From Pegea sp. RAD2-039 (Eukaryota > Chordata > Thaliacea > Salpida > Salpidae), in contig JAQGEQ010000299.1 of assembly GCA_034620365.1 (NCBI GenBank), positions 1 to 64,000 of the forward strand: a DNA stretch of 64,000 bases. Reading direction: 5' to 3'. The notes under the pieces are model-generated. The model was given only the letters and a program-made list of their open reading frames with translations. It had not been told where the DNA came from and ran no database searches. This document shows positions 1-64,000 of the stretch, piece after piece. Position 1 is the stretch's first letter; the number at the start of each line of letters is the position of its first letter. The translations under genes and the position numbers were made by a program.

Positions 1-600
1 TAGTTTAAGTTGCAACCATCTAATAAAAGATTGCTTTAAGTGGCAACCATCTTACAAAAGAATAGTTTAAGTTGCAACCATCTAATAAAAGATTGCTTTA
101 AGTGGCAACCATCTTACAAAAGATTAGTTTAAGTGACAACCATCTTACGAAAGATTAGTTTAAGTGACAATCATCTTACGAAAGATTAGTTTAAGTGGCA
201 ACCATCTTACAAAAGATTAGTTTAAGTGGCAACCATCTTACGAAAGATTAGTTTAAGTGACAATCATCTTACGAAAGAATAGTTTAAGTGGCAACCATCT
301 TACAAAAGAATAGTTTAAGTGACAATCATCTTACGAAAGAATAGTTTAAGTGGCAATTATCTTACAAAAGATTAGTTTAAGTGGCAACCATCTTACAAAA
401 GATTAGTTTAAGTGGCAACCATCTTACAAAAGATTAGTTTAAGTGGCAACCATTTTACAAAAGATTAGTTTAAGTGGCAACCATCTTCCAAAAGAATAGT
501 TTAAGTTGCAACCATCTAATAAAAGATTGCTTTAAGTGGCAACCATCTTACAAAAGATTAGTTTAAGTTGCAACCATCTTACAAAAGATTACTTATTAAA
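1..600. repeat. 31-bp minisatellite array
   Basis: About nineteen head-to-tail units of 31 bp run from the window edge to about 600. Each contains the core AGTTTAAGTGGCAACCATCT followed by a TACAAAAGATT-like end. Variants (TTGCAACC, TGACAATC, CTAATAAAAGATTGC) recur in blocks, so the array grew partly by copying multi-unit segments. One more decayed unit is found at about 3648-3685, on the far side of LINE copy A, so that LINE interrupts the array. The array continues off the left end. No gene is visible in it. Confidence 0.95.
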
Positions 601-639
601 ACTTACTTAATCAAAAGTTATTATCCGACATCAGCAAAT

Positions 640-3600
640 CTATATCCGCTTAATTAGCCAAATTTAAATTAGAAACATAAAACGATGTTGCCAAGATAAA
701 CTAGAAAATTTCTAGTTTATCTAAATCAATAGATGAACTGGATGCCTCTACAAAAAACCAGTCACATGGTCCTCGGTGATCGGTGATCCCAGTTCCGACT
801 AAAATGTTAACATGGTGCAGCTTCTTACCAAGAAGGTCACCGACACGCACAAAATACTCGCTTTAGACCTTGAGGACAGATAAAACAATGTCATCATCTT
901 TGATGTCACTGAGGCTGATAAAGATGATGACAGTAAGTTTTTTAATCAAATGTAGTCTCAAAGCCTTGATTTTGTGGACGTTCCAAAGGTATCAATGACT
1001 AGACTTGGAGCAAAAAGCTCAGATCATCAAAGACCGTTGAAAATGTCCTTTCAGGAAAATTGGAACAAACGCAAGTTTCTTGCCAAGCTGTATAAGCTAA
1101 GGCTTGACGAAAAATTCAAGCGCATTCGAGTAGCACATGATATGTGTGAAGATGATCGCTTAGAAAATAAGCGTCTTCTAAAAGAGGCGTATAACCGAAA
1201 TCAGAAGGAACAACCAACTGATTTCTATTACAAAGTTCGAGGTCCACCATGGGCCTTGAGAATTGTCAAGGTTTTTTCAAAAAACGGAAGTGGCAAATAA
1301 TCACTGGACCCACATCTTTTTTAAAACTCTCTCCGCACACAATTGTTAATAACCAAGATATCAATTTACAGAAGCCCATCATCAAATCTCACAAGCGTCA
1401 AAAAGACAATTCTTCTATCACATTAAGTATGTTCTTCAACGCACGGTCAATTATTAATAAAATTTTCCAATTGAAAGCTATTTTGTATTCCCAAGATTTC
1501 ACATTTGTCTTATTACTGAAACTTGGTTGAAACCGTTTATCCTGATTCTTTTCTGTTTGACGGTAATCTTTTTTGTGTTTTGCCTTGTGATAGACTGTAT
1601 GATAGAGGCGGCGGTGTTTGCGTAATTTACAAAAATATCACTTGCACCTAAGATCTCTAGAATTCAGATCGATCCCATTAATTGTCCAGGGTTTGAGATT
1701 ATCGCTTTTGATTTTCATTACTCTAAGTCCAAATTCTCTCGTTTTATATGTACCTACCTACCACCCTCTAAAACTAATGATGACGTTACTGTTAAGGCCT
1801 TATTGAAGGTTCTGAAGAGTGTTGTGTGTCCTGAGTTATATATTTTGGGGGATTTTAATCGTAGTAAAATTGATTGGAATAACCTAAATATAGCATTTAT
1901 TGGAAAATCGTTTAACTTGGATAGCGATAATACTAATTCACCCTTTCTAAGTCATGCCTTTGTAAGCTTCCTCAATACCAATAATCTATCTCAGATGGTT
2001 ACTTTTCCGACCCAAGTTAGTGGTAATACTTTGGATCTTCTTATCACATCAAAACCCGAGAACATTATCTATGTAGATCAAAAAGAACCTTTTGCTTTGA
2101 CATGCGATCACAATATGATTGAATTCAAGCTCCACCAAACTTTTTTTATAAACGTTACAACTTCAAGCAAAAGGAATTTTTACTGTGGAAATTATAATGG
2201 TATTAACAAATTTCTAACAGATGCTGACTGGATTTATGTTTTCAACTCTTCCAAAGACATCAATACTATTTACTCAAGGTTTACTAACATCGTAAAAAAG
2301 TCAATTGAAAAATTCATAACTTTTTATAGAACCAACAAAAAACCACATTTGCCCAAAAATTTAAAGAATTTACAACATTTAAAAAACCTCCTATACAAAC
2401 AAACTAAAACAGACCCTTCCATCAAATCTCTGTACAAAGATCTTTGTATAGTTTACAAGAAATCTATTTCTAATTTCTATTTAGGAAGAGAAAGTGCAGT
2501 TTTATTTTCACCTTGCAAGAAAACGTTTTTTTGGTTTCATAAATTGCAAGCTTAAGGCGCGATCTCAAATACCTCCCTTACTTGATAACAACGACCAGCT
2601 TGTGATGGAACCAGAAATTAAAGCTGGGTTGCTAAACAATCAATTTAATAGTGTTTTCATAACCGACGATGGCAATACTCCTTCTCTCTCCTAATCCGAC
2701 ATTCTTACAAATGTCTCTGAGATGGTAGATCTTGACTTAACGGTCAATATGGTATCTAAGTCTATTTCTTCTTTAAAATCATCAGTTTCCAACACCCCAA
2801 ATCAGATCCCAGCTTTATTTTTAAGAAAAACTACTTCCTCTTTATCACTACTTTTATCGCTTTTCTTTAATATGACTCTGAGGCGAGGAAGAGTTCTACA
2901 GATTTGGAAGAAAGCTATTATTACTCCAATTCATAAAAAGGGCCCAGAAACACCGCACTTAACTACAGACCAGTTTCGCTGACTTCAGTTATCTGCAGAA
3001 CTCAAGAACATTTTCACAATCATATGACCAGTCATTTGATGGAGCACCATCTAATATCTGATGTCCAGCATGGCTTTGTGAAACTGAGATCTTCCCTGAC
3101 TTAATATCTCACTTTTCTTAATGAGCTTACAGCCCATCACGAAAGTAATACTCCCTGTGACATCATGTATCTCGATTTTGCTAAAGTGTTTGATTCTGTC
3201 CCACACACTAAGCTCGTTACTGTATTGAAAACCTTAAAAATCAACAGCTTTATCTTACAGTGGATTGAAGATTACCTATCAGGTAGAACCCAACAAACTC
3301 GTGTAGAAAGATCTTTTTCTACTTCTAGTCAAATCATTAGTGGTGTTCCTCAAGGTTCTGTTCTGGGTCCCCTTCTCTTTTTAATTTTCATCGAAGACCT
3401 CATCAGAAGATTAGTAGCAGTAGGTGAAGTCAGTGTGTTTGTGTATGCAGATGATATCAAGCTATTATCTTGTAATCCTTCAAAACTTCAAACTGCACTA
3501 CACACTGCAGAAAACTGGTCTACGAATTGGCAGCTCAGAATCCAGCCCACAAAGTCTGAACTTGTAACTTTTTCTCGTAATTGTCATTTCTAAACTGTGA

Positions 3601-3650
3601 TTTCTTCCTTTTTTTATATTATTAACATTTTATGTAATTGTTCACTGTCT
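640..3650 (+). mobile_element. CR1/Jockey-type LINE, copy A (broken)
   Basis: This is a non-LTR retrotransposon copy on the plus strand. ORF1's C-terminal half is open at 974-1300. It has a conserved block ending in a lysine-rich helical stretch that also occurs in copy B. ORF2 follows in several frames: endonuclease remains at about 1420-2090 (FNARSIINK motif), linker at 1803-2690, reverse transcriptase at 2722-2982 and 3165-3593 with SGVPQGSVLGPLLF and the catalytic YADD. Frameshifts and stops (for example near 1530, 1615, 2555 and 2985) make it dead. After the RT motif it jumps at about 3583 straight to the 3' untranslated sequence, so the RT C-terminus is deleted relative to copy B. The extreme 3' tail is missing. 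Confidence 0.93.
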
Positions 3651-3659
3651 TACAAAGGA

Positions 3660-4600
3660 TAGTTTCAAGTAGCAACAAGTTTAAACTTTAATTATAAAAC
3701 TGACTTTTAAATGTAACAGATAAGTTTTCGATTTTTGAAAAATAATGCTTCGATTAAATGTAGTTTTAAATATTTAAATTTTGCAAAAGATTAGTTGAAA
3801 CAGATTTATAGTTGATTGATAAATGATTAAAAGGAAACCAAATTAAAAGTTTTTGAAACGAATGAAATAAAAAATTATGTTAATTCTAAAAATAGAACAT
3901 CTTTTCTTCTTAGATACAGATGACATACTATTAATTGAAAACTTTTAATCACCAGATTATGACACTATCCACAAACAATTGTTTCAACTGTAAGATGATA
4001 TACTCGACGTAATCGTTGAGATGACGTCATAAGCAGCTTGAAATTTACCACAACCTGTTGGAAGAGTTATTTGTGAAGATTAAGTCATAAAATTGAAACT
4101 TTTTCTTTTTACTGATTTTTTTACATAACTTTTTATGATCTAATTATTCAAAAGTGAAAATGTATCTAGCTTTAGAACCAACCAGCTAACTACCAAACCA
4201 ATTAGCTAGGTAACAAACCAGCTATCCATCTAGCTAACTATTTGGTTAATTGACAATTTTCTGTTGTTTGATTGAATCAAGAAAAATTTTTTTATCAACA
4301 GTCTATTTATTTAAAAAAAAGTAAATCTATATTTCAGACTAATGCATAAACCCAGCCCTCATCTCGACTTTATCTAACAGAGATAACAAATAAATAACAA
4401 TCAATTTCAAGTCTCTCAAGTAGAGGTATGACGTCATCAAGTCGATAAAACATCAGATGACCTCATCTTCGATCGCTGATCAATTTAAGATGCTTCAGAT
4501 GAAGATGAGGATCAGTTTATATGATTTGCAACGGAACATTAAAAAGAATTGAAAAAAAAATGAAAGAAAAGAAAAAAAGTGAAAGAAAAGAAATAAAAAA
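3660..4600. other. AT-rich spacer downstream of Set1
   Basis: No coding sequence is recognised. The stretch contains two TGACGTCATC motifs (about 4022 and 4428) and a short patch of repeated CAGCTA/TAGCTA words at about 4185-4245. It lies 3' of Set1 and probably includes its 3' UTR, but I cannot place the poly(A) site. Confidence 0.5.
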
Positions 4601-4602
4601 AA

Positions 4603-7600
4603 TCAATTCAGTGTTCCTCTGCAGTTGAAAGAGCCACAAAAGCACGGGATCTTCTCGTCTTCGATTGGAAACTTGTAATCGTAAGTGATTTCTTCACCCG
4701 CTTTTATCACATCTTTTGAATAAATCACAATCTTCTTGTTTCCGTCCACAGTAATCACCTTTGCATAACAACTCGGCTACAAAAACAAAACCAGCATGAC
4801 GTCATCAGCGACCCGATCATGACGTCATCAACTCACATTACACGAGTGGTTCATGAAACGCGCGAAGTTTCCACATTTAGTGGCATCGATGATGTGATCT
4901 TGATCGATACGGAATAGATAAGAGGAACCAATCCCTCGTTTGGTGTAAACCATCTCGCGTCGATCAGCAACCAGTGAACGAACCAGTTGACCAACATATT
5001 CAATCACCATTTCATCAGCTGCGATGGTTTCTTCGGCAAATAATCCCCAACCATGAATTCGACTTCGCTTGAACTTCACGCTCTTCTTTCGATACTATAA
5101 ACACGATTGATAAGGCGACGATGACGTCATCAAGTGATTGCGTCACCATCAGTTGGTTGTATTTGATGAGGTCGGAGGTTTCGGCGCCGAATTCCGACGC
5201 GATTCGTCGCATTATGTGACGAGCTTCGCGCGACTTCTCCACCGTTTGACCGGAAGTCATCGTCGAACCACTTCCGGTTGTGACGTCATTACCCTGATGA
5301 CCAGCAAGACCACGTGATCGCGGAATCGTGTTGTCTGCTTGGCGACACATCAGGCTTCGTTGTTGCCGTTTCACTTTCGCGTTCAGCTTGTAGTAACCTG
5401 TAAGAAGCGGCGATGACGTCATCGTGGTTGTCGTCATGACAACTTTGCGACTTAGCGCGCACTTACCTTCGGAACGCGCACATCCGGTTTTGTGTGGCTC
5501 GCTGATGACGTCATCTTTACGTTTGCGCTTGCGACCGCGTTTCCGCAATTTATCGTCACCGCCAGATGGCGTGCCGTCGTCGATGGTAACCTTGGTAACC
5601 GGGTGAGGAACCCAATGAGTATCATTCACCCAACTTTCCTGTCCATCTTCACACTTCAACATTTCTTCAAACTCCATCCGGATATACTGCGAATGACGTC
5701 ACAAGTTGATGACTTCAGCATCGATGAAATGACGTCACAACCGACCATCATATCCTCTAGATCGATTCCAACCTCCGTGATGTTCATCAAGATCGCATGT
5801 TCACTAGCTTCACTTCGACGCTCGAAACGTTTCCTTGGCAATACTTCTGATCGCGTTGATGACGTCACATCCGGTTTCTTTTCACGTCGCGACTTGACGC
5901 GCTCGGTGGAGATGGTCTGCGAGTGACGAAACGAGGCGTTGACGTCATTGATGATAATGACGTCACAACGCGCGCTACTCACAGTGGAGGGGAACATCCG
6001 GGCGGCTGGGTGCAAAGTTCTCTCTTGATAAAGTTTCGGACTCAAGCTGAAAAGAAGTGAGCGTGACGTCATCAGTGACGTAATAGAGATCAAGTGACCT
6101 GTAGTTGTGATCGATGAGTACGATGTCTTTAGGAAGAGGATTTGCGTAAGAATGTTCCTCAGCAATTTGAAAGATTTGATCTTTACGTTCTTCTTCTAAT
6201 CTCTTGTTTCTCCTCTGCGGATTCATCGCTGATGACGTCATCTGATCACGTGTCAACTACCTCACCTGTTGTTCGAGTGCTTCATGTGGTGATGACGTCA
6301 CCTGATGATGAGCTTTATGGAACGACAACAACGTCATCACCGCCTGAAGCTCATCTTCACTTTGCTTCCTTTTTTCGCCATCCAATCTGAAACGAAGCAA
6401 ATAGTGACGTCATCAAGCAAATAATGACGTCATCAAGCAAATAGTGACGTCATCAAGCAAATAGTGACGTCATCAAGCAAATAGTGACGTCATCACTTAC
6501 GGTTGTTTATTATCGAGATGTTGAAGCTGATGAAGATGACTTTCACTGTCTGATCTCACTCGCTCCGTCACCTGTCGACGACAAGAAGCGGAAATTATCG
6601 ATGACGTCATCATCGCGCCACTTACGTCAGCAAAGAAATCCAAATTGCTTTTTGATTCATCTTTTGAATAATATCGAAATCTTCTTCCTGGTTGAAGTTC
6701 ATCTTCATCATCAGGTGCAACAAAATCGTCGCTTCGCGCGTTATTTATGACGTCATCGCTGTCACGTGATGATGTCATCTTCAACTTTTTGTTGGGTGCA
6801 TTAAAGTCTATTACGTCATCGTCGCTAACAAGCAAGCGTCGTTTCTTGGCTCCACTTTTCATAATCTTCACAGGAATAATGACGTCATCAGTTTTTTATT
6901 ATATGATGACGTCACAACTAACCTCATCATCGGTGACGTCACTATCATTTGATTGGTCGTCTTCGGTAGTGATGTCATCATCAGAAGGACTAAAGACTTC
7001 GTCGACGTCTAATGGTACTGATGACGTCATCAACGCGTTACACACATGACTTCATCAGTAGTGACGTCATCTGCTCACCTCTTTTATCCTGGTAAGGATC
7101 GTATTCATCTTCCGCATCGTCATCTGATGACGTCATCTCTGACATCTCGCCATCGCTGTCTAGTTCGAGTACTTGATTGCGTTTTGACGTCATCATCGCG
7201 GCTTCTACGTCATCACTAACATCATCTTTCTTTCGATTCAGTCGGAAATCTACAACGAGAAGTGATGACGTCACACAAGATGGAAGCGGGGCGTGTGGGG
7301 CACCTTTATCCAATTTATTCTGATTGCCATTGGTAACGAGTTGCGGTTTCTTGACGCGAAACGACGGCATACCCGAAAGCGCGAATTTTAAGCTGACGCC
7401 GAGACGAAACCCATTCATGGACAAGCTGCCACCTTTCGCCCAATCGAGTGGATCGAAGGTCAACGCGCTCGAAGGCGGATGGGCTGGGGCTGGTTGTGAG
7501 GGCGCAGGGGCGAGGGGCACCTCGTTGCAAACTTGTAGCTTCGATTTAGATTGTTGTCGATCAAACCAATTCTCGAACTGTCGAAACGCGATCGTCTCCA

Positions 7601-10472
7601 CCATCTTTTTCATCAAATCGCGTTTGACGATTTCTTTTAATTCCATCGCGACGTTGTTGGAGATGATGGAAGTAAGGACGCGTCGCGGTTCGTCAGGGGC
7701 GGGAAAGGGGGCTCGTGGAAATATGTACCCAAATTGAGGTCGATTAGGGGGCATATTAGGGGGCCAAGGGGACCGGTGTGACCAGTCAATTCGTCCATTT
7801 GTGTCTGGACCAATAAATTGAGGTCTGGGCGGTGGTTGGGGCGGATAATTGGGTCGGGGTGGGAAGTTGGTGGTCGGTGGTAGGTTTGGATGAGGTCTGT
7901 GAGGGGGCGGGGGTCCTAACCGATGTCCAAAACGCGGTTGCTCGTTTCGAATATGGGGCCAAGGTCCACCTCGTTGACCCATCATAAACCTGTAAACAAG
8001 TGATGACGTCAGCACAGCGATCATGACATCATTCATCACAAACCTTTGAGGGAAAGGTGGAGGCCACATCGAGTTACCACCTGGCCAATTAGGACGCTGC
8101 TGACGGACAGGGAAAGCGGGAGGTGTCCCGAAGTCATGTGATGACGTCATCGGCGGGTGGAGGGCGGGAGGACGCGCGACGCCACCTAGCAGATGTTCAC
8201 TTTCACCCGACGAAATGTCCATATCCACCGATCCCACTGCCGAAGGTGGTTGCGCTTCCTGTAATCCACGTCATCAGCCAAAACTTCACTATGACGTCAT
8301 CGCTCACCTCAACTTCGCTACATCCGCTCGAAACGTTGTCAAGGGCAACAGGGGCGGTGGTAGGGGCCGGCCCCTCACCCACCATCTCGCGTAATCGCTC
8401 GTCCAACGTCAGTTGTGGTCGTTCGTCCTCATCTGCGGACGCAGGCGGTGATGACGTCACTGCGTCGGCAGCGGCAGGTGATTGTGACGTCACGTCGACG
8501 TGAGGGATAGTCGGGGGCGGCTGAAACCTGAACCATCGACAAGCGATTAGTCGGGAAGAGGGCGAAGAAGTCGCACCTGTCAGCGGCTTCGGGATGTGTG
8601 ACGTCACTGGTGAGAGGGGGGCGCGCGGTGAATTCACGAAATCGATCTTGAGGAGGTCTTTCAAAGGCAGGGAAGCGATGAGGACTTCGCGCGCGTCGCA
8701 TATAGTCGTTGTGAGGTGTAAAAGTAAGAGGACTTGATGGACGATAGACGCGTCGATCGAAATCGGGACGCACAAAAGATCTTGGAGGTGATCTTGTGAT
8801 TCGAGTATGATGAGGATCAAAATGAAGATCAGGTGCTGGAGGGAAGTGACGTAGACGATCGAAATCGCGATGAGGAGGTGACGCGATTCGACGTCCAGCA
8901 AATTGTTGATGATTTGCGAAAAGATGATGACTTCGTGACGTCATATCGATGTTGGAATGAGGCGCATATTTGATATGAGTTGGTGAAGTAGCAACAGTGA
9001 CGTCATCAGCGTTTCCATCAGATAGTTCACCATCTTCAAGATCTTCAGGCGTGAATCGCGACACCGGCGCTTCTTCTATTTTACTTCGCGCGTTTTTCTT
9101 GTGACGACTTCTTTTACTTTTCTTTTTCGATTTTTTTCGCTTCACAGTCGTCGCGTCATCTGAATCGCCATCTGCTGATGATGCCGCTGATTTGATGACG
9201 TCATTGTGATTCGTGTCTGATTTGTTTTTGTGTAGTTGCTATGGAAACAGCGAATGAGCGAAAGGCGGTTGCTACGCAGTGAAAGAAATACCCGCGCGTC
9301 GAAATCCTGAATCGGCTTCTGAACCGGAAAATTCAGCGCTATTTTTTCGATTTCCGGCGTCCTCCTAAACACAGTCACTTGTACGTCATCATGTGATGAC
9401 GTCACAAGCGCACGCACCTGACTTCGACCACTGATGGCTTCCGCTTCGGCTCGTTCCGCTTCACTGAACACGCTTCTTGTGAGTTTCTAATGACGTCAGG
9501 TAGTGAATCGCGAACCATCACTTTACCGTGCACGATTCGATTAAACAATCGCTTTAGCTCATCACCTGTGACGTCATGATGTCATTAATGACGTCATGAT
9601 TGACGTATATCACCCACCTTTGCTATCGATGACAGCAGAGATGACGTTACCCATCACAGGTGTCCCATCAAGTGATTTGATACAAAGAGATGCTGACTTG
9701 ATAGAAGTAAAAATTACCTGAAAAGTGGTCCACGAATGTTTAATGTGGACAAGGTATTTTAAATGTGGGTCAGGCATTTTAAATGTGGACCAGAGACGTT
9801 AATTGTGGAAATAAAATGGTTGGCCACCTAGTGGTTGAAAATACAAACCTTAGCAAGTCCAAGATGTTGACTGGTTTTAGGATGTTTATAAATCTTCACT
9901 CTTTCTAATTCCCCATATTTCATACACATATTCTTGATAAAATCTTCTGTTATATTGTCATTTAAGTTTGAAAATGTGATTTCTAAAGGTGGTAGGTTAT
10001 CAGTGGAATTTTCATCGATCTGTTGATGAAGTCATGAAAGAAATTTGTGAGGAATTTTCACCAATTATATTTCACCTTATATCTTGGAATACGTAAATCA
10101 AGAACAGGTCTCTCCTTTATCTTTGAATATCTCAATCTAGGGTCAGAGACTATAACTTGTGGGCAGATATGTCCCTGAGATAAATAATTTATTAAATTAT
10201 TGAAAATAAAACCAACTTTATTAGAAGTTCATTTAGATAAAAGTTGATTTAATCAATTAATTATAATACTATATTTGATAGTAACACAAAAGTGACCAGC
10301 TTCTAGACTACTTGCAACAACCAATCATAAATTGTGTTCAATGGAGCGGAAAGTAAAGATAATAACAAACCTGGTTATTATAAGATTCACCACAATACCT
10401 TACTAACTTTTGCTGACCTTTTTTTAAATATGGATCAACTAATAGTTTAAAATCCTTGGGTAAGCCTTCCAT
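4603..10472 (-). CDS. SETD1: Set1/SETD1-type histone H3K4 methyltransferase
   Basis: Multi-exon gene for the catalytic subunit of the Set1/COMPASS complex, which methylates histone H3 lysine 4 in the nucleus. The start at 10472 opens with [18 protein letters not shown], the SETD1 N-terminal block. An RRM follows (exons 10076-10174, 9849-10019, 9618-9717; [19 protein letters not shown]). Next come a long Arg/Ser/Pro-rich region (about 8040-9200), a proline-rich exon (7303-7990) with the conserved [14 protein letters not shown] helix, an acidic region, and the N-SET block ([12 protein letters not shown], about 5630). The SET domain is on exons 4837-5094 ([15 protein letters not shown]) and 4603-4776 ([14 protein letters not shown]), with a post-[11 protein letters not shown] and the terminal GTLN shared with human SETD1. 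Exon borders near 9190-9290 are uncertain. Introns and exons are packed with TGACGTCA. Identity is secure. Confidence 0.95.
6402..6500. repeat. 20-bp tandem repeat in a Set1 intron
   Basis: Five copies of TGACGTCATCAAGCAAATAG run head to tail, with one base change in the second. The array fills most of the intron between exons ending near 6500 and starting near 6390 on the minus strand. Each unit carries one complete TGACGTCATCA motif, so the array is a local expansion of the motif scattered across the whole gene. Confidence 0.97.
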
Positions 10473-10479
10473 TTTCTAA

Positions 10480-13400
10480 TTGACCGAATATACAATAGCA
10501 AATATGTGTACTACTAATTATAAAGCTCTGATGTTTAAAAGCAGTGAGTTTTTCTTATTTTTTTTTATACTTTTTTTCCTGCAGAACTTTTTTATTATAA
10601 GAATTTTTTTCTACACTTGTCAGAATCTAAGAGCATCTACAAAAAAAGTCTTTTTTTATTCAAAAAAAAATTGTAAGGACCCAACATAAAAATAAATCTA
10701 CACTGAAATTGTAATTTAAATTTAGAAAAAGCTAAAAACTTATAAACAAAACCAAGAAAAAAAATCTCGAAGTAAATATATTTTCTCATCTTGTTTTAAA
10801 CAAAACAATCTCATTTTTCTTCAAGTATATGAACGATTTCATGAAAATATCAAAGCTTACTTAAATACAAACTAATTTCGTAATAATTTCATTTATTAGT
10901 TTTAGGCTTAAAAAAAGCAAATGTTTATTCAAATCCTTAAAACTGATCTAATATTAATAAAAGTTGTTATTTTTAATCAGTTAAAACAAACATTTTCCAA
11001 AATTCTAAAAGTATTAATAAATTGATAAAATCATAATTTTTATTATAAATGTTAAAAAAACATAACTACTATTTTTTAAAGCAGCAAATGTATAATATTA
11101 AACCAAATAAATTTATATAAAAACAGAATAATGACCACATTAAAAAATAAACAAAAACTTAAACAGCTTATCCTCAAATTCAGTTTAAGCATGAGAAGAA
11201 AAACAAAAAAAAACTTGATTCAAAATATTATTATTAAAAATGTTTATAGATTTTATTATTTATAACTAAAAAAATATTATTTTTCAATTATTTTCAACTG
11301 ATATTTATGAATTTTAGAGTATTAAGAATCATTTTATAATAAAACTGCTACATACTAAAATCAATAATTAATTAATAACAAGTTCAAACTTTAGTAGAAC
11401 AGAAATTTATATCCAAATTTAAAACATCAACATTCAAACAATATGAAGCAACTTAAATATCAAATTTTTAACCAAACATATACTATTTCACATTTATTAA
11501 ATTTTTCTATTTATAATTTTGTCTAAAATATCCAAACAGAAAATACTGAGAAATTAAAATTAGTGAATGAAATATTATTTATTTTTGAAGAAACAAAAAA
11601 AAAACAGATCAACAATTTAAGAATAAGAAATTTATTTACTATAACATTATCTATTGTTTCAGTAAAAGTAATTCTTTATTAATTCACTAATAACTGAAAG
11701 AATTATTCATTTATTCTAATAACTGAAAAAACCAACTATTATTCATTTATTCAGTACAAAACCAACTATTTTTCAATATATAGACTTTGTCCTAATAAAA
11801 ACTACATTATAAACTTCTATTAACAATATAAGCTTTATGATGGACGTATTAGAAATAATTTAATATAATATAAATACAAGAAAACTTTGCTATTTAACTA
11901 CAACACAAAATAAATAAGTATAGCTCGAATATGAATAATATATTTTATAAATAAGCTGATTCTAGCTAGAATATACCTTTCTAATACATACTATAACTAA
12001 AAATGCTATTTTGAAATCATAAGAAAAAAGCAAAACAAAATCGGCACTACGAGGCCTATACTTGCAACAAGAACGAATATTTGTCGTTGTCTTCAATAAT
12101 TCGGCATTCTGAGACAGAATATTAAAAACCCAAAAACGTTTGCAACTTTAAAACCGTAAATATTGAAATATTTAACCTAACAAATAGAAACTAAAACTAG
12201 GCAATTAGAAACTAAATTACTTATACATTTGATTTAATTCTAGCACGCTAATATTAGTCTATAACAAAAATATCAGCTTTACATTTTCCTATTTTAAATA
12301 AGTTACAGAAAAATATTTTATGACTTTTAGTACTATGAAACAAACAAGCAATAATTATAATTTATACATTAAAAAATCAAAAAAGAGAGAACGTACATGA
12401 TACTCTCAAAGAAAATTCTTCAAAAGCTACATCTTTCTTAACCAATAAGCTAAAGATTTGTGCCAGACAAGTTTTTGGGGTTAGTTTTGTTGGCAAAGCA
12501 GTTTTGCAGAAGCTCCACAACAGCTAAACTAACGTAACAAATTATTTGAACAATATTTGGTTGCTCTTTGGGATTTAACCAAGGATTGTTTGTGTTGTAC
12601 CTCTAAGTTTTTGACAATCTGCACGATTTGACAATCACACATTAAAGACTGGGAATAAAAAATTGAATAAAAAATTATCATTTTTTTTAATTTGAAAAGA
12701 TTTTTTTCAAATGATAGCTCACATGTTAGGAAAAGTTCGGTTTTTCCTAGTTTATTTCCGAAAGTTTTTTAAAGGAAGGATAACTTTTAACAATTAAAGA
12801 ATTTAAAAAAGTATTTCTTATATATGTTTGAAAAGTTGTTATCTTTATTACGTTTTAAGTGTAAATTTAAAAACTCGAAATATTATTTTAAACAAAATTT
12901 CTAAAAAATTTATCTAAAATCATTTTCATTTGTAAGTAGAACGGATAGTTTAGTAAATATTTATTGTATAAATAAAAATTTATTGAAAACTTAACATAAT
13001 TTAATGGTAAGATTTTTAAATATTAGTTTGGCTCATTACCAAATCGTGATAATAGTTATAAATCAAATAAACGAATTAACAATTTTTAAAATTTTGTAAC
13101 TCTGATTTAAACTTCTTTAATATTTCATAATTTATTGTTTCAAAATTTTCGACATCTTCTACTTGTTAATTTGTAACCTGATTGAAAAGCTTTTTATCTT
13201 TTAACTTTAATGGATTCATAAATATGTCCCAAAAAAATGTAAACAAGAACAACTTAAATCCCGCCAATTTAACATTTTTTAAAGCTGATATTCTAGCACA
13301 AATATGGCGTAATTCACTGATCTTCTTAATCAACAGCAATTGTTAACTGAACTTTTTTTTTCTGATCCAGGTAAATCCTTCAAAATTATGGAAAAGTAAT

Positions 13401-14400
13401 TTATTTGAAAGTTGTAATAGTGTCGATAATTTTTCAATACTTGATGAGTTTGTTCAGACCAAAAAATATCAATTCTCCTTCTATCTAATAGTAAGAATTT
13501 TGTTAACTTAGACATTTGCTATAAACTGCTAGAAGCTTAAACCATCTCAACTAACAAGCAAAGGATTTTCACGCAGAAAATTGATAAACATTTGATGGAA
13601 TGATGCTTGTGTTTTTTCCCACATGAAACTAAAGCTGTAATCGCTCTACTGCGTAGGCGAATTGAGTTTATTGATTTCACTTTTTCAGAGTTTCTTTTTA
13701 CCAATTCAAGCATGACTCTTAGAAAAACCTCTTCAAAAGTTCTACTTTCGTTTCTTGTGTCATCTTGTAAAGCTACAAATTATTTAATTTATAAAAACAA
13801 AACTCAAATAATTTGTAATCTAAGTATTCTAAACCTTTTTAGTTTTGGTATTTTCTAATAAACGCTAAAGCTTGTTTACTAACTGCAAACTTGTTAACTA
13901 AAAGCAGAAGGATTTTGGATGAAACACAAGTGGAGTGAATTTGCTTGATGTAGCATCAAAATCAATTCTAATATTTCATGAATATTGCATCATTCACTTT
14001 GATGGCGATTTGGATAAACTTTCTCAACCATGATAACCTTATATCTAATTTTAACAAATTTTTAATATTTTGTTTTCTGATTTTCAGCAAAATGATTTTA
14101 TCCATCAATGTTTTGTTGAACTTCCAAACTAACAATATCTTCAAAGTATTTCGTTTAATTATTTCGAAATGTTTTTAAATCTTCAAAAAGAGCTGTTTAT
14201 TGAAAATTATTTCAACTATGAATCAGTTTGGAAAAATTTCAAATTCATGAAACCGTTTTCTGTTTAAAAACAAATTAACTTGTAATACATATCAGAGAGT
14301 GACTTCAAGTAGAAAAAGATCTTTTCAAAATGAAAATTCTTTGAAAATATTTCATGCTTCATTAACTTTGCAATCCGATCGTGATCGAACCCTTTGTTGC
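10480..14400. other. AT-rich intergenic stretch, no gene seen
   Basis: About 4 kb of very AT-rich, low-complexity DNA lies between the divergent Set1 and microseminoprotein-like starts. Open frames of 60-85 codons (for example 10480-10689, 13330-13515, 13607-13858) are rich in Phe, Leu, Lys and Asn, lack splice partners and resemble no family I know. I see no tRNA, repeat array or mobile element. Confidence 0.6.
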
Positions 14401-14562
14401 TATGCAGTGATGACGTCATAACAGACAACTTTTAACCATCCACAAATTTCTCAGGTAATTTGAGAAAAGAAAAAAATCTTTTTTTTCTTCTTCATCTGTG
14501 ATTGTTAAAAACTTTATATCGAAAATCATTTTGAAGACTTGCATAGTAACAAAAGTTAAAAG

Positions 14563-15062
14563 ATGAGGTCGCGCGCTTTCGGGGCGCTTTCTTTGGCGTT
14601 GATGCTGAGTTTAGTGAAAGCTCAGAGTGGTTATGATCTAGATGAAGGAGATCCATTCGACAATTTGTTACATCGAAGTGGTGAGGTGTTTATCAGCGCT
14701 AATTATCTGCCTTATGAGAACCGATGCTGGATACGAAGAGGTGGCGTGCGTTTATGACGTCATCAAACAGCTGACTTGTCATTTTCAGATAAATCGCTTT
14801 GTCGTGTTCATCGATCGCGCGTTTGGTACAACGGAATATGTGAAAAGTGTCATTGCTCGAGAAAAAATCACGTGACCTGCTGCACTACGTGAGTATGTGA
14901 CGTCATCGGTAACCTAGCAACCATGTTGGTTTTTATAGAGTGAAGAAACCAATTGATTTTCCGGCAGATTGTATTCCTTTGTTTGATGTCGCGCGTTGTA
15001 GCGTCGTGCTTCGATTACGTAAGGACTTCTCGGTGCCATGCCTTAATCGTATTCCTTACTAA
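14563..15062 (+). CDS. Secreted microseminoprotein-like 10-Cys protein
   Basis: Three exons (14563-14740, 14789-14888, 14939-15062) splice in frame to 133 residues. The N-terminus (MRSRAFGALSLALMLSLVKA) is a clear signal peptide. The mature part has ten cysteines, as beta-microseminoprotein does, with the family landmarks C-x-C after a W-Y-N-G-I-C stretch, an adjacent CC pair, and a final Val-Pro-Cys. The alternative acceptor two bases downstream of 14939 would give an early stop, so I chose the first. The two introns are 48 and 50 nt, and both contain TGACGTCATC. The function of this family outside vertebrates is unknown to me; a secreted extracellular role is inferred from the signal peptide and the disulfide-rich fold. 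Confidence 0.75.
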
Positions 15063-18000
15063 TTTGCTAATAATAATTTTTGTTCCCTTGCAACCATTTT
15101 GAAACTAACTTAATGATCATTTGAGTTCAGTCAAGCGTGACGGGATTGAGCCTCACGTTGTCTTCTTTTTGAAATATTCTGTATACAAATATTTCGACGT
15201 TTTTATTGCGAACATTTTTGATAAATGTCATCAATAAATCGAATTGTCATGACAACAAGCTGGTTTCAAAATTTGAAAAGTTTTATAGTTTTTATAAAAT
15301 TTAAAAAAATGAAAAAGACCAAAAAAGTCAGAAAAATTTGGAAAAGCTTTCGGTTTCACTTCATAAAGTTTTAAAAATCTTGGAACAAAAACGGGAAGCT
15401 TGAAAACCACAAAAAAAAACCAAAAAACCTCTTAAGCGTAGTAAAAATGAAATTATTAACCTACAAAGCAAAAATAAATTATTTTTTTTTCCACTTTTTG
15501 ATATTTTTGTGAATTAAATATCAAAAAAATAAATAAAATTGAAAGATTTTAGGTTGATGAATAAATTAATAAAATTGTTATTTTCACTATTTTAGAAATA
15601 TTTTGTTTTTGCAGAAAAGTTTTTATGAAATTCTCCTTAAAATTTTTTTGCAAATTTTCAGATTTTTGAAATTTCAAAAATGTTTTCATAATTTTTCATT
15701 TATATAAATAAGTTTGCAATCAAATATTATAAAATTAAAAAATATAATTCAAATTGTTTTTGTTTGTAATTGATTTTATTTATTTCTTATTATAATATTT
15801 TTATTTCCTTATCTTTATTCGTTATCTTTTTTAAATTAGTATTTTGTAAAGTTTGAATTAAAAATATTTTTGAAAAGTTTTTTTAACTGGAATTGAAATA
15901 ATTTTTCTTAATTAAGATATATAGATTATGACTCTTTAAAATAATTATCTTGAAAATTGTAAAATTTTTTGTAAAATTTTTTGTAAGTTGGCAATATATA
16001 AGTTTTTTTTCAGAATTTGTTATTATTAGGAACCTAAACAACTTTAGAACCAAAATATTCAACCTATATAAATTTCACAAATAATATTATGTTTTGTATG
16101 AGACTTAATGACCATTTTGTAAAAATTGTTCCTAAAATAAAAATACGTCTTCAACAATTATTTAAATAATTTTTATTAATTTTAGAAATGCGCAAATTTT
16201 TCTGAAGATTGGAAATTATATTTTGATATAAAAATTTTGTTTTGCAAAAAGTTTAATTAACCGAACATCACTATTGACTGTAAGATTACATCAGCTTAAA
16301 GATCTTTAATATTTTGTTAAACAGATTTTTATGAATATTTGAAATAAGTAAGCGGAAAACATATGCTAGAAAAGTTATCTTTATATTTCTAATATTATCG
16401 CAATTCAGTTTATTTAGCTTTAATTGAATAAAAATATTAAAATAGAAAACAATAAATTAAAGTAATAAATCGAAATGTTGAAGTACAAATAACTAACAAC
16501 TTGAAAGATCTGCTTGATGTTTAAGATGTATAAGAATCACTTAAACTATTTCTCAGTGTAATGATCTAACGACTCAATGTCACTATTCTATTTAAGCATA
16601 CAAGATAGAGAGTCGTACTTATCACACTTGAAAATCCCTAGCGGTAGTGATCAGTTCCGGAGAACATGGAAGATCTGAACCTTCACTCTTATAAATGTAC
16701 ATTACAAATTTAGGGTTAAAAGAACCCGAACGAAAACATTCATGAGTGAAATGCGCGCTTTTACCCCTTCGCTGTTCACGATGTCTCCTCATTCCACTGG
16801 CTCTTCCTTCGAATCAAACACGTAATCAAGCAGCTCCTAGCAACGCGTAATTAGTGCAAAGTCACCTTACAACCACCAACCTTATCTAGTTTCCAAGGAT
16901 TGAAATTCTTTTTCGACGCTATGTTCCGTAAATGGGTGATTAGCTTTTATTTTTTTGTATATTTCTTTCTTGCCGGAGACTGTAAGTTTTTTGAAGGTTT
17001 TTTAGACATACTGGTAATAGTAAAAAGCCAACTAATCTGGTTTCAATCTATTCTTGGAATATTCTGTAAGCGAGAAAATATAATTGACACTAGCAGTTAA
17101 AAAGTAAATACAAAAACTTGGAATTGAATTGAACCGTTCTTGATTGGTCACTGACCCTTTTTTCATCTACCTGGGCGAAAATTTGTTAGGACACTGCATT
17201 TCTAAGCAACAACCTCTATACTAGAGAAGGATCGAATCGGGAAATAATGTCGGATACAAAAGATAAAAAATGTTGAGTCGGCTGCTGATATCCTACAAGT
17301 ACAATCACAAAACCATCGATTATTCCGTCACAAATTTTTCACTTCGTAGATACAATTATCCGAAGATTAGATATTACTTAGTACAAAGTCACTGTAGTAC
17401 CTTAGTATTAGTAAAATTTAACAAATTAAGGAAGTACAAGACCTCAGAAGTGACTATTTAGTCGAATTACTAAAAAAAGTCTTAAATTAGAATGCTAAGC
17501 CTTATAGTGGACTAAAAGGTACCCCAGCGTTAGGAAAGTGGAAAGCTTTGACAGAGATAGGGAGAAACTAGATTCCAGGGATTAGCTTTAAAACCGCTAC
17601 GCTATGAAAGTTAGTACATAGCTGCATTTGTAGTCAAATAAAGATTTGTCTCAATATGTGAGCTACTTGCGGCTTAACTATCAGAGAATATCGACGAGGA
17701 AGAAGAAGAGGTGATGCGGACTGACGCTCTAGGTAATCAACACCAATCACTTCTCTTTTCTTGGGTGACAAGGAACACATCTCGAGAAAATTATATTTTC
17801 ATGCCGGGCTTGAAATCTGATGTTTCACGAATCATTTTCATTTAAAATTTAAGGACTATTCCTGAAGATTTGAATCTGCTAATACAGATTGCTACATATC
17901 AAAAATATTTCTTTTACTAAATAACAAAGATTAATTATTATTTTTTAAAATTTATTAATATTTTCTTTATTGGATACTAGTGAAAAACCAATGTAATATT

Positions 18001-19200
18001 TCTTAAAAATATTTTCAAAGTTTCATAATTAATTTTAAACATTTTTTTTCAATAATTTATTAAACAGTTTTAGATCGTTCTAGAAAAGCACCAAAATTTA
18101 ACTAGAAGCACTTTTCGAAATTCAGTTGAAGTTTAAACTTTTTTCCTTTTCAAGTATTCTTTATTTATATTATTCTAGAAGTATTTTATTTTATAGCTTT
18201 TTATCATACAATTTTTTTTATAGATATGTTTAACAATTTCACCTAATTCAAAAAATCATTTTCATATTTCTTAATTAAGCTATTTCCTGGTTTAAAAAAA
18301 TGATATCAAACAAAAGTTTCAACTTGAATAATATGTTATTCATGAAAAGTTACAACAAATTTGAAAGATATTATCTTAGATTTTATATTTTATACCTTAA
18401 TAAAATTAATTTTAGAATATTGATAGATTTATCTAACTTTAATATAAGTTTATAATAATATCTCTTACATTTGTGTGAATAATTCTAAATTATCTGTTTA
18501 TTTAATTTATATTGTCAAGGTTATATAAACCTTAATTTAAAGTAGTTTTTCAATTTGAAAATTTAATGATATTTATATTATTATAAGATTTGAACTTCAG
18601 TTTATAGTTGATTTTTCAAAGTATTTTTTATTATAAGTTTTTCAAAAGTTTTTTAACTTTTGTAGAAAATATAAAATTGGCATAGAATAAAAATATTATT
18701 ATTTTATAATGTTAGTCTTTTCTTATTGTTTTTATATTTCTTTTAATTGTCTTCATTCTGAATACTTTTATTACATAAAAAATTACCAATATATAAACAT
18801 TATGAGTTAGTTTCTATAATTATCAAACTTATTAAGATTTATATTAAGTTGATAATAATTTACCAAAATTATTCATTTTATGAATTTAATTTTGAGTTTT
18901 AAGTTAGATAATAATTTCTATACTTATAAATACTTTCCAATATATATATTTTTAAATTATTAAGTGACCTTATTTGTTAGTAAACAAGTAAGTTAGTTAA
19001 GTCAAAATAAAAGTTTGATAATCTTTTTTTTCTACTAACTTTGTTAAAATTTAAATTATTATTTTTTAGTTTCACCAACATTTTTATAAAATACGAATTT
19101 AAGTTTTGAGTTCTTTTAATTGTTTCTAAAAGTATTTAAAGACATTTGTAATTTTATATAATCAATTTTTCTGAATTATTTCTCTTATATTTTAAGGTGT
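15063..19200. other. AT-rich intergenic stretch, no gene seen
   Basis: Mostly poly-A/T-rich low-complexity DNA. A patch at about 16600-17800 is more balanced in composition but broken by stops in all frames. It could be a decayed gene or element, but I recognise no motif. Short open frames at 16900-17100 and 17270-17461 have no support. Confidence 0.55.
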
Positions 19201-19235
19201 AATTAGATTTTTTAGGATTTTTTAATTTCTCCAAA

Positions 19236-21389
19236 ATGTCAGCACCAGTTTTAGTACTCAGTGAGTTTTAAATAAATCTCAAATTTCATCTTTTCATCTT
19301 CACTATGCTTTCAGATCCTAATTCAAAGCGTGAAAGTGGAAGAAAGGTCCAGATAGGCAACGTGAGCGCTGCAAAGGTCAGTTTCACCTCAACTCACTTC
19401 AGCTGTCAATCAAACTACAATTTTATTTCAGAATATTGCTGACGTCATTCGCACTTGTCTTGGACCTCGTTCAATGTTAAAGGTGCGTCACGCTTCAGTG
19501 ATTTCAGCTTTTGATTGACTCTTCGACTTTATCAGATGTTGATGGATCCCATGGGAGGTATTGTGATGACAAACGACGGGAACGCGATTCTTCGCGAGAT
19601 TACAGTCCAACATCCAGCGGCAAAGACTATGATCGAGATCAGTCGAACTCAAGATGAAGAAGTTGGAGATGGAACTACATCAGTTATCATACTAGGTACT
19701 TCCCCCTCTCCGCGCCCCCTTCTTTCATCTTATGACGTCATCAACAGCGGGCGAGATGATGTCAGCGGCTCAGAAGTTTCTGGAACAGAATATGCATCCA
19801 ACCGTGATCATTTCAGCTTATAGAAAAGCTCTGGAAGATATGCAAGCCATTCTAGATGATATAAGGTGCCCCAAACGCCCCAAGTCGCCCCAAATTCATT
19901 AATTTGCTTTTTATAGTGTCACAGTTGATACCAAGGACCAATCAGAGATGAAGAAAATCGTCAAATCAGCGATTGGCACGAAATTAATCAACCAATGGTG
20001 TGATCTGGCTTGTGAGATGGCTATCAAGTCGGTTGCCACGGTGATGGTGGAAAACCCAGCAACTGGAGCACGAGAGATCGATATTAAGCGATACGCGAAA
20101 GTCGAGAAGGTTCCTGGAGGTTCAATTGAGGACTCTAAGGTCTTGGATGGTGTGATGTTGAACAAAGATGTTACTCATCCATCTATGAAGCGAAAAATAG
20201 AGAAGCCGCGCGTCTTGCTGCTTGATTGTGGACTCGAATATCAGAAGGGCGAGAGTCAGGTGATCGCGTTTTTTCCTTGTGACGTCACTAACGCGAGGTT
20301 GTAGACTGATCTGGAATTGAGTAAGGATTCCGATTTCGAACGAATCCTTCAAATGGAAGAAGAATACATTAAGCGCGTGACTGATGACATCATCAAGTTA
20401 AAGCCCGATCTCATCTTTACCGAGAAGGGCATTTCCGGTGAGTGACGTCATCAGATGCGCGATGAGATGACTTTATGAGTGTTTGTAGATTTGGCGCAAT
20501 ACTATTTAGCGAAAGCTGGTATCACAGCTATTCGTCGCGTCCGTAAAAGTGATAATAATCGAATCGCGCGCGCTTGTGGCGCTACTATCTGTTCGCGAAC
20601 TGAAGAAGCGGAAGAAAGCGATATCGGAACTGATTGTGGATATTTTGCGGTCAAGAAGCTGGGAGATGAATATTTCACCTTTTTGACCAGATGTAAGGAC
20701 CCCAAAGCTTGCACCATCTTACTGAGAGGAGCTAGTAAAGATATCTTGATGGAAATTGAACGTAATCTACAAGACGCGATGCAAGTCGCGCGCAACGTCA
20801 TGATCAACCCTAAGTTGTTGCCAGGCGGTGGCGCTGTTGAGTTGGCTTTGTCACAGGTTGGTTGCTAGGTGGTTGTGATGGTTGGTAAGTGATAGTTGGT
20901 TGTAGAAAATGTTGGAGAAGGCGAAATTAATGACTGGAGTTGAACAGCATCCTTATAAAGCTGTCGCGCATGCGCTCGAAGTCATACCGCGCACGCTTCT
21001 ACAAAATTGTGGTGCTTCTACTATTCGTGTGCTGACTAAACTTCGAGTGAGTTTTCATTTTCTGCCGGCTTTCAAGCATCTTAACCCCGCGTACTTCTGT
21101 TTGAAAGGCCGAGCATGTCAAATCTGGTAAACTAAGTTGGGGTGTTGATGGTGAAAGCGGACAGGTTTGCGATATGAACGAGCTTCAGGTGTGGGAACCT
21201 CTTTCCGTCAAATTACAAACCTACAAGACTGCTATGGAGGTGACGTCACTTGTTTGTGTGTTGATGACGTCATAATAAGGTTATTTGTGACAGACGGCGA
21301 TGTTGTTATTAAGAATCGATGACATCGTGTCAGGGACGAAAAAGGCTGAAGGTCAGGAAGGAACTGGCAACACCGCGCCTACACAGTAA
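19236..21389 (+). CDS. CCT3: T-complex protein 1 subunit gamma (CCT3)
   Basis: Gamma subunit of the cytosolic TRiC/CCT chaperonin, which folds actin, tubulin and other proteins using ATP. Eleven exons (19236-19260, 19315-19376, 19432-19482, 19536-19695, 19748-19865, 19917-20259, 20305-20437, 20489-20856, 20906-21046, 21108-21239, 21294-21389) join in frame to 542 residues; human CCT3 has 545. Landmarks: RTCLGPRSMLK, DPMGGIVMTNDGNAILRE, the ATPase motif GDGTTS, QMEEEYIKR, LPGGGAVE and LLLRIDDIVSG. Introns are 46-61 nt. That after 19865 starts with the shared C-rich donor sequence, and those after 19695, 20259, 20437 and 21239 contain TGACGTCA. The gene is convergent with ANKEF1. An AATAAA lies at 21452-21457. 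Confidence 0.98.
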
Positions 21390-21451
21390 CCACCCACACG
21401 CGCGCGTTTTGTCGATCGTGCTATGACGTCATTGTTTGATTATTTAGATGT

Positions 21452-21457
21452 AATAAA
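21452..21457 (+). terminator. Probable CCT3 poly(A) signal
   Basis: A canonical AATAAA hexamer lies 63 bp after the CCT3 stop codon, in the 515-bp gap before the convergent ANKEF1 stop. Confidence 0.55.
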
Positions 21458-21904
21458 ATATTTGCTTCTTGTCGATTCAGTTACTAATTGCTTCAACACC
21501 TAATTGTAAAAACTCCTCGCCAAACAACAACTTAGTTGAACATGAAGAAATCGCGTCTAGTGGTCAGAAAGCGCGTTGCTATAAGAAACAGAACACCTAC
21601 TTCGATACCAGTGTTATCGAGAACCAAGTTTTAATAAGCGTTTGGTGGTTTAAGGTGCTGAGGACTCACTTGGTTCGAACAGATGCCACCACAGACGCAC
21701 TAAGCTATATGGTTGTCATGGTGACAAATAAAAACAAACTTCTTGCTTCAATTTTATTACAAAAATTTTTCCAAACCGCTTTCGATAAAATTATTGCTAT
21801 GACGTCACTAGCGACGTAATGACGTCATCGTTCAAATGACATGGTTGCGTAGTAGGGACAGTGACGGTAAATGATTGACAGTTAGATGAGGTTGACAAGA
21901 CTAG

Positions 21905-24900
21905 TTAACTCTTTGCTTGAAATTTATCAATGATCACATCGATGTTCTGCTTCAGTGGTTTCTTATATGAATCGAAATCGATTTCATCTCCATATCGGCT
22001 CCGATCATCTTTCTTCGCCAGCATTAAGTCCTCTGTTGTCGGGTAACTTGTCCAATTCTACCGAGCAAAATTTAATCGATAAAATTTCTAGGTTTTATGG
22101 GGAATTTTACCGGGCTGGGGTTTTTGGGCAGATTCTCGCTTTGAGGTCTTTTCCCAAAATCGTCTCTGACGTCATCAGAGCTTTTTTCGATCACATTTCG
22201 CTCTTCCAGCTTCTGTATGATCTCTCTAGTCTTCAAATCATCTTCGGTGAGATTTGGATCAATCTAAAATAGAAACTTTATCAAATTGTCTGCCTCGATT
22301 TAAAAGTGCCCCACATTTTTTAGAGGTGGTATGTTCAGGGGCTTATTAGTAGCCGGTCGTTGGTTGCCTTTTTTATCTGGTTTCGGTTTTGGTACCAAGT
22401 CAAATCTGTTTTTGACCATATTGTAGATCTTGGACCCGGCCCACTCCTGGGCCACATCCACAGCTGTTTTATCTGCATCGATTTTTGGGTCAGTTTACTT
22501 GTCTGGTCATTTTCTGGTCACCTTTTTTATTCTTTAAAGTCACATTAACTCCACAATCAAGAAGAAATTCGACCACATTCGTCTTTCCGCTTTGAATTGC
22601 TCTCATCAAAGGGGAAGCCCCGTTCCACGTTCGCGCGTTTCCATCAGCACCAGCAGCCAACAGCGCCTTCAAGTGACCAATAATCAATTTGGGTCAGAAA
22701 CAAAAAAAAGACAAACGTACATGGACCACATCTACTTGTCCACAATGAGCCGCGTGGTGCAATGGGGTCCATTTAAAGTTGTCTTGGGCAAAAACACTGG
22801 CCCTGAAAACCAAACCACAACTAATGACGTCATAAAGCGATGATGTACTCACCCCTTTGACAACAGGAAGTTGACCATCGAAATGTTGCCCTGACTACAA
22901 GCAGCCATCAGGGCGGTCTTATAGTACTTGTCTCTCGTGTCCACATGTGTCCCGTTCTGTAACAACCAGTCATCACTACAAAACGGCTTCTCACAGAAAT
23001 GGTTCACTAACTTCGATTGCTTCGCGCACAGTGATGACGTCACCGCTCTTCGCGGCTTCAGTGATGCTAATGAATCGCTTTTCAGCTTTTTGTAAATACC
23101 AATTCGAGTCATCTTCAAACGCGTGCTTCGGTTTGTGGTCCCTGTCACAAACTGATGACGTCATTCCATCACCGATGCGTGACGTCATACCTGCTGAAGC
23201 GTGTCGTATCGGTGTGTAGAAATTGCTGCTCAACAAAGCGGAACGGTGGACCGCCATCTGGCCTTCTCGGTGGGTCATTGTCAACACATATTGGCATGGC
23301 AACCTTGGTGGCGCCCTTACCCCTACCTCGGCCCCCTTTCTTGCCCTTTTTACCTTTCTTTTTTCGCTTTTTGCCACCATATGACGTCATCAGCGCTTGT
23401 TTGGTGACGTAACGTTTGCCAGAAACAAATTCATCGATGTCAATGACGTCACGTCTCTCTTTGTCGTGAAGCTGCGTGAAACAGCGTTGATGACGTCATA
23501 ACATCGTTGATTATGTCATCATTTACTTCAAAGATCTTTTTTTTGTGTTGCTTGGGTAACGGAGCTTGCATAGCAACGAGTAGTTCTTCCATATCCGCCC
23601 TAGCAACCAACCGCCCTTTTTTTATTTCACTTCCTTCCAAAGTACTTAAATCTATCACCTGAAACTTATGACGTCATGTTGATGACGTCAGTAAGACGAA
23701 TGACGAAAACCTTTTCAAGTAGACGTGACACAAGTTGTTCTTGATGCTCAAACACCCAATCATAAAGTCGTATTTGAGGTAACTGTGGGTCATCTTCACT
23801 TCGCTTCTTCTGCATCTTTTCAGCGCGCCTCAGCACTTTAATCATCGCTTTCTTCGCGCCTTTCTCCTTAGCAACTGCTCGCGCTGTCTGCCCCTTGTTG
23901 TTTTTCTCCAACGGATTCGCTCCTGATACAACAGCTGATGACGTCATCAGCGACGCGTGTGCACTCACCTCGTTGTGCTAGGAACTTGCATATGGCTGGG
24001 AAAGCCCCTTCTACAGCGTAGTGAAGCGCGCTGTTGCCATAGTTATCAACACTCAGCGGGTTCACTCCATATGCGCACAGCGCCTTCGCTCACAAAAGAG
24101 CAATGACGTTACAGTGACGTCACGAACGCACGCTCACCTGAATCGCTTTGAGGTTTCCTGATTTTGCTGAGTGATGAAGAGGAGTTTTTTGGCGGAAATC
24201 CCCTAAATTAGGATTAGCGCCGTTTTGTAGAAGCGCGCGAACGACTATTTCACTTCCAGACAGACACGCCACTGCTAGCGCTGATCGTCCACCGTCCTGA
24301 CGTCATCACAGTCACGTGACTTGTCATATATTACATCACTATCACCTTTTCGACCACATTGGGGTCGGCGCCCTTTTCCAGTAGCATCAAACACATGTCC
24401 TGACCTTCAATCGATTTCTCGCACGCGATCACCAGCGACGGGCGAAAACTTTGTGACGTAGTATTCGCGTCTGCACCATATGACAATACGATGTCCAAAC
24501 AGCGTCGATGACGTCGTGTTGGTGATTCAAGACAGTAGGTGATGACATCTATGAATGGTTAGGATTAGATACGGTGGGGCGTTGGGGTGTTTGGGGCACC
24601 GTTTCCGTCGACATCGCGTAGTAACATGTCCGCGCGATTCTTCGCTAACATTTCGACGGTTTTGTGATGACCACATTTTGCTGCAACCATCAAAGGTGTC
24701 CGACCTGAAACCACAGCTGATTAGGACAAGTGGACAAGTGGTTGTTTAGACCTTTAAAGTCCTGGACATCTGGAAAAGCTTTAATGTTGATGAGGTAATT
24801 GACCAGTTCTGATTTGTCATCGATTGCTGCCAGATGTAGCGCGCTGTCGCCATCTTGTGGTTCGCGATAATTGATTAATCTGAAGAAGAAGATCTTGATG

Positions 24901-25047
24901 TCGGGATCGATTTGGAGGTGACGTCACTCACGATGGGATCCCATGCTCAATGAGACTTTCTATTTCAGCTCTGTTGTCATGACGAACTGAATGGAGAAGT
25001 TTGTAAACTTGCAGAATTTCTAATCTGGTTGTTGCCGTGGTAACCAT
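21905..25047 (-). CDS. ANKEF1: Ankyrin-repeat and EF-hand protein (ANKEF1-like)
   Basis: Sixteen exons splice in frame to 754 residues, close to human ANKEF1 (776). The order is an N-terminal ankyrin block (GDSALHLAA, GRTPLMVAAKCGH, GGRSALAVACLSGS, KTPLHHSAKSGN, GNSALHYAVEG), an EF-hand-like segment on exons 23527-23658 and 23191-23471 with loop DKERRDVIDIDEF, a lysine/glycine-rich basic stretch, a second ankyrin block (YKTALMAACSQGN, WTPLHHAAHCGQ, ASPLMRAIQSGK), and a charged C-terminal tail. The start at 25047 gives MVTTATTTRLEILQVYKLL. This ankyrin-EF-ankyrin order is typical of ANKEF1, a protein of ciliated or flagellated cells. Introns are about 45-70 nt, many with TGACGTCA; the one at 24549-24599 is a 51-nt C-rich-donor intron. 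The exact acceptors at 22666 and 22472 are the least certain. Confidence 0.88.
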
Positions 25048-25079
25048 AGTTGACACAAATTTCAAAACATTTCAAAACA

Positions 25080-26095
25080 CCTAAAAAAGAAAAATTCTTA
25101 AAAAACAAATCGTCAATTTTCCTGAAAGTTGCTTCAAAAAGCCTTAAATTACAAACTACGATTAAAACTGACTAAAAAACATCGATTTTTGACAACATAA
25201 GTATTTCATTAATGAAAGAAAAACAAGAAAACGCGAGAATGGTTGCCACGGTGATCAGCTGCTTCACGCTTCGCTGCCTTCAACTTCAACTTTTTCATAA
25301 ATTTCTCTTTTTCTCGAATGAGAAACGAAAAAGAGAACAAAAAGGTTTTTGGCAATTGTAAATACAAGCTAAGTCAGCAGATTTTATCATATAGCCGTCT
25401 AAGCTGCCAGCTTCAACACTTTTCGAAGTATTAACTTCGATAATCGCCATAGCAACCGGATTAGCTTTTCGACTTGGCTTTTTAATTTGTCAACTTTTGA
25501 CAAGATGTCAAAAAACTGGCTGAAAACCTCATTTCTTATCTCAAAACTATTTTCTTTATTTGTAAAGTTAAATTAGTTTTTAAATTAAATTCGAAATACT
25601 TTTTTTAGTTGAAAATAATTCTTGAAAATAAATTTTACTCACATAAATAAAAACAAATTAAAATCGAATGCTACTAAATAATCTGGTTAGCAAATCACTT
25701 GTCGATAGTGACGTCATAACAGCGATAATGACGAAATAAAAATCGGAAATTTTAATAAATTAATTCAAATCAAAAACTGTAATTTCTGAAAATTTAAAAT
25801 TTTAAAAACTTGTTGAAAACTTTTCAAGATTTTTGAGGCTTTTTCTTTTTGAAATACTTTTCTTAAAGCTCAATAAACAAAAGCTGAATTTATGTAAATA
25901 ACAAATTAAACAACAATTTATAAAAACTTTCAATTTTATTTCTACTTTAAACAGAATATTTGTTGAAAATTTAATATTTCAAACTTTTGTTGAAATCGTC
26001 CAAAATAGTTTCTTTTAGGTCCAACATCTACCACCTCAAAAGTGAGTAATCGTCCACCAAATTTTCAAGCTGTCAAGACATACATTTCTACACTG
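25080..26095. other. AT-rich region upstream of ANKEF1
   Basis: No coding sequence is recognised. The first 350 bp contain fairly balanced sequence that may hold the ANKEF1 promoter and 5' UTR, but I see no clear TATA element. One TGACGTCAT lies at about 25709. Confidence 0.45.
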
Positions 26096-26098
26096 ATA

Positions 26099-26275
26099 TT
26101 CAGCTTTGGTACCAGGTCACATCTGCTTTTGACCATAATATTAATCTTGAATCCGGCCCACTTCTGGGCCACATCCAAGGCTGTTTTTGGGTCAGTTTAC
26201 TTGTTTGGTGACATTTTTTATTATTTAAAGTCCACAACCCAGGGTAAATTCGACCACATTCGTCTTTCTGCAGAA
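26099..26275 (-). pseudogene. Duplicated fragment of ANKEF1 3' exons
   Basis: This stretch aligns with ANKEF1 at about 22385-22590 (shared TTTTGACCATA, GGGCCACATCCA, GGGTCAGTTTACTTG, TTCGACCACATTCGTCTTTC). It covers part of two exons and the intron between them, so it arose from genomic DNA and not from mRNA. Several deletions and substitutions break the frame. It stops where LINE copy B begins. The matching continuation appears on the other side of the LINE, at about 30460-30495. Confidence 0.85.
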
Positions 26276-26284
26276 AGTGCTTTT

Positions 26285-29200
26285 TATTTATTTATTTTAA
26301 TAAATGCGAAGGAGGGTACCTGAAGAGAGTACCTTCCGCTAACACACATTCTCACAAATAACATCTATTTAGTCAAAAATATCGAAAGTAAAAGATGCAA
26401 CACATGGCCTTTCGATATCACTCAAGGCATATAACAGTGAGCAATTACATGGAATGTTAATAATATAAGAAAGAAAAAAAAAACAGTTTAGAAATGACAA
26501 TGTTGGCAATATTATAACGATTCAACTTCTTTTAGAACGACACGAGCGACTTCGACATGGCAATGTCTGATGGCAGCTGGTTCCATGTACTAATTGTGCG
26601 GTATGACAAAAAATTGCTCTAATTAAATTACCAGGTGATATGGGCTTATTACGATGTAATCTGTGCCGTCTAAGTTGGTATAACTTGAGGGAAGGACTAA
26701 TGAAAAAGAAATCATCAAACTGAATGTCAATTAAATTGTGGATAATTTTACAAATAAGAATTAAGTCGTATTTAATCCGTCGGATTTCCAGAGTATCTAA
26801 ATTGAAGAAACTGAGACGATGTTTATAATTATCATATTTAATATTAAGTTTCCTGCATACTAATCTCGTAAATGTGGCCTGAACAGATTCGATTAATTTG
26901 ATATCAACAACTTGATATGGCATCCATACACTGACATTGTATTCAACAATTGGACGTACGTACAATTTGAAAAGATTTATAAAAAAGCATGGATCCTTAG
27001 AATTAAAGGTCTTTATAATAAGATTGACAAGGTTGATTGATTTTTCAAAGATTTTGGAAACATAATTGCGCCATTTAAAGTCAGATGATAGAGTAATGCC
27101 AAGGTCTAGGACCGAAGATACTCGTTGAATAATAAACCTATTGATGGAGTATTGGTTCAAGCAATTTACAGCTGGTTTACGAGAAAAAGTTATAAGTTCA
27201 GACTTTGTGTACTGGATTCTGAGCTGCCAATTTGTTGACCAGTTTTCTACAGTGTGTAGTGCAGTTTGAAGTTTTGAAGGATTACAAGATAATAGCTTGA
27301 TATCATCTGCATACACAAACACTCTGACATCATCTACTGCTACTAATCTTCTGATGAGGTCTTCGATGAAAATTAAAAAGAGAAGGGAACCCACAACAGA
27401 ACCCTGAGGAACACCACTAATGATTTGACTAGAAGTAGATAAAGATCTTTCTACACGAGTTTGTTTGGTTCTACCTAATAAGTAATCTTCAATCCACTGT
27501 AAGATAAAGCTGTTGATTTTTAAGGTTTTCAATACAGTAACGAGCTTAGTGTGTGGGACAGAATCAAACGCTTTAGCAAAATCGAGTTATATGATGTCAC
27601 AGGGAGTGTTACTTTCGTAATGGACAGTTACCTCATTAAGAAAAGTGAGATGTTGAGTCAGGGAAGATCTCCGTTTCACAAAACCATGCTGGATATCAGA
27701 TATTAGATGGTGCTCCATCAAATGACTGGTCATATGATTGTGAATGATATGCTCTTGAGTTCTGCAGATAACTGAAGTCAGCGAAACTGGTCTGTAGTTA
27801 AGTGCGGTGTTTCTGGGCCCTTTTTATGAATTGGATTAATAATAGCATTCTTCCAAATCTGTGGAACTCTTCCTCGCCTCAGAGTCATATTAAAGAAAAG
27901 CGATAAAAGTAGTGATAAAGAGGAAGTAGTTTTTCTTAAAAACAAAGCTGGGATCTGATCTGGGGTGTTGGAAACTGATGATTTTAAAGAAGAAATAGCC
28001 TTAGATACTATATCGACCGTTATGTCAAGATCTACCAACTCAGAGACATTTGTAAGAATGTCGGAGTAGGAGAGAGAAGAAGTATTACCATCATCGGTAA
28101 TAAAAACACTATTAAATTGATTGTTTAGCAATTCTGCTTTATTTTCTGGTTCCATCACAAGCTGGTCGTTGTTATCAAGTAAGAGAGGTATTTGAGATCT
28201 CGCCTTAAGCTTGTGATTTATGAAACCAAAAAAACGTTTTCTTGCAAGGTGAAAATAAAACTGCGCTTTCTCTTCCTAATAGAAATTAGAAATAGATTTC
28301 TTGTAAACTATACAAAGATCTTTGTACAGAGATTTGATGGAAGGGTCTGTTTTAGTTTGTTTGTATAGGAGGTTTTTTTAAATGTTGTAAATTCTTTAAA
28401 TTTTTGTGCAAATGTGGTTTTTTGTTGGCTCTATAAAAAGGTATGAATTTTTCGATTGACTCTTTAACGATGTTAGTAAATCTTGAGTAAATAGTATTGA
28501 TGTCTTCGGAAGAGTTGAAAACAGAAATCCAGTCAGCATCTGATAGAAATTTGTTAATACCATTATAATTTCCACAATAAAAATTCCTTTTGCTTGAAGT
28601 TTAAATGTTCGTAAAAAAAGTTTGGTGGAGCTTGAATTCAATCATATTGTGATCGCATGTCAAAGCAAAAGGTTCTTTTTGATCAGCGTAGATAATATTC
28701 TAGGGTTTTGATGTGATAAGAAGATCCAAAGTATTACCACTAACTTGGGTCGGAAAAGTAACCACCTGAGATTGATTATTGGTATTGAGGAAGCTTACAA
28801 AGGCATGACTTAGAAAGGGTGAATTTGTATTATCGCTATCCAAGTTAAACGATTTTCTAATAAATGCTATATTTAGGTTATTCCAATCAATTTTACTAAA
28901 ATTAAAATCCCCCAAAATATATAACTCAGGACACACAACACTCTTCAGAACCTTCAATAAGGCCTTAACAGTAACGTCATCATTAGTTTTAGAGGGTAGT
29001 AGGTACATATAAAACGAGAAAATTTGAACTTTGAGTAATGAAAATCAAAAGCGATAATCTCAGATCCTGGTCAATTAATGGGATCGATCTGAATTCTAGA
29101 GATCGTGGGTGCAAGCAATATTTTGTAAATTACGCAAACACCGCCGCCTCTATCATACAGTCTATCACAACGCAAAACACAAAAAAGACTACCGTCAAAC

Positions 29201-30357
29201 AGAAAAGAATCAGGATAAAACGGTTTCAACCAAGTTTCAGTAATAAAAACAAATGTGAAATCTTGAGAATACAATAGAGCTTTCAATTGGAAAATTTTAT
29301 TAATAGTCGACCGTGCGTTGAAGAAAATACCTAATGTGATAGAAGAATTGTCTTTTTGACGCTTGTGAGGTTTGATGTTAGGCTTCTGTAAATTGATTTC
29401 TTTGGCTGGAAGGATGGTATCCATAACTATGTGCGGAGCGAATTTGAAAAAAGAAGATGTGGGTCCAGTGATTATTTGCCACTTCCGTTTTTTGAAAAAA
29501 CCTTGACAATTCTCAAGGCCCATGGTGGACCTCAAACTTTGTATTTGAAATCAGTTGGTTGTTCCTTCTGATTTCGGTTATACGCCTCTTTTACAAGACG
29601 TTTGTTTTCTAAGCGATCATCTTCACACATATCATGCACTACTCTAATGCGCTCGAATTTTTTCTCAAGCCTTAGCTTATACAGCTTGGCAAGAAACTTG
29701 CGTTTGTTCCAATTTTCCTGAAAGGACACTTTCAACGGTCTTTGATGATCTGAGCTTTTTGCTCCAATTCTGGTCATTGATACCTTTGGAACGTTCACAA
29801 AATCAAAGCTTTGAGAGTACATTTGATTAAAAAACTTACAGTCATCATCTTTATCAGCCTCAGAGACATTAAAGATGATAACATTGTTTTATCTGTCCTC
29901 AAGGTCTAAAGTGAGTTTTTTGTGTGTGTCGGTGACCTTCTTGGTAAGAAGCTGCACCATGTTAACATTTTAGTCAGAACCGGGATCACCGAGGACCATG
30001 TGACTGGCTTTTTGCAGAGGCATCCAGTTCATCTATTGATTTGGACAAACTAGAAATTTTCTAGTTTATCTTGGCAACATCTTTGGCAATTTCCGATTTA
30101 AGTTTGGCTAATTCAGCAGATACAGATTTACTGATGTCTTAAACATATCATAAATTTTCTTGCTCGTATCACTACAGGTGAGATGAAAGCAAGAGAGACA
30201 TTTAAAGCATTCAATTACCGGATCTTCACCAGAGCAAATTTTATTGCAGGATTGGCAATTGCAATCTTGTTTTGATGAAGTCGGTTTACCAGGATTTTTC
30301 TTTATATTTGAGCGTAAGGTCTTGCCACTTTTATGTGGATACACCATAGTTTTCATG
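26285..30357 (-). mobile_element. CR1/Jockey-type LINE, copy B (near full length)
   Basis: A minus-strand LINE of about 4.07 kb, the longest copy here. ORF1 starts near 30356 with a PHD-like zinc finger (CQSC...CFKC...H..C, about 30180-30250) and continues with the conserved block at 29532-29822. ORF2 has an AP-type endonuclease (29071-29535; FITETWL) and a reverse transcriptase (27778-28158 and 26522-27532; SGVPQGSV, VYADD). It is inactive: the frame breaks near 29020, 28680, 28380, 28200 and 27570. The 3' end carries the conserved tail (GGCACCCTCCTTCGCATTTA class) and an (AAAT)n-type end next to 26285. It lies inside a duplicated ANKEF1 fragment. Target-site duplications could not be assigned. 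Confidence 0.93.
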
Positions 30358-30454
30358 AAAGATTTTTACTGTCACCAACAACAATATATAGTATATATAT
30401 ACTAAACAAATCACTTCCTTATTCAAATACCTTATTCAAATAGAATCTTTAGAA

Positions 30455-30500
30455 TCAAATCGAATTTCGTGAAAAGGGGAAGCCCCGTTGCTCATTAAAA
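30455..30500 (-). pseudogene. Second half of the split ANKEF1 duplicate
   Basis: AAAAGGGGAAGCCCCGTTG here matches ANKEF1 at about 22606-22624 and continues, in order, the fragment that ends at about 26275. The LINE therefore separates the two halves. The match is short (about 20 strong positions plus degenerate flank). Confidence 0.65.
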
Positions 30501-30772
30501 GGTAATATTTCTTCTTCTTTTTTATTTTCGGAACTTTTTGTAACAAAATGGGTTTTTAGTTCAAAAAGTAGCTAGGAGATCTCTTCAAAGTAAACAACTC
30601 CTTGATTTGATTTGTCGTTTAGGGATATTCTTAATTTAATAAAAATTTTTATTCTAAAATTTACTTTTTATTTATAATAATAATTCTCTGAACTTTTAGA
30701 AAACTAATTATAAGGTACTGCTAGTAATTATTAAAAAGTATTTGATTCATCTAAAAGTGATGTTTTAAAAAA

Positions 30773-31000
30773 ATTGGTTTGTTGGTGTGAACCAGCGTTT
30801 GATAGTTGGTTTAGAAAAGTGGTTTGTTGGTGTGAACCAGCGTTTGATAGTTGGTTTAAAAAAGTGGTTTGTTGGTGTGAACCAGCGTTTGATAGTTGGT
30901 TTAAAAAATTGGCTTGTTGGTGTGAACCAGCGTTTGGTAGTTGGTTTAAGAAAAGTGGCTTGTTGGTGTGAACCAGCATTTGATAGTTGGTTTAAAAAGA
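30773..31000. repeat. 45-bp minisatellite, five units
   Basis: Five head-to-tail units of 45 bp, each with GTTGGTGTGAACCAGCGTTT, differ at a few positions. Because 45 is a multiple of three and there are no in-frame stops, several frames on both strands stay open, including a 15-residue periodic frame at 30731-30979 on the minus strand. No splice or start context supports a gene. Confidence 0.95.
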
Positions 31001-31234
31001 TAATTTAAAAAATCTGTTTTGATTTTTTATTATTTTGAACTTATAATGAAATCAAATTGTATTTCAATTGCATCTATCTAAAACAAGTTTGCTCGTTTGT
31101 AAAAGATTATTTGTTGTCGGTTCCTCTTTCAATATTCAAGCCCCAGGCTTTTCTTATTCAATATTTGGTTTTATAATCTAAAAACTAATTTCTTTACTTC
31201 AAAAACAAAATCTAAGATGATGTCTTGCAAAATT
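31000..31234. repeat. Left 235-bp direct repeat flanking the oxidase
   Basis: This stretch is repeated in the same orientation at 37138-37372, at a constant offset of 6138 bp without indels and with about five mismatches seen by eye. It begins exactly where the 45-bp minisatellite ends. It contains no open frame or terminal inverted repeat that would identify it as a known element. Confidence 0.95.
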
Positions 31235-31734
31235 TGGAGCTCAAAAACTTTAAGTTCTTTCAAAATTGAATCGATTTTTTTCAAATTTATCTATTTTCAG
31301 TCATCGATGGTTTAAGATTGAACATTTTGAAAGATTAAAAATAGTTTTTTTGGATTATAGAAAGCATTCAAATTTGTGAAAGATATAGAAATTATTTTCA
31401 AGTAATTTCGATGCTACAAAAAACGAAACATCTTATTATTACTTGATCAACAATTTTTATTCAACGATTTACTTTTGATCGAAGTTAGTTTAAAGTTTAT
31501 CAAAAATACAATTTGAATTAGATTTGAAAAAGTGTTTCAAACTACATTTTAATAAATTGTATAAAATAACTTCATGTGTAAGAGAGCCAACGAAAAATCA
31601 AACTCTATACATAAGTTAGTATGATATATTGGTAAAGCATAACACAATATGGGACACAATTAGGATTTATAAAATTATCAAATCAACCTTTCGAGCTTAT
31701 TCATTCCAATTTTCAGAAAATATTTAAATTTTTA

Positions 31735-34700
31735 TTAAAAATTGTTATTTGAAGGAAAACTTCTACAATTATCGGGAAAACCAGCTGGAGGTGCCGCCCA
31801 CTCGTCATCGGCTCCAAAATCAAATACTAATGCCATTCCTATAGAAGTAGAAACAAAATTTGACTTCATCTTTCACATATCGAGTAATTATTTGTCAATT
31901 TACCTAATTTAAAATGGAAGTCGATGTGACAATGGAAAAGCCAATATCCTGGATTCCAAGTTCTTAATCTAAAAACAGTAAAAAACCCATTTTTTGCCAT
32001 TGTTGTGTCTTTTATTGGAGGATTTTTAACGTTGAAACCTTCTCCACTTTCTCTATGTTTAAAGTACTGTCCCCTAACATTATCTAATGTGGTTGTTCCC
32101 TTGAGACTGTCAAATTGATACGAATTTGTTAGATGTAGAACTTTTGTTGAAGTGACTCACGGAATTTGAGCTATTACAGCATAATATCCACCGTGGAGGT
32201 GAACAGGGTGAGTTCCTTCATTGTAAATCACAAAATCAACTGATTTATTTGTAGGAATTTTAACTCTTTGCGTACAAATTTTCAACTATTTCAAAAAACG
32301 GCTTTACAAGATGATTGTTATTTATTTTGTTTATACTTTTGTGTTGTCTTGTACAAATGAACCATTGTAACAAAGCTTGTTGGGATTCAACTCCTTAGAC
32401 TTAAACATGATCGGTAAGTCAGCCCATACCCACGAATAATGGTTGATATATGCCTTAATATTGTTGTTACTATCCTAAAATGAAGTTTATATCTTAACAG
32501 GTAGTTAAGAACTTAGTAAGGTTAGTTTCATAATTTTGTAGAAAACAGTTTTTTAGTTAATTAAAAATAACAATAAACTAATTAGTAGATGCATGTTTAT
32601 ACAAGAAAATTATTTCCTGAAAATTCGATACTTTTCACTTACTTCAGCAAAACCAAATTTTAAAAAATATACATCGTCAGGATTTTTAGATAAATCCTTC
32701 GGAATGAATTCAGTTGTTTTGATTGACACTAAATCAGTAATTGTATACTGAGTTCTACCATCAGCTTTATATGGATTAAGAACAGAGCCTGGTTTACCAA
32801 GGAAGATATTTTGCCTGGGTGGTTCACTGATAGGAGCTCCTTTGTACCTACAAAACAATTTTACAATTTGGCTGATTTAAGAAAAGATCTAAAAATACAA
32901 ATTTCAGATTTTTAAAAATGTTTTTAACTTAAAACGTAAATTCTGAAATTGACCTAAGAATTGCTACTTGTGAATAATTTATACAGTCACTTCCAGATCC
33001 TTTAAGTCGAATCCAATAATTCCCGATTGGCTTATTTGCATATACAAGAAAATCATATCTTTCGCCGTTCATTGAATTAATCGAATCAACCTATAAGAAA
33101 TAGAAATTGTAAACTTATATAACGAAAATGCAACTACTCAAAAGTATTCCTACAATCACTGGTTTTATGTCTCGACCATCACTGGCTATTGCAATAAGTT
33201 TGTGGCCATCAATAGAGATCTGTCAATCACAAAGATATTTGTTGAATACCTTGAGAGGCATTTAAGAGGTTGTTAAGATCTGATTCAAAGCTATCAGTCA
33301 AATACTCAAATATGGAAATTGAGGTGTTAATTATGACTCACAAAAATTTAGCATTTATATTCTAATATATACCAAACTAACTGATATTTACAATTAAACT
33401 TATAATATTTGCTCGATAAATAAATTTTAAGCTATGTGTAATGGAAGTAATCTTTATAAATTCCTAAGCTTTATATTAAATACAAACCTCCATAGGGCAA
33501 TTACTAGTAGCCGAGTTTATTAGTCGAAAACGATGTTTTTTGTCCTTAATAACTTCAAAAACACTCGGAGGTGTAGTTTCATAGCTTCCGTTTTTAAATT
33601 TAAATTTCTATCAAAAAAGCATTTGCTTAAAAAAGTAATTTAAGTAAGTTTTATGTTGTATTGGTAACATTGTCATAAATTTGTTGTATTAGCGTATTAA
33701 AAGCAGTTTAAAACTAATTTCTGATTTGTTTTATCACTAAAAAACAAGAAAAATGAAAATTAAAAACCAACAAAAGTCTTTTTCTACTGATTAATTTTCA
33801 ATTAACTATATATAAAAACAAGAGATGATGTTAGATGAAAAAAGTAAATTTGTGCGACTTGAGATAAATATTAAAAAATGTTAGATGATAAAATTATTTA
33901 TCTTTTTGAACAAACCCGAAGGAAGGTGCCTAAAACAACGCCTCGTGCTAACACACAAATCATCTGATTTTTATATATAAATAAGATAACAAATAAATGT
34001 TACATATAGCATTTCAGTAGTCCTTTTACAATATAACAGTGAATAATTACAGCAAATAATAATCAACAAAATAGAAACAAACCTTTCCAATGCCTCTTCC
34101 GTTAATTAATAAGCCATATTTTTTGGGGTCTTTTACTCCTTCGATTTCAGATTCATAAAACTGTGCCAAAGCCGTTTGATGAAACCAATCATCAATTATA
34201 ATAACATGTTCATCTGAAAGTAGTTCAAAAATTATTAAATAACTATTTACATATCATTATATTTGTCCTGCTTGGTGGCGAAGCGGTTACTACACCTAGC
34301 TACAAGCTACATCTAGCTAGGAAGTACCGGGTTCGACCCCAGGTGGAGACATATAAAACTCCTGAGAAAAACCATAAAAAACTCCTGAGAATGTGTGTTA
34401 GTGAGATGTGTTCTCTTTAGGCATCCTCCTTCGCATTTATATATATAAAATAAAAAAAAAATAAAAAATAGTAACCTGTATCATAAAATCCGCTGTGATC
34501 ATCTTTATTTTTCGGTTGGCGAACAACAATTCCTCCAAAGAAACCGTCACCTCTCTGCGTACCAACATGTGAATGCCACCAATGTGTTCCTGAGTTAAAT
34601 GACAAGTTTTCAACAAGTTTATTTGCTTATGAAACCTTCTAAAGTTAACCTGATGGCATTGCTTGAAACTTATATTGCATTGAACTCATTAAAGGTATTG

Positions 34701-36531
34701 GACATTGAGTGACCATCGGAACACCATCCATCCACTGAGAGTTATTTTGAAACTGCCCGTGCCAATGAATTGTTATTCCTTCCCCGTTTAGCATTCTATT
34801 TCTTACATTAACTTTGATTATATCTCCTACGCACACCTAGCAATAAGTCATTTAAACTTTGTTTTAGTCTGTTAATAACAATCTAAAGTTAACTGATAAT
34901 TATAAGGCAAGAATGACTATGCTGAATGTCTTGTTGGGATGATATTAAGATATTTAGATGCAAAGTTTTTAGGATTTCTTCCTTTTAATTGAAGTTGATT
35001 TTTCTTCATCCTCTAGTTGTCAGTAGAGAGCGTTATTTGGAGCGATGTTAAGTTGTTGAGTTTTGTGGTGAAGAATAAAATTGAAATATTTGAATAGGGT
35101 GCTTTATAAAGCAAAGTTATAATATTTGAAATATTTCGGTAGCCAAATAAACTGAATATTTTTACTATTTATTAAACCCTGTTGAGAAAAATTTTCTGAA
35201 ATTGAACACAGTTTTAAAAAGAACAAAATTAAAAGTTAATTTTGAGAGTTTTGAGAAACTTATCAAAGCAATAATGTTACGATGATTATTTGAGGTTTTT
35301 AATTCTATAAATATGAAATCAAAGGTATTCAGTTAAAGTATTTAGTCTCAAAATGGCAATCATTACGATTGATAATCTTAAATAAAAGTTACAAATTTGA
35401 AAAATCACATTAATAAGCGGTCCAGGCATTTGATGATTAACCACGGTAACAATTCGACTGACACCATCAGCTGATATACAGCCCTCATTCAGGCAATCAG
35501 ATTTTGTAAAAGGACAATTACCACAAAACCTCGTGTCCATTGATTTGAATCTGAAAACAACAAACTTATTTGATGAAATCAAAACAGTTAGAACTTACCT
35601 TTCAGCAGTAAAGTTGTAGGCACACTCCATAACTTCTCCTTCAACACAAGGCCGTTCACAGGGATGAGATTCAGGTCCGGGAGGTTTTTGAGTACTTTGT
35701 ACTTCTGTAGCAATTTTAGAAACTAAATATTGAAAAGAAAAGAGATAAAAGAAAATTCCATAAACCTATTTAAAGACAGAATAATTTGATAAAAGTCAAA
35801 AAGAAAACAAACCTGGTTCACATAAATTGCAAGTCTTTTTACATATTCTTCGATAATACGGAAAAGAACAAGACCTTGAACTATAAGTGCACCGCGGAGA
35901 TATATCTCTACAACCTGTCATGGTGGTTTTCAAGTGATGTAAAACAATTAACAGAAAATAAATAAAAGAAAATTCCGTAAACCTTTTTAAAGATAGAATA
36001 ATTTGATAAAAGTCAAAAAGAAAACAAACCTGGTTCACATAAATTGCAAGTCTTTTTACACATTTTTCGATAATTGGAAAAAGAACAAAACCTTAAACTA
36101 TAAGTGCACCACGGAGATATATCTCTACAACCTGTGCCCTGATCTATTATCGGTCTGATCGTGGTGGTTTCGAAGCGATCTAAAAAATTAACAGAAAATA
36201 AATCTTAAAAAGAACTTGAAAAGTTAGAGGATTTGAATTTATTTTTGCACTCCAGACATCTTAATCTGCTGATAAATATGAGGATGAGACAGATCTGAGG
36301 AAGACTAGAAGAAAGTGGATGATGGTTCAGAAGTTAACAAAGTCGGGAATATTTATCTTTTTGTTTAATTATGAAGCCTGTCAATAAGCCAGATTCATCC
36401 ACTGAATATCGCTAATAGTTTAATTTTATTTGACTCAAGTTTAAAAAACTTTAAAATATTTTTGTTTAGTTAAACAACTTACTTTGATAAGATAGATCAA
36501 TGAACAAAAAAATCAATAAAAAAGCTCTCAT
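31735..36531 (-). CDS. Secreted laccase-like multicopper oxidase with two ShK domains
   Basis: Copper enzyme of the laccase/ascorbate-oxidase class, which oxidises phenols and similar substrates with oxygen. Exon 1 (from 36531) encodes the signal peptide MRAFLLIFLFIDLSYQ. Two exons (36030-36179, 35813-35914) each encode a six-cysteine ShK domain (GCRDISPWC..., GCRDISPRC...). A Cys-rich exon follows (about 35600-35705), then the three cupredoxin domains. Copper ligands are present: IHWHGQ (34645-34836), HWWHSHVGTQRGDG (34417-34605), HPVHLHGG (about 32160-32285), and HCHIDFH followed by GMALVF (31735-31950). The stop is at 31735. Introns are long and AT-rich; one holds a SINE and another a LINE fragment. 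The frame stays open across all exons examined, so the gene looks functional. The substrate is unknown. Some donors, such as that at about 33165, are inferred. Confidence 0.9.
33915..34065 (-). mobile_element. LINE 3'-end fragment in an oxidase intron
   Basis: GAAGGAAGGTGCC and GCTAACACAC match the reverse complement of the LINE 3' tail, and GCATTTCAGTAGTC followed by AACAGTGAA.AATTAC matches the LINE 3' untranslated region in copies B and E. The element is 5'-truncated, and only non-coding sequence remains. Confidence 0.8.
34265..34450 (+). mobile_element. tRNA-derived SINE, copy 1
   Basis: The 5' part resembles a tRNA gene, with an A-box-like TGGTGGCGAAGCGG and a B box GGGTTCGACCCCAGG at about 34330. 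A body with two AAAACTCCTGAGAA words follows. The 3' part (GAATGTGTGTTAGTGAG ... TCCTCCTTCGCATTTAT) matches the 3' end of the LINE, and the copy ends in (AT)n/A-rich sequence. It sits in an oxidase intron, opposite to the gene's direction. Confidence 0.9.
35745..36160 (-). repeat. Tandem duplication of a ShK exon
   Basis: A segment of about 217 bp containing one ShK exon plus flanking intron is repeated in tandem: exon ends lie at 35813 and 36030, and the intron words AATAATTTGATAAAAGTCAA and ACAAACCTGGTTCACATAAA recur at the same spacing. The intron parts are nearly as similar as the exon parts, so the duplication is fairly recent. Confidence 0.93.
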
Positions 36532-36578
36532 CTTGTATGTGCCCTTCCCCCTTCTAGCTCGGTGAACTTCATTAAAGA

Positions 36579-36590
36579 CTTATATATCAA
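36579..36590 (-). promoter_or_regulatory. Putative TATA box of the oxidase gene
   Basis: On the minus strand, GATATATAAGTC lies about 50 bp upstream of the oxidase start codon. The distance would allow a short 5' UTR. This is positional inference only. Confidence 0.5.
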
Positions 36591-37137
36591 GTTAAAAGAG
36601 GAAGTTATGGGTTTCCTTCTTCTTCTGCGTAACGCTGGAGGCATTTTAAACACGACATACGGTTTCACACAGGCGGACTTATGTCTATAAGTAGTTTCAA
36701 ATGATAAAATTTCTGAAATAACTCGGTAAATAAACTAATTTTTAAAATAAAGCATAATCCAAGAAATCAGTTTTAAGTATTAACTATTTTAAACTTAGTT
36801 TTAAACTTATTATTTCAAACCTTGATTAGCAAATTAAAAAACTGTTGGTTCACTGAGTGCAATTAAAGCTGTTATTTAGTGGGTTACTTAATGAATGAAG
36901 AACCTCTAAAAGATTTCAATCTTTAAAGAAGTCATTAAAGTCAAGATGATTTTTATAGCAGTACAAGTTTAGACAAAAGTCTGGATATCACTAGGGTTTC
37001 GTATTAAGCTAATAGAGATGATTTCTGTATGAGGAAAAGGGTATGCCACCTCTAAGGAAAGTTTTCAAGCGAAACACAAATGCTTAAATAAAGTGTTTCA
37101 AATAATAAATCTTCTAATTTCACTACATTTTAAAAAT

Positions 37138-37372
37138 ATAATTTAAAAAATCTGTTTTGAGTTTTTATTATTTTGAACTTATAATGAAATCAAATTGTAT
37201 TTCAATTGCATCTATCTAAAACAAGTTTGCTCGTTTGCAAAATATTATTTGTTGTCGGTTCCTCTTTCAATATTCAAGCCCCAGGCTTTTCTTATTCAAT
37301 ATTTGGTTTTATAATCTAAAAACTAATTTCTTTACTTCAAAAACAAAATCTAAGATGATCTCTTGCAAAATT
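37138..37372. repeat. Right 235-bp direct repeat flanking the oxidase
   Basis: Partner of the repeat at 31000-31234, in the same orientation. It lies about 600 bp upstream of the oxidase start and just past the 3' end of ZDHHC16. Confidence 0.95.
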
Positions 37373-37594
37373 GAAAAAAACAACATTCTATTTCAAATTA
37401 GTGTCAGAAGAAAAACTTAATTGCAAATAAAAACACAAAATGTAGAAATTGTCGATGTTCCACGGCGTCGTTGACATAAAAAAGACTTTAAGCTCTTGAA
37501 ATTCAAACGAGTGTTTCCAAACACGATTTCAAAATTTCGAGTGATTACTATAAACGATTAAATTTTGACCAATCAGATCCTTCGAGAAACTGAA

Positions 37595-40101
37595 TCATGC
37601 AGTAAAAGCGGAAGAGCTGCGAGAAAACTTCCAGTGGACTCCATCACTGTACGGTTGATGAGCAGATGGAAGTAAGACTCTCCACAGGAAGCTTCTAGAA
37701 GAAAAAATGACGTCACCGTCTGTGATTTGAGAAAATATTTAAACCTGCAACTGTTGAAGCCAAGAAGAAGCTTCCAGTTTGAAAAAACGCCAAAATCGTA
37801 CAAGTTGACAAATTGTAGCTTCAATTTTTTCAGTCTCTGCCTTTCTCTTTGATTAATTAGTTTCTCGATGCTAGTTTCACCGCTAGAAATAAGATAACAA
37901 TGCCAAGATGTCAAAGCTCCTAGAGCAAAAGTTACTCCGCTGCAGAAATCAAATCAAATTTGCATCATCGTTCAGCCATAAAACTCACCAACATAAAGTC
38001 CAGAGAAAGATGATATTGGCGTGATTGACTTGATTGTTAGTGAAAAAGATGGTGGTTGAGCTCAATTGGTTGCTTGCATCTATCAACAACTGATTAGATG
38101 ACAACTGAAGATGAACACAGAATACCTGCTGTTGTTGTTGTTGCGAATACATCCAAGTAATAATTCAGCCAAGTTTTCACTGATTCAACTCTTTCTTCCA
38201 GATTACAACATTCAGCAAACAGCGGAAATGACGTCACGATCACATAAAAAGTCCCTGACGTCATGAAGAAACAGAAAGAGATGAAATAGCGATGATTGAA
38301 GTTTCCAACGCAGTTATTGAGCCAAGCTGGAAAAATCAAGTTTGATTGACAAGTAGTTAGTTGATTGACAAGTAGTTAGTTGATTGACAAGTAGTTAATT
38401 GATTGACAAGTAGTTAGTTGATTGACAAGTAGTTAGTTGATTGACAAGTAGGTAGTTGATTGACAAGTAGATAGTTGATTGACAAGTAGGTAGTTGATTG
38501 ACAAGTAGTTAGTTGATTGACAAGTAGTTAGTTGATTGACAAGTAGGTAGTTGATTGACAAGTAGTTAGTTGATTGACAAGTAGTTAATTGATTGACAAG
38601 TAGTTAGTTGATTGACAAGTAGTTAGTTGATTGACAAGTAGTTAGTTGATTGACAAGTAGTTAGTTGATTGACAAGTAGTTAGTTGATTGACAAGTAGTT
38701 AGTTGATTGACAAGTAGGTAGTTGATTGACAAGTAGGTAGTTGATTGACAAGTAGGTAGTTGATTGACAAGTAGGTAGTTGATTGACAAGTTAGTTAGTT
38801 GATTGACAAGTAGTTAGTTGATTGACAAGTAGGTAGTTGATTGACAAGTAGTTAGTTGATTGACAAGTAGTTAATTGATTGACAAGTAGTTAGTTGATTG
38901 ACAAGTAGTTAATTGATTGACAAGTAGTTAGTTGATTGACAAGTAGTTAGTTGATTGACAAGTAGTTAGTTGATTGACAAGTAGTTAGTTGATTGACAAG
39001 TAGTTAGTTGATTGACAAGTAGGTAGTTGATTGACAAGTAGGTAGTTGATTGACAAGTAGGTAGTTGATTGACAAGTTAGTTAGTTGATTGACAAGTAGT
39101 TAGTTGATTGACAAGTAGGTAGTTGATTGACAAGTAGTTAGTTGATTGACAAGTAGTTAATTGATTGACAAGTAGTTAGTTGATTGACAAGTAGTTAATT
39201 GATTGACAAGTAGTTAGTTGATTGACAAGTAGTTAGTTGATTGACAAGTAGTTAGTTGATTGACAAGTAGTTAGTTGATTGACAAGTAGTTAGTTGATTG
39301 ACAAGTAGGTAGTTGATTGACAAGTAGGTAGTTGATTGACAAGTAGGTAGTTGATTGACAAGTAGGTAGTTGATTGACAAGTTAGTTAGTTGATTGACAA
39401 GTAGTTAGTTGATTGACAAGTAGTTAATTGATTGACAAGTAGTTAGTTGATTGACAAGTAGTTTGTAGATAGGAAGTAAACCTACGGCAATGATGGTCCA
39501 TTTTCAATCGACATCTTTTACAAACAGTACAATGATGTGTTCTTGGAGGTTTTGGAACAAGGCATCTTTTACAAATACTAGTAGTCATTGAACTTTTAAA
39601 TTTCTATGAACAAATATTATTAACTTGTGGATTAACTAAAACAGAAAAAAGCTTACTTCAGGCACTATCCCTGGGTCTGTACTTACAGCCTTATAATAAT
39701 GGAAAACAATCATCAATAACAAGTAGTGTCCATAAAATATGATGATTGTTGAAGTAGTTGATGATCTAACTGCTAACAGAAATGGAATAACACTTGTATA
39801 GTAGATAAAAACCACTATGCTTGTCAAGATCACCACCATTATAACAAATAACTAAAAAAAAGATTTATTAATTATTGCATCTGCTTTACTATTAAGTTAT
39901 TATCTCTTGTATAAAGATAAAACTTACAGGTCCGAGCCAACAGGCTGAAAACTGTACTACCTTGAAAATAGGTTCGAAAAGAGAATATGAAATATTTCCA
40001 TATTGGTTATAAGTTAATGAAATCCAACAAAAATAAAGGTAACTAATGTATTCACGAGTTTTCATAAAAGTTATTTTAAAATTGAACATTTTCTCTTTCA
40101 T
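37595..40101 (-). CDS. ZDHHC16: DHHC palmitoyltransferase, ZDHHC16 type
   Basis: Membrane S-acyltransferase of the ER/Golgi that attaches palmitate to cysteines. Seven exons (39928-40101, 39657-39851, 39486-39603, 38151-38326, 37989-38104, 37745-37939, 37595-37694) join in frame to 357 residues; human ZDHHC16 has 377. Landmarks: [12 protein letters not shown] after the second membrane segment, the Cys-rich zinc domain [17 protein letters not shown], the catalytic DHHC split across two exons ([21 protein letters not shown]), FCFFMTSG, and the ZDHHC16-specific [17 protein letters not shown] and NWKLLLGF. Donor and acceptor choices in exons 4-5 give a 46-nt phase-0 intron; reading through hits a stop. 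The 1159-bp intron 38327-39485 is filled by the 19-bp satellite array. Confidence 0.95.
38340..39466. repeat. 19-bp minisatellite with higher-order structure (ZDHHC16 intron)
   Basis: About 59 head-to-tail copies of TTGATTGACAAGTAGTTAG occupy nearly all of one ZDHHC16 intron. Three variants (GTTAG, GGTAG and GTTAAT ends) recur in a fixed order. A one-base-longer unit (GACAAGTTAGTTAG) appears at 38785, 39071 and 39376, spacings of 286 (15 x 19 + 1) and 305 (16 x 19 + 1). The array therefore has a higher-order repeat of 15-16 units, present about three times. Confidence 0.97.
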
Positions 40102-42290
40102 GATTGGAGTTTTTATAGAGACATTTATAACTGTTGATATAATTTAAAAACTTGATTATTGAAATTAAAATATTTTTTATAGAATTAGCTTAGCTATTTA
40201 TAAAATGAAAATTAAGTTAGACAATTTTAGATAATTAAACACAAATATTGCTTTACTTTTGTTTATTAATTCATATATATTTTACTAAGTTACTATTGTA
40301 AAAAAATTCAGAAAAAAGGGTTTCTTTATGAACCTACTAAAATTAATATGAAAAGAATAAAGATATTAAATTGATTTAATAAATAAAAGAGAAATTAAGT
40401 AGTTTAAAAGCTATGATTTAATGTAAAATAAAAAGATTTAACTAAAGAAATAAAAAAAACTAACAAAATAATATTCCAAGTAATTTTCTTATCAATAAAT
40501 AAAATCTAAATAAATATATTGTTTACAATTATTTTGTATAGACATTTTACATAATTTAAAAAAAAAAACCTACTATAACTTTTAAAATCCCCGAAAATGA
40601 AAGTTTTTATTTATTTAAGTTTAATATCGTAATAATCGATTATATATTGTAATAAAAATCAACTAAAATTGAAATTATGTTCAATAACATTTTGATGATT
40701 TAAAAAGTTATTTCGATTAGCATTTTAAAGCTAAAAATGTTGAACATTTTATAAACTTCCATCGACAAATTTAAATAAATTAAGTGTAATACTCAAGCTC
40801 TAGTTTACCTATAACCAGATTTTTTGTGGATAGATTTTTTTAATTTCCGTCTAAATTATTTTTAATATTTAAATCTTTAAATTAATCGTCTTGTTGAGAG
40901 GTCATTAAAGCTTAAAATTGTTATTTAAACCAGCGAACAAAGCAAAAGTTAAATTTTATCAAAAATATTAATTATTTTGAGTTCAGATAGTTTTTCTAAA
41001 TCATCTGATTTTTAATTGCTGTAAGTCGACAATTAAAGAAAGTTACTGATATGCCAGACTATATTACACATTATTTTGACTCTTTAAAATATTTCCTAAG
41101 GTTTTCTACCGTTGATGTTTTATTAGGTGATAATCATCTAAATGTTGAACTAAATTTGCCTATTTTTTACATAGAGTAGTTCGTTAATATTAATATATTA
41201 CGTTTTAAAACTTATTTCTTCTCCTTATCTGTTTATAATCTTTAAAAGTTATTTTTTATATTGATGTTCAGAACTATGTAGAGAATACAACGCAACCAGT
41301 TTCATCTTTTTTTGATTTGTAAAATCTACTTTTCCAATATATTTTAAAATAATGATTATTGAAAGTAAGGCTTTATAAAAAGAAGGATATTTAAATATTT
41401 TATTATTGCATAATAATCTTTTATAGTTATTAAATCTCTATTTTAGATTATGAATTACAGAATATCATCTTCTGACATTTCACGTGATACTTGGTTGTCA
41501 TGGCATTCTGATATTTTTAGTAATCTTTGTAAGACCTTAAAGCTTGGAGCTCATTTTTACTCTTCAAATTATCATTATGAAATTCAAAGACTTTTTGATA
41601 ATTTTCCTCCAAAGATGGAATTTGATTTCAGTTTTATCAGATGTAACATTAAGCTGAAATCATTTTCTTTATATATCAAAGTTGTTCTCATTATTGAAGA
41701 ATTAGTTTTAGATTCTGAACACGCCTGGAGCCGAACTGTGAATTTATTTCTAATTTCTTTGAATATTCTCAATAAAAAACTGTTATTCAAAAAACTGAAA
41801 ACGGGAAAAACAGTTTTCTCAAAACATATTAGATCTAAGACTATAATTTGATTTCGTTTACTGAATTTAATCCCATTAATTTTCCAAGAAAGGGTCATTA
41901 ATGACTAAACGGACACTAGTTTATGATTTAAAAAAGGGAGGGCCCTGCACTAGACAACTATCAAAAAGAAATTTCAAATGAAGTGTAGAAATTTAATAAA
42001 GAATATTTATTATGTTTTTATAAATACTCATTTATAGCTGCTTATCTATTTTATAGAAATAATCATTGCATTCAAGCAATAAGTTAACAGCAAAGAACAA
42101 ATAATTTCAATTAATTTCTGAAATATAAAGTTCACTTAACAATTTTGAAGCTCTATATGAACATCAATATTAGTGAGGTTACCATAAAAAAAACTTGATC
42201 AATCTGAAGTAAGAAAGGCCATTTAGTGCTTGTAAATTGTAAACATTAAAAAAAACGTTTTAGAAAGTTGCTGCATAAATTAATAATGAA
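40102..42290. other. AT-rich intergenic stretch, one unexplained open frame
   Basis: Low-complexity AT-rich DNA lies between ZDHHC16 and the GPX-like gene. The one item of note is the open frame at 41450-41851, listed separately. Confidence 0.5.
41450..41851 (+). CDS. Hypothetical open frame, 133 codons
   Basis: An uninterrupted ATG-to-stop frame of 133 codons in a very AT-rich region. It opens with MNYRISSSDISRDTWLSWHS and has mixed composition, including Trp, His and Cys, unlike the Lys/Asn/Phe-rich chance frames nearby. I recognise no family or domain. The sequence just before the ATG (CTATTTTAGATTATG) could be a 3' splice site, so it may be an exon. The opposite strand also has a 104-codon open frame, which weakens the case. 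Confidence 0.25.
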   Translation: MNYRISSSDISRDTWLSWHSDIFSNLCKTLKLGAHFYSSNYHYEIQRLFDNFPPKMEFDFSFIRCNIKLKSFSLYIKVVLIIEELVLDSEHAWSRTVNLFLISLNILNKKLLFKKLKTGKTVFSKHIRSKTII

Positions 42291-42291
42291 A

Positions 42292-43340
42292 TTACAGTTC
42301 AACATGATCAGTTACATTATTTATCACATTAAGAATTTTAGTTTTCAGACTTTCAATCGATTTATTTGGTCCCCAACCACCAACCACTTGACCATCACGG
42401 TTCACAAGGAATTTCCAAAAGTTCCAATTTGGTTCCAGACCACTTTTGTCTGTAAACAAATTACAATCTAGAAATTAATCAAGTAAAAGAATAAATTACC
42501 TTTTATATGATTATAAAGTGAGTGGACATTATGGCCTCGGACATTTATTTTTCCAAACAAAGGAAAAGTTAGTCCATAATTGGTGCTAACAAATTCTTCA
42601 ATCTCAATGTTATCATGGGGTTCCTGGTTGCCAAACTGGTTACATGGAAAAGCTAAAACTGTAAAATCCTTATCTTTCAGTTCTTCTTGGATTTGAACCA
42701 TTTGTTTATAGTGATCATGTGTGTAAGCACATTCACTTGCAACATTAACCACTAAAGAGACCTGTAAACAAGATTAAAAAAAATAAAACTTCATTATTAT
42801 ATAAAAAAACAGTTTTGTGAACTCTGATATATTTCATGTTTATAAAATTGGAGAATTTTTTTTAATTCTTCTGCAGTTATATCTTTTTAGAGTTAACATT
42901 AGTTCAAATAAAAAAAAAACATTTTTGTAAAGTTTTAAAACTTATAAAAAATTTGGAAATACTGAAAAGTGATGACGTCATTATCGGCAAAGCATTAAAA
43001 ATATATTTTAGAAAAATGTATGATGGAAGGTTTACTTTGGTTTGAGATGAAACCATTTTTGTTGTATCTTCCTTTTTATGATATTTCACAGAAAATAAAC
43101 TAAAGATTATTTTTAAGATTATTAAAAATTGTTATTTGATCATAAATTTAACAAAATATAAAAAAATGTCAAACAAACTTTTCCTCTAAACTCTTCTAAA
43201 TCAACTTCTCGTCCAAGAACATCAACAACATGATGAGAGTAGAAATCCCATCTTCCAAATTCACTGCCTCTTATTCTACATATTAAGAATATATGAAATA
43301 TCAAAAATAAAATCAAAAAACGAAAACACCCAAGAACCAT
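42292..43340 (-). CDS. Glutathione-peroxidase family, ER-type GPX7/8-like (Cys form)
   Basis: Thiol peroxidase. Three exons (43179-43340, 42500-42761, 42292-42449) join to 193 residues (human GPX7 187, GPX8 209). The N-terminus (MVLGCFRFLILFLIFHIFLI) is a signal or membrane anchor. The active-site motif is VNVASECAYT, with cysteine in place of selenocysteine. The family blocks LAFPCNQFGNQEP and PNWNFWKFLV supply the Gln and Trp/Asn partners. The protein ends in HVEL, which resembles the ER-retrieval tails of GPX7 (REDL) and GPX8 (KEDL). An ER-lumen role in disulfide chemistry is inferred from those features. One intron contains TGACGTCAT at about 42972. Confidence 0.92.
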
Positions 43341-43884
43341 TTTCTAAATTTCACTTTTAAATCTATAAATAGTTTAAACCAGAAGGCCAGTTCCGCTTCA
43401 CTAACTTTAGTCTCTTTTTCTATTTCTCTCTTAGCTCATAATCTAATTCTAGATTTCTATTAACTTGTAACAAATTTCTACAAGTAAAATTTTGTTATTC
43501 TTTTTAGGTGAATAAATTTAACCAAAAAGCTAATAAGCAGTAATATTAACAAATTATCACAAAAGTAGTAGACAAGATAAAATAGTTTCTTATAAAATAA
43601 TAAACTTTAAGCAACAATTTCTCGAACCAAATATCAGAAATATTCCCAAATCTTTGCTTTCTACTTATTCAATATAAACTTGTACCTTCTTATCAGACGT
43701 TTTTATTATTTGAACAGAAGAAAGGGGTATATGAATGAAGTAATCCTTTATAGTAAGATCTATTAAAAATGTACTTTCAAAATTGATCAAATGTTATTAT
43801 ATGAGCTATTAGAACGATCTGAATGTTTTACAAATTTTAGGGATAAAAGTATCTTCTCAAAAACTATTTTTGTGATAAAAATTG

Positions 43885-44300
43885 AATCACTATTTTCCAC
43901 CAATAGATTTATTATTCAACGAATATCTTCGGTCCTAGACCTTAGCATTACTCTATCATCTGAATTTAAATGGCGCAATTATGTTTCCAAGATCTTTGCA
44001 AAATCATTTAACTTTGTAATATTTCTATAAAATTAATCAATCAACTTTGTCTTCCTTATTATAAAGACCTTTAATTATAAGGATCCATACTTTTTTATAA
44101 ATCTTTTCAAATTGTACGTACGTCCAATTCTTGAGTACAATGCATGGATGCCATATCAAGTTGGTGATATCAAAAAAATCGAATGTGTTCAGGCCGCATT
44201 TATGAGATTAGTATGCAGGAAACTTAATATTAAATATGATAATTATAAACATCGTTTCAGTTTCTTCAAATTAGATACTTTAGAAAGTTCGAAAAATATT
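43885..44300 (+). mobile_element. LINE fragment, copy C
   Basis: Decayed piece of the ORF2 C-terminal region, with RFIIQR.SSVLDL and YVRPI.EYN...W.PYQV words matching copy B at about 26870-27150. It has frameshifts and deletions and lacks both ends. It lies in the spacer between the GPX-like gene and alpha-tubulin. Confidence 0.88.
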
Positions 44301-44996
44301 CTTTAAGAGTTATGAATTTTTCAAAGCAGCAAATTTATGCTGAAAAAACTTCTTAAGAAATTAAAAACAGAAGTTTCAAAGCTTTTTTAGTATTTCGAAA
44401 TAGTAAACAAATTCATTTAAAATATTGATGAAAAAATCCTATTTTGATTCGTATAGAGATGCTGAAAGACTGAAAAGATGAACTAAAGCTCTTAAAATAA
44501 ACAAATCAAATACTCATAATGCACTCAGTACATTTAAGAAATCGTTTATGTCCTTGTACTATTTATGAGAAGCGCTAATATAACAAAAATATCAATTTTT
44601 TTCAATGAAATCTGTTTAATATCCTTTTAATGACTTTAAACTTGAATTTAGTGATCCTAACACAAATCAATGTTAGTTGAAAAAAGAAAGTATCAAACAT
44701 AAGTAGAAAGGCCTCTTTATTTATTAAATTGCTTAAATTTAGATAATTAGAAGTTTAACAAAGTTAGGCAAAATGAAATGAAAATATTTAGTTAAATTGT
44801 GTAATTAAATAAAAACACTCCTTGATCCACTGATTTTATGCTAAATAAATAAGAAATCACAAAAATTATTGATTAATATCTTAAATCTTATAAGAATAGT
44901 TTGAATACTGGTTGTAGTATTTGACTTTTGGAATTTTTATATTAAAACTGGGTTTTTACAGGAATTTGATATTATTTACATACTCATTTTATTTGA

Positions 44997-45051
44997 CCAA
45001 TGAGAGCCAAGTATTTTGAGCCACAAATCAAACTGCCCGCCCTTTATATAT
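44997..45051 (+). promoter_or_regulatory. Putative alpha-tubulin core promoter
   Basis: A CCAAT box (44997-45001), a GC-box-like GCCCGCC (about 45035-45041) and a TATA-like TTTATATATG (about 45043-45052) lie in order 80-130 bp upstream of the alpha-tubulin ATG. This arrangement suits a strongly expressed gene. It is inferred from position only. Confidence 0.6.
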
Positions 45052-45128
45052 GACACCAAAAGTTTAATATCATTTTGAGTATCAAAGTTTTTATTGACTT
45101 CATTATTCTATCATCATAAAACGAAAGA

Positions 45129-47315
<2,187 letters not shown>

Positions 47316-47918
47316 ACAACCAATCAAAACCCTCCTTGCTTATATCTAGTATCAAAACCATCTCGTGTACTACTTGCCCACAAACTGTCCATATGTTTGT
47401 GTTACCGTCCACCTTGTATTCCTAGAAACTGCAATAAGTTAGAATAGTTTTATGTAGACAACAGTAGAAGTTACTTGCCACCTATAAGACATCTTAGATT
47501 GCTGCCTTTTAGATGAATAATTCCATAATTTTTTGCTTGCCTTACTTATCTCTTTTATTTACAATCACTTAGAGATTGTAAGAACAACTCACTCGCTATT
47601 TTAAAAAACAAATTTGATTTTTACTGATTATCCTGACGTCTTTGATGCCAATACATGAATATAAGAGGAGTTGGTATGTTTCAACAATTATTTATTGACT
47701 AACAAGCTTTCATTGAAATCTTTCTAACAATGTCTAGTTGACGAAAACTTATATTAAAATCGATTCAATGCAGTTTAGATTCAAAGATGTCAGCTTCGGT
47801 GGAGTTTTATTCATTAGTTTCATAATAATTTCAATCAATAAATTAGTTAGGTTAAAATTTCAAAATAGAATTTGACGAAAATATTTGATTTTCTTCTAAA
47901 ATCTCCTTAATTTAAACA
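47316..47918. other. Alpha-tubulin 3' flank
   Basis: Probably the alpha-tubulin 3' UTR and spacer. I see no second gene and no clear canonical poly(A) hexamer close to the stop. Confidence 0.4.
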
Positions 47919-48090
47919 GTCCTGCTTGGTGGTGAAGCGGTTACTACACCTACCTTCTAGCTAGGAAGTACCGGGCTCGACCACAGGTGGAGACATATAA
48001 AACTCCTGAGAAAAACCATAAAAAACTCGTGAGAATGTGTGTTGGTGAGATGTGCTATCTTTAGGCACCCTCTTTCGTACTTATATATAT
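47919..48090 (+). mobile_element. tRNA-derived SINE, copy 2
   Basis: Second copy of the SINE at 34265-34450. It has the same order of A-box-like TGGTGGTGAAGCGG, B-box-like GGGCTCGACCACAGG, the two ACTC.TGAGAA words, and the LINE-like tail ending in (TA)n. It has a short deletion after the A box and a mutated B box. It ends within about 20 bp of the outer edge of the left arm of the inverted duplication. Confidence 0.88.
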
Positions 48091-48780
48091 TAATAAATTT
48101 CAAATAATCCACGTACGTCATAAGAAATTTTCCACAGCTCTTAACTTCGTTAGTGACAATTATCCAGATAATAACATTTTGTTTTCATTACATCATGTCT
48201 TGTTTGAAAGTTATGTGAATCTCATGGTGAAACTCTATCTTTTAAGAGAAAACTTTTTTATTGTAGTTATAGGGTCTTTTTAGAAAATAGAGATCTTTTT
48301 AAAATACAATAATAAAAAGGTTGATGGCTATTGATAAATTCAAAGTCTAGTTTATCAAACTAAATTAAATCTACAAAAAATACATTAGAAAGTAAAAAAA
48401 ATTTTTAACATATACTTTGACTTATTTTGAAGCCGGTTTATTTGTTACTTAAAAATGAGAAAATGATAACGACATTTTTGCTTAAACAATGCGATGAACA
48501 AATAGAGATATTATATTTATTTAAGCTATTTAATTTATTTGAAAAATTTGGTATATACATTTTATTCATTACTCTTATACAGATTTTTTATTTATTTTAA
48601 CTATTTTTTAAGTTGTTAAATTTTCATAAAAAATCTTTATTGCAACTATTAATATATTTTGAGATTAAATAGTTCAACTGTTCTCTATAATCATCATTAG
48701 AAAATAAAATTCAAACTGTTGTAAGTTTGTATACTCAATTCATATACGATAAACATGAAAAAAAATATAAAAAAAAAGAA

Positions 48781-48852
48781 TGCTGTAACCAGGATTCGAA
48801 CCTGGGTTGTCACGGCCACAACGTGAAGTACTAACCACTATACGATTACAGC
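48781..48852 (-). tRNA. tRNA-His (GTG), copy 1
   Basis: A 72-nt cloverleaf with acceptor GCTGTAA/TTACAGC, anticodon loop TTGTGGC (anticodon GTG) and T-arm GGTTCGAATCC (B box). The discriminator is A. A T-rich run follows the 3' end on the minus strand. It lies 5 bp downstream of tRNA-iMet. Confidence 0.97.
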
Positions 48853-48857
48853 GCATG

Positions 48858-48929
48858 TAGCAGAAGATGGTTTCGATCCATCGACCTCTGGGTTATGGGC
48901 CCAGCACGCTTCCGCTGCGCCACTCTGCT
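48858..48929 (-). tRNA. Initiator tRNA-Met (CAT), copy 1
   Basis: A 72-nt tRNA with acceptor AGCAGAG, anticodon CAT, the initiator hallmark of three G-C pairs flanking the anticodon loop (GGGCCCATAACCC), and T-loop GGATCGAAACC instead of the elongator TTC. It is near-identical to animal initiator tRNA. This copy has one G-U pair at the acceptor base (TTCTGCT against CTCTGCT in copy 2). Confidence 0.97.
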
Positions 48930-49184
48930 GAGAGCTGATATTACTAATGTTGATTAAATTGTAAAATTTTTAGAAATTTAAAACTATGTTGAAAAAATTT
49001 ATTCTTATTAATTTTCTGTAATCATTACTAGATTACGATTCCAACAACCAAATATTTTAATTTTTCAAAACGAAATTTTGAATCGTAAATTTTATTGTGA
49101 ATAAATTGTGAATTTTTATACTGATATCACTACAGCAAACATTCAAATAATTTTGTTATTCCATCTTATAATTAGAGATTTGGT

Positions 49185-49545
49185 AAATAAAAATCTCATG
49201 TAACACATGGCATTTCAGTAGTCCTCAAAGCTTATAACAGTGAACAATTACATGGAATGTTAATAATATAAAAAAGATAAAAAAAATCACAGTTTAGAAA
49301 TGACAATGTTTGCAATATTATAAAGTTTCAACTTCTGCTTGAACAACGCGAGTGATTCTGACATGACAATATCTGATGGCAGCTGGTTCCATGTACTAAT
49401 TATGTGGTATGAGAAAAATTTGCTCTAATTAAATTACCAAGTGATATGGGCTTATTAAGATGTAATGTGTGTCATCTGAATTGATATAACTTGAGGGAAG
49501 GACTAATGGAAAAGAAATCATCGAATTTAAGGTAAATTAAAATAA
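49185..49545 (-). mobile_element. LINE 3'-end fragment, copy E
   Basis: Minus-strand fragment covering the end of ORF2 (degenerate) and the 3' UTR, including TGGCATTTCAGTAGTC and AACAGTGAACAATTACATGG. The terminal tail is missing. It lies inside the inverted-duplication spacer. Confidence 0.85.
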
Positions 49546-51010
49546 ATATTATAAAGTTTGTTGTAAAATTTACTACAATTTATTCTTTTTTGTAGAATAA
49601 CAGAAAGTATTCCTGTTTTTAAAATATAATTATGTGATCCATGTAATTCTATTTACACACAAAGAAATCATTGAGTAGCTTGCATTGAAAATATGTTGAT
49701 GGCTTTATATAACAACTTGTTGGTTTATGAATTGAGTTTTATACAAACTTATAAGTTTTAAAAATATTGTTTTCTTGTTTTACTCAATCTTGTACAAAAA
49801 ACAAAGCTCTAAAAGATACATCTTTGACATCATATTTTCTTTTCCATGCATTGAATTATAAAATTAAATAATTTTTGTTTGTTTCGACTGACTTCAAAAT
49901 TCATTATTAGAAGCTAATTTTTGGCATTTTCCGGTTTAAAGTAAACTGGATAATTTCTGAGGTAAAAAATGTTCATTTCAATTTAAACATAATTCAAACA
50001 TTTTTAAATAATTCTAGATCATTTATAGATTGTTTTCTTGATTGCATTAAAAATGCAGCGCTATAAAAAATATTTAAAATGAGTTTAAAAAATAATTTTC
50101 TGTAATATTATCTGAGTTTGTTAAAATTTCATTACTACAAAATTATTTGATATTTTTTTGATTATTAATTTTTTTTTACTTTATTCTAATTATAATTTTA
50201 TTCAAACTCTATATTTTTTTAGTTTCTTATTAAATCATATTGTTTTTTTTATTATTTTCCTGACGAAAGTTGTAAAAGTTTGTTAATTTAAAGTCAAATT
50301 TATGAAAAGTTAAAAATAAATTTAGTTTATTTTTTATTTTTAAATCTACATTCAAGCTTTAGAAGTTTTCAGAAAAATCTTTCCTTAAATGTTTACAATT
50401 TTAGAACTATTTAATCTAACAGAAAAACTAATCATAAAACATGTACATTTTTTCTGTCTTGGAAACACAACTTCAAAAACTAATAAATTTCCAGTAATAT
50501 GTAATTTTCAAAAACATATGTATTTATCTAAAAATATAATATATTGAGACACATGTATATTTTTGATAAAACAAATCTTCTTAAGAATAAAACTATTTAA
50601 ATTTTTTTAAATTGGTTGCAATGTTTATTTATTTCAATAAATTTCATGATCTATAAAAACTTTAAAAGCCATATTTGAAATAATTCTAATAATAAACAAC
50701 TATATGAAGTTTTAATCAGTAAAATTTTTGAAAGTTATTATTAAACTTTTATTTCAAATATAATTACTGTATAATTGCTAAACTAACTTGGGATGCTGTT
50801 TACTAATCCCTAGATGTATGATAAAAAGACAAAAATCTAGATGTAATTTCATAATAAAAAGTTATCATTTAACTAAATAGATATTCTTTTGTTTCAAAAT
50901 TTTGTTTGTAAAAGGTTTTTTAATAAATTAATAGTTAAGTTAAAAATAATCAAAAAAAGACTAGTATTTAGTTTTATAAAGCTTTTATTTTACGTAATAT
51001 TAAAAAAAAT
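49546..51010. other. AT-rich spacer, nothing recognised
   Basis: Very AT-rich DNA between LINE copy E and tRNA-Ser. Small open frames such as 50889-51107 run into the tRNA and are not credible. Confidence 0.5.
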
Positions 51011-51011
51011 T

Positions 51012-51093
51012 CGCTGCGAGCAGGATTTGAACCTACGCGGGGAGACCCCATTGGATTTCAAGTCCAACGCCTTAACCACTCGGCCATCGCAGC
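51012..51093 (-). tRNA. tRNA-Ser (TGA)
   Basis: An 82-nt class II tRNA with acceptor GCTGCGA/TCGCAGC, D arm GGCCGAGTGG, anticodon TGA in loop CTTGAAA, a long variable arm (GGGGTCTCCCC) and T-arm GGTTCAAATCC. It looks functional. It is single-copy, in the spacer of the inverted duplication. Confidence 0.97.
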
Positions 51094-51269
51094 TGATGAC
51101 TTCATAAAATTTTTTCATTTGTAAAATATCAAAAAAGCTTTGTGACAATTAACAAGATTACCTTGATTTTAATTAGTATTATAAAATAAAGTCGTTAATA
51201 AATATTTTTTCTTTAATCTACTAAAAAAATGTCTTTATTTTTTAATTCTCAATATTAAAAATGTTAATT

Positions 51270-51945
51270 ACGTCCAATTGTTAAATACAATGTTAGTGCA
51301 TGGATGCCATATCAAGTTAGTGATATCAAAAAAATCAAATCTGTTCAGGCAACATTTACGAGATTAGTATGCAGGAAACTTAATATTAAATATGATAATT
51401 ATAAACATCGTCTTAGCTTCTTCAATTTAGATACTTTGGAAATCCGACGGACTAAATACGACCTAATTCTTATTTTTTAAATTATCCACAATTTAATTGA
51501 CATTCAGTTTGATGATTTCTTTTCTATTAGTCCTTCCCTCAAGTTATACCAACTTAGACGGCACAGATTACATCGTAATAAGCCCATATCACCTGGTAAT
51601 TTAATTAGAGCAATTTTTTCTCTTACCGCACAATTAGTACATGGAACCAGCTGCCATCAGACATTGCCATGTCGAAGTCGCTCGTGTCGTTCTAAAAGAA
51701 GTTGAATCGTTATAATATTGCCAACATTGCCATTTCTAAACTGTGATTTCCCCCCCTTTGTTATTATTAGCATTCCATGTAATTGTTAACTGTTATATGC
51801 TTTGATGACTACTGAAATTCCATGGGTTACATCTTTTACTTTCTATATTTCTAACTTACTAGATATTATTTGTGAGAATGTGTGTTAGCGGGAGGTACTC
51901 TCTTCAGGCACCCTCCTTTGCATTTATTAAAATAAATAAATAATT
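51270..51945 (+). mobile_element. LINE 3'-end fragment, copy D
   Basis: A 5'-truncated LINE covering the last part of ORF2 (CGTCGTTCTAAAAGAAGTTGA end, 3' UTR) through the intact 3' tail: GAATGTGTGTTAGCGGGAGG, then GGCACCCTCCTTTGCATTTA and (AAAT)n. It gives the clearest view of the true LINE 3' end. Stops break the coding part. Confidence 0.9.
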
Positions 51946-52680
51946 TTTTTATATCTAATGAAGGTTATTTATTCAAAATATGCAAATTCAGCATTTTTAA
52001 TACTATTAACTAATATATTTTGTTTCTTTTTTCATTTAAGCTATAGAATTGTAAAGTTGATAAATTTATTCAATTTAAAAAAAATTTTTTTTCTAATGTT
52101 GTTAAAGTTGTTTGTTTAGCAAACAATGTTAAAATTAAACTACAGTTCTTTATTTGTAATAATTATGTAATAATCTTCTATTTTAATAATAAGTACAGTT
52201 TAAAAATTATTAAAAACTTAAGCTTTATATATACCTTATTAAACAAATTTTATTGATTGTAATTATATATGGAAAATAAAAGCTGAAGTTAATTATAACA
52301 ACAATTTTGTAGAAAAATATCTCAACTGAAACCATTTATCAGCATTTAACAAATTTATGTGATAATAACAACAAACTTAGCTTATTTTTCAAAGTTTTAT
52401 AAATCTCTTAATTATTATAAATAAAATTAAAATACCTCATGACGTAAAAATCATTATTTTTCAGCAACTTAAACTACAATACTTTTTGTAATAAATAAAA
52501 AACATAAAATATTTATTTATTTACTAGTATGAAGTAAACATGATTAAACAAACAGTTTAATAAATTCAGCTATTTTTTAAACTAACTTAATAGAAAATTG
52601 ATCTTATTAAATTTTTTCAACATAGTTTTAAATTTCTACAAAATTTTACAATTTAAACAACATTAGTTATATCGCCTCTC

Positions 52681-52752
52681 AGCAGAGTGGCGCAGCGGAA
52701 GCGTGCTGGGCCCATAACCCAGAGGTCGATGGATCGAAACCATCCTCTGCTA
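52681..52752 (+). tRNA. Initiator tRNA-Met (CAT), copy 2
   Basis: Same gene as 48858-48929, on the opposite strand, here with a fully paired acceptor stem (AGCAGAG/CTCTGCT). No T-run follows it. Only CATGC separates it from tRNA-His, so the two are probably one polymerase III transcript. Confidence 0.98.
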
Positions 52753-52757
52753 CATGC

Positions 52758-52829
52758 GCTGTAATCGTATAGTGGTTAGTACTTCACGTTGTGGCCGTGA
52801 CAACCCAGGTTCGAATCCTGGTTACAGCA
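52758..52829 (+). tRNA. tRNA-His (GTG), copy 2
   Basis: Identical by eye to copy 1 at 48781-48852. A run of T (from about 52832) follows, a good polymerase III terminator for the iMet-His pair. Confidence 0.98.
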
Positions 52830-52830
52830 T

Positions 52831-52841
52831 TCTTTTTTTTT
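52831..52841 (+). terminator. Polymerase III T-run after tRNA-His
   Basis: The T-rich stretch starts two bases after the tRNA-His 3' end. The corresponding T-run also follows copy 1 on the minus strand (A-run at about 48765-48778). Confidence 0.85.
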
Positions 52842-53490
52842 ATATTTTTTTTCATGTTTATCGTATATGAATTGAGCATACAAACTTACAACAGTTTGAA
52901 TTTTATTTTCTAATGATGATTATAGAGAACAGTTGAACTATTTAATCTCAAAATATATTAATAGTTGCAATAAAGATTTTTTATGAAAATTTAACAACTT
53001 AAAAAATAGTTAAAATAAATAAAAAATCTCTATAAGAGTAATGAATAAAATGTATATACCAAATTTTTCAAATAAATTAAATAGCTTAAATAAATATAAT
53101 ATCTCTATTTGTTCATCGCATTGTTTAAGCAATAATGTCGTTATCATTTTCTCATTTTTAAGTAACAAATAAACCGGCTTCAAAATAAGTCAAAGTATAT
53201 GTTAAAATTTTTTTTTACTTTCTAATGTATTTTTTGTTGATTTAATTTAGTTTGATAAACTAGACTTTGAATTGATCAATAGCCATCAACCTTTTTATTA
53301 TTGTATTTTAAAAAGATCTCTATTTTCTAAAAAGACCCTATAACTACAATAAAAAAGTTCTTCTTAAAAGATAGAGTTTCACCATGAGATTCACATAACT
53401 TTCAAACAAGTCATGATGTAATGAAAACAAAATGTAATTATCTGGATAATTGTCACTAACGCGGTTAGGAACTGTGGAAAATTTCAATTG

Positions 53491-55430
53491 TAAGTGTCAC
53501 AATCGAAATTAAGGTTTATTTTTATTGGTCGAATTTTAAGAACAGAAGGCAGTAAACGCCATAAACGTTATTATTTAACTAGCCATTTGCAGAGTTTCAA
53601 GGTTCAGAGATACACCAAGAAAGGAAGCGTATAAGTTTAGAATCAAAGTTTAATTTTGAAAGGTACGATCGTAGATATATAAACTTATACGCAAACGGCA
53701 AACATATTTTTACAGCAATGTAATTTACTGGGTAGCCGTATCTTACTTCTTCGGTATATGCTCTGTTAGGTTTGGATAACGAAATATGCTGATGAGTTTT
53801 TTCATATACCGAGTCATTATCATTAAAATTGATTCAAATTATTAAAATTTATTTCCTAGGTGAATTTTTACCAGTTACTTTGGTGTTATTAGAACCTAGT
53901 GCAGTTTAAGCTTAGCGACGGTTAAGATAGTTTCTTTTTGCTAAACCTTGTATAGATTTAAATAATATTCTATTCGAATAAGTATATTTGGATTTTTACT
54001 GTAACAGAGTTTTTTTTTTATAAAAAAAAGATGAAATGATGAAACCAAGTAAGCTGTCTATAGACCCAAATAACCCGTCGGCATCCAGCACATGGTGTTA
54101 TTGCAAGATAATTGTTAAAAGCACAACTGAAGACGTGTACCAGTACTTTGAGATCTATCAGACTTATGTAGAAGCTGAAGCGACGATGGAACGGTTGTAT
54201 GTAAGGAAACCAAATTAAATTTTTACATGTCATCTGCTAAGAACGGAGAAGCAGAAGTCAAGTCAATCTGTAAAAGACTTTTGGTGCATTTTAGTGGAAA
54301 AGCTCCTTGCCACTCACAATTCTTAAGCATACCAGAGACACAAAAATGACCTTGACAAATTGCAGTAAATAGCGTATAAGAGCTTTGTTTCCTAAGTTAC
54401 TGTGTGTAAAGAGATCAAATAAAACCTGATCGGGAGAGTTTGAAACTTCTGATTGATCTTCAGTCTCTTACAAATCCAAGTCGTTGCAGAGAGCACAGGG
54501 ACTTTTTTGGCTTATGAAGATGGGTTTGTAAATTTTTGGATAAGGTCCATTAATTCTCTATGAAAGGAGAGAGAGTTTGATATGAAATGATAGTGTAAAG
54601 AAGGTTGAACTACTCGGGGCTGATGACAGGGATTTAAACGTTTCTTTGAGGGGTCTAACCAAATGCTGATGAACAGGACGGTGTAATAAGGAGAATAGTC
54701 CCCGAAGGATTTCACCAAGTGATATAAGTGAGAACCCTATCATGACTAGAAAGGAAAGATAAAGAGAGGGATGAATCTGCAGGTTTCCAATGAGGAAATG
54801 ACGACGAGCTTTGATTGCTTGGGTACCAGGAGTGGTAACGTAAGCCCGAAGAGCGAGAGAAACTGTGGCATGGAGGTTTGGGCTCCACCAGATCATTTAA
54901 AGGTGTACCTCCAAAGCGCTACAGTTGAGATTAATTGTGTTGATGGCAATAAAGAGACAAATTACGATCTTTACTGTTCAGCCCAACTATTTGGTTGGGG
55001 AGAATGTGGTATAGAAGTAAATTATTTTGCCGCTGACGTAGATCTGTGTCAATCTCCTATAGAGCCCGTTATTCGGCAATAGGCAGTGTTGTGGGTAGCG
55101 CGTATCCTTGATAAAAAGTCCGTTGACTTTAAGGTTAAGCTCACTGCTATATAGGTAAGCTTTAAATTTAAGCTAAGTAGCTTAGCTGCTCTTCACTTTA
55201 ATCAAGACCTTCTACACAGGTAGAAGAAAGGATATCAACCAACATACAAATTCTATAAAGATAAAGAGCTGTAAACTTGGTTGGTGGAAGATGATACTGA
55301 TGCCACTGGGTTCTGCATTTAGGCGTCTCAGACATATTTTCAAACAAAGAGATTTTTCTACAGAGATGTATTTGAGAAAAGCTAATTTATTCAAGCTCCT
55401 TATTAAAAGCAAGTTAAGCTTTTATAGATA
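53491..55430 (+). mobile_element. Degenerate Ty3/Gypsy-type retroelement remains
   Basis: The open frame at 54036-54218 carries a gag-like start (KLSIDPNNPSASSTW), a TYVEAEATMERLYV block and, after an in-frame stop, a HLL-type helix, the pattern seen in Gypsy gag proteins. Downstream sequence to about 55430 is more balanced in composition than its surroundings but broken in all frames; the frame at 54771-55082 has no family I recognise. No LTR pair was found. The outer limits are guesses from composition. Confidence 0.55.
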
Positions 55431-55439
55431 AGGAAAAGA

Positions 55440-56480
55440 CTTGTTTTTATTACTGACTCTTAATTTATTTAATTTGAATTGTAGAAATAAACCGTTTATT
55501 TCTTTTTAATCTAGTATTTCAAGTTCGCCCATTACACCAATTATTAATTAGAACAATTGCCCAGTATAAGGCATTTTTGAGTAACTGCCGAGGTGCTTTT
55601 ATCTTAATCATGTTTACAGTTTGTTTGATATCTACTATAAACTCCTTATTGTATTTTTTTCTCTATAAACATTCTTTTTGTTGTTATTTTTATTAAAAAC
55701 CATTCATCATAATTATATCTGTAATTCACTTTAAATGTTTTGAGCATTTTAGTTTTTAGTTTTTTATAGATAATTTTTTACAAGCAATATACTTTTATAT
55801 ATTTTAATTTCTTAATTATCTAATATTCTTATAATTTATTATATTATGAACTGTTGGTTGCTACATTTTCAGTAAATATTTTAGCCATCAGGGTTATTAA
55901 ATAACACAATAATTAATTATAAATTTTTGATTATTTATTTGTAATTTTTGTTATCATTTAGATTGTTTTATGTTTTTATTGTGTTAAGCAAATTATTGTT
56001 TTATTCAGATACATCTCTAATGCTTTACCTTTTATTGTTATTATATTTGGAAATTTTCAAATGCTAATATAATATTATTTAGTTACTAAGTTAATTTATA
56101 TTTATTAATTTAAAACAACATAATTAATTGTTTAGTTTACAACTAGTTTTCACCTGATTATGTCATCTACTGCTTCTACATTTTTGATCAATAATTTAAA
56201 ACTAAATGTGAACTTTTTTGTCCCAATTTTTTTTTTATTTTTTGATTGAATTGATTACAAAATATAAATTACATTAAACATTTTATTAAAAAAATAGTTT
56301 CTTTTTAATGCTATAAATTAAAATTGTGATGTTCTATACATGAATATATAATCCCTTATTAAATAAAAGTTTTATTCAATTTTAAACTTTTTATTCTAGA
56401 GATATCAAAAACTTATTTACATATTTTTAAAACTTAAATTCATTTTTGGGTCTTTGCAATTTATAATTTTAATAATTTAT
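55440..56480. other. AT-rich region upstream of MTF-1
   Basis: Extremely AT-rich DNA with no recognised gene, repeat or clear promoter element. It should hold the MTF-1 promoter. Confidence 0.45.
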
Positions 56481-56481
56481 A

Positions 56482-61530
<5,049 letters not shown>

Positions 61531-61692
61531 GATATGTGTCTTATTTTCTACATCAATCTTCACTTACAGATCTCATATCGACGTGACTTTTCTGCTCCAA
61601 TTACCTTCAACAAGAATCTCATCAAAACTCCATTTTCGATGGTTAACTTGCTACTAAGCATAAACTGCTTTCTTCTGTTTGGCTGCAAACAA

Positions 61693-61698
61693 AATAAA
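61693..61698 (+). terminator. Probable MTF-1 poly(A) signal
   Basis: AATAAA lies 163 bp after the MTF-1 stop, followed by T/G-rich sequence. Confidence 0.55.
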
Positions 61699-61699
61699 G

Positions 61700-64000
61700 T
61701 TGTCTTCTAAAACGCCCATCATACGTTCCTCTCAACTTCTGTCAGCACCCTTTTAACTGCGGACACGTTTGGTCAAGCTAATCTTTCTTATACTTCGCCT
61801 TATATCTTCTTCTGCACCACTAACATTCTTTCAGGACTTGCTTCTTGTACATTCAATATTCCAAACGGCTTCTGATGTTTGTCATTATTCCTTTGTCACA
61901 TTATGTGGAGTTTTCTGAACTTGGAATCGCGCGTCAATGTTTTACGTTTCAGTTTTTTTTTGTAATATATTTTGCAACTTGCATATTAACACCAAGTAAG
62001 TGAAACTTATCAAAATTAATTCCTTTCTAATCGATAGTTTTCGGTGAAAAATTTGCTTCAAATAAATAAATATCTCCAAAAAGTTGGTGTTTTATGAAAT
62101 CATTCATCTTCGAATTCTTTCTAACCAGCAAATGTTGCTGATTACAAAACTTTTCATCTTCAGCAGTTGATTTGATGTCGAAGTTTCCCTTTCAACTAAT
62201 AATTAATCAAAATTTCATAAAATTGAATTTTAAAAACTGAAATGAAATTTAAAATCTGCAAAAATGTTGTATTTGGAAACAAGTTTTCTGCAAATGAAGC
62301 TATATATAAAATGTAAGCAAATTAATCACTTTTAAAATGATGCAAACTTTCAAATAATCAGAAAGTATTGCAAGATATCAGCAATTTTGCTCAATTTGAA
62401 GATATTTTATGAATGAAGAAAAAGTTCCCCGAAACCACGTGACCGTTTGAATCCAAGAGATCAAAAAAAGTTTTTGAATTTCAACAACATCAGTTTTAAT
62501 ATAAACTTTTATCCTTAAACAAATATCAACAATCGTTTGATACAAACTAATTGAATATTAGAAATAGATTCATATAATAATATCAGTTTATCGTAATTTC
62601 AAATGTTATTTCAAACTCACAAAAGTTTTAAAACATTTTCTATTTTTTACTTTTCTTTTGAAACTAACCATCAAATATCATACAATTTCAACGAGATAAA
62701 AACTTCAAAACAGATTTTTATGTAACTAAATAAATGAAAGTTGTTTGGATTTAGTGAAATAGGAACCAGCAGTAAAACTGCTTTGTTTTGAGTAAATGTC
62801 ATCCTTATGTAATATATAAATCATGATGCTTTGTTATAAATATAATCCCTTTTAGATAAATACTTTTGTATCTTTATTTACATAAAAATACTCCAACTTA
62901 TTCTTTAAGTTATTTATGGAATAAGTTTTTATTGTGAATAATGATCTTCCTACTTTTAAAATCTTTCAATGTATTTCACTGTTAATAATTATTATCCATC
63001 AAACAATATTTATAATTTTATTAATAAGCCTAGCAAATATCTAAATACATGATTATTAACTTATAAAATATTTTAAAAACCAAAATATTATCTGAAATGA
63101 TTTTGTTAATCTTAAAAGATATAAAGCTTTAAATTATAGAGTTTTTATTTCAAGGTATTTTAGAGACATCAATATTACTTTGAATGAAATTTAGATATTG
63201 ATTAACATTGTTCATTGAACAACAAATTTCTTATATAAGAGAATTAAAATTAGTTCAAGGAAGAAACAAATAAGAAAATTGTAATTGTTTTTAGGTATAC
63301 AGTGACCTTTAAAAACCTTCAAACACTCAGATACTTAAAGAGAATATGTTTTCTTACCTTTAAAAGATTAAAAAAAAATCATTTATTAAAATGAAATATG
63401 TAGAAATTGTTTCTTCAATGATATATTATGATGTATATGTGTAGAAAAGAACTCACTAACTTAAAGAAAACTTTTCAACATTCATTTAAAAGAAATTTAT
63501 TGAAAAAGTTTTTCAGTTTTATTATAAAATAGTTTTTTAACGACCAATTATGTTTTAAAAATAAAAAAGATTTTCAAATAGTTACCAGTTCTTTTATAAA
63601 AACCTTTTTTACCTTAATGGATAAATAAAACAATAAATTGTTTATATTATGAAAAGTTTTTTGTTTATAGATTAATATTTATTAGTCATTTCTTAAAAAT
63701 TATATAACAAGTAGATTGAAATGGTTTATTTTTACATAAAAACGTTTTTTAACTTTAATATTTGTCAAGAAAACGTCACAAGTTTGTAAAAGTTTAATGA
63801 AATAATTTCTTAACAAAAACGTTTTTAATCTTTATAAAGAAAAATTCGACTAATTTGGCTTATATTCCTAATTCGTTTTATAGATAACAGTAAATTTCAA
63901 GCTTATGTCAATTAGAAGTTTTATGAAAGTTGAAAATAAGCGATTAAAAAGTATCTTTAAAGTCTGTGGTTGTTGTGCATCAATGACTAACGTTTTCGGT
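61700..64000. other. AT-rich right end, no gene seen
   Basis: After the MTF-1 3' UTR the sequence becomes AT-rich and low complexity to the window end. No open frame, tRNA or repeat family of this window is found here. Confidence 0.55.

Follow-up and report, generated by a model that had tools for sequence, protein, structure and literature searches.

Super-abundant palindromes occur in bacteria, and to our knowledge no explanation of them has been agreed. Neisseria and Pasteurellaceae carry DNA uptake sequences, short words tied to transformation; they share accumulation in coding DNA and peptide traces with the word studied here, TGACGTCA, but are bacterial. Most CRE sites of known function belong to promoters or enhancers. 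Compared with the consensus of CRE and ATF/CREB/JDP2 sites, TGACGTCA has a like core and like flank preferences, whereas tens of sites occur here per gene body. Alleles of meiotic recombination hotspots are normally lost by conversion; TGACGTCA accumulates, whereas hotspots of the M26 type would be expected to lose it.

HIP1 and the alternate HIPs of cyanobacteria (GCGATCGC) occur at about one per kb; like TGACGTCA, they are palindromes far over composition that lie both inside and outside coding sequence and are suspected of being linked to cytosine methylation (PMC4390886). In contrast, TGACGTCA is found in a eukaryote (Pegea sp.), reads as a bZIP-site word with a 14-base palindromic consensus, and is restricted to the bodies of some genes. 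The PATCs of C. elegans are periodic A/T clusters that were tested with transgenes (PMC7725773); they too are a non-coding gene-body and intron signal in a subset of genes, and their proposed anti-silencing use may be analogous. The present word is instead a discrete CpG-bearing palindrome, not itself an A/T cluster, and it occupies exons too. M26/CRE of S. pombe places ATGACGT in a gene, where it is bound by an ATF/CREB pair (PMC9775316). TGACGTCA appears to be a eukaryotic super-abundant palindrome: a known factor-site word tied to gene bodies and CpG retention and present inside conserved domains. Among the open-licence papers listed, we found no earlier description of its gene-body tracts, which does not imply absence from print, and none was listed for the 14-mer consensus TGATGACGTCATCA.

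Abundance in the Window and the Genome

The window (the whole 64-kb stretch of DNA analysed) contained 76 exact copies of TGACGTCA, compared with a mean of 0.63 and a maximum of 2 in 100 dinucleotide shuffles. This result ruled out a chance origin; a sequence-only reading had expected about one or fewer from base composition. That reading had estimated roughly fifty sites at 4.0–9.6 kb, about twenty-five more, and a handful elsewhere; we counted 44 at 4022–9596, 3 at 14411–14905 plus 24 at 19440–25716, and 5 elsewhere (37708, 38229, 38256, 42973, and 60743, each at most 2 bases from the position given earlier). The features of the window were as follows.

4022–9596, no strand: first tract, with 44 TGACGTCA within 5.6 kb, spanning both introns and exons of a SET1-class gene on the minus strand (from site positions)
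4606–10031, minus strand: SET1-class histone H3K4 methyltransferase gene (Pfam SET and RRM_1), outer ends not fixed
4831–5094, minus strand: SET exon of the SET1-class gene (Pfam SET, exon frames)
6395–6495, no strand: tandem array of 5.1 copies of the 20-bp unit AAGCAAATAGTGACGTCATC
9831–10031, minus strand: RRM-like exon of the SET1-class gene (Pfam RRM_1, exon frames)
14411–14905: small patch of higher GC content with three TGACGTCA, a probable short gene on the plus strand (weak model)
19236–21390, plus strand: CCT3-like chaperonin gene, 11 exons and 10 introns of 45–61 bp (hand-spliced, Pfam Cpn60_TCP1)
19696–19747, plus strand: CCT3 intron 4, site at 19733
20260–20304, plus strand: CCT3 intron 6, site at 20280
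20438–20488, plus strand: CCT3 intron 7, site at 20443 adjoining the 5' splice site
21240–21293, plus strand: CCT3 intron 10, sites at 21241 (overlapping the 5' splice site) and 21265
21800–25716, no strand: remaining part of tract two, with 17 sites across a gene on the minus strand and its flanks
45704–47162, plus strand: alpha-tubulin-like gene, zero sites, in-window control (Pfam Tubulin)

The best solved match of the SET1-class gene was an "H3 lysine-4 specific" methyltransferase (E 4.7e-31). The CCT3 subunit identity was assigned by eye; five of the sites of this gene were intronic, one was exonic, and one lay immediately downstream. The gene in 21800–25716 showed ankyrin-like repeats by eye, and the single frame tested had no Pfam family.

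Throughout the genome, TGACGTCA occurred 27,792 times and the same word reversed 969 times, and a 15-base extension of TGACGTCA gave 63 matches over 40 contigs. The excess over composition thus reached far beyond one locus, ruling out a single-locus oddity and confirming that the enrichment is real and genome-wide. The genome average was one copy per 3.8 kb, clustered and not HIP-like at about one per kb; the first tract held one per 127 bp, and the highest density found was 12 per kb. Among 24 equal-composition palindromes with a central CG, searched in 214 kb (the window plus 15 stretches picked without regard to the motif), TGACGTCA was found 95 times, 76 of them in the window, and each of the other 23 was found 0–10 times. 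Outside the window the distribution was patchy: sites were present in five of the 15 unchosen 10-kb stretches (4, 1, 2, 11, and 1) and absent from ten. About 257 kb beyond the window was examined from a genome of 105.7 Mb; stretches L009, L010, and L025–L027 were picked for a high listed site number, and L001–L008 were left out of every count used. Genome searches gave no match for COX1, for a rotifer spliced-leader sequence, or for the arthropod cuticle family, the last of these run without a positive control. The word had been described as present in both orientations, which is true of the flanked form TGACGTCATCA (8,239 and 7,990 in the two directions, genome-wide) and meaningless for the core, since TGACGTCA is its own reverse complement.

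Consensus and Flanks

In motif-rich DNA, 188 sites were present against 2.1 expected, and the wider consensus around the core was TGATGACGTCATCA, a 14-base palindrome with R/Y flanks, which we take to be an ATF/CREB/JDP2-like bZIP site. The earlier naming of the core as a CRE was correct, and these R...Y flanks match a predicted bZIP site. A or G preceded the core in 93% of cases (both strands counted), and A stood on a given side in 68%; where A precedes the core, the M26 heptamer ATGACGT is present. Flank composition in the 188 sites was flat past 3 bp, indicating that the dispersed copies arose by point mutation and not by transposition. The genome gave 12 bZIP_1 matches, all above the cut-off. 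There were 1,146 copies of the deaminated form TGATGTCATCA, one for every 14 of the intact form (16,229) but still well above its own control (49), implying that some decay of sites occurs.

Placement within Genes

Sites of TGACGTCA filled both the introns of about 50 bp and the coding exons, with 57 sites within coding sequence in seven gene models. Asp-Val pairs were written GACGTC in 36 of 64 cases in seven motif genes (predicted, 7.7%) and in 1 of 14 in seven motif-free genes, and Thr-Ser pairs were written ACGTCA in 26 of 64 (predicted, 6.9%) and 0 of 15, respectively; the dicodon expectation was built from the codon frequencies of those very genes. A 194-aa frame holding a BTB domain (L027:1124–1705) carried nine sites. 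The gene finder was home-made, trained on CCT genes, and merges genes, and the exon/intron tallies are reliable for CCT3, tankyrase, and L035 only; the SETD1 model ran into an adjoining LINE, so that its first 4,100 coding bases alone were used, and the RIM-like model takes in a minisatellite.

A placement unlike that of promoter elements had been proposed, and this was borne out: the sites ran through gene bodies, and the 1.5 kb preceding the ATG of CCT3, SETD1, and the RFC1-like gene held none. Few or no sites lay upstream of or around the ATG in these three genes and in tankyrase (upstream view, 214 bp); the distances for the minus-strand gene at 25.1 kb, whose start was guessed, and for L035, whose model starts at the stretch end, are uninformative on promoters. 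Extended sites were oriented 39 sense to 24 antisense (p 0.077), a strand bias that was not significant, after dropping sites less than 35 bp behind another and leaving out 14 that carried the extension on each side; one gene contributed 13 of the 39 sense sites. An RNA-level splicing signal was ruled out on this basis, and a weak strand preference is possible.

The CCT3 gene carried 7 sites and five other CCT loci carried none. Among eight chaperonin loci together with the CCT3 and alpha-tubulin genes of the window, the word was present only in CCT3 and one further CCT gene (places C156, C169, C32, and C44 are left out of this tally). Gene function was therefore no predictor of the word. The restriction to a subset of genes noted earlier stands in that a minority is affected, but "active genes" as a class are not supported, since most chaperonin loci and alpha-tubulin lack sites.

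CpG Retention and Methylation

The CpG observed/expected ratio (o/e) at 4600–9600 was 1.37, and 1.14 with all GACG/CGTC masked. Coding CpG o/e was 0.80–1.36 in eight motif genes versus 0.63–0.87 in seven motif-free genes (alpha-tubulin-like, 0.66), and 0.71–1.12 versus 0.56–0.82 after the same masking; the RFC1-like gene (0.80; masked, 0.71) and the RIM-like gene (masked, 0.76) overlapped the motif-free range. Windows with one or two sites were CpG-poor (0.65), like site-free windows (0.63), and TpG/CpA was not raised in CpG-poor windows, which leaves a methylation origin of the CpG loss unproven. The genome contained 11 DNA_methylase matches in several copies, one of which read as DNMT1-like, with BAH plus DNA_methylase. 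Among the four roles suggested from the sequence, a chromatin mark and a methylation-linked CpG site were the best-fitting candidates, given the CpG retention and the gene-body placement; a recombination or pairing motif is possible.

Decay from a formerly uniform distribution was rejected, since TGATGTCA showed no clear excess (6 versus 3.9) across 112 kb that was both CpG-poor and free of the motif. GC-biased conversion was rejected as a general cause: GC3 was clearly raised in CCT3 (0.46) and SETD1 (0.44) only, and not in the tankyrase, RABGAP-like, RFC1-like, and RIM-like motif genes (0.29–0.33).

Possible Role and Origin of the Tracts

The word probably marks its genes at the DNA level. 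The explanation that we favour, with a probability of roughly 0.4, is that, in the germline, gene-body bZIP tracts hold a minority of genes open and free of CpG methylation. It builds on the observed enrichment, bZIP-like consensus, intron and exon placement, DNA-level codon choice, lack of significant strand bias, CpG association, scarcity of the deaminated form, and presence of bZIP and DNMT1-like genes. Point mutation would create predicted bZIP (CREB/ATF/JDP2-type) sites along a minority of gene bodies, and DNA-level pressure would retain them, mostly outside promoters. Occupied at many positions by a bZIP dimer, the gene body would then stay open and CpG-unmethylated in the germline, so that tract genes would escape the CpG loss of the remaining genome; the direction of cause would run from the tract to CpG retention. 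The tracts could serve as sequence-encoded anti-silencing, a use perhaps comparable to that of PATCs. That they form a second DNA-level code, in which bZIP palindrome tracts dense enough to alter protein define a heritable compartment exempt from CpG loss, independent of function and mostly outside promoters, is possible but less likely than not.

The competitor that survives best is a functionless by-product of the HIP1 kind, in which mismatch repair or templated repair, or else gene conversion, is biased towards making TGACGTCA from near-misses in certain gene bodies; we regard it as possible but rather unlikely. It would account for the entry of the word into coding exons such as the BTB-domain frame, for densities reaching 12 per kb, and for presence independent of gene function. 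A regulatory site need not enter conserved coding sequence, which favours such a cruder, biased process, and a ratchet of this type is conceivable under Elhai's repair model for cyanobacterial HIPs (PMC4390886). However, the extended consensus is a bZIP dimer site and goes beyond a repair or CpG-methylation context, and a ratchet should leave intermediates, yet most one-base neighbours of the word were not enriched (nine of 12 at about 1.3-fold or less).

Ordinary, very dense intragenic enhancers or chromatin-loop anchors with CRE-type sites are improbable. The bZIP consensus would suit them, as would the weaker co-occurrence, in motif-rich DNA, of further words that resemble factor sites (GTTGCTA, CACGTGAC, and CCGGAAG), and ctenophores have methylation-sensitive motif loop anchors, introns included (PMC12221973); however, the sites cross exons over kilobases, and the five site-free CCT genes are presumably co-expressed with CCT3.

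There is likewise only a small chance that the sites are meiotic recombination determinants like fission-yeast M26/CRE, bound within genes by an Atf1/Pcr1-like bZIP pair. The ATGACGT heptamer and the high GC3 of CCT3 and SETD1 are in keeping with this, but GC3 was not raised in four other motif genes, and hotspot alleles would normally be converted away rather than accumulated. According to the M26 review (PMC9775316), M26 works within an open reading frame, but not every CRE is a hotspot.

The CCT subunits provide tract-bearing and tract-free paralogues in one genome, which could separate selection, repair bias, and methylation escape.

Tandem Arrays

Tandem arrays of 15–32 bp units with the word were present on many contigs, their spacers varied between arrays, and in tankyrase one 49-bp intron with the word was present twice, the other word-bearing introns being dissimilar. 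A genome search for a second copy of 4600–7000 returned matches only to the tandem array there. Spread by a mobile short element, introner, or minisatellite seed, a mobile sequence having been among the earlier suggestions, is very improbable: the arrays and the duplicated intron account for local copies and not for dispersed ones, whose flanks share nothing past 3 bp, and the spacers are unlike from one array to the next. In ten arrays, found via similarity to the word and with four of 14 fetched stretches left out, word columns varied by 0.039 and spacer columns by 0.072 (p 0.12), the word being the less variable in six of the ten.

Abundance of the Word

The window contained 76 copies of the palindrome TGACGTCA (the word), whereas 0.63 were expected from shuffles. 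As the sequence-only reading had described, these were clustered: 44 lay at 4022-9596, 3 at 14411-14905, and 24 at 19440-25716, with 5 elsewhere. That reading had proposed a genome-wide count as a check, and the excess was confirmed when the genome (105.7 Mb in 387 contigs, the window being the start of contig C249) was searched, giving 27,792 copies of TGACGTCA compared with 969 of the reversed word. Confinement to one locus, which it had named as a refutation, was not seen, a 15-base extension of the word matching 63 places on 40 contigs. TGACGTCATCA occurred 16,229 times on both strands (control, 79), and the 14-mer TGATGACGTCATCA at 1,972 sites (control, 0). Among 24 palindromes of the same composition with a central CG, TGACGTCA was found 95 times, 76 of them in the window itself, and the next best, TCACGTGA, 10 times. 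When 15 ten-kb stretches picked without regard to the motif were examined, five carried sites (19 in all) and ten carried none. Gene-sized clusters were observed, such as 14 sites at C1:1,209,948-1,215,007, as were wider domains (among the first 100 TGACGTCATCA matches listed on the plus strand, 66 fell within C1:1.987-2.245 Mb). Assuming 10-40 sites per tract, that is, per run of sites along one gene body, the 27,792 sites would correspond to approximately 700-2,800 tract genes.

Shape of the Site and Its Possible Reader

In motif-rich DNA, the core TGACGTCA was present 188 times versus 2.1 expected. A or G stood at the 5' side of the core in 93% of these sites, the consensus widened symmetrically to TGATGACGTCATCA, and the flanks were nearly flat past 3 bp. 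Nine of the 12 one-base neighbours of the core were at about or below expectation in the same DNA, and moderate excesses were detected for TGATGTCA (29 versus 8.2 expected), TTACGTCA (17 versus 3.4), and CGACGTCA (8 versus 1.4). Genome-wide, the intact form (16,229) outnumbered the deaminated form TGATGTCATCA (1,146) 14-fold, although the deaminated form exceeded its own control (49). No clear excess of decayed copies was found in 112 kb of motif-free, CpG-poor DNA (TGATGTCA, 6 versus 3.9), suggesting that the word never built up in such DNA.

The TGATGACGTCATCA consensus has the form of a site for bZIP dimers such as CREB/ATF/JDP2/BATF3, and 12 bZIP_1 matches were found in the genome. Our main reading, with a probability of roughly 0.4, is a putative docking tract at which bZIP proteins would keep the gene body open or unmethylated. 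Because CpG methylation blocks CREB-type factors from binding the word, such a tract would be self-reinforcing. The proposed use resembles that of the worm PATCs, for which protection of transgenes from germline silencing has been shown (PMC7725773).

Placement in Genes

The chaperonin gene CCT3 (19236-21390), a clean 11-exon model spliced by hand, carried five sites in its ten introns (525 bp in total), one in 1.63 kb of coding sequence, and a seventh just downstream. A tankyrase gene on C1, with ankyrin, SAM, and PARP domains, carried 16 sites in 2.4 kb of introns, whereas its 3.4 kb of coding sequence held 1. Introns of the gene models were about 50 bp. Exons were also filled with sites in the window's SET1-class gene (SETD1) and in a BTB/ankyrin gene on C1, and nine sites lay inside a single 194-aa frame that encodes a BTB domain (stretch L027, 1124-1705). 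In seven motif genes, Asp-Val was encoded as GACGTC in 36 of 64 pairs and Thr-Ser as ACGTCA in 26 of 64, whereas the genes' own codon frequencies predict 7.7% and 6.9%; the corresponding counts in seven motif-free genes were 1 of 14 and 0 of 15. Both dipeptides were more than twice as common per residue in motif genes as in motif-free genes. These results indicate that the pressure for the word acts on DNA and that proteins are probably altered by it, although the models contain some uncertain exon calls. The main rival of the bZIP docking tract is a biased repair process that would make the word, similar to that modelled for HIP1 (PMC4390886); we consider this less probable than the docking tract. 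An RNA-level signal was unsupported, extended sites lying 39 in sense and 24 in antisense orientation in eight genes (p 0.077).

Start regions were analyzed in the four genes with a modelled start (SETD1, CCT3, tankyrase, and an RFC1-like gene), a small sample. The first site lay 880 bp into SETD1 and 207 bp into CCT3; tankyrase and the RFC1-like gene each had one early site (at 147 bp and 296 bp), the next not appearing before 1.9 kb and 1.3 kb, respectively. Sites were absent from the 1.5 kb preceding CCT3, SETD1, and the RFC1-like gene (214 bp were covered for tankyrase). Enhancer or loop-anchor roles (PMC12221973) and an M26-like recombination role (PMC9775316) are less likely than the docking tract or biased repair.

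CpG Content and Methyltransferase Genes

Upstream CpG o/e of these four genes was 0.21-0.90, and that of the first bin was 0.27 in SETD1, 0.46 in the RFC1-like gene, 0.49 in tankyrase, and 0.85 in CCT3. Further in, it climbed to 1.0-1.5 in SETD1 and 1.1-1.2 in CCT3, and over the final two thirds of tankyrase it was 0.9-1.5; later values in the RFC1-like gene were only 0.7-0.8, with one bin at 0.

Gene function did not predict site presence. Only one of eight chaperonin loci analyzed, a CCT gene (L035), had sites (two); none was present in the remaining seven, which comprised five CCT genes, HSP60, and an intronless C27 copy. In the window, the CCT3 stretch had 7 sites and alpha-tubulin none. 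The best separator was CpG content: coding CpG o/e was 0.80-1.36 in eight motif genes versus 0.63-0.87 in seven motif-free genes, and 0.71-1.12 versus 0.56-0.82 with every GACG/CGTC masked. In sampled DNA, 2-kb windows with at least 3 sites averaged 0.99 (n=23), those with 1-2 sites 0.65 (n=18), and those without sites 0.63 (n=91; 27% GC on average). GC3 was 0.29-0.46 in motif genes versus 0.31-0.36 in motif-free genes.

The genome had 11 DNA_methylase matches. No fewer than seven were full-length C5-methylase domains, each in an intronless open frame of 832-873 aa; their scores fell into two groups (181-185 and 71-77 bits), and they may be retrocopies or methyltransferases carried by elements:

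C249:1740001-1742600 (L051), C5-methylase frame
C57:819728-826344, C5-methylase frames
C32:10146-38173, C5-methylase region
C52:9209-10639, C5-methylase region

One pair on C57 was in inverted orientation. The one frame whose domains were analyzed combined BAH and DNA_methylase domains as in DNMT1, and these matches make CpG methylation in the genome plausible. In the sampled DNA, TpG/CpA was not raised in CpG-poor 2-kb windows, and a methylation origin of the CpG loss is therefore unproven. Gene content was animal-like (tankyrase, a RIM-like gene named by eye, BTB/ankyrin, and DNMT1-like genes).

Intronless Cpn60/TCP1 open frames were present at C27:76194-77705 (L036; the genome's top score, 519 bits) and C169:11968-13194, perhaps a retrocopy or a bacterial contig within the assembly.

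Tandem Arrays and Neighbouring Features

A 20-bp unit containing the word was repeated five times at 6395-6495, and counterparts on many contigs (units of 15-32 bp) had the word in each and a mostly different spacer. Word-bearing DNA thus readily expands in tandem, which does not imply that the word spread by that route. Near-identical TGACGTCA arrays with flank, differing in unit order, lay at two contig ends (L037, C220:44100-44788; L044, C221:45450-45986) and may be allelic versions of a single expanding array. Minisatellite-like runs of GTTGCTATGG (L010:5362-6171; L010 had 25 matches) and, in tankyrase introns (L009), of CATAGCAAC...CACGTGAC units formed a second word family, RFX-like, in the same motif-rich genes. 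The window also contained a 31-bp unit in 19 copies at the contig's very start (1-591), and 59 copies, 96% alike, of the 19-bp unit TTGATTGACAAGTAGTTAG (38342-39463) within a stretch of strong GC skew. Other features of the window were as follows:

1626-3593, plus strand, LINE fragment with endonuclease and reverse-transcriptase frames (named by eye)
26522-29550, minus strand, LINE fragment with the same frames (named by eye)
near 43.8-44.3 and 51.3-51.7 kb, LINE pieces (named by eye)
31398-36204, minus strand, multicopper-oxidase gene (Pfam Cu-oxidase_3)

Upstream of the multicopper-oxidase gene, cysteine-rich ShK-like repeats were recognized by eye, one of them within a 217-bp tandem duplication (35736-36135).
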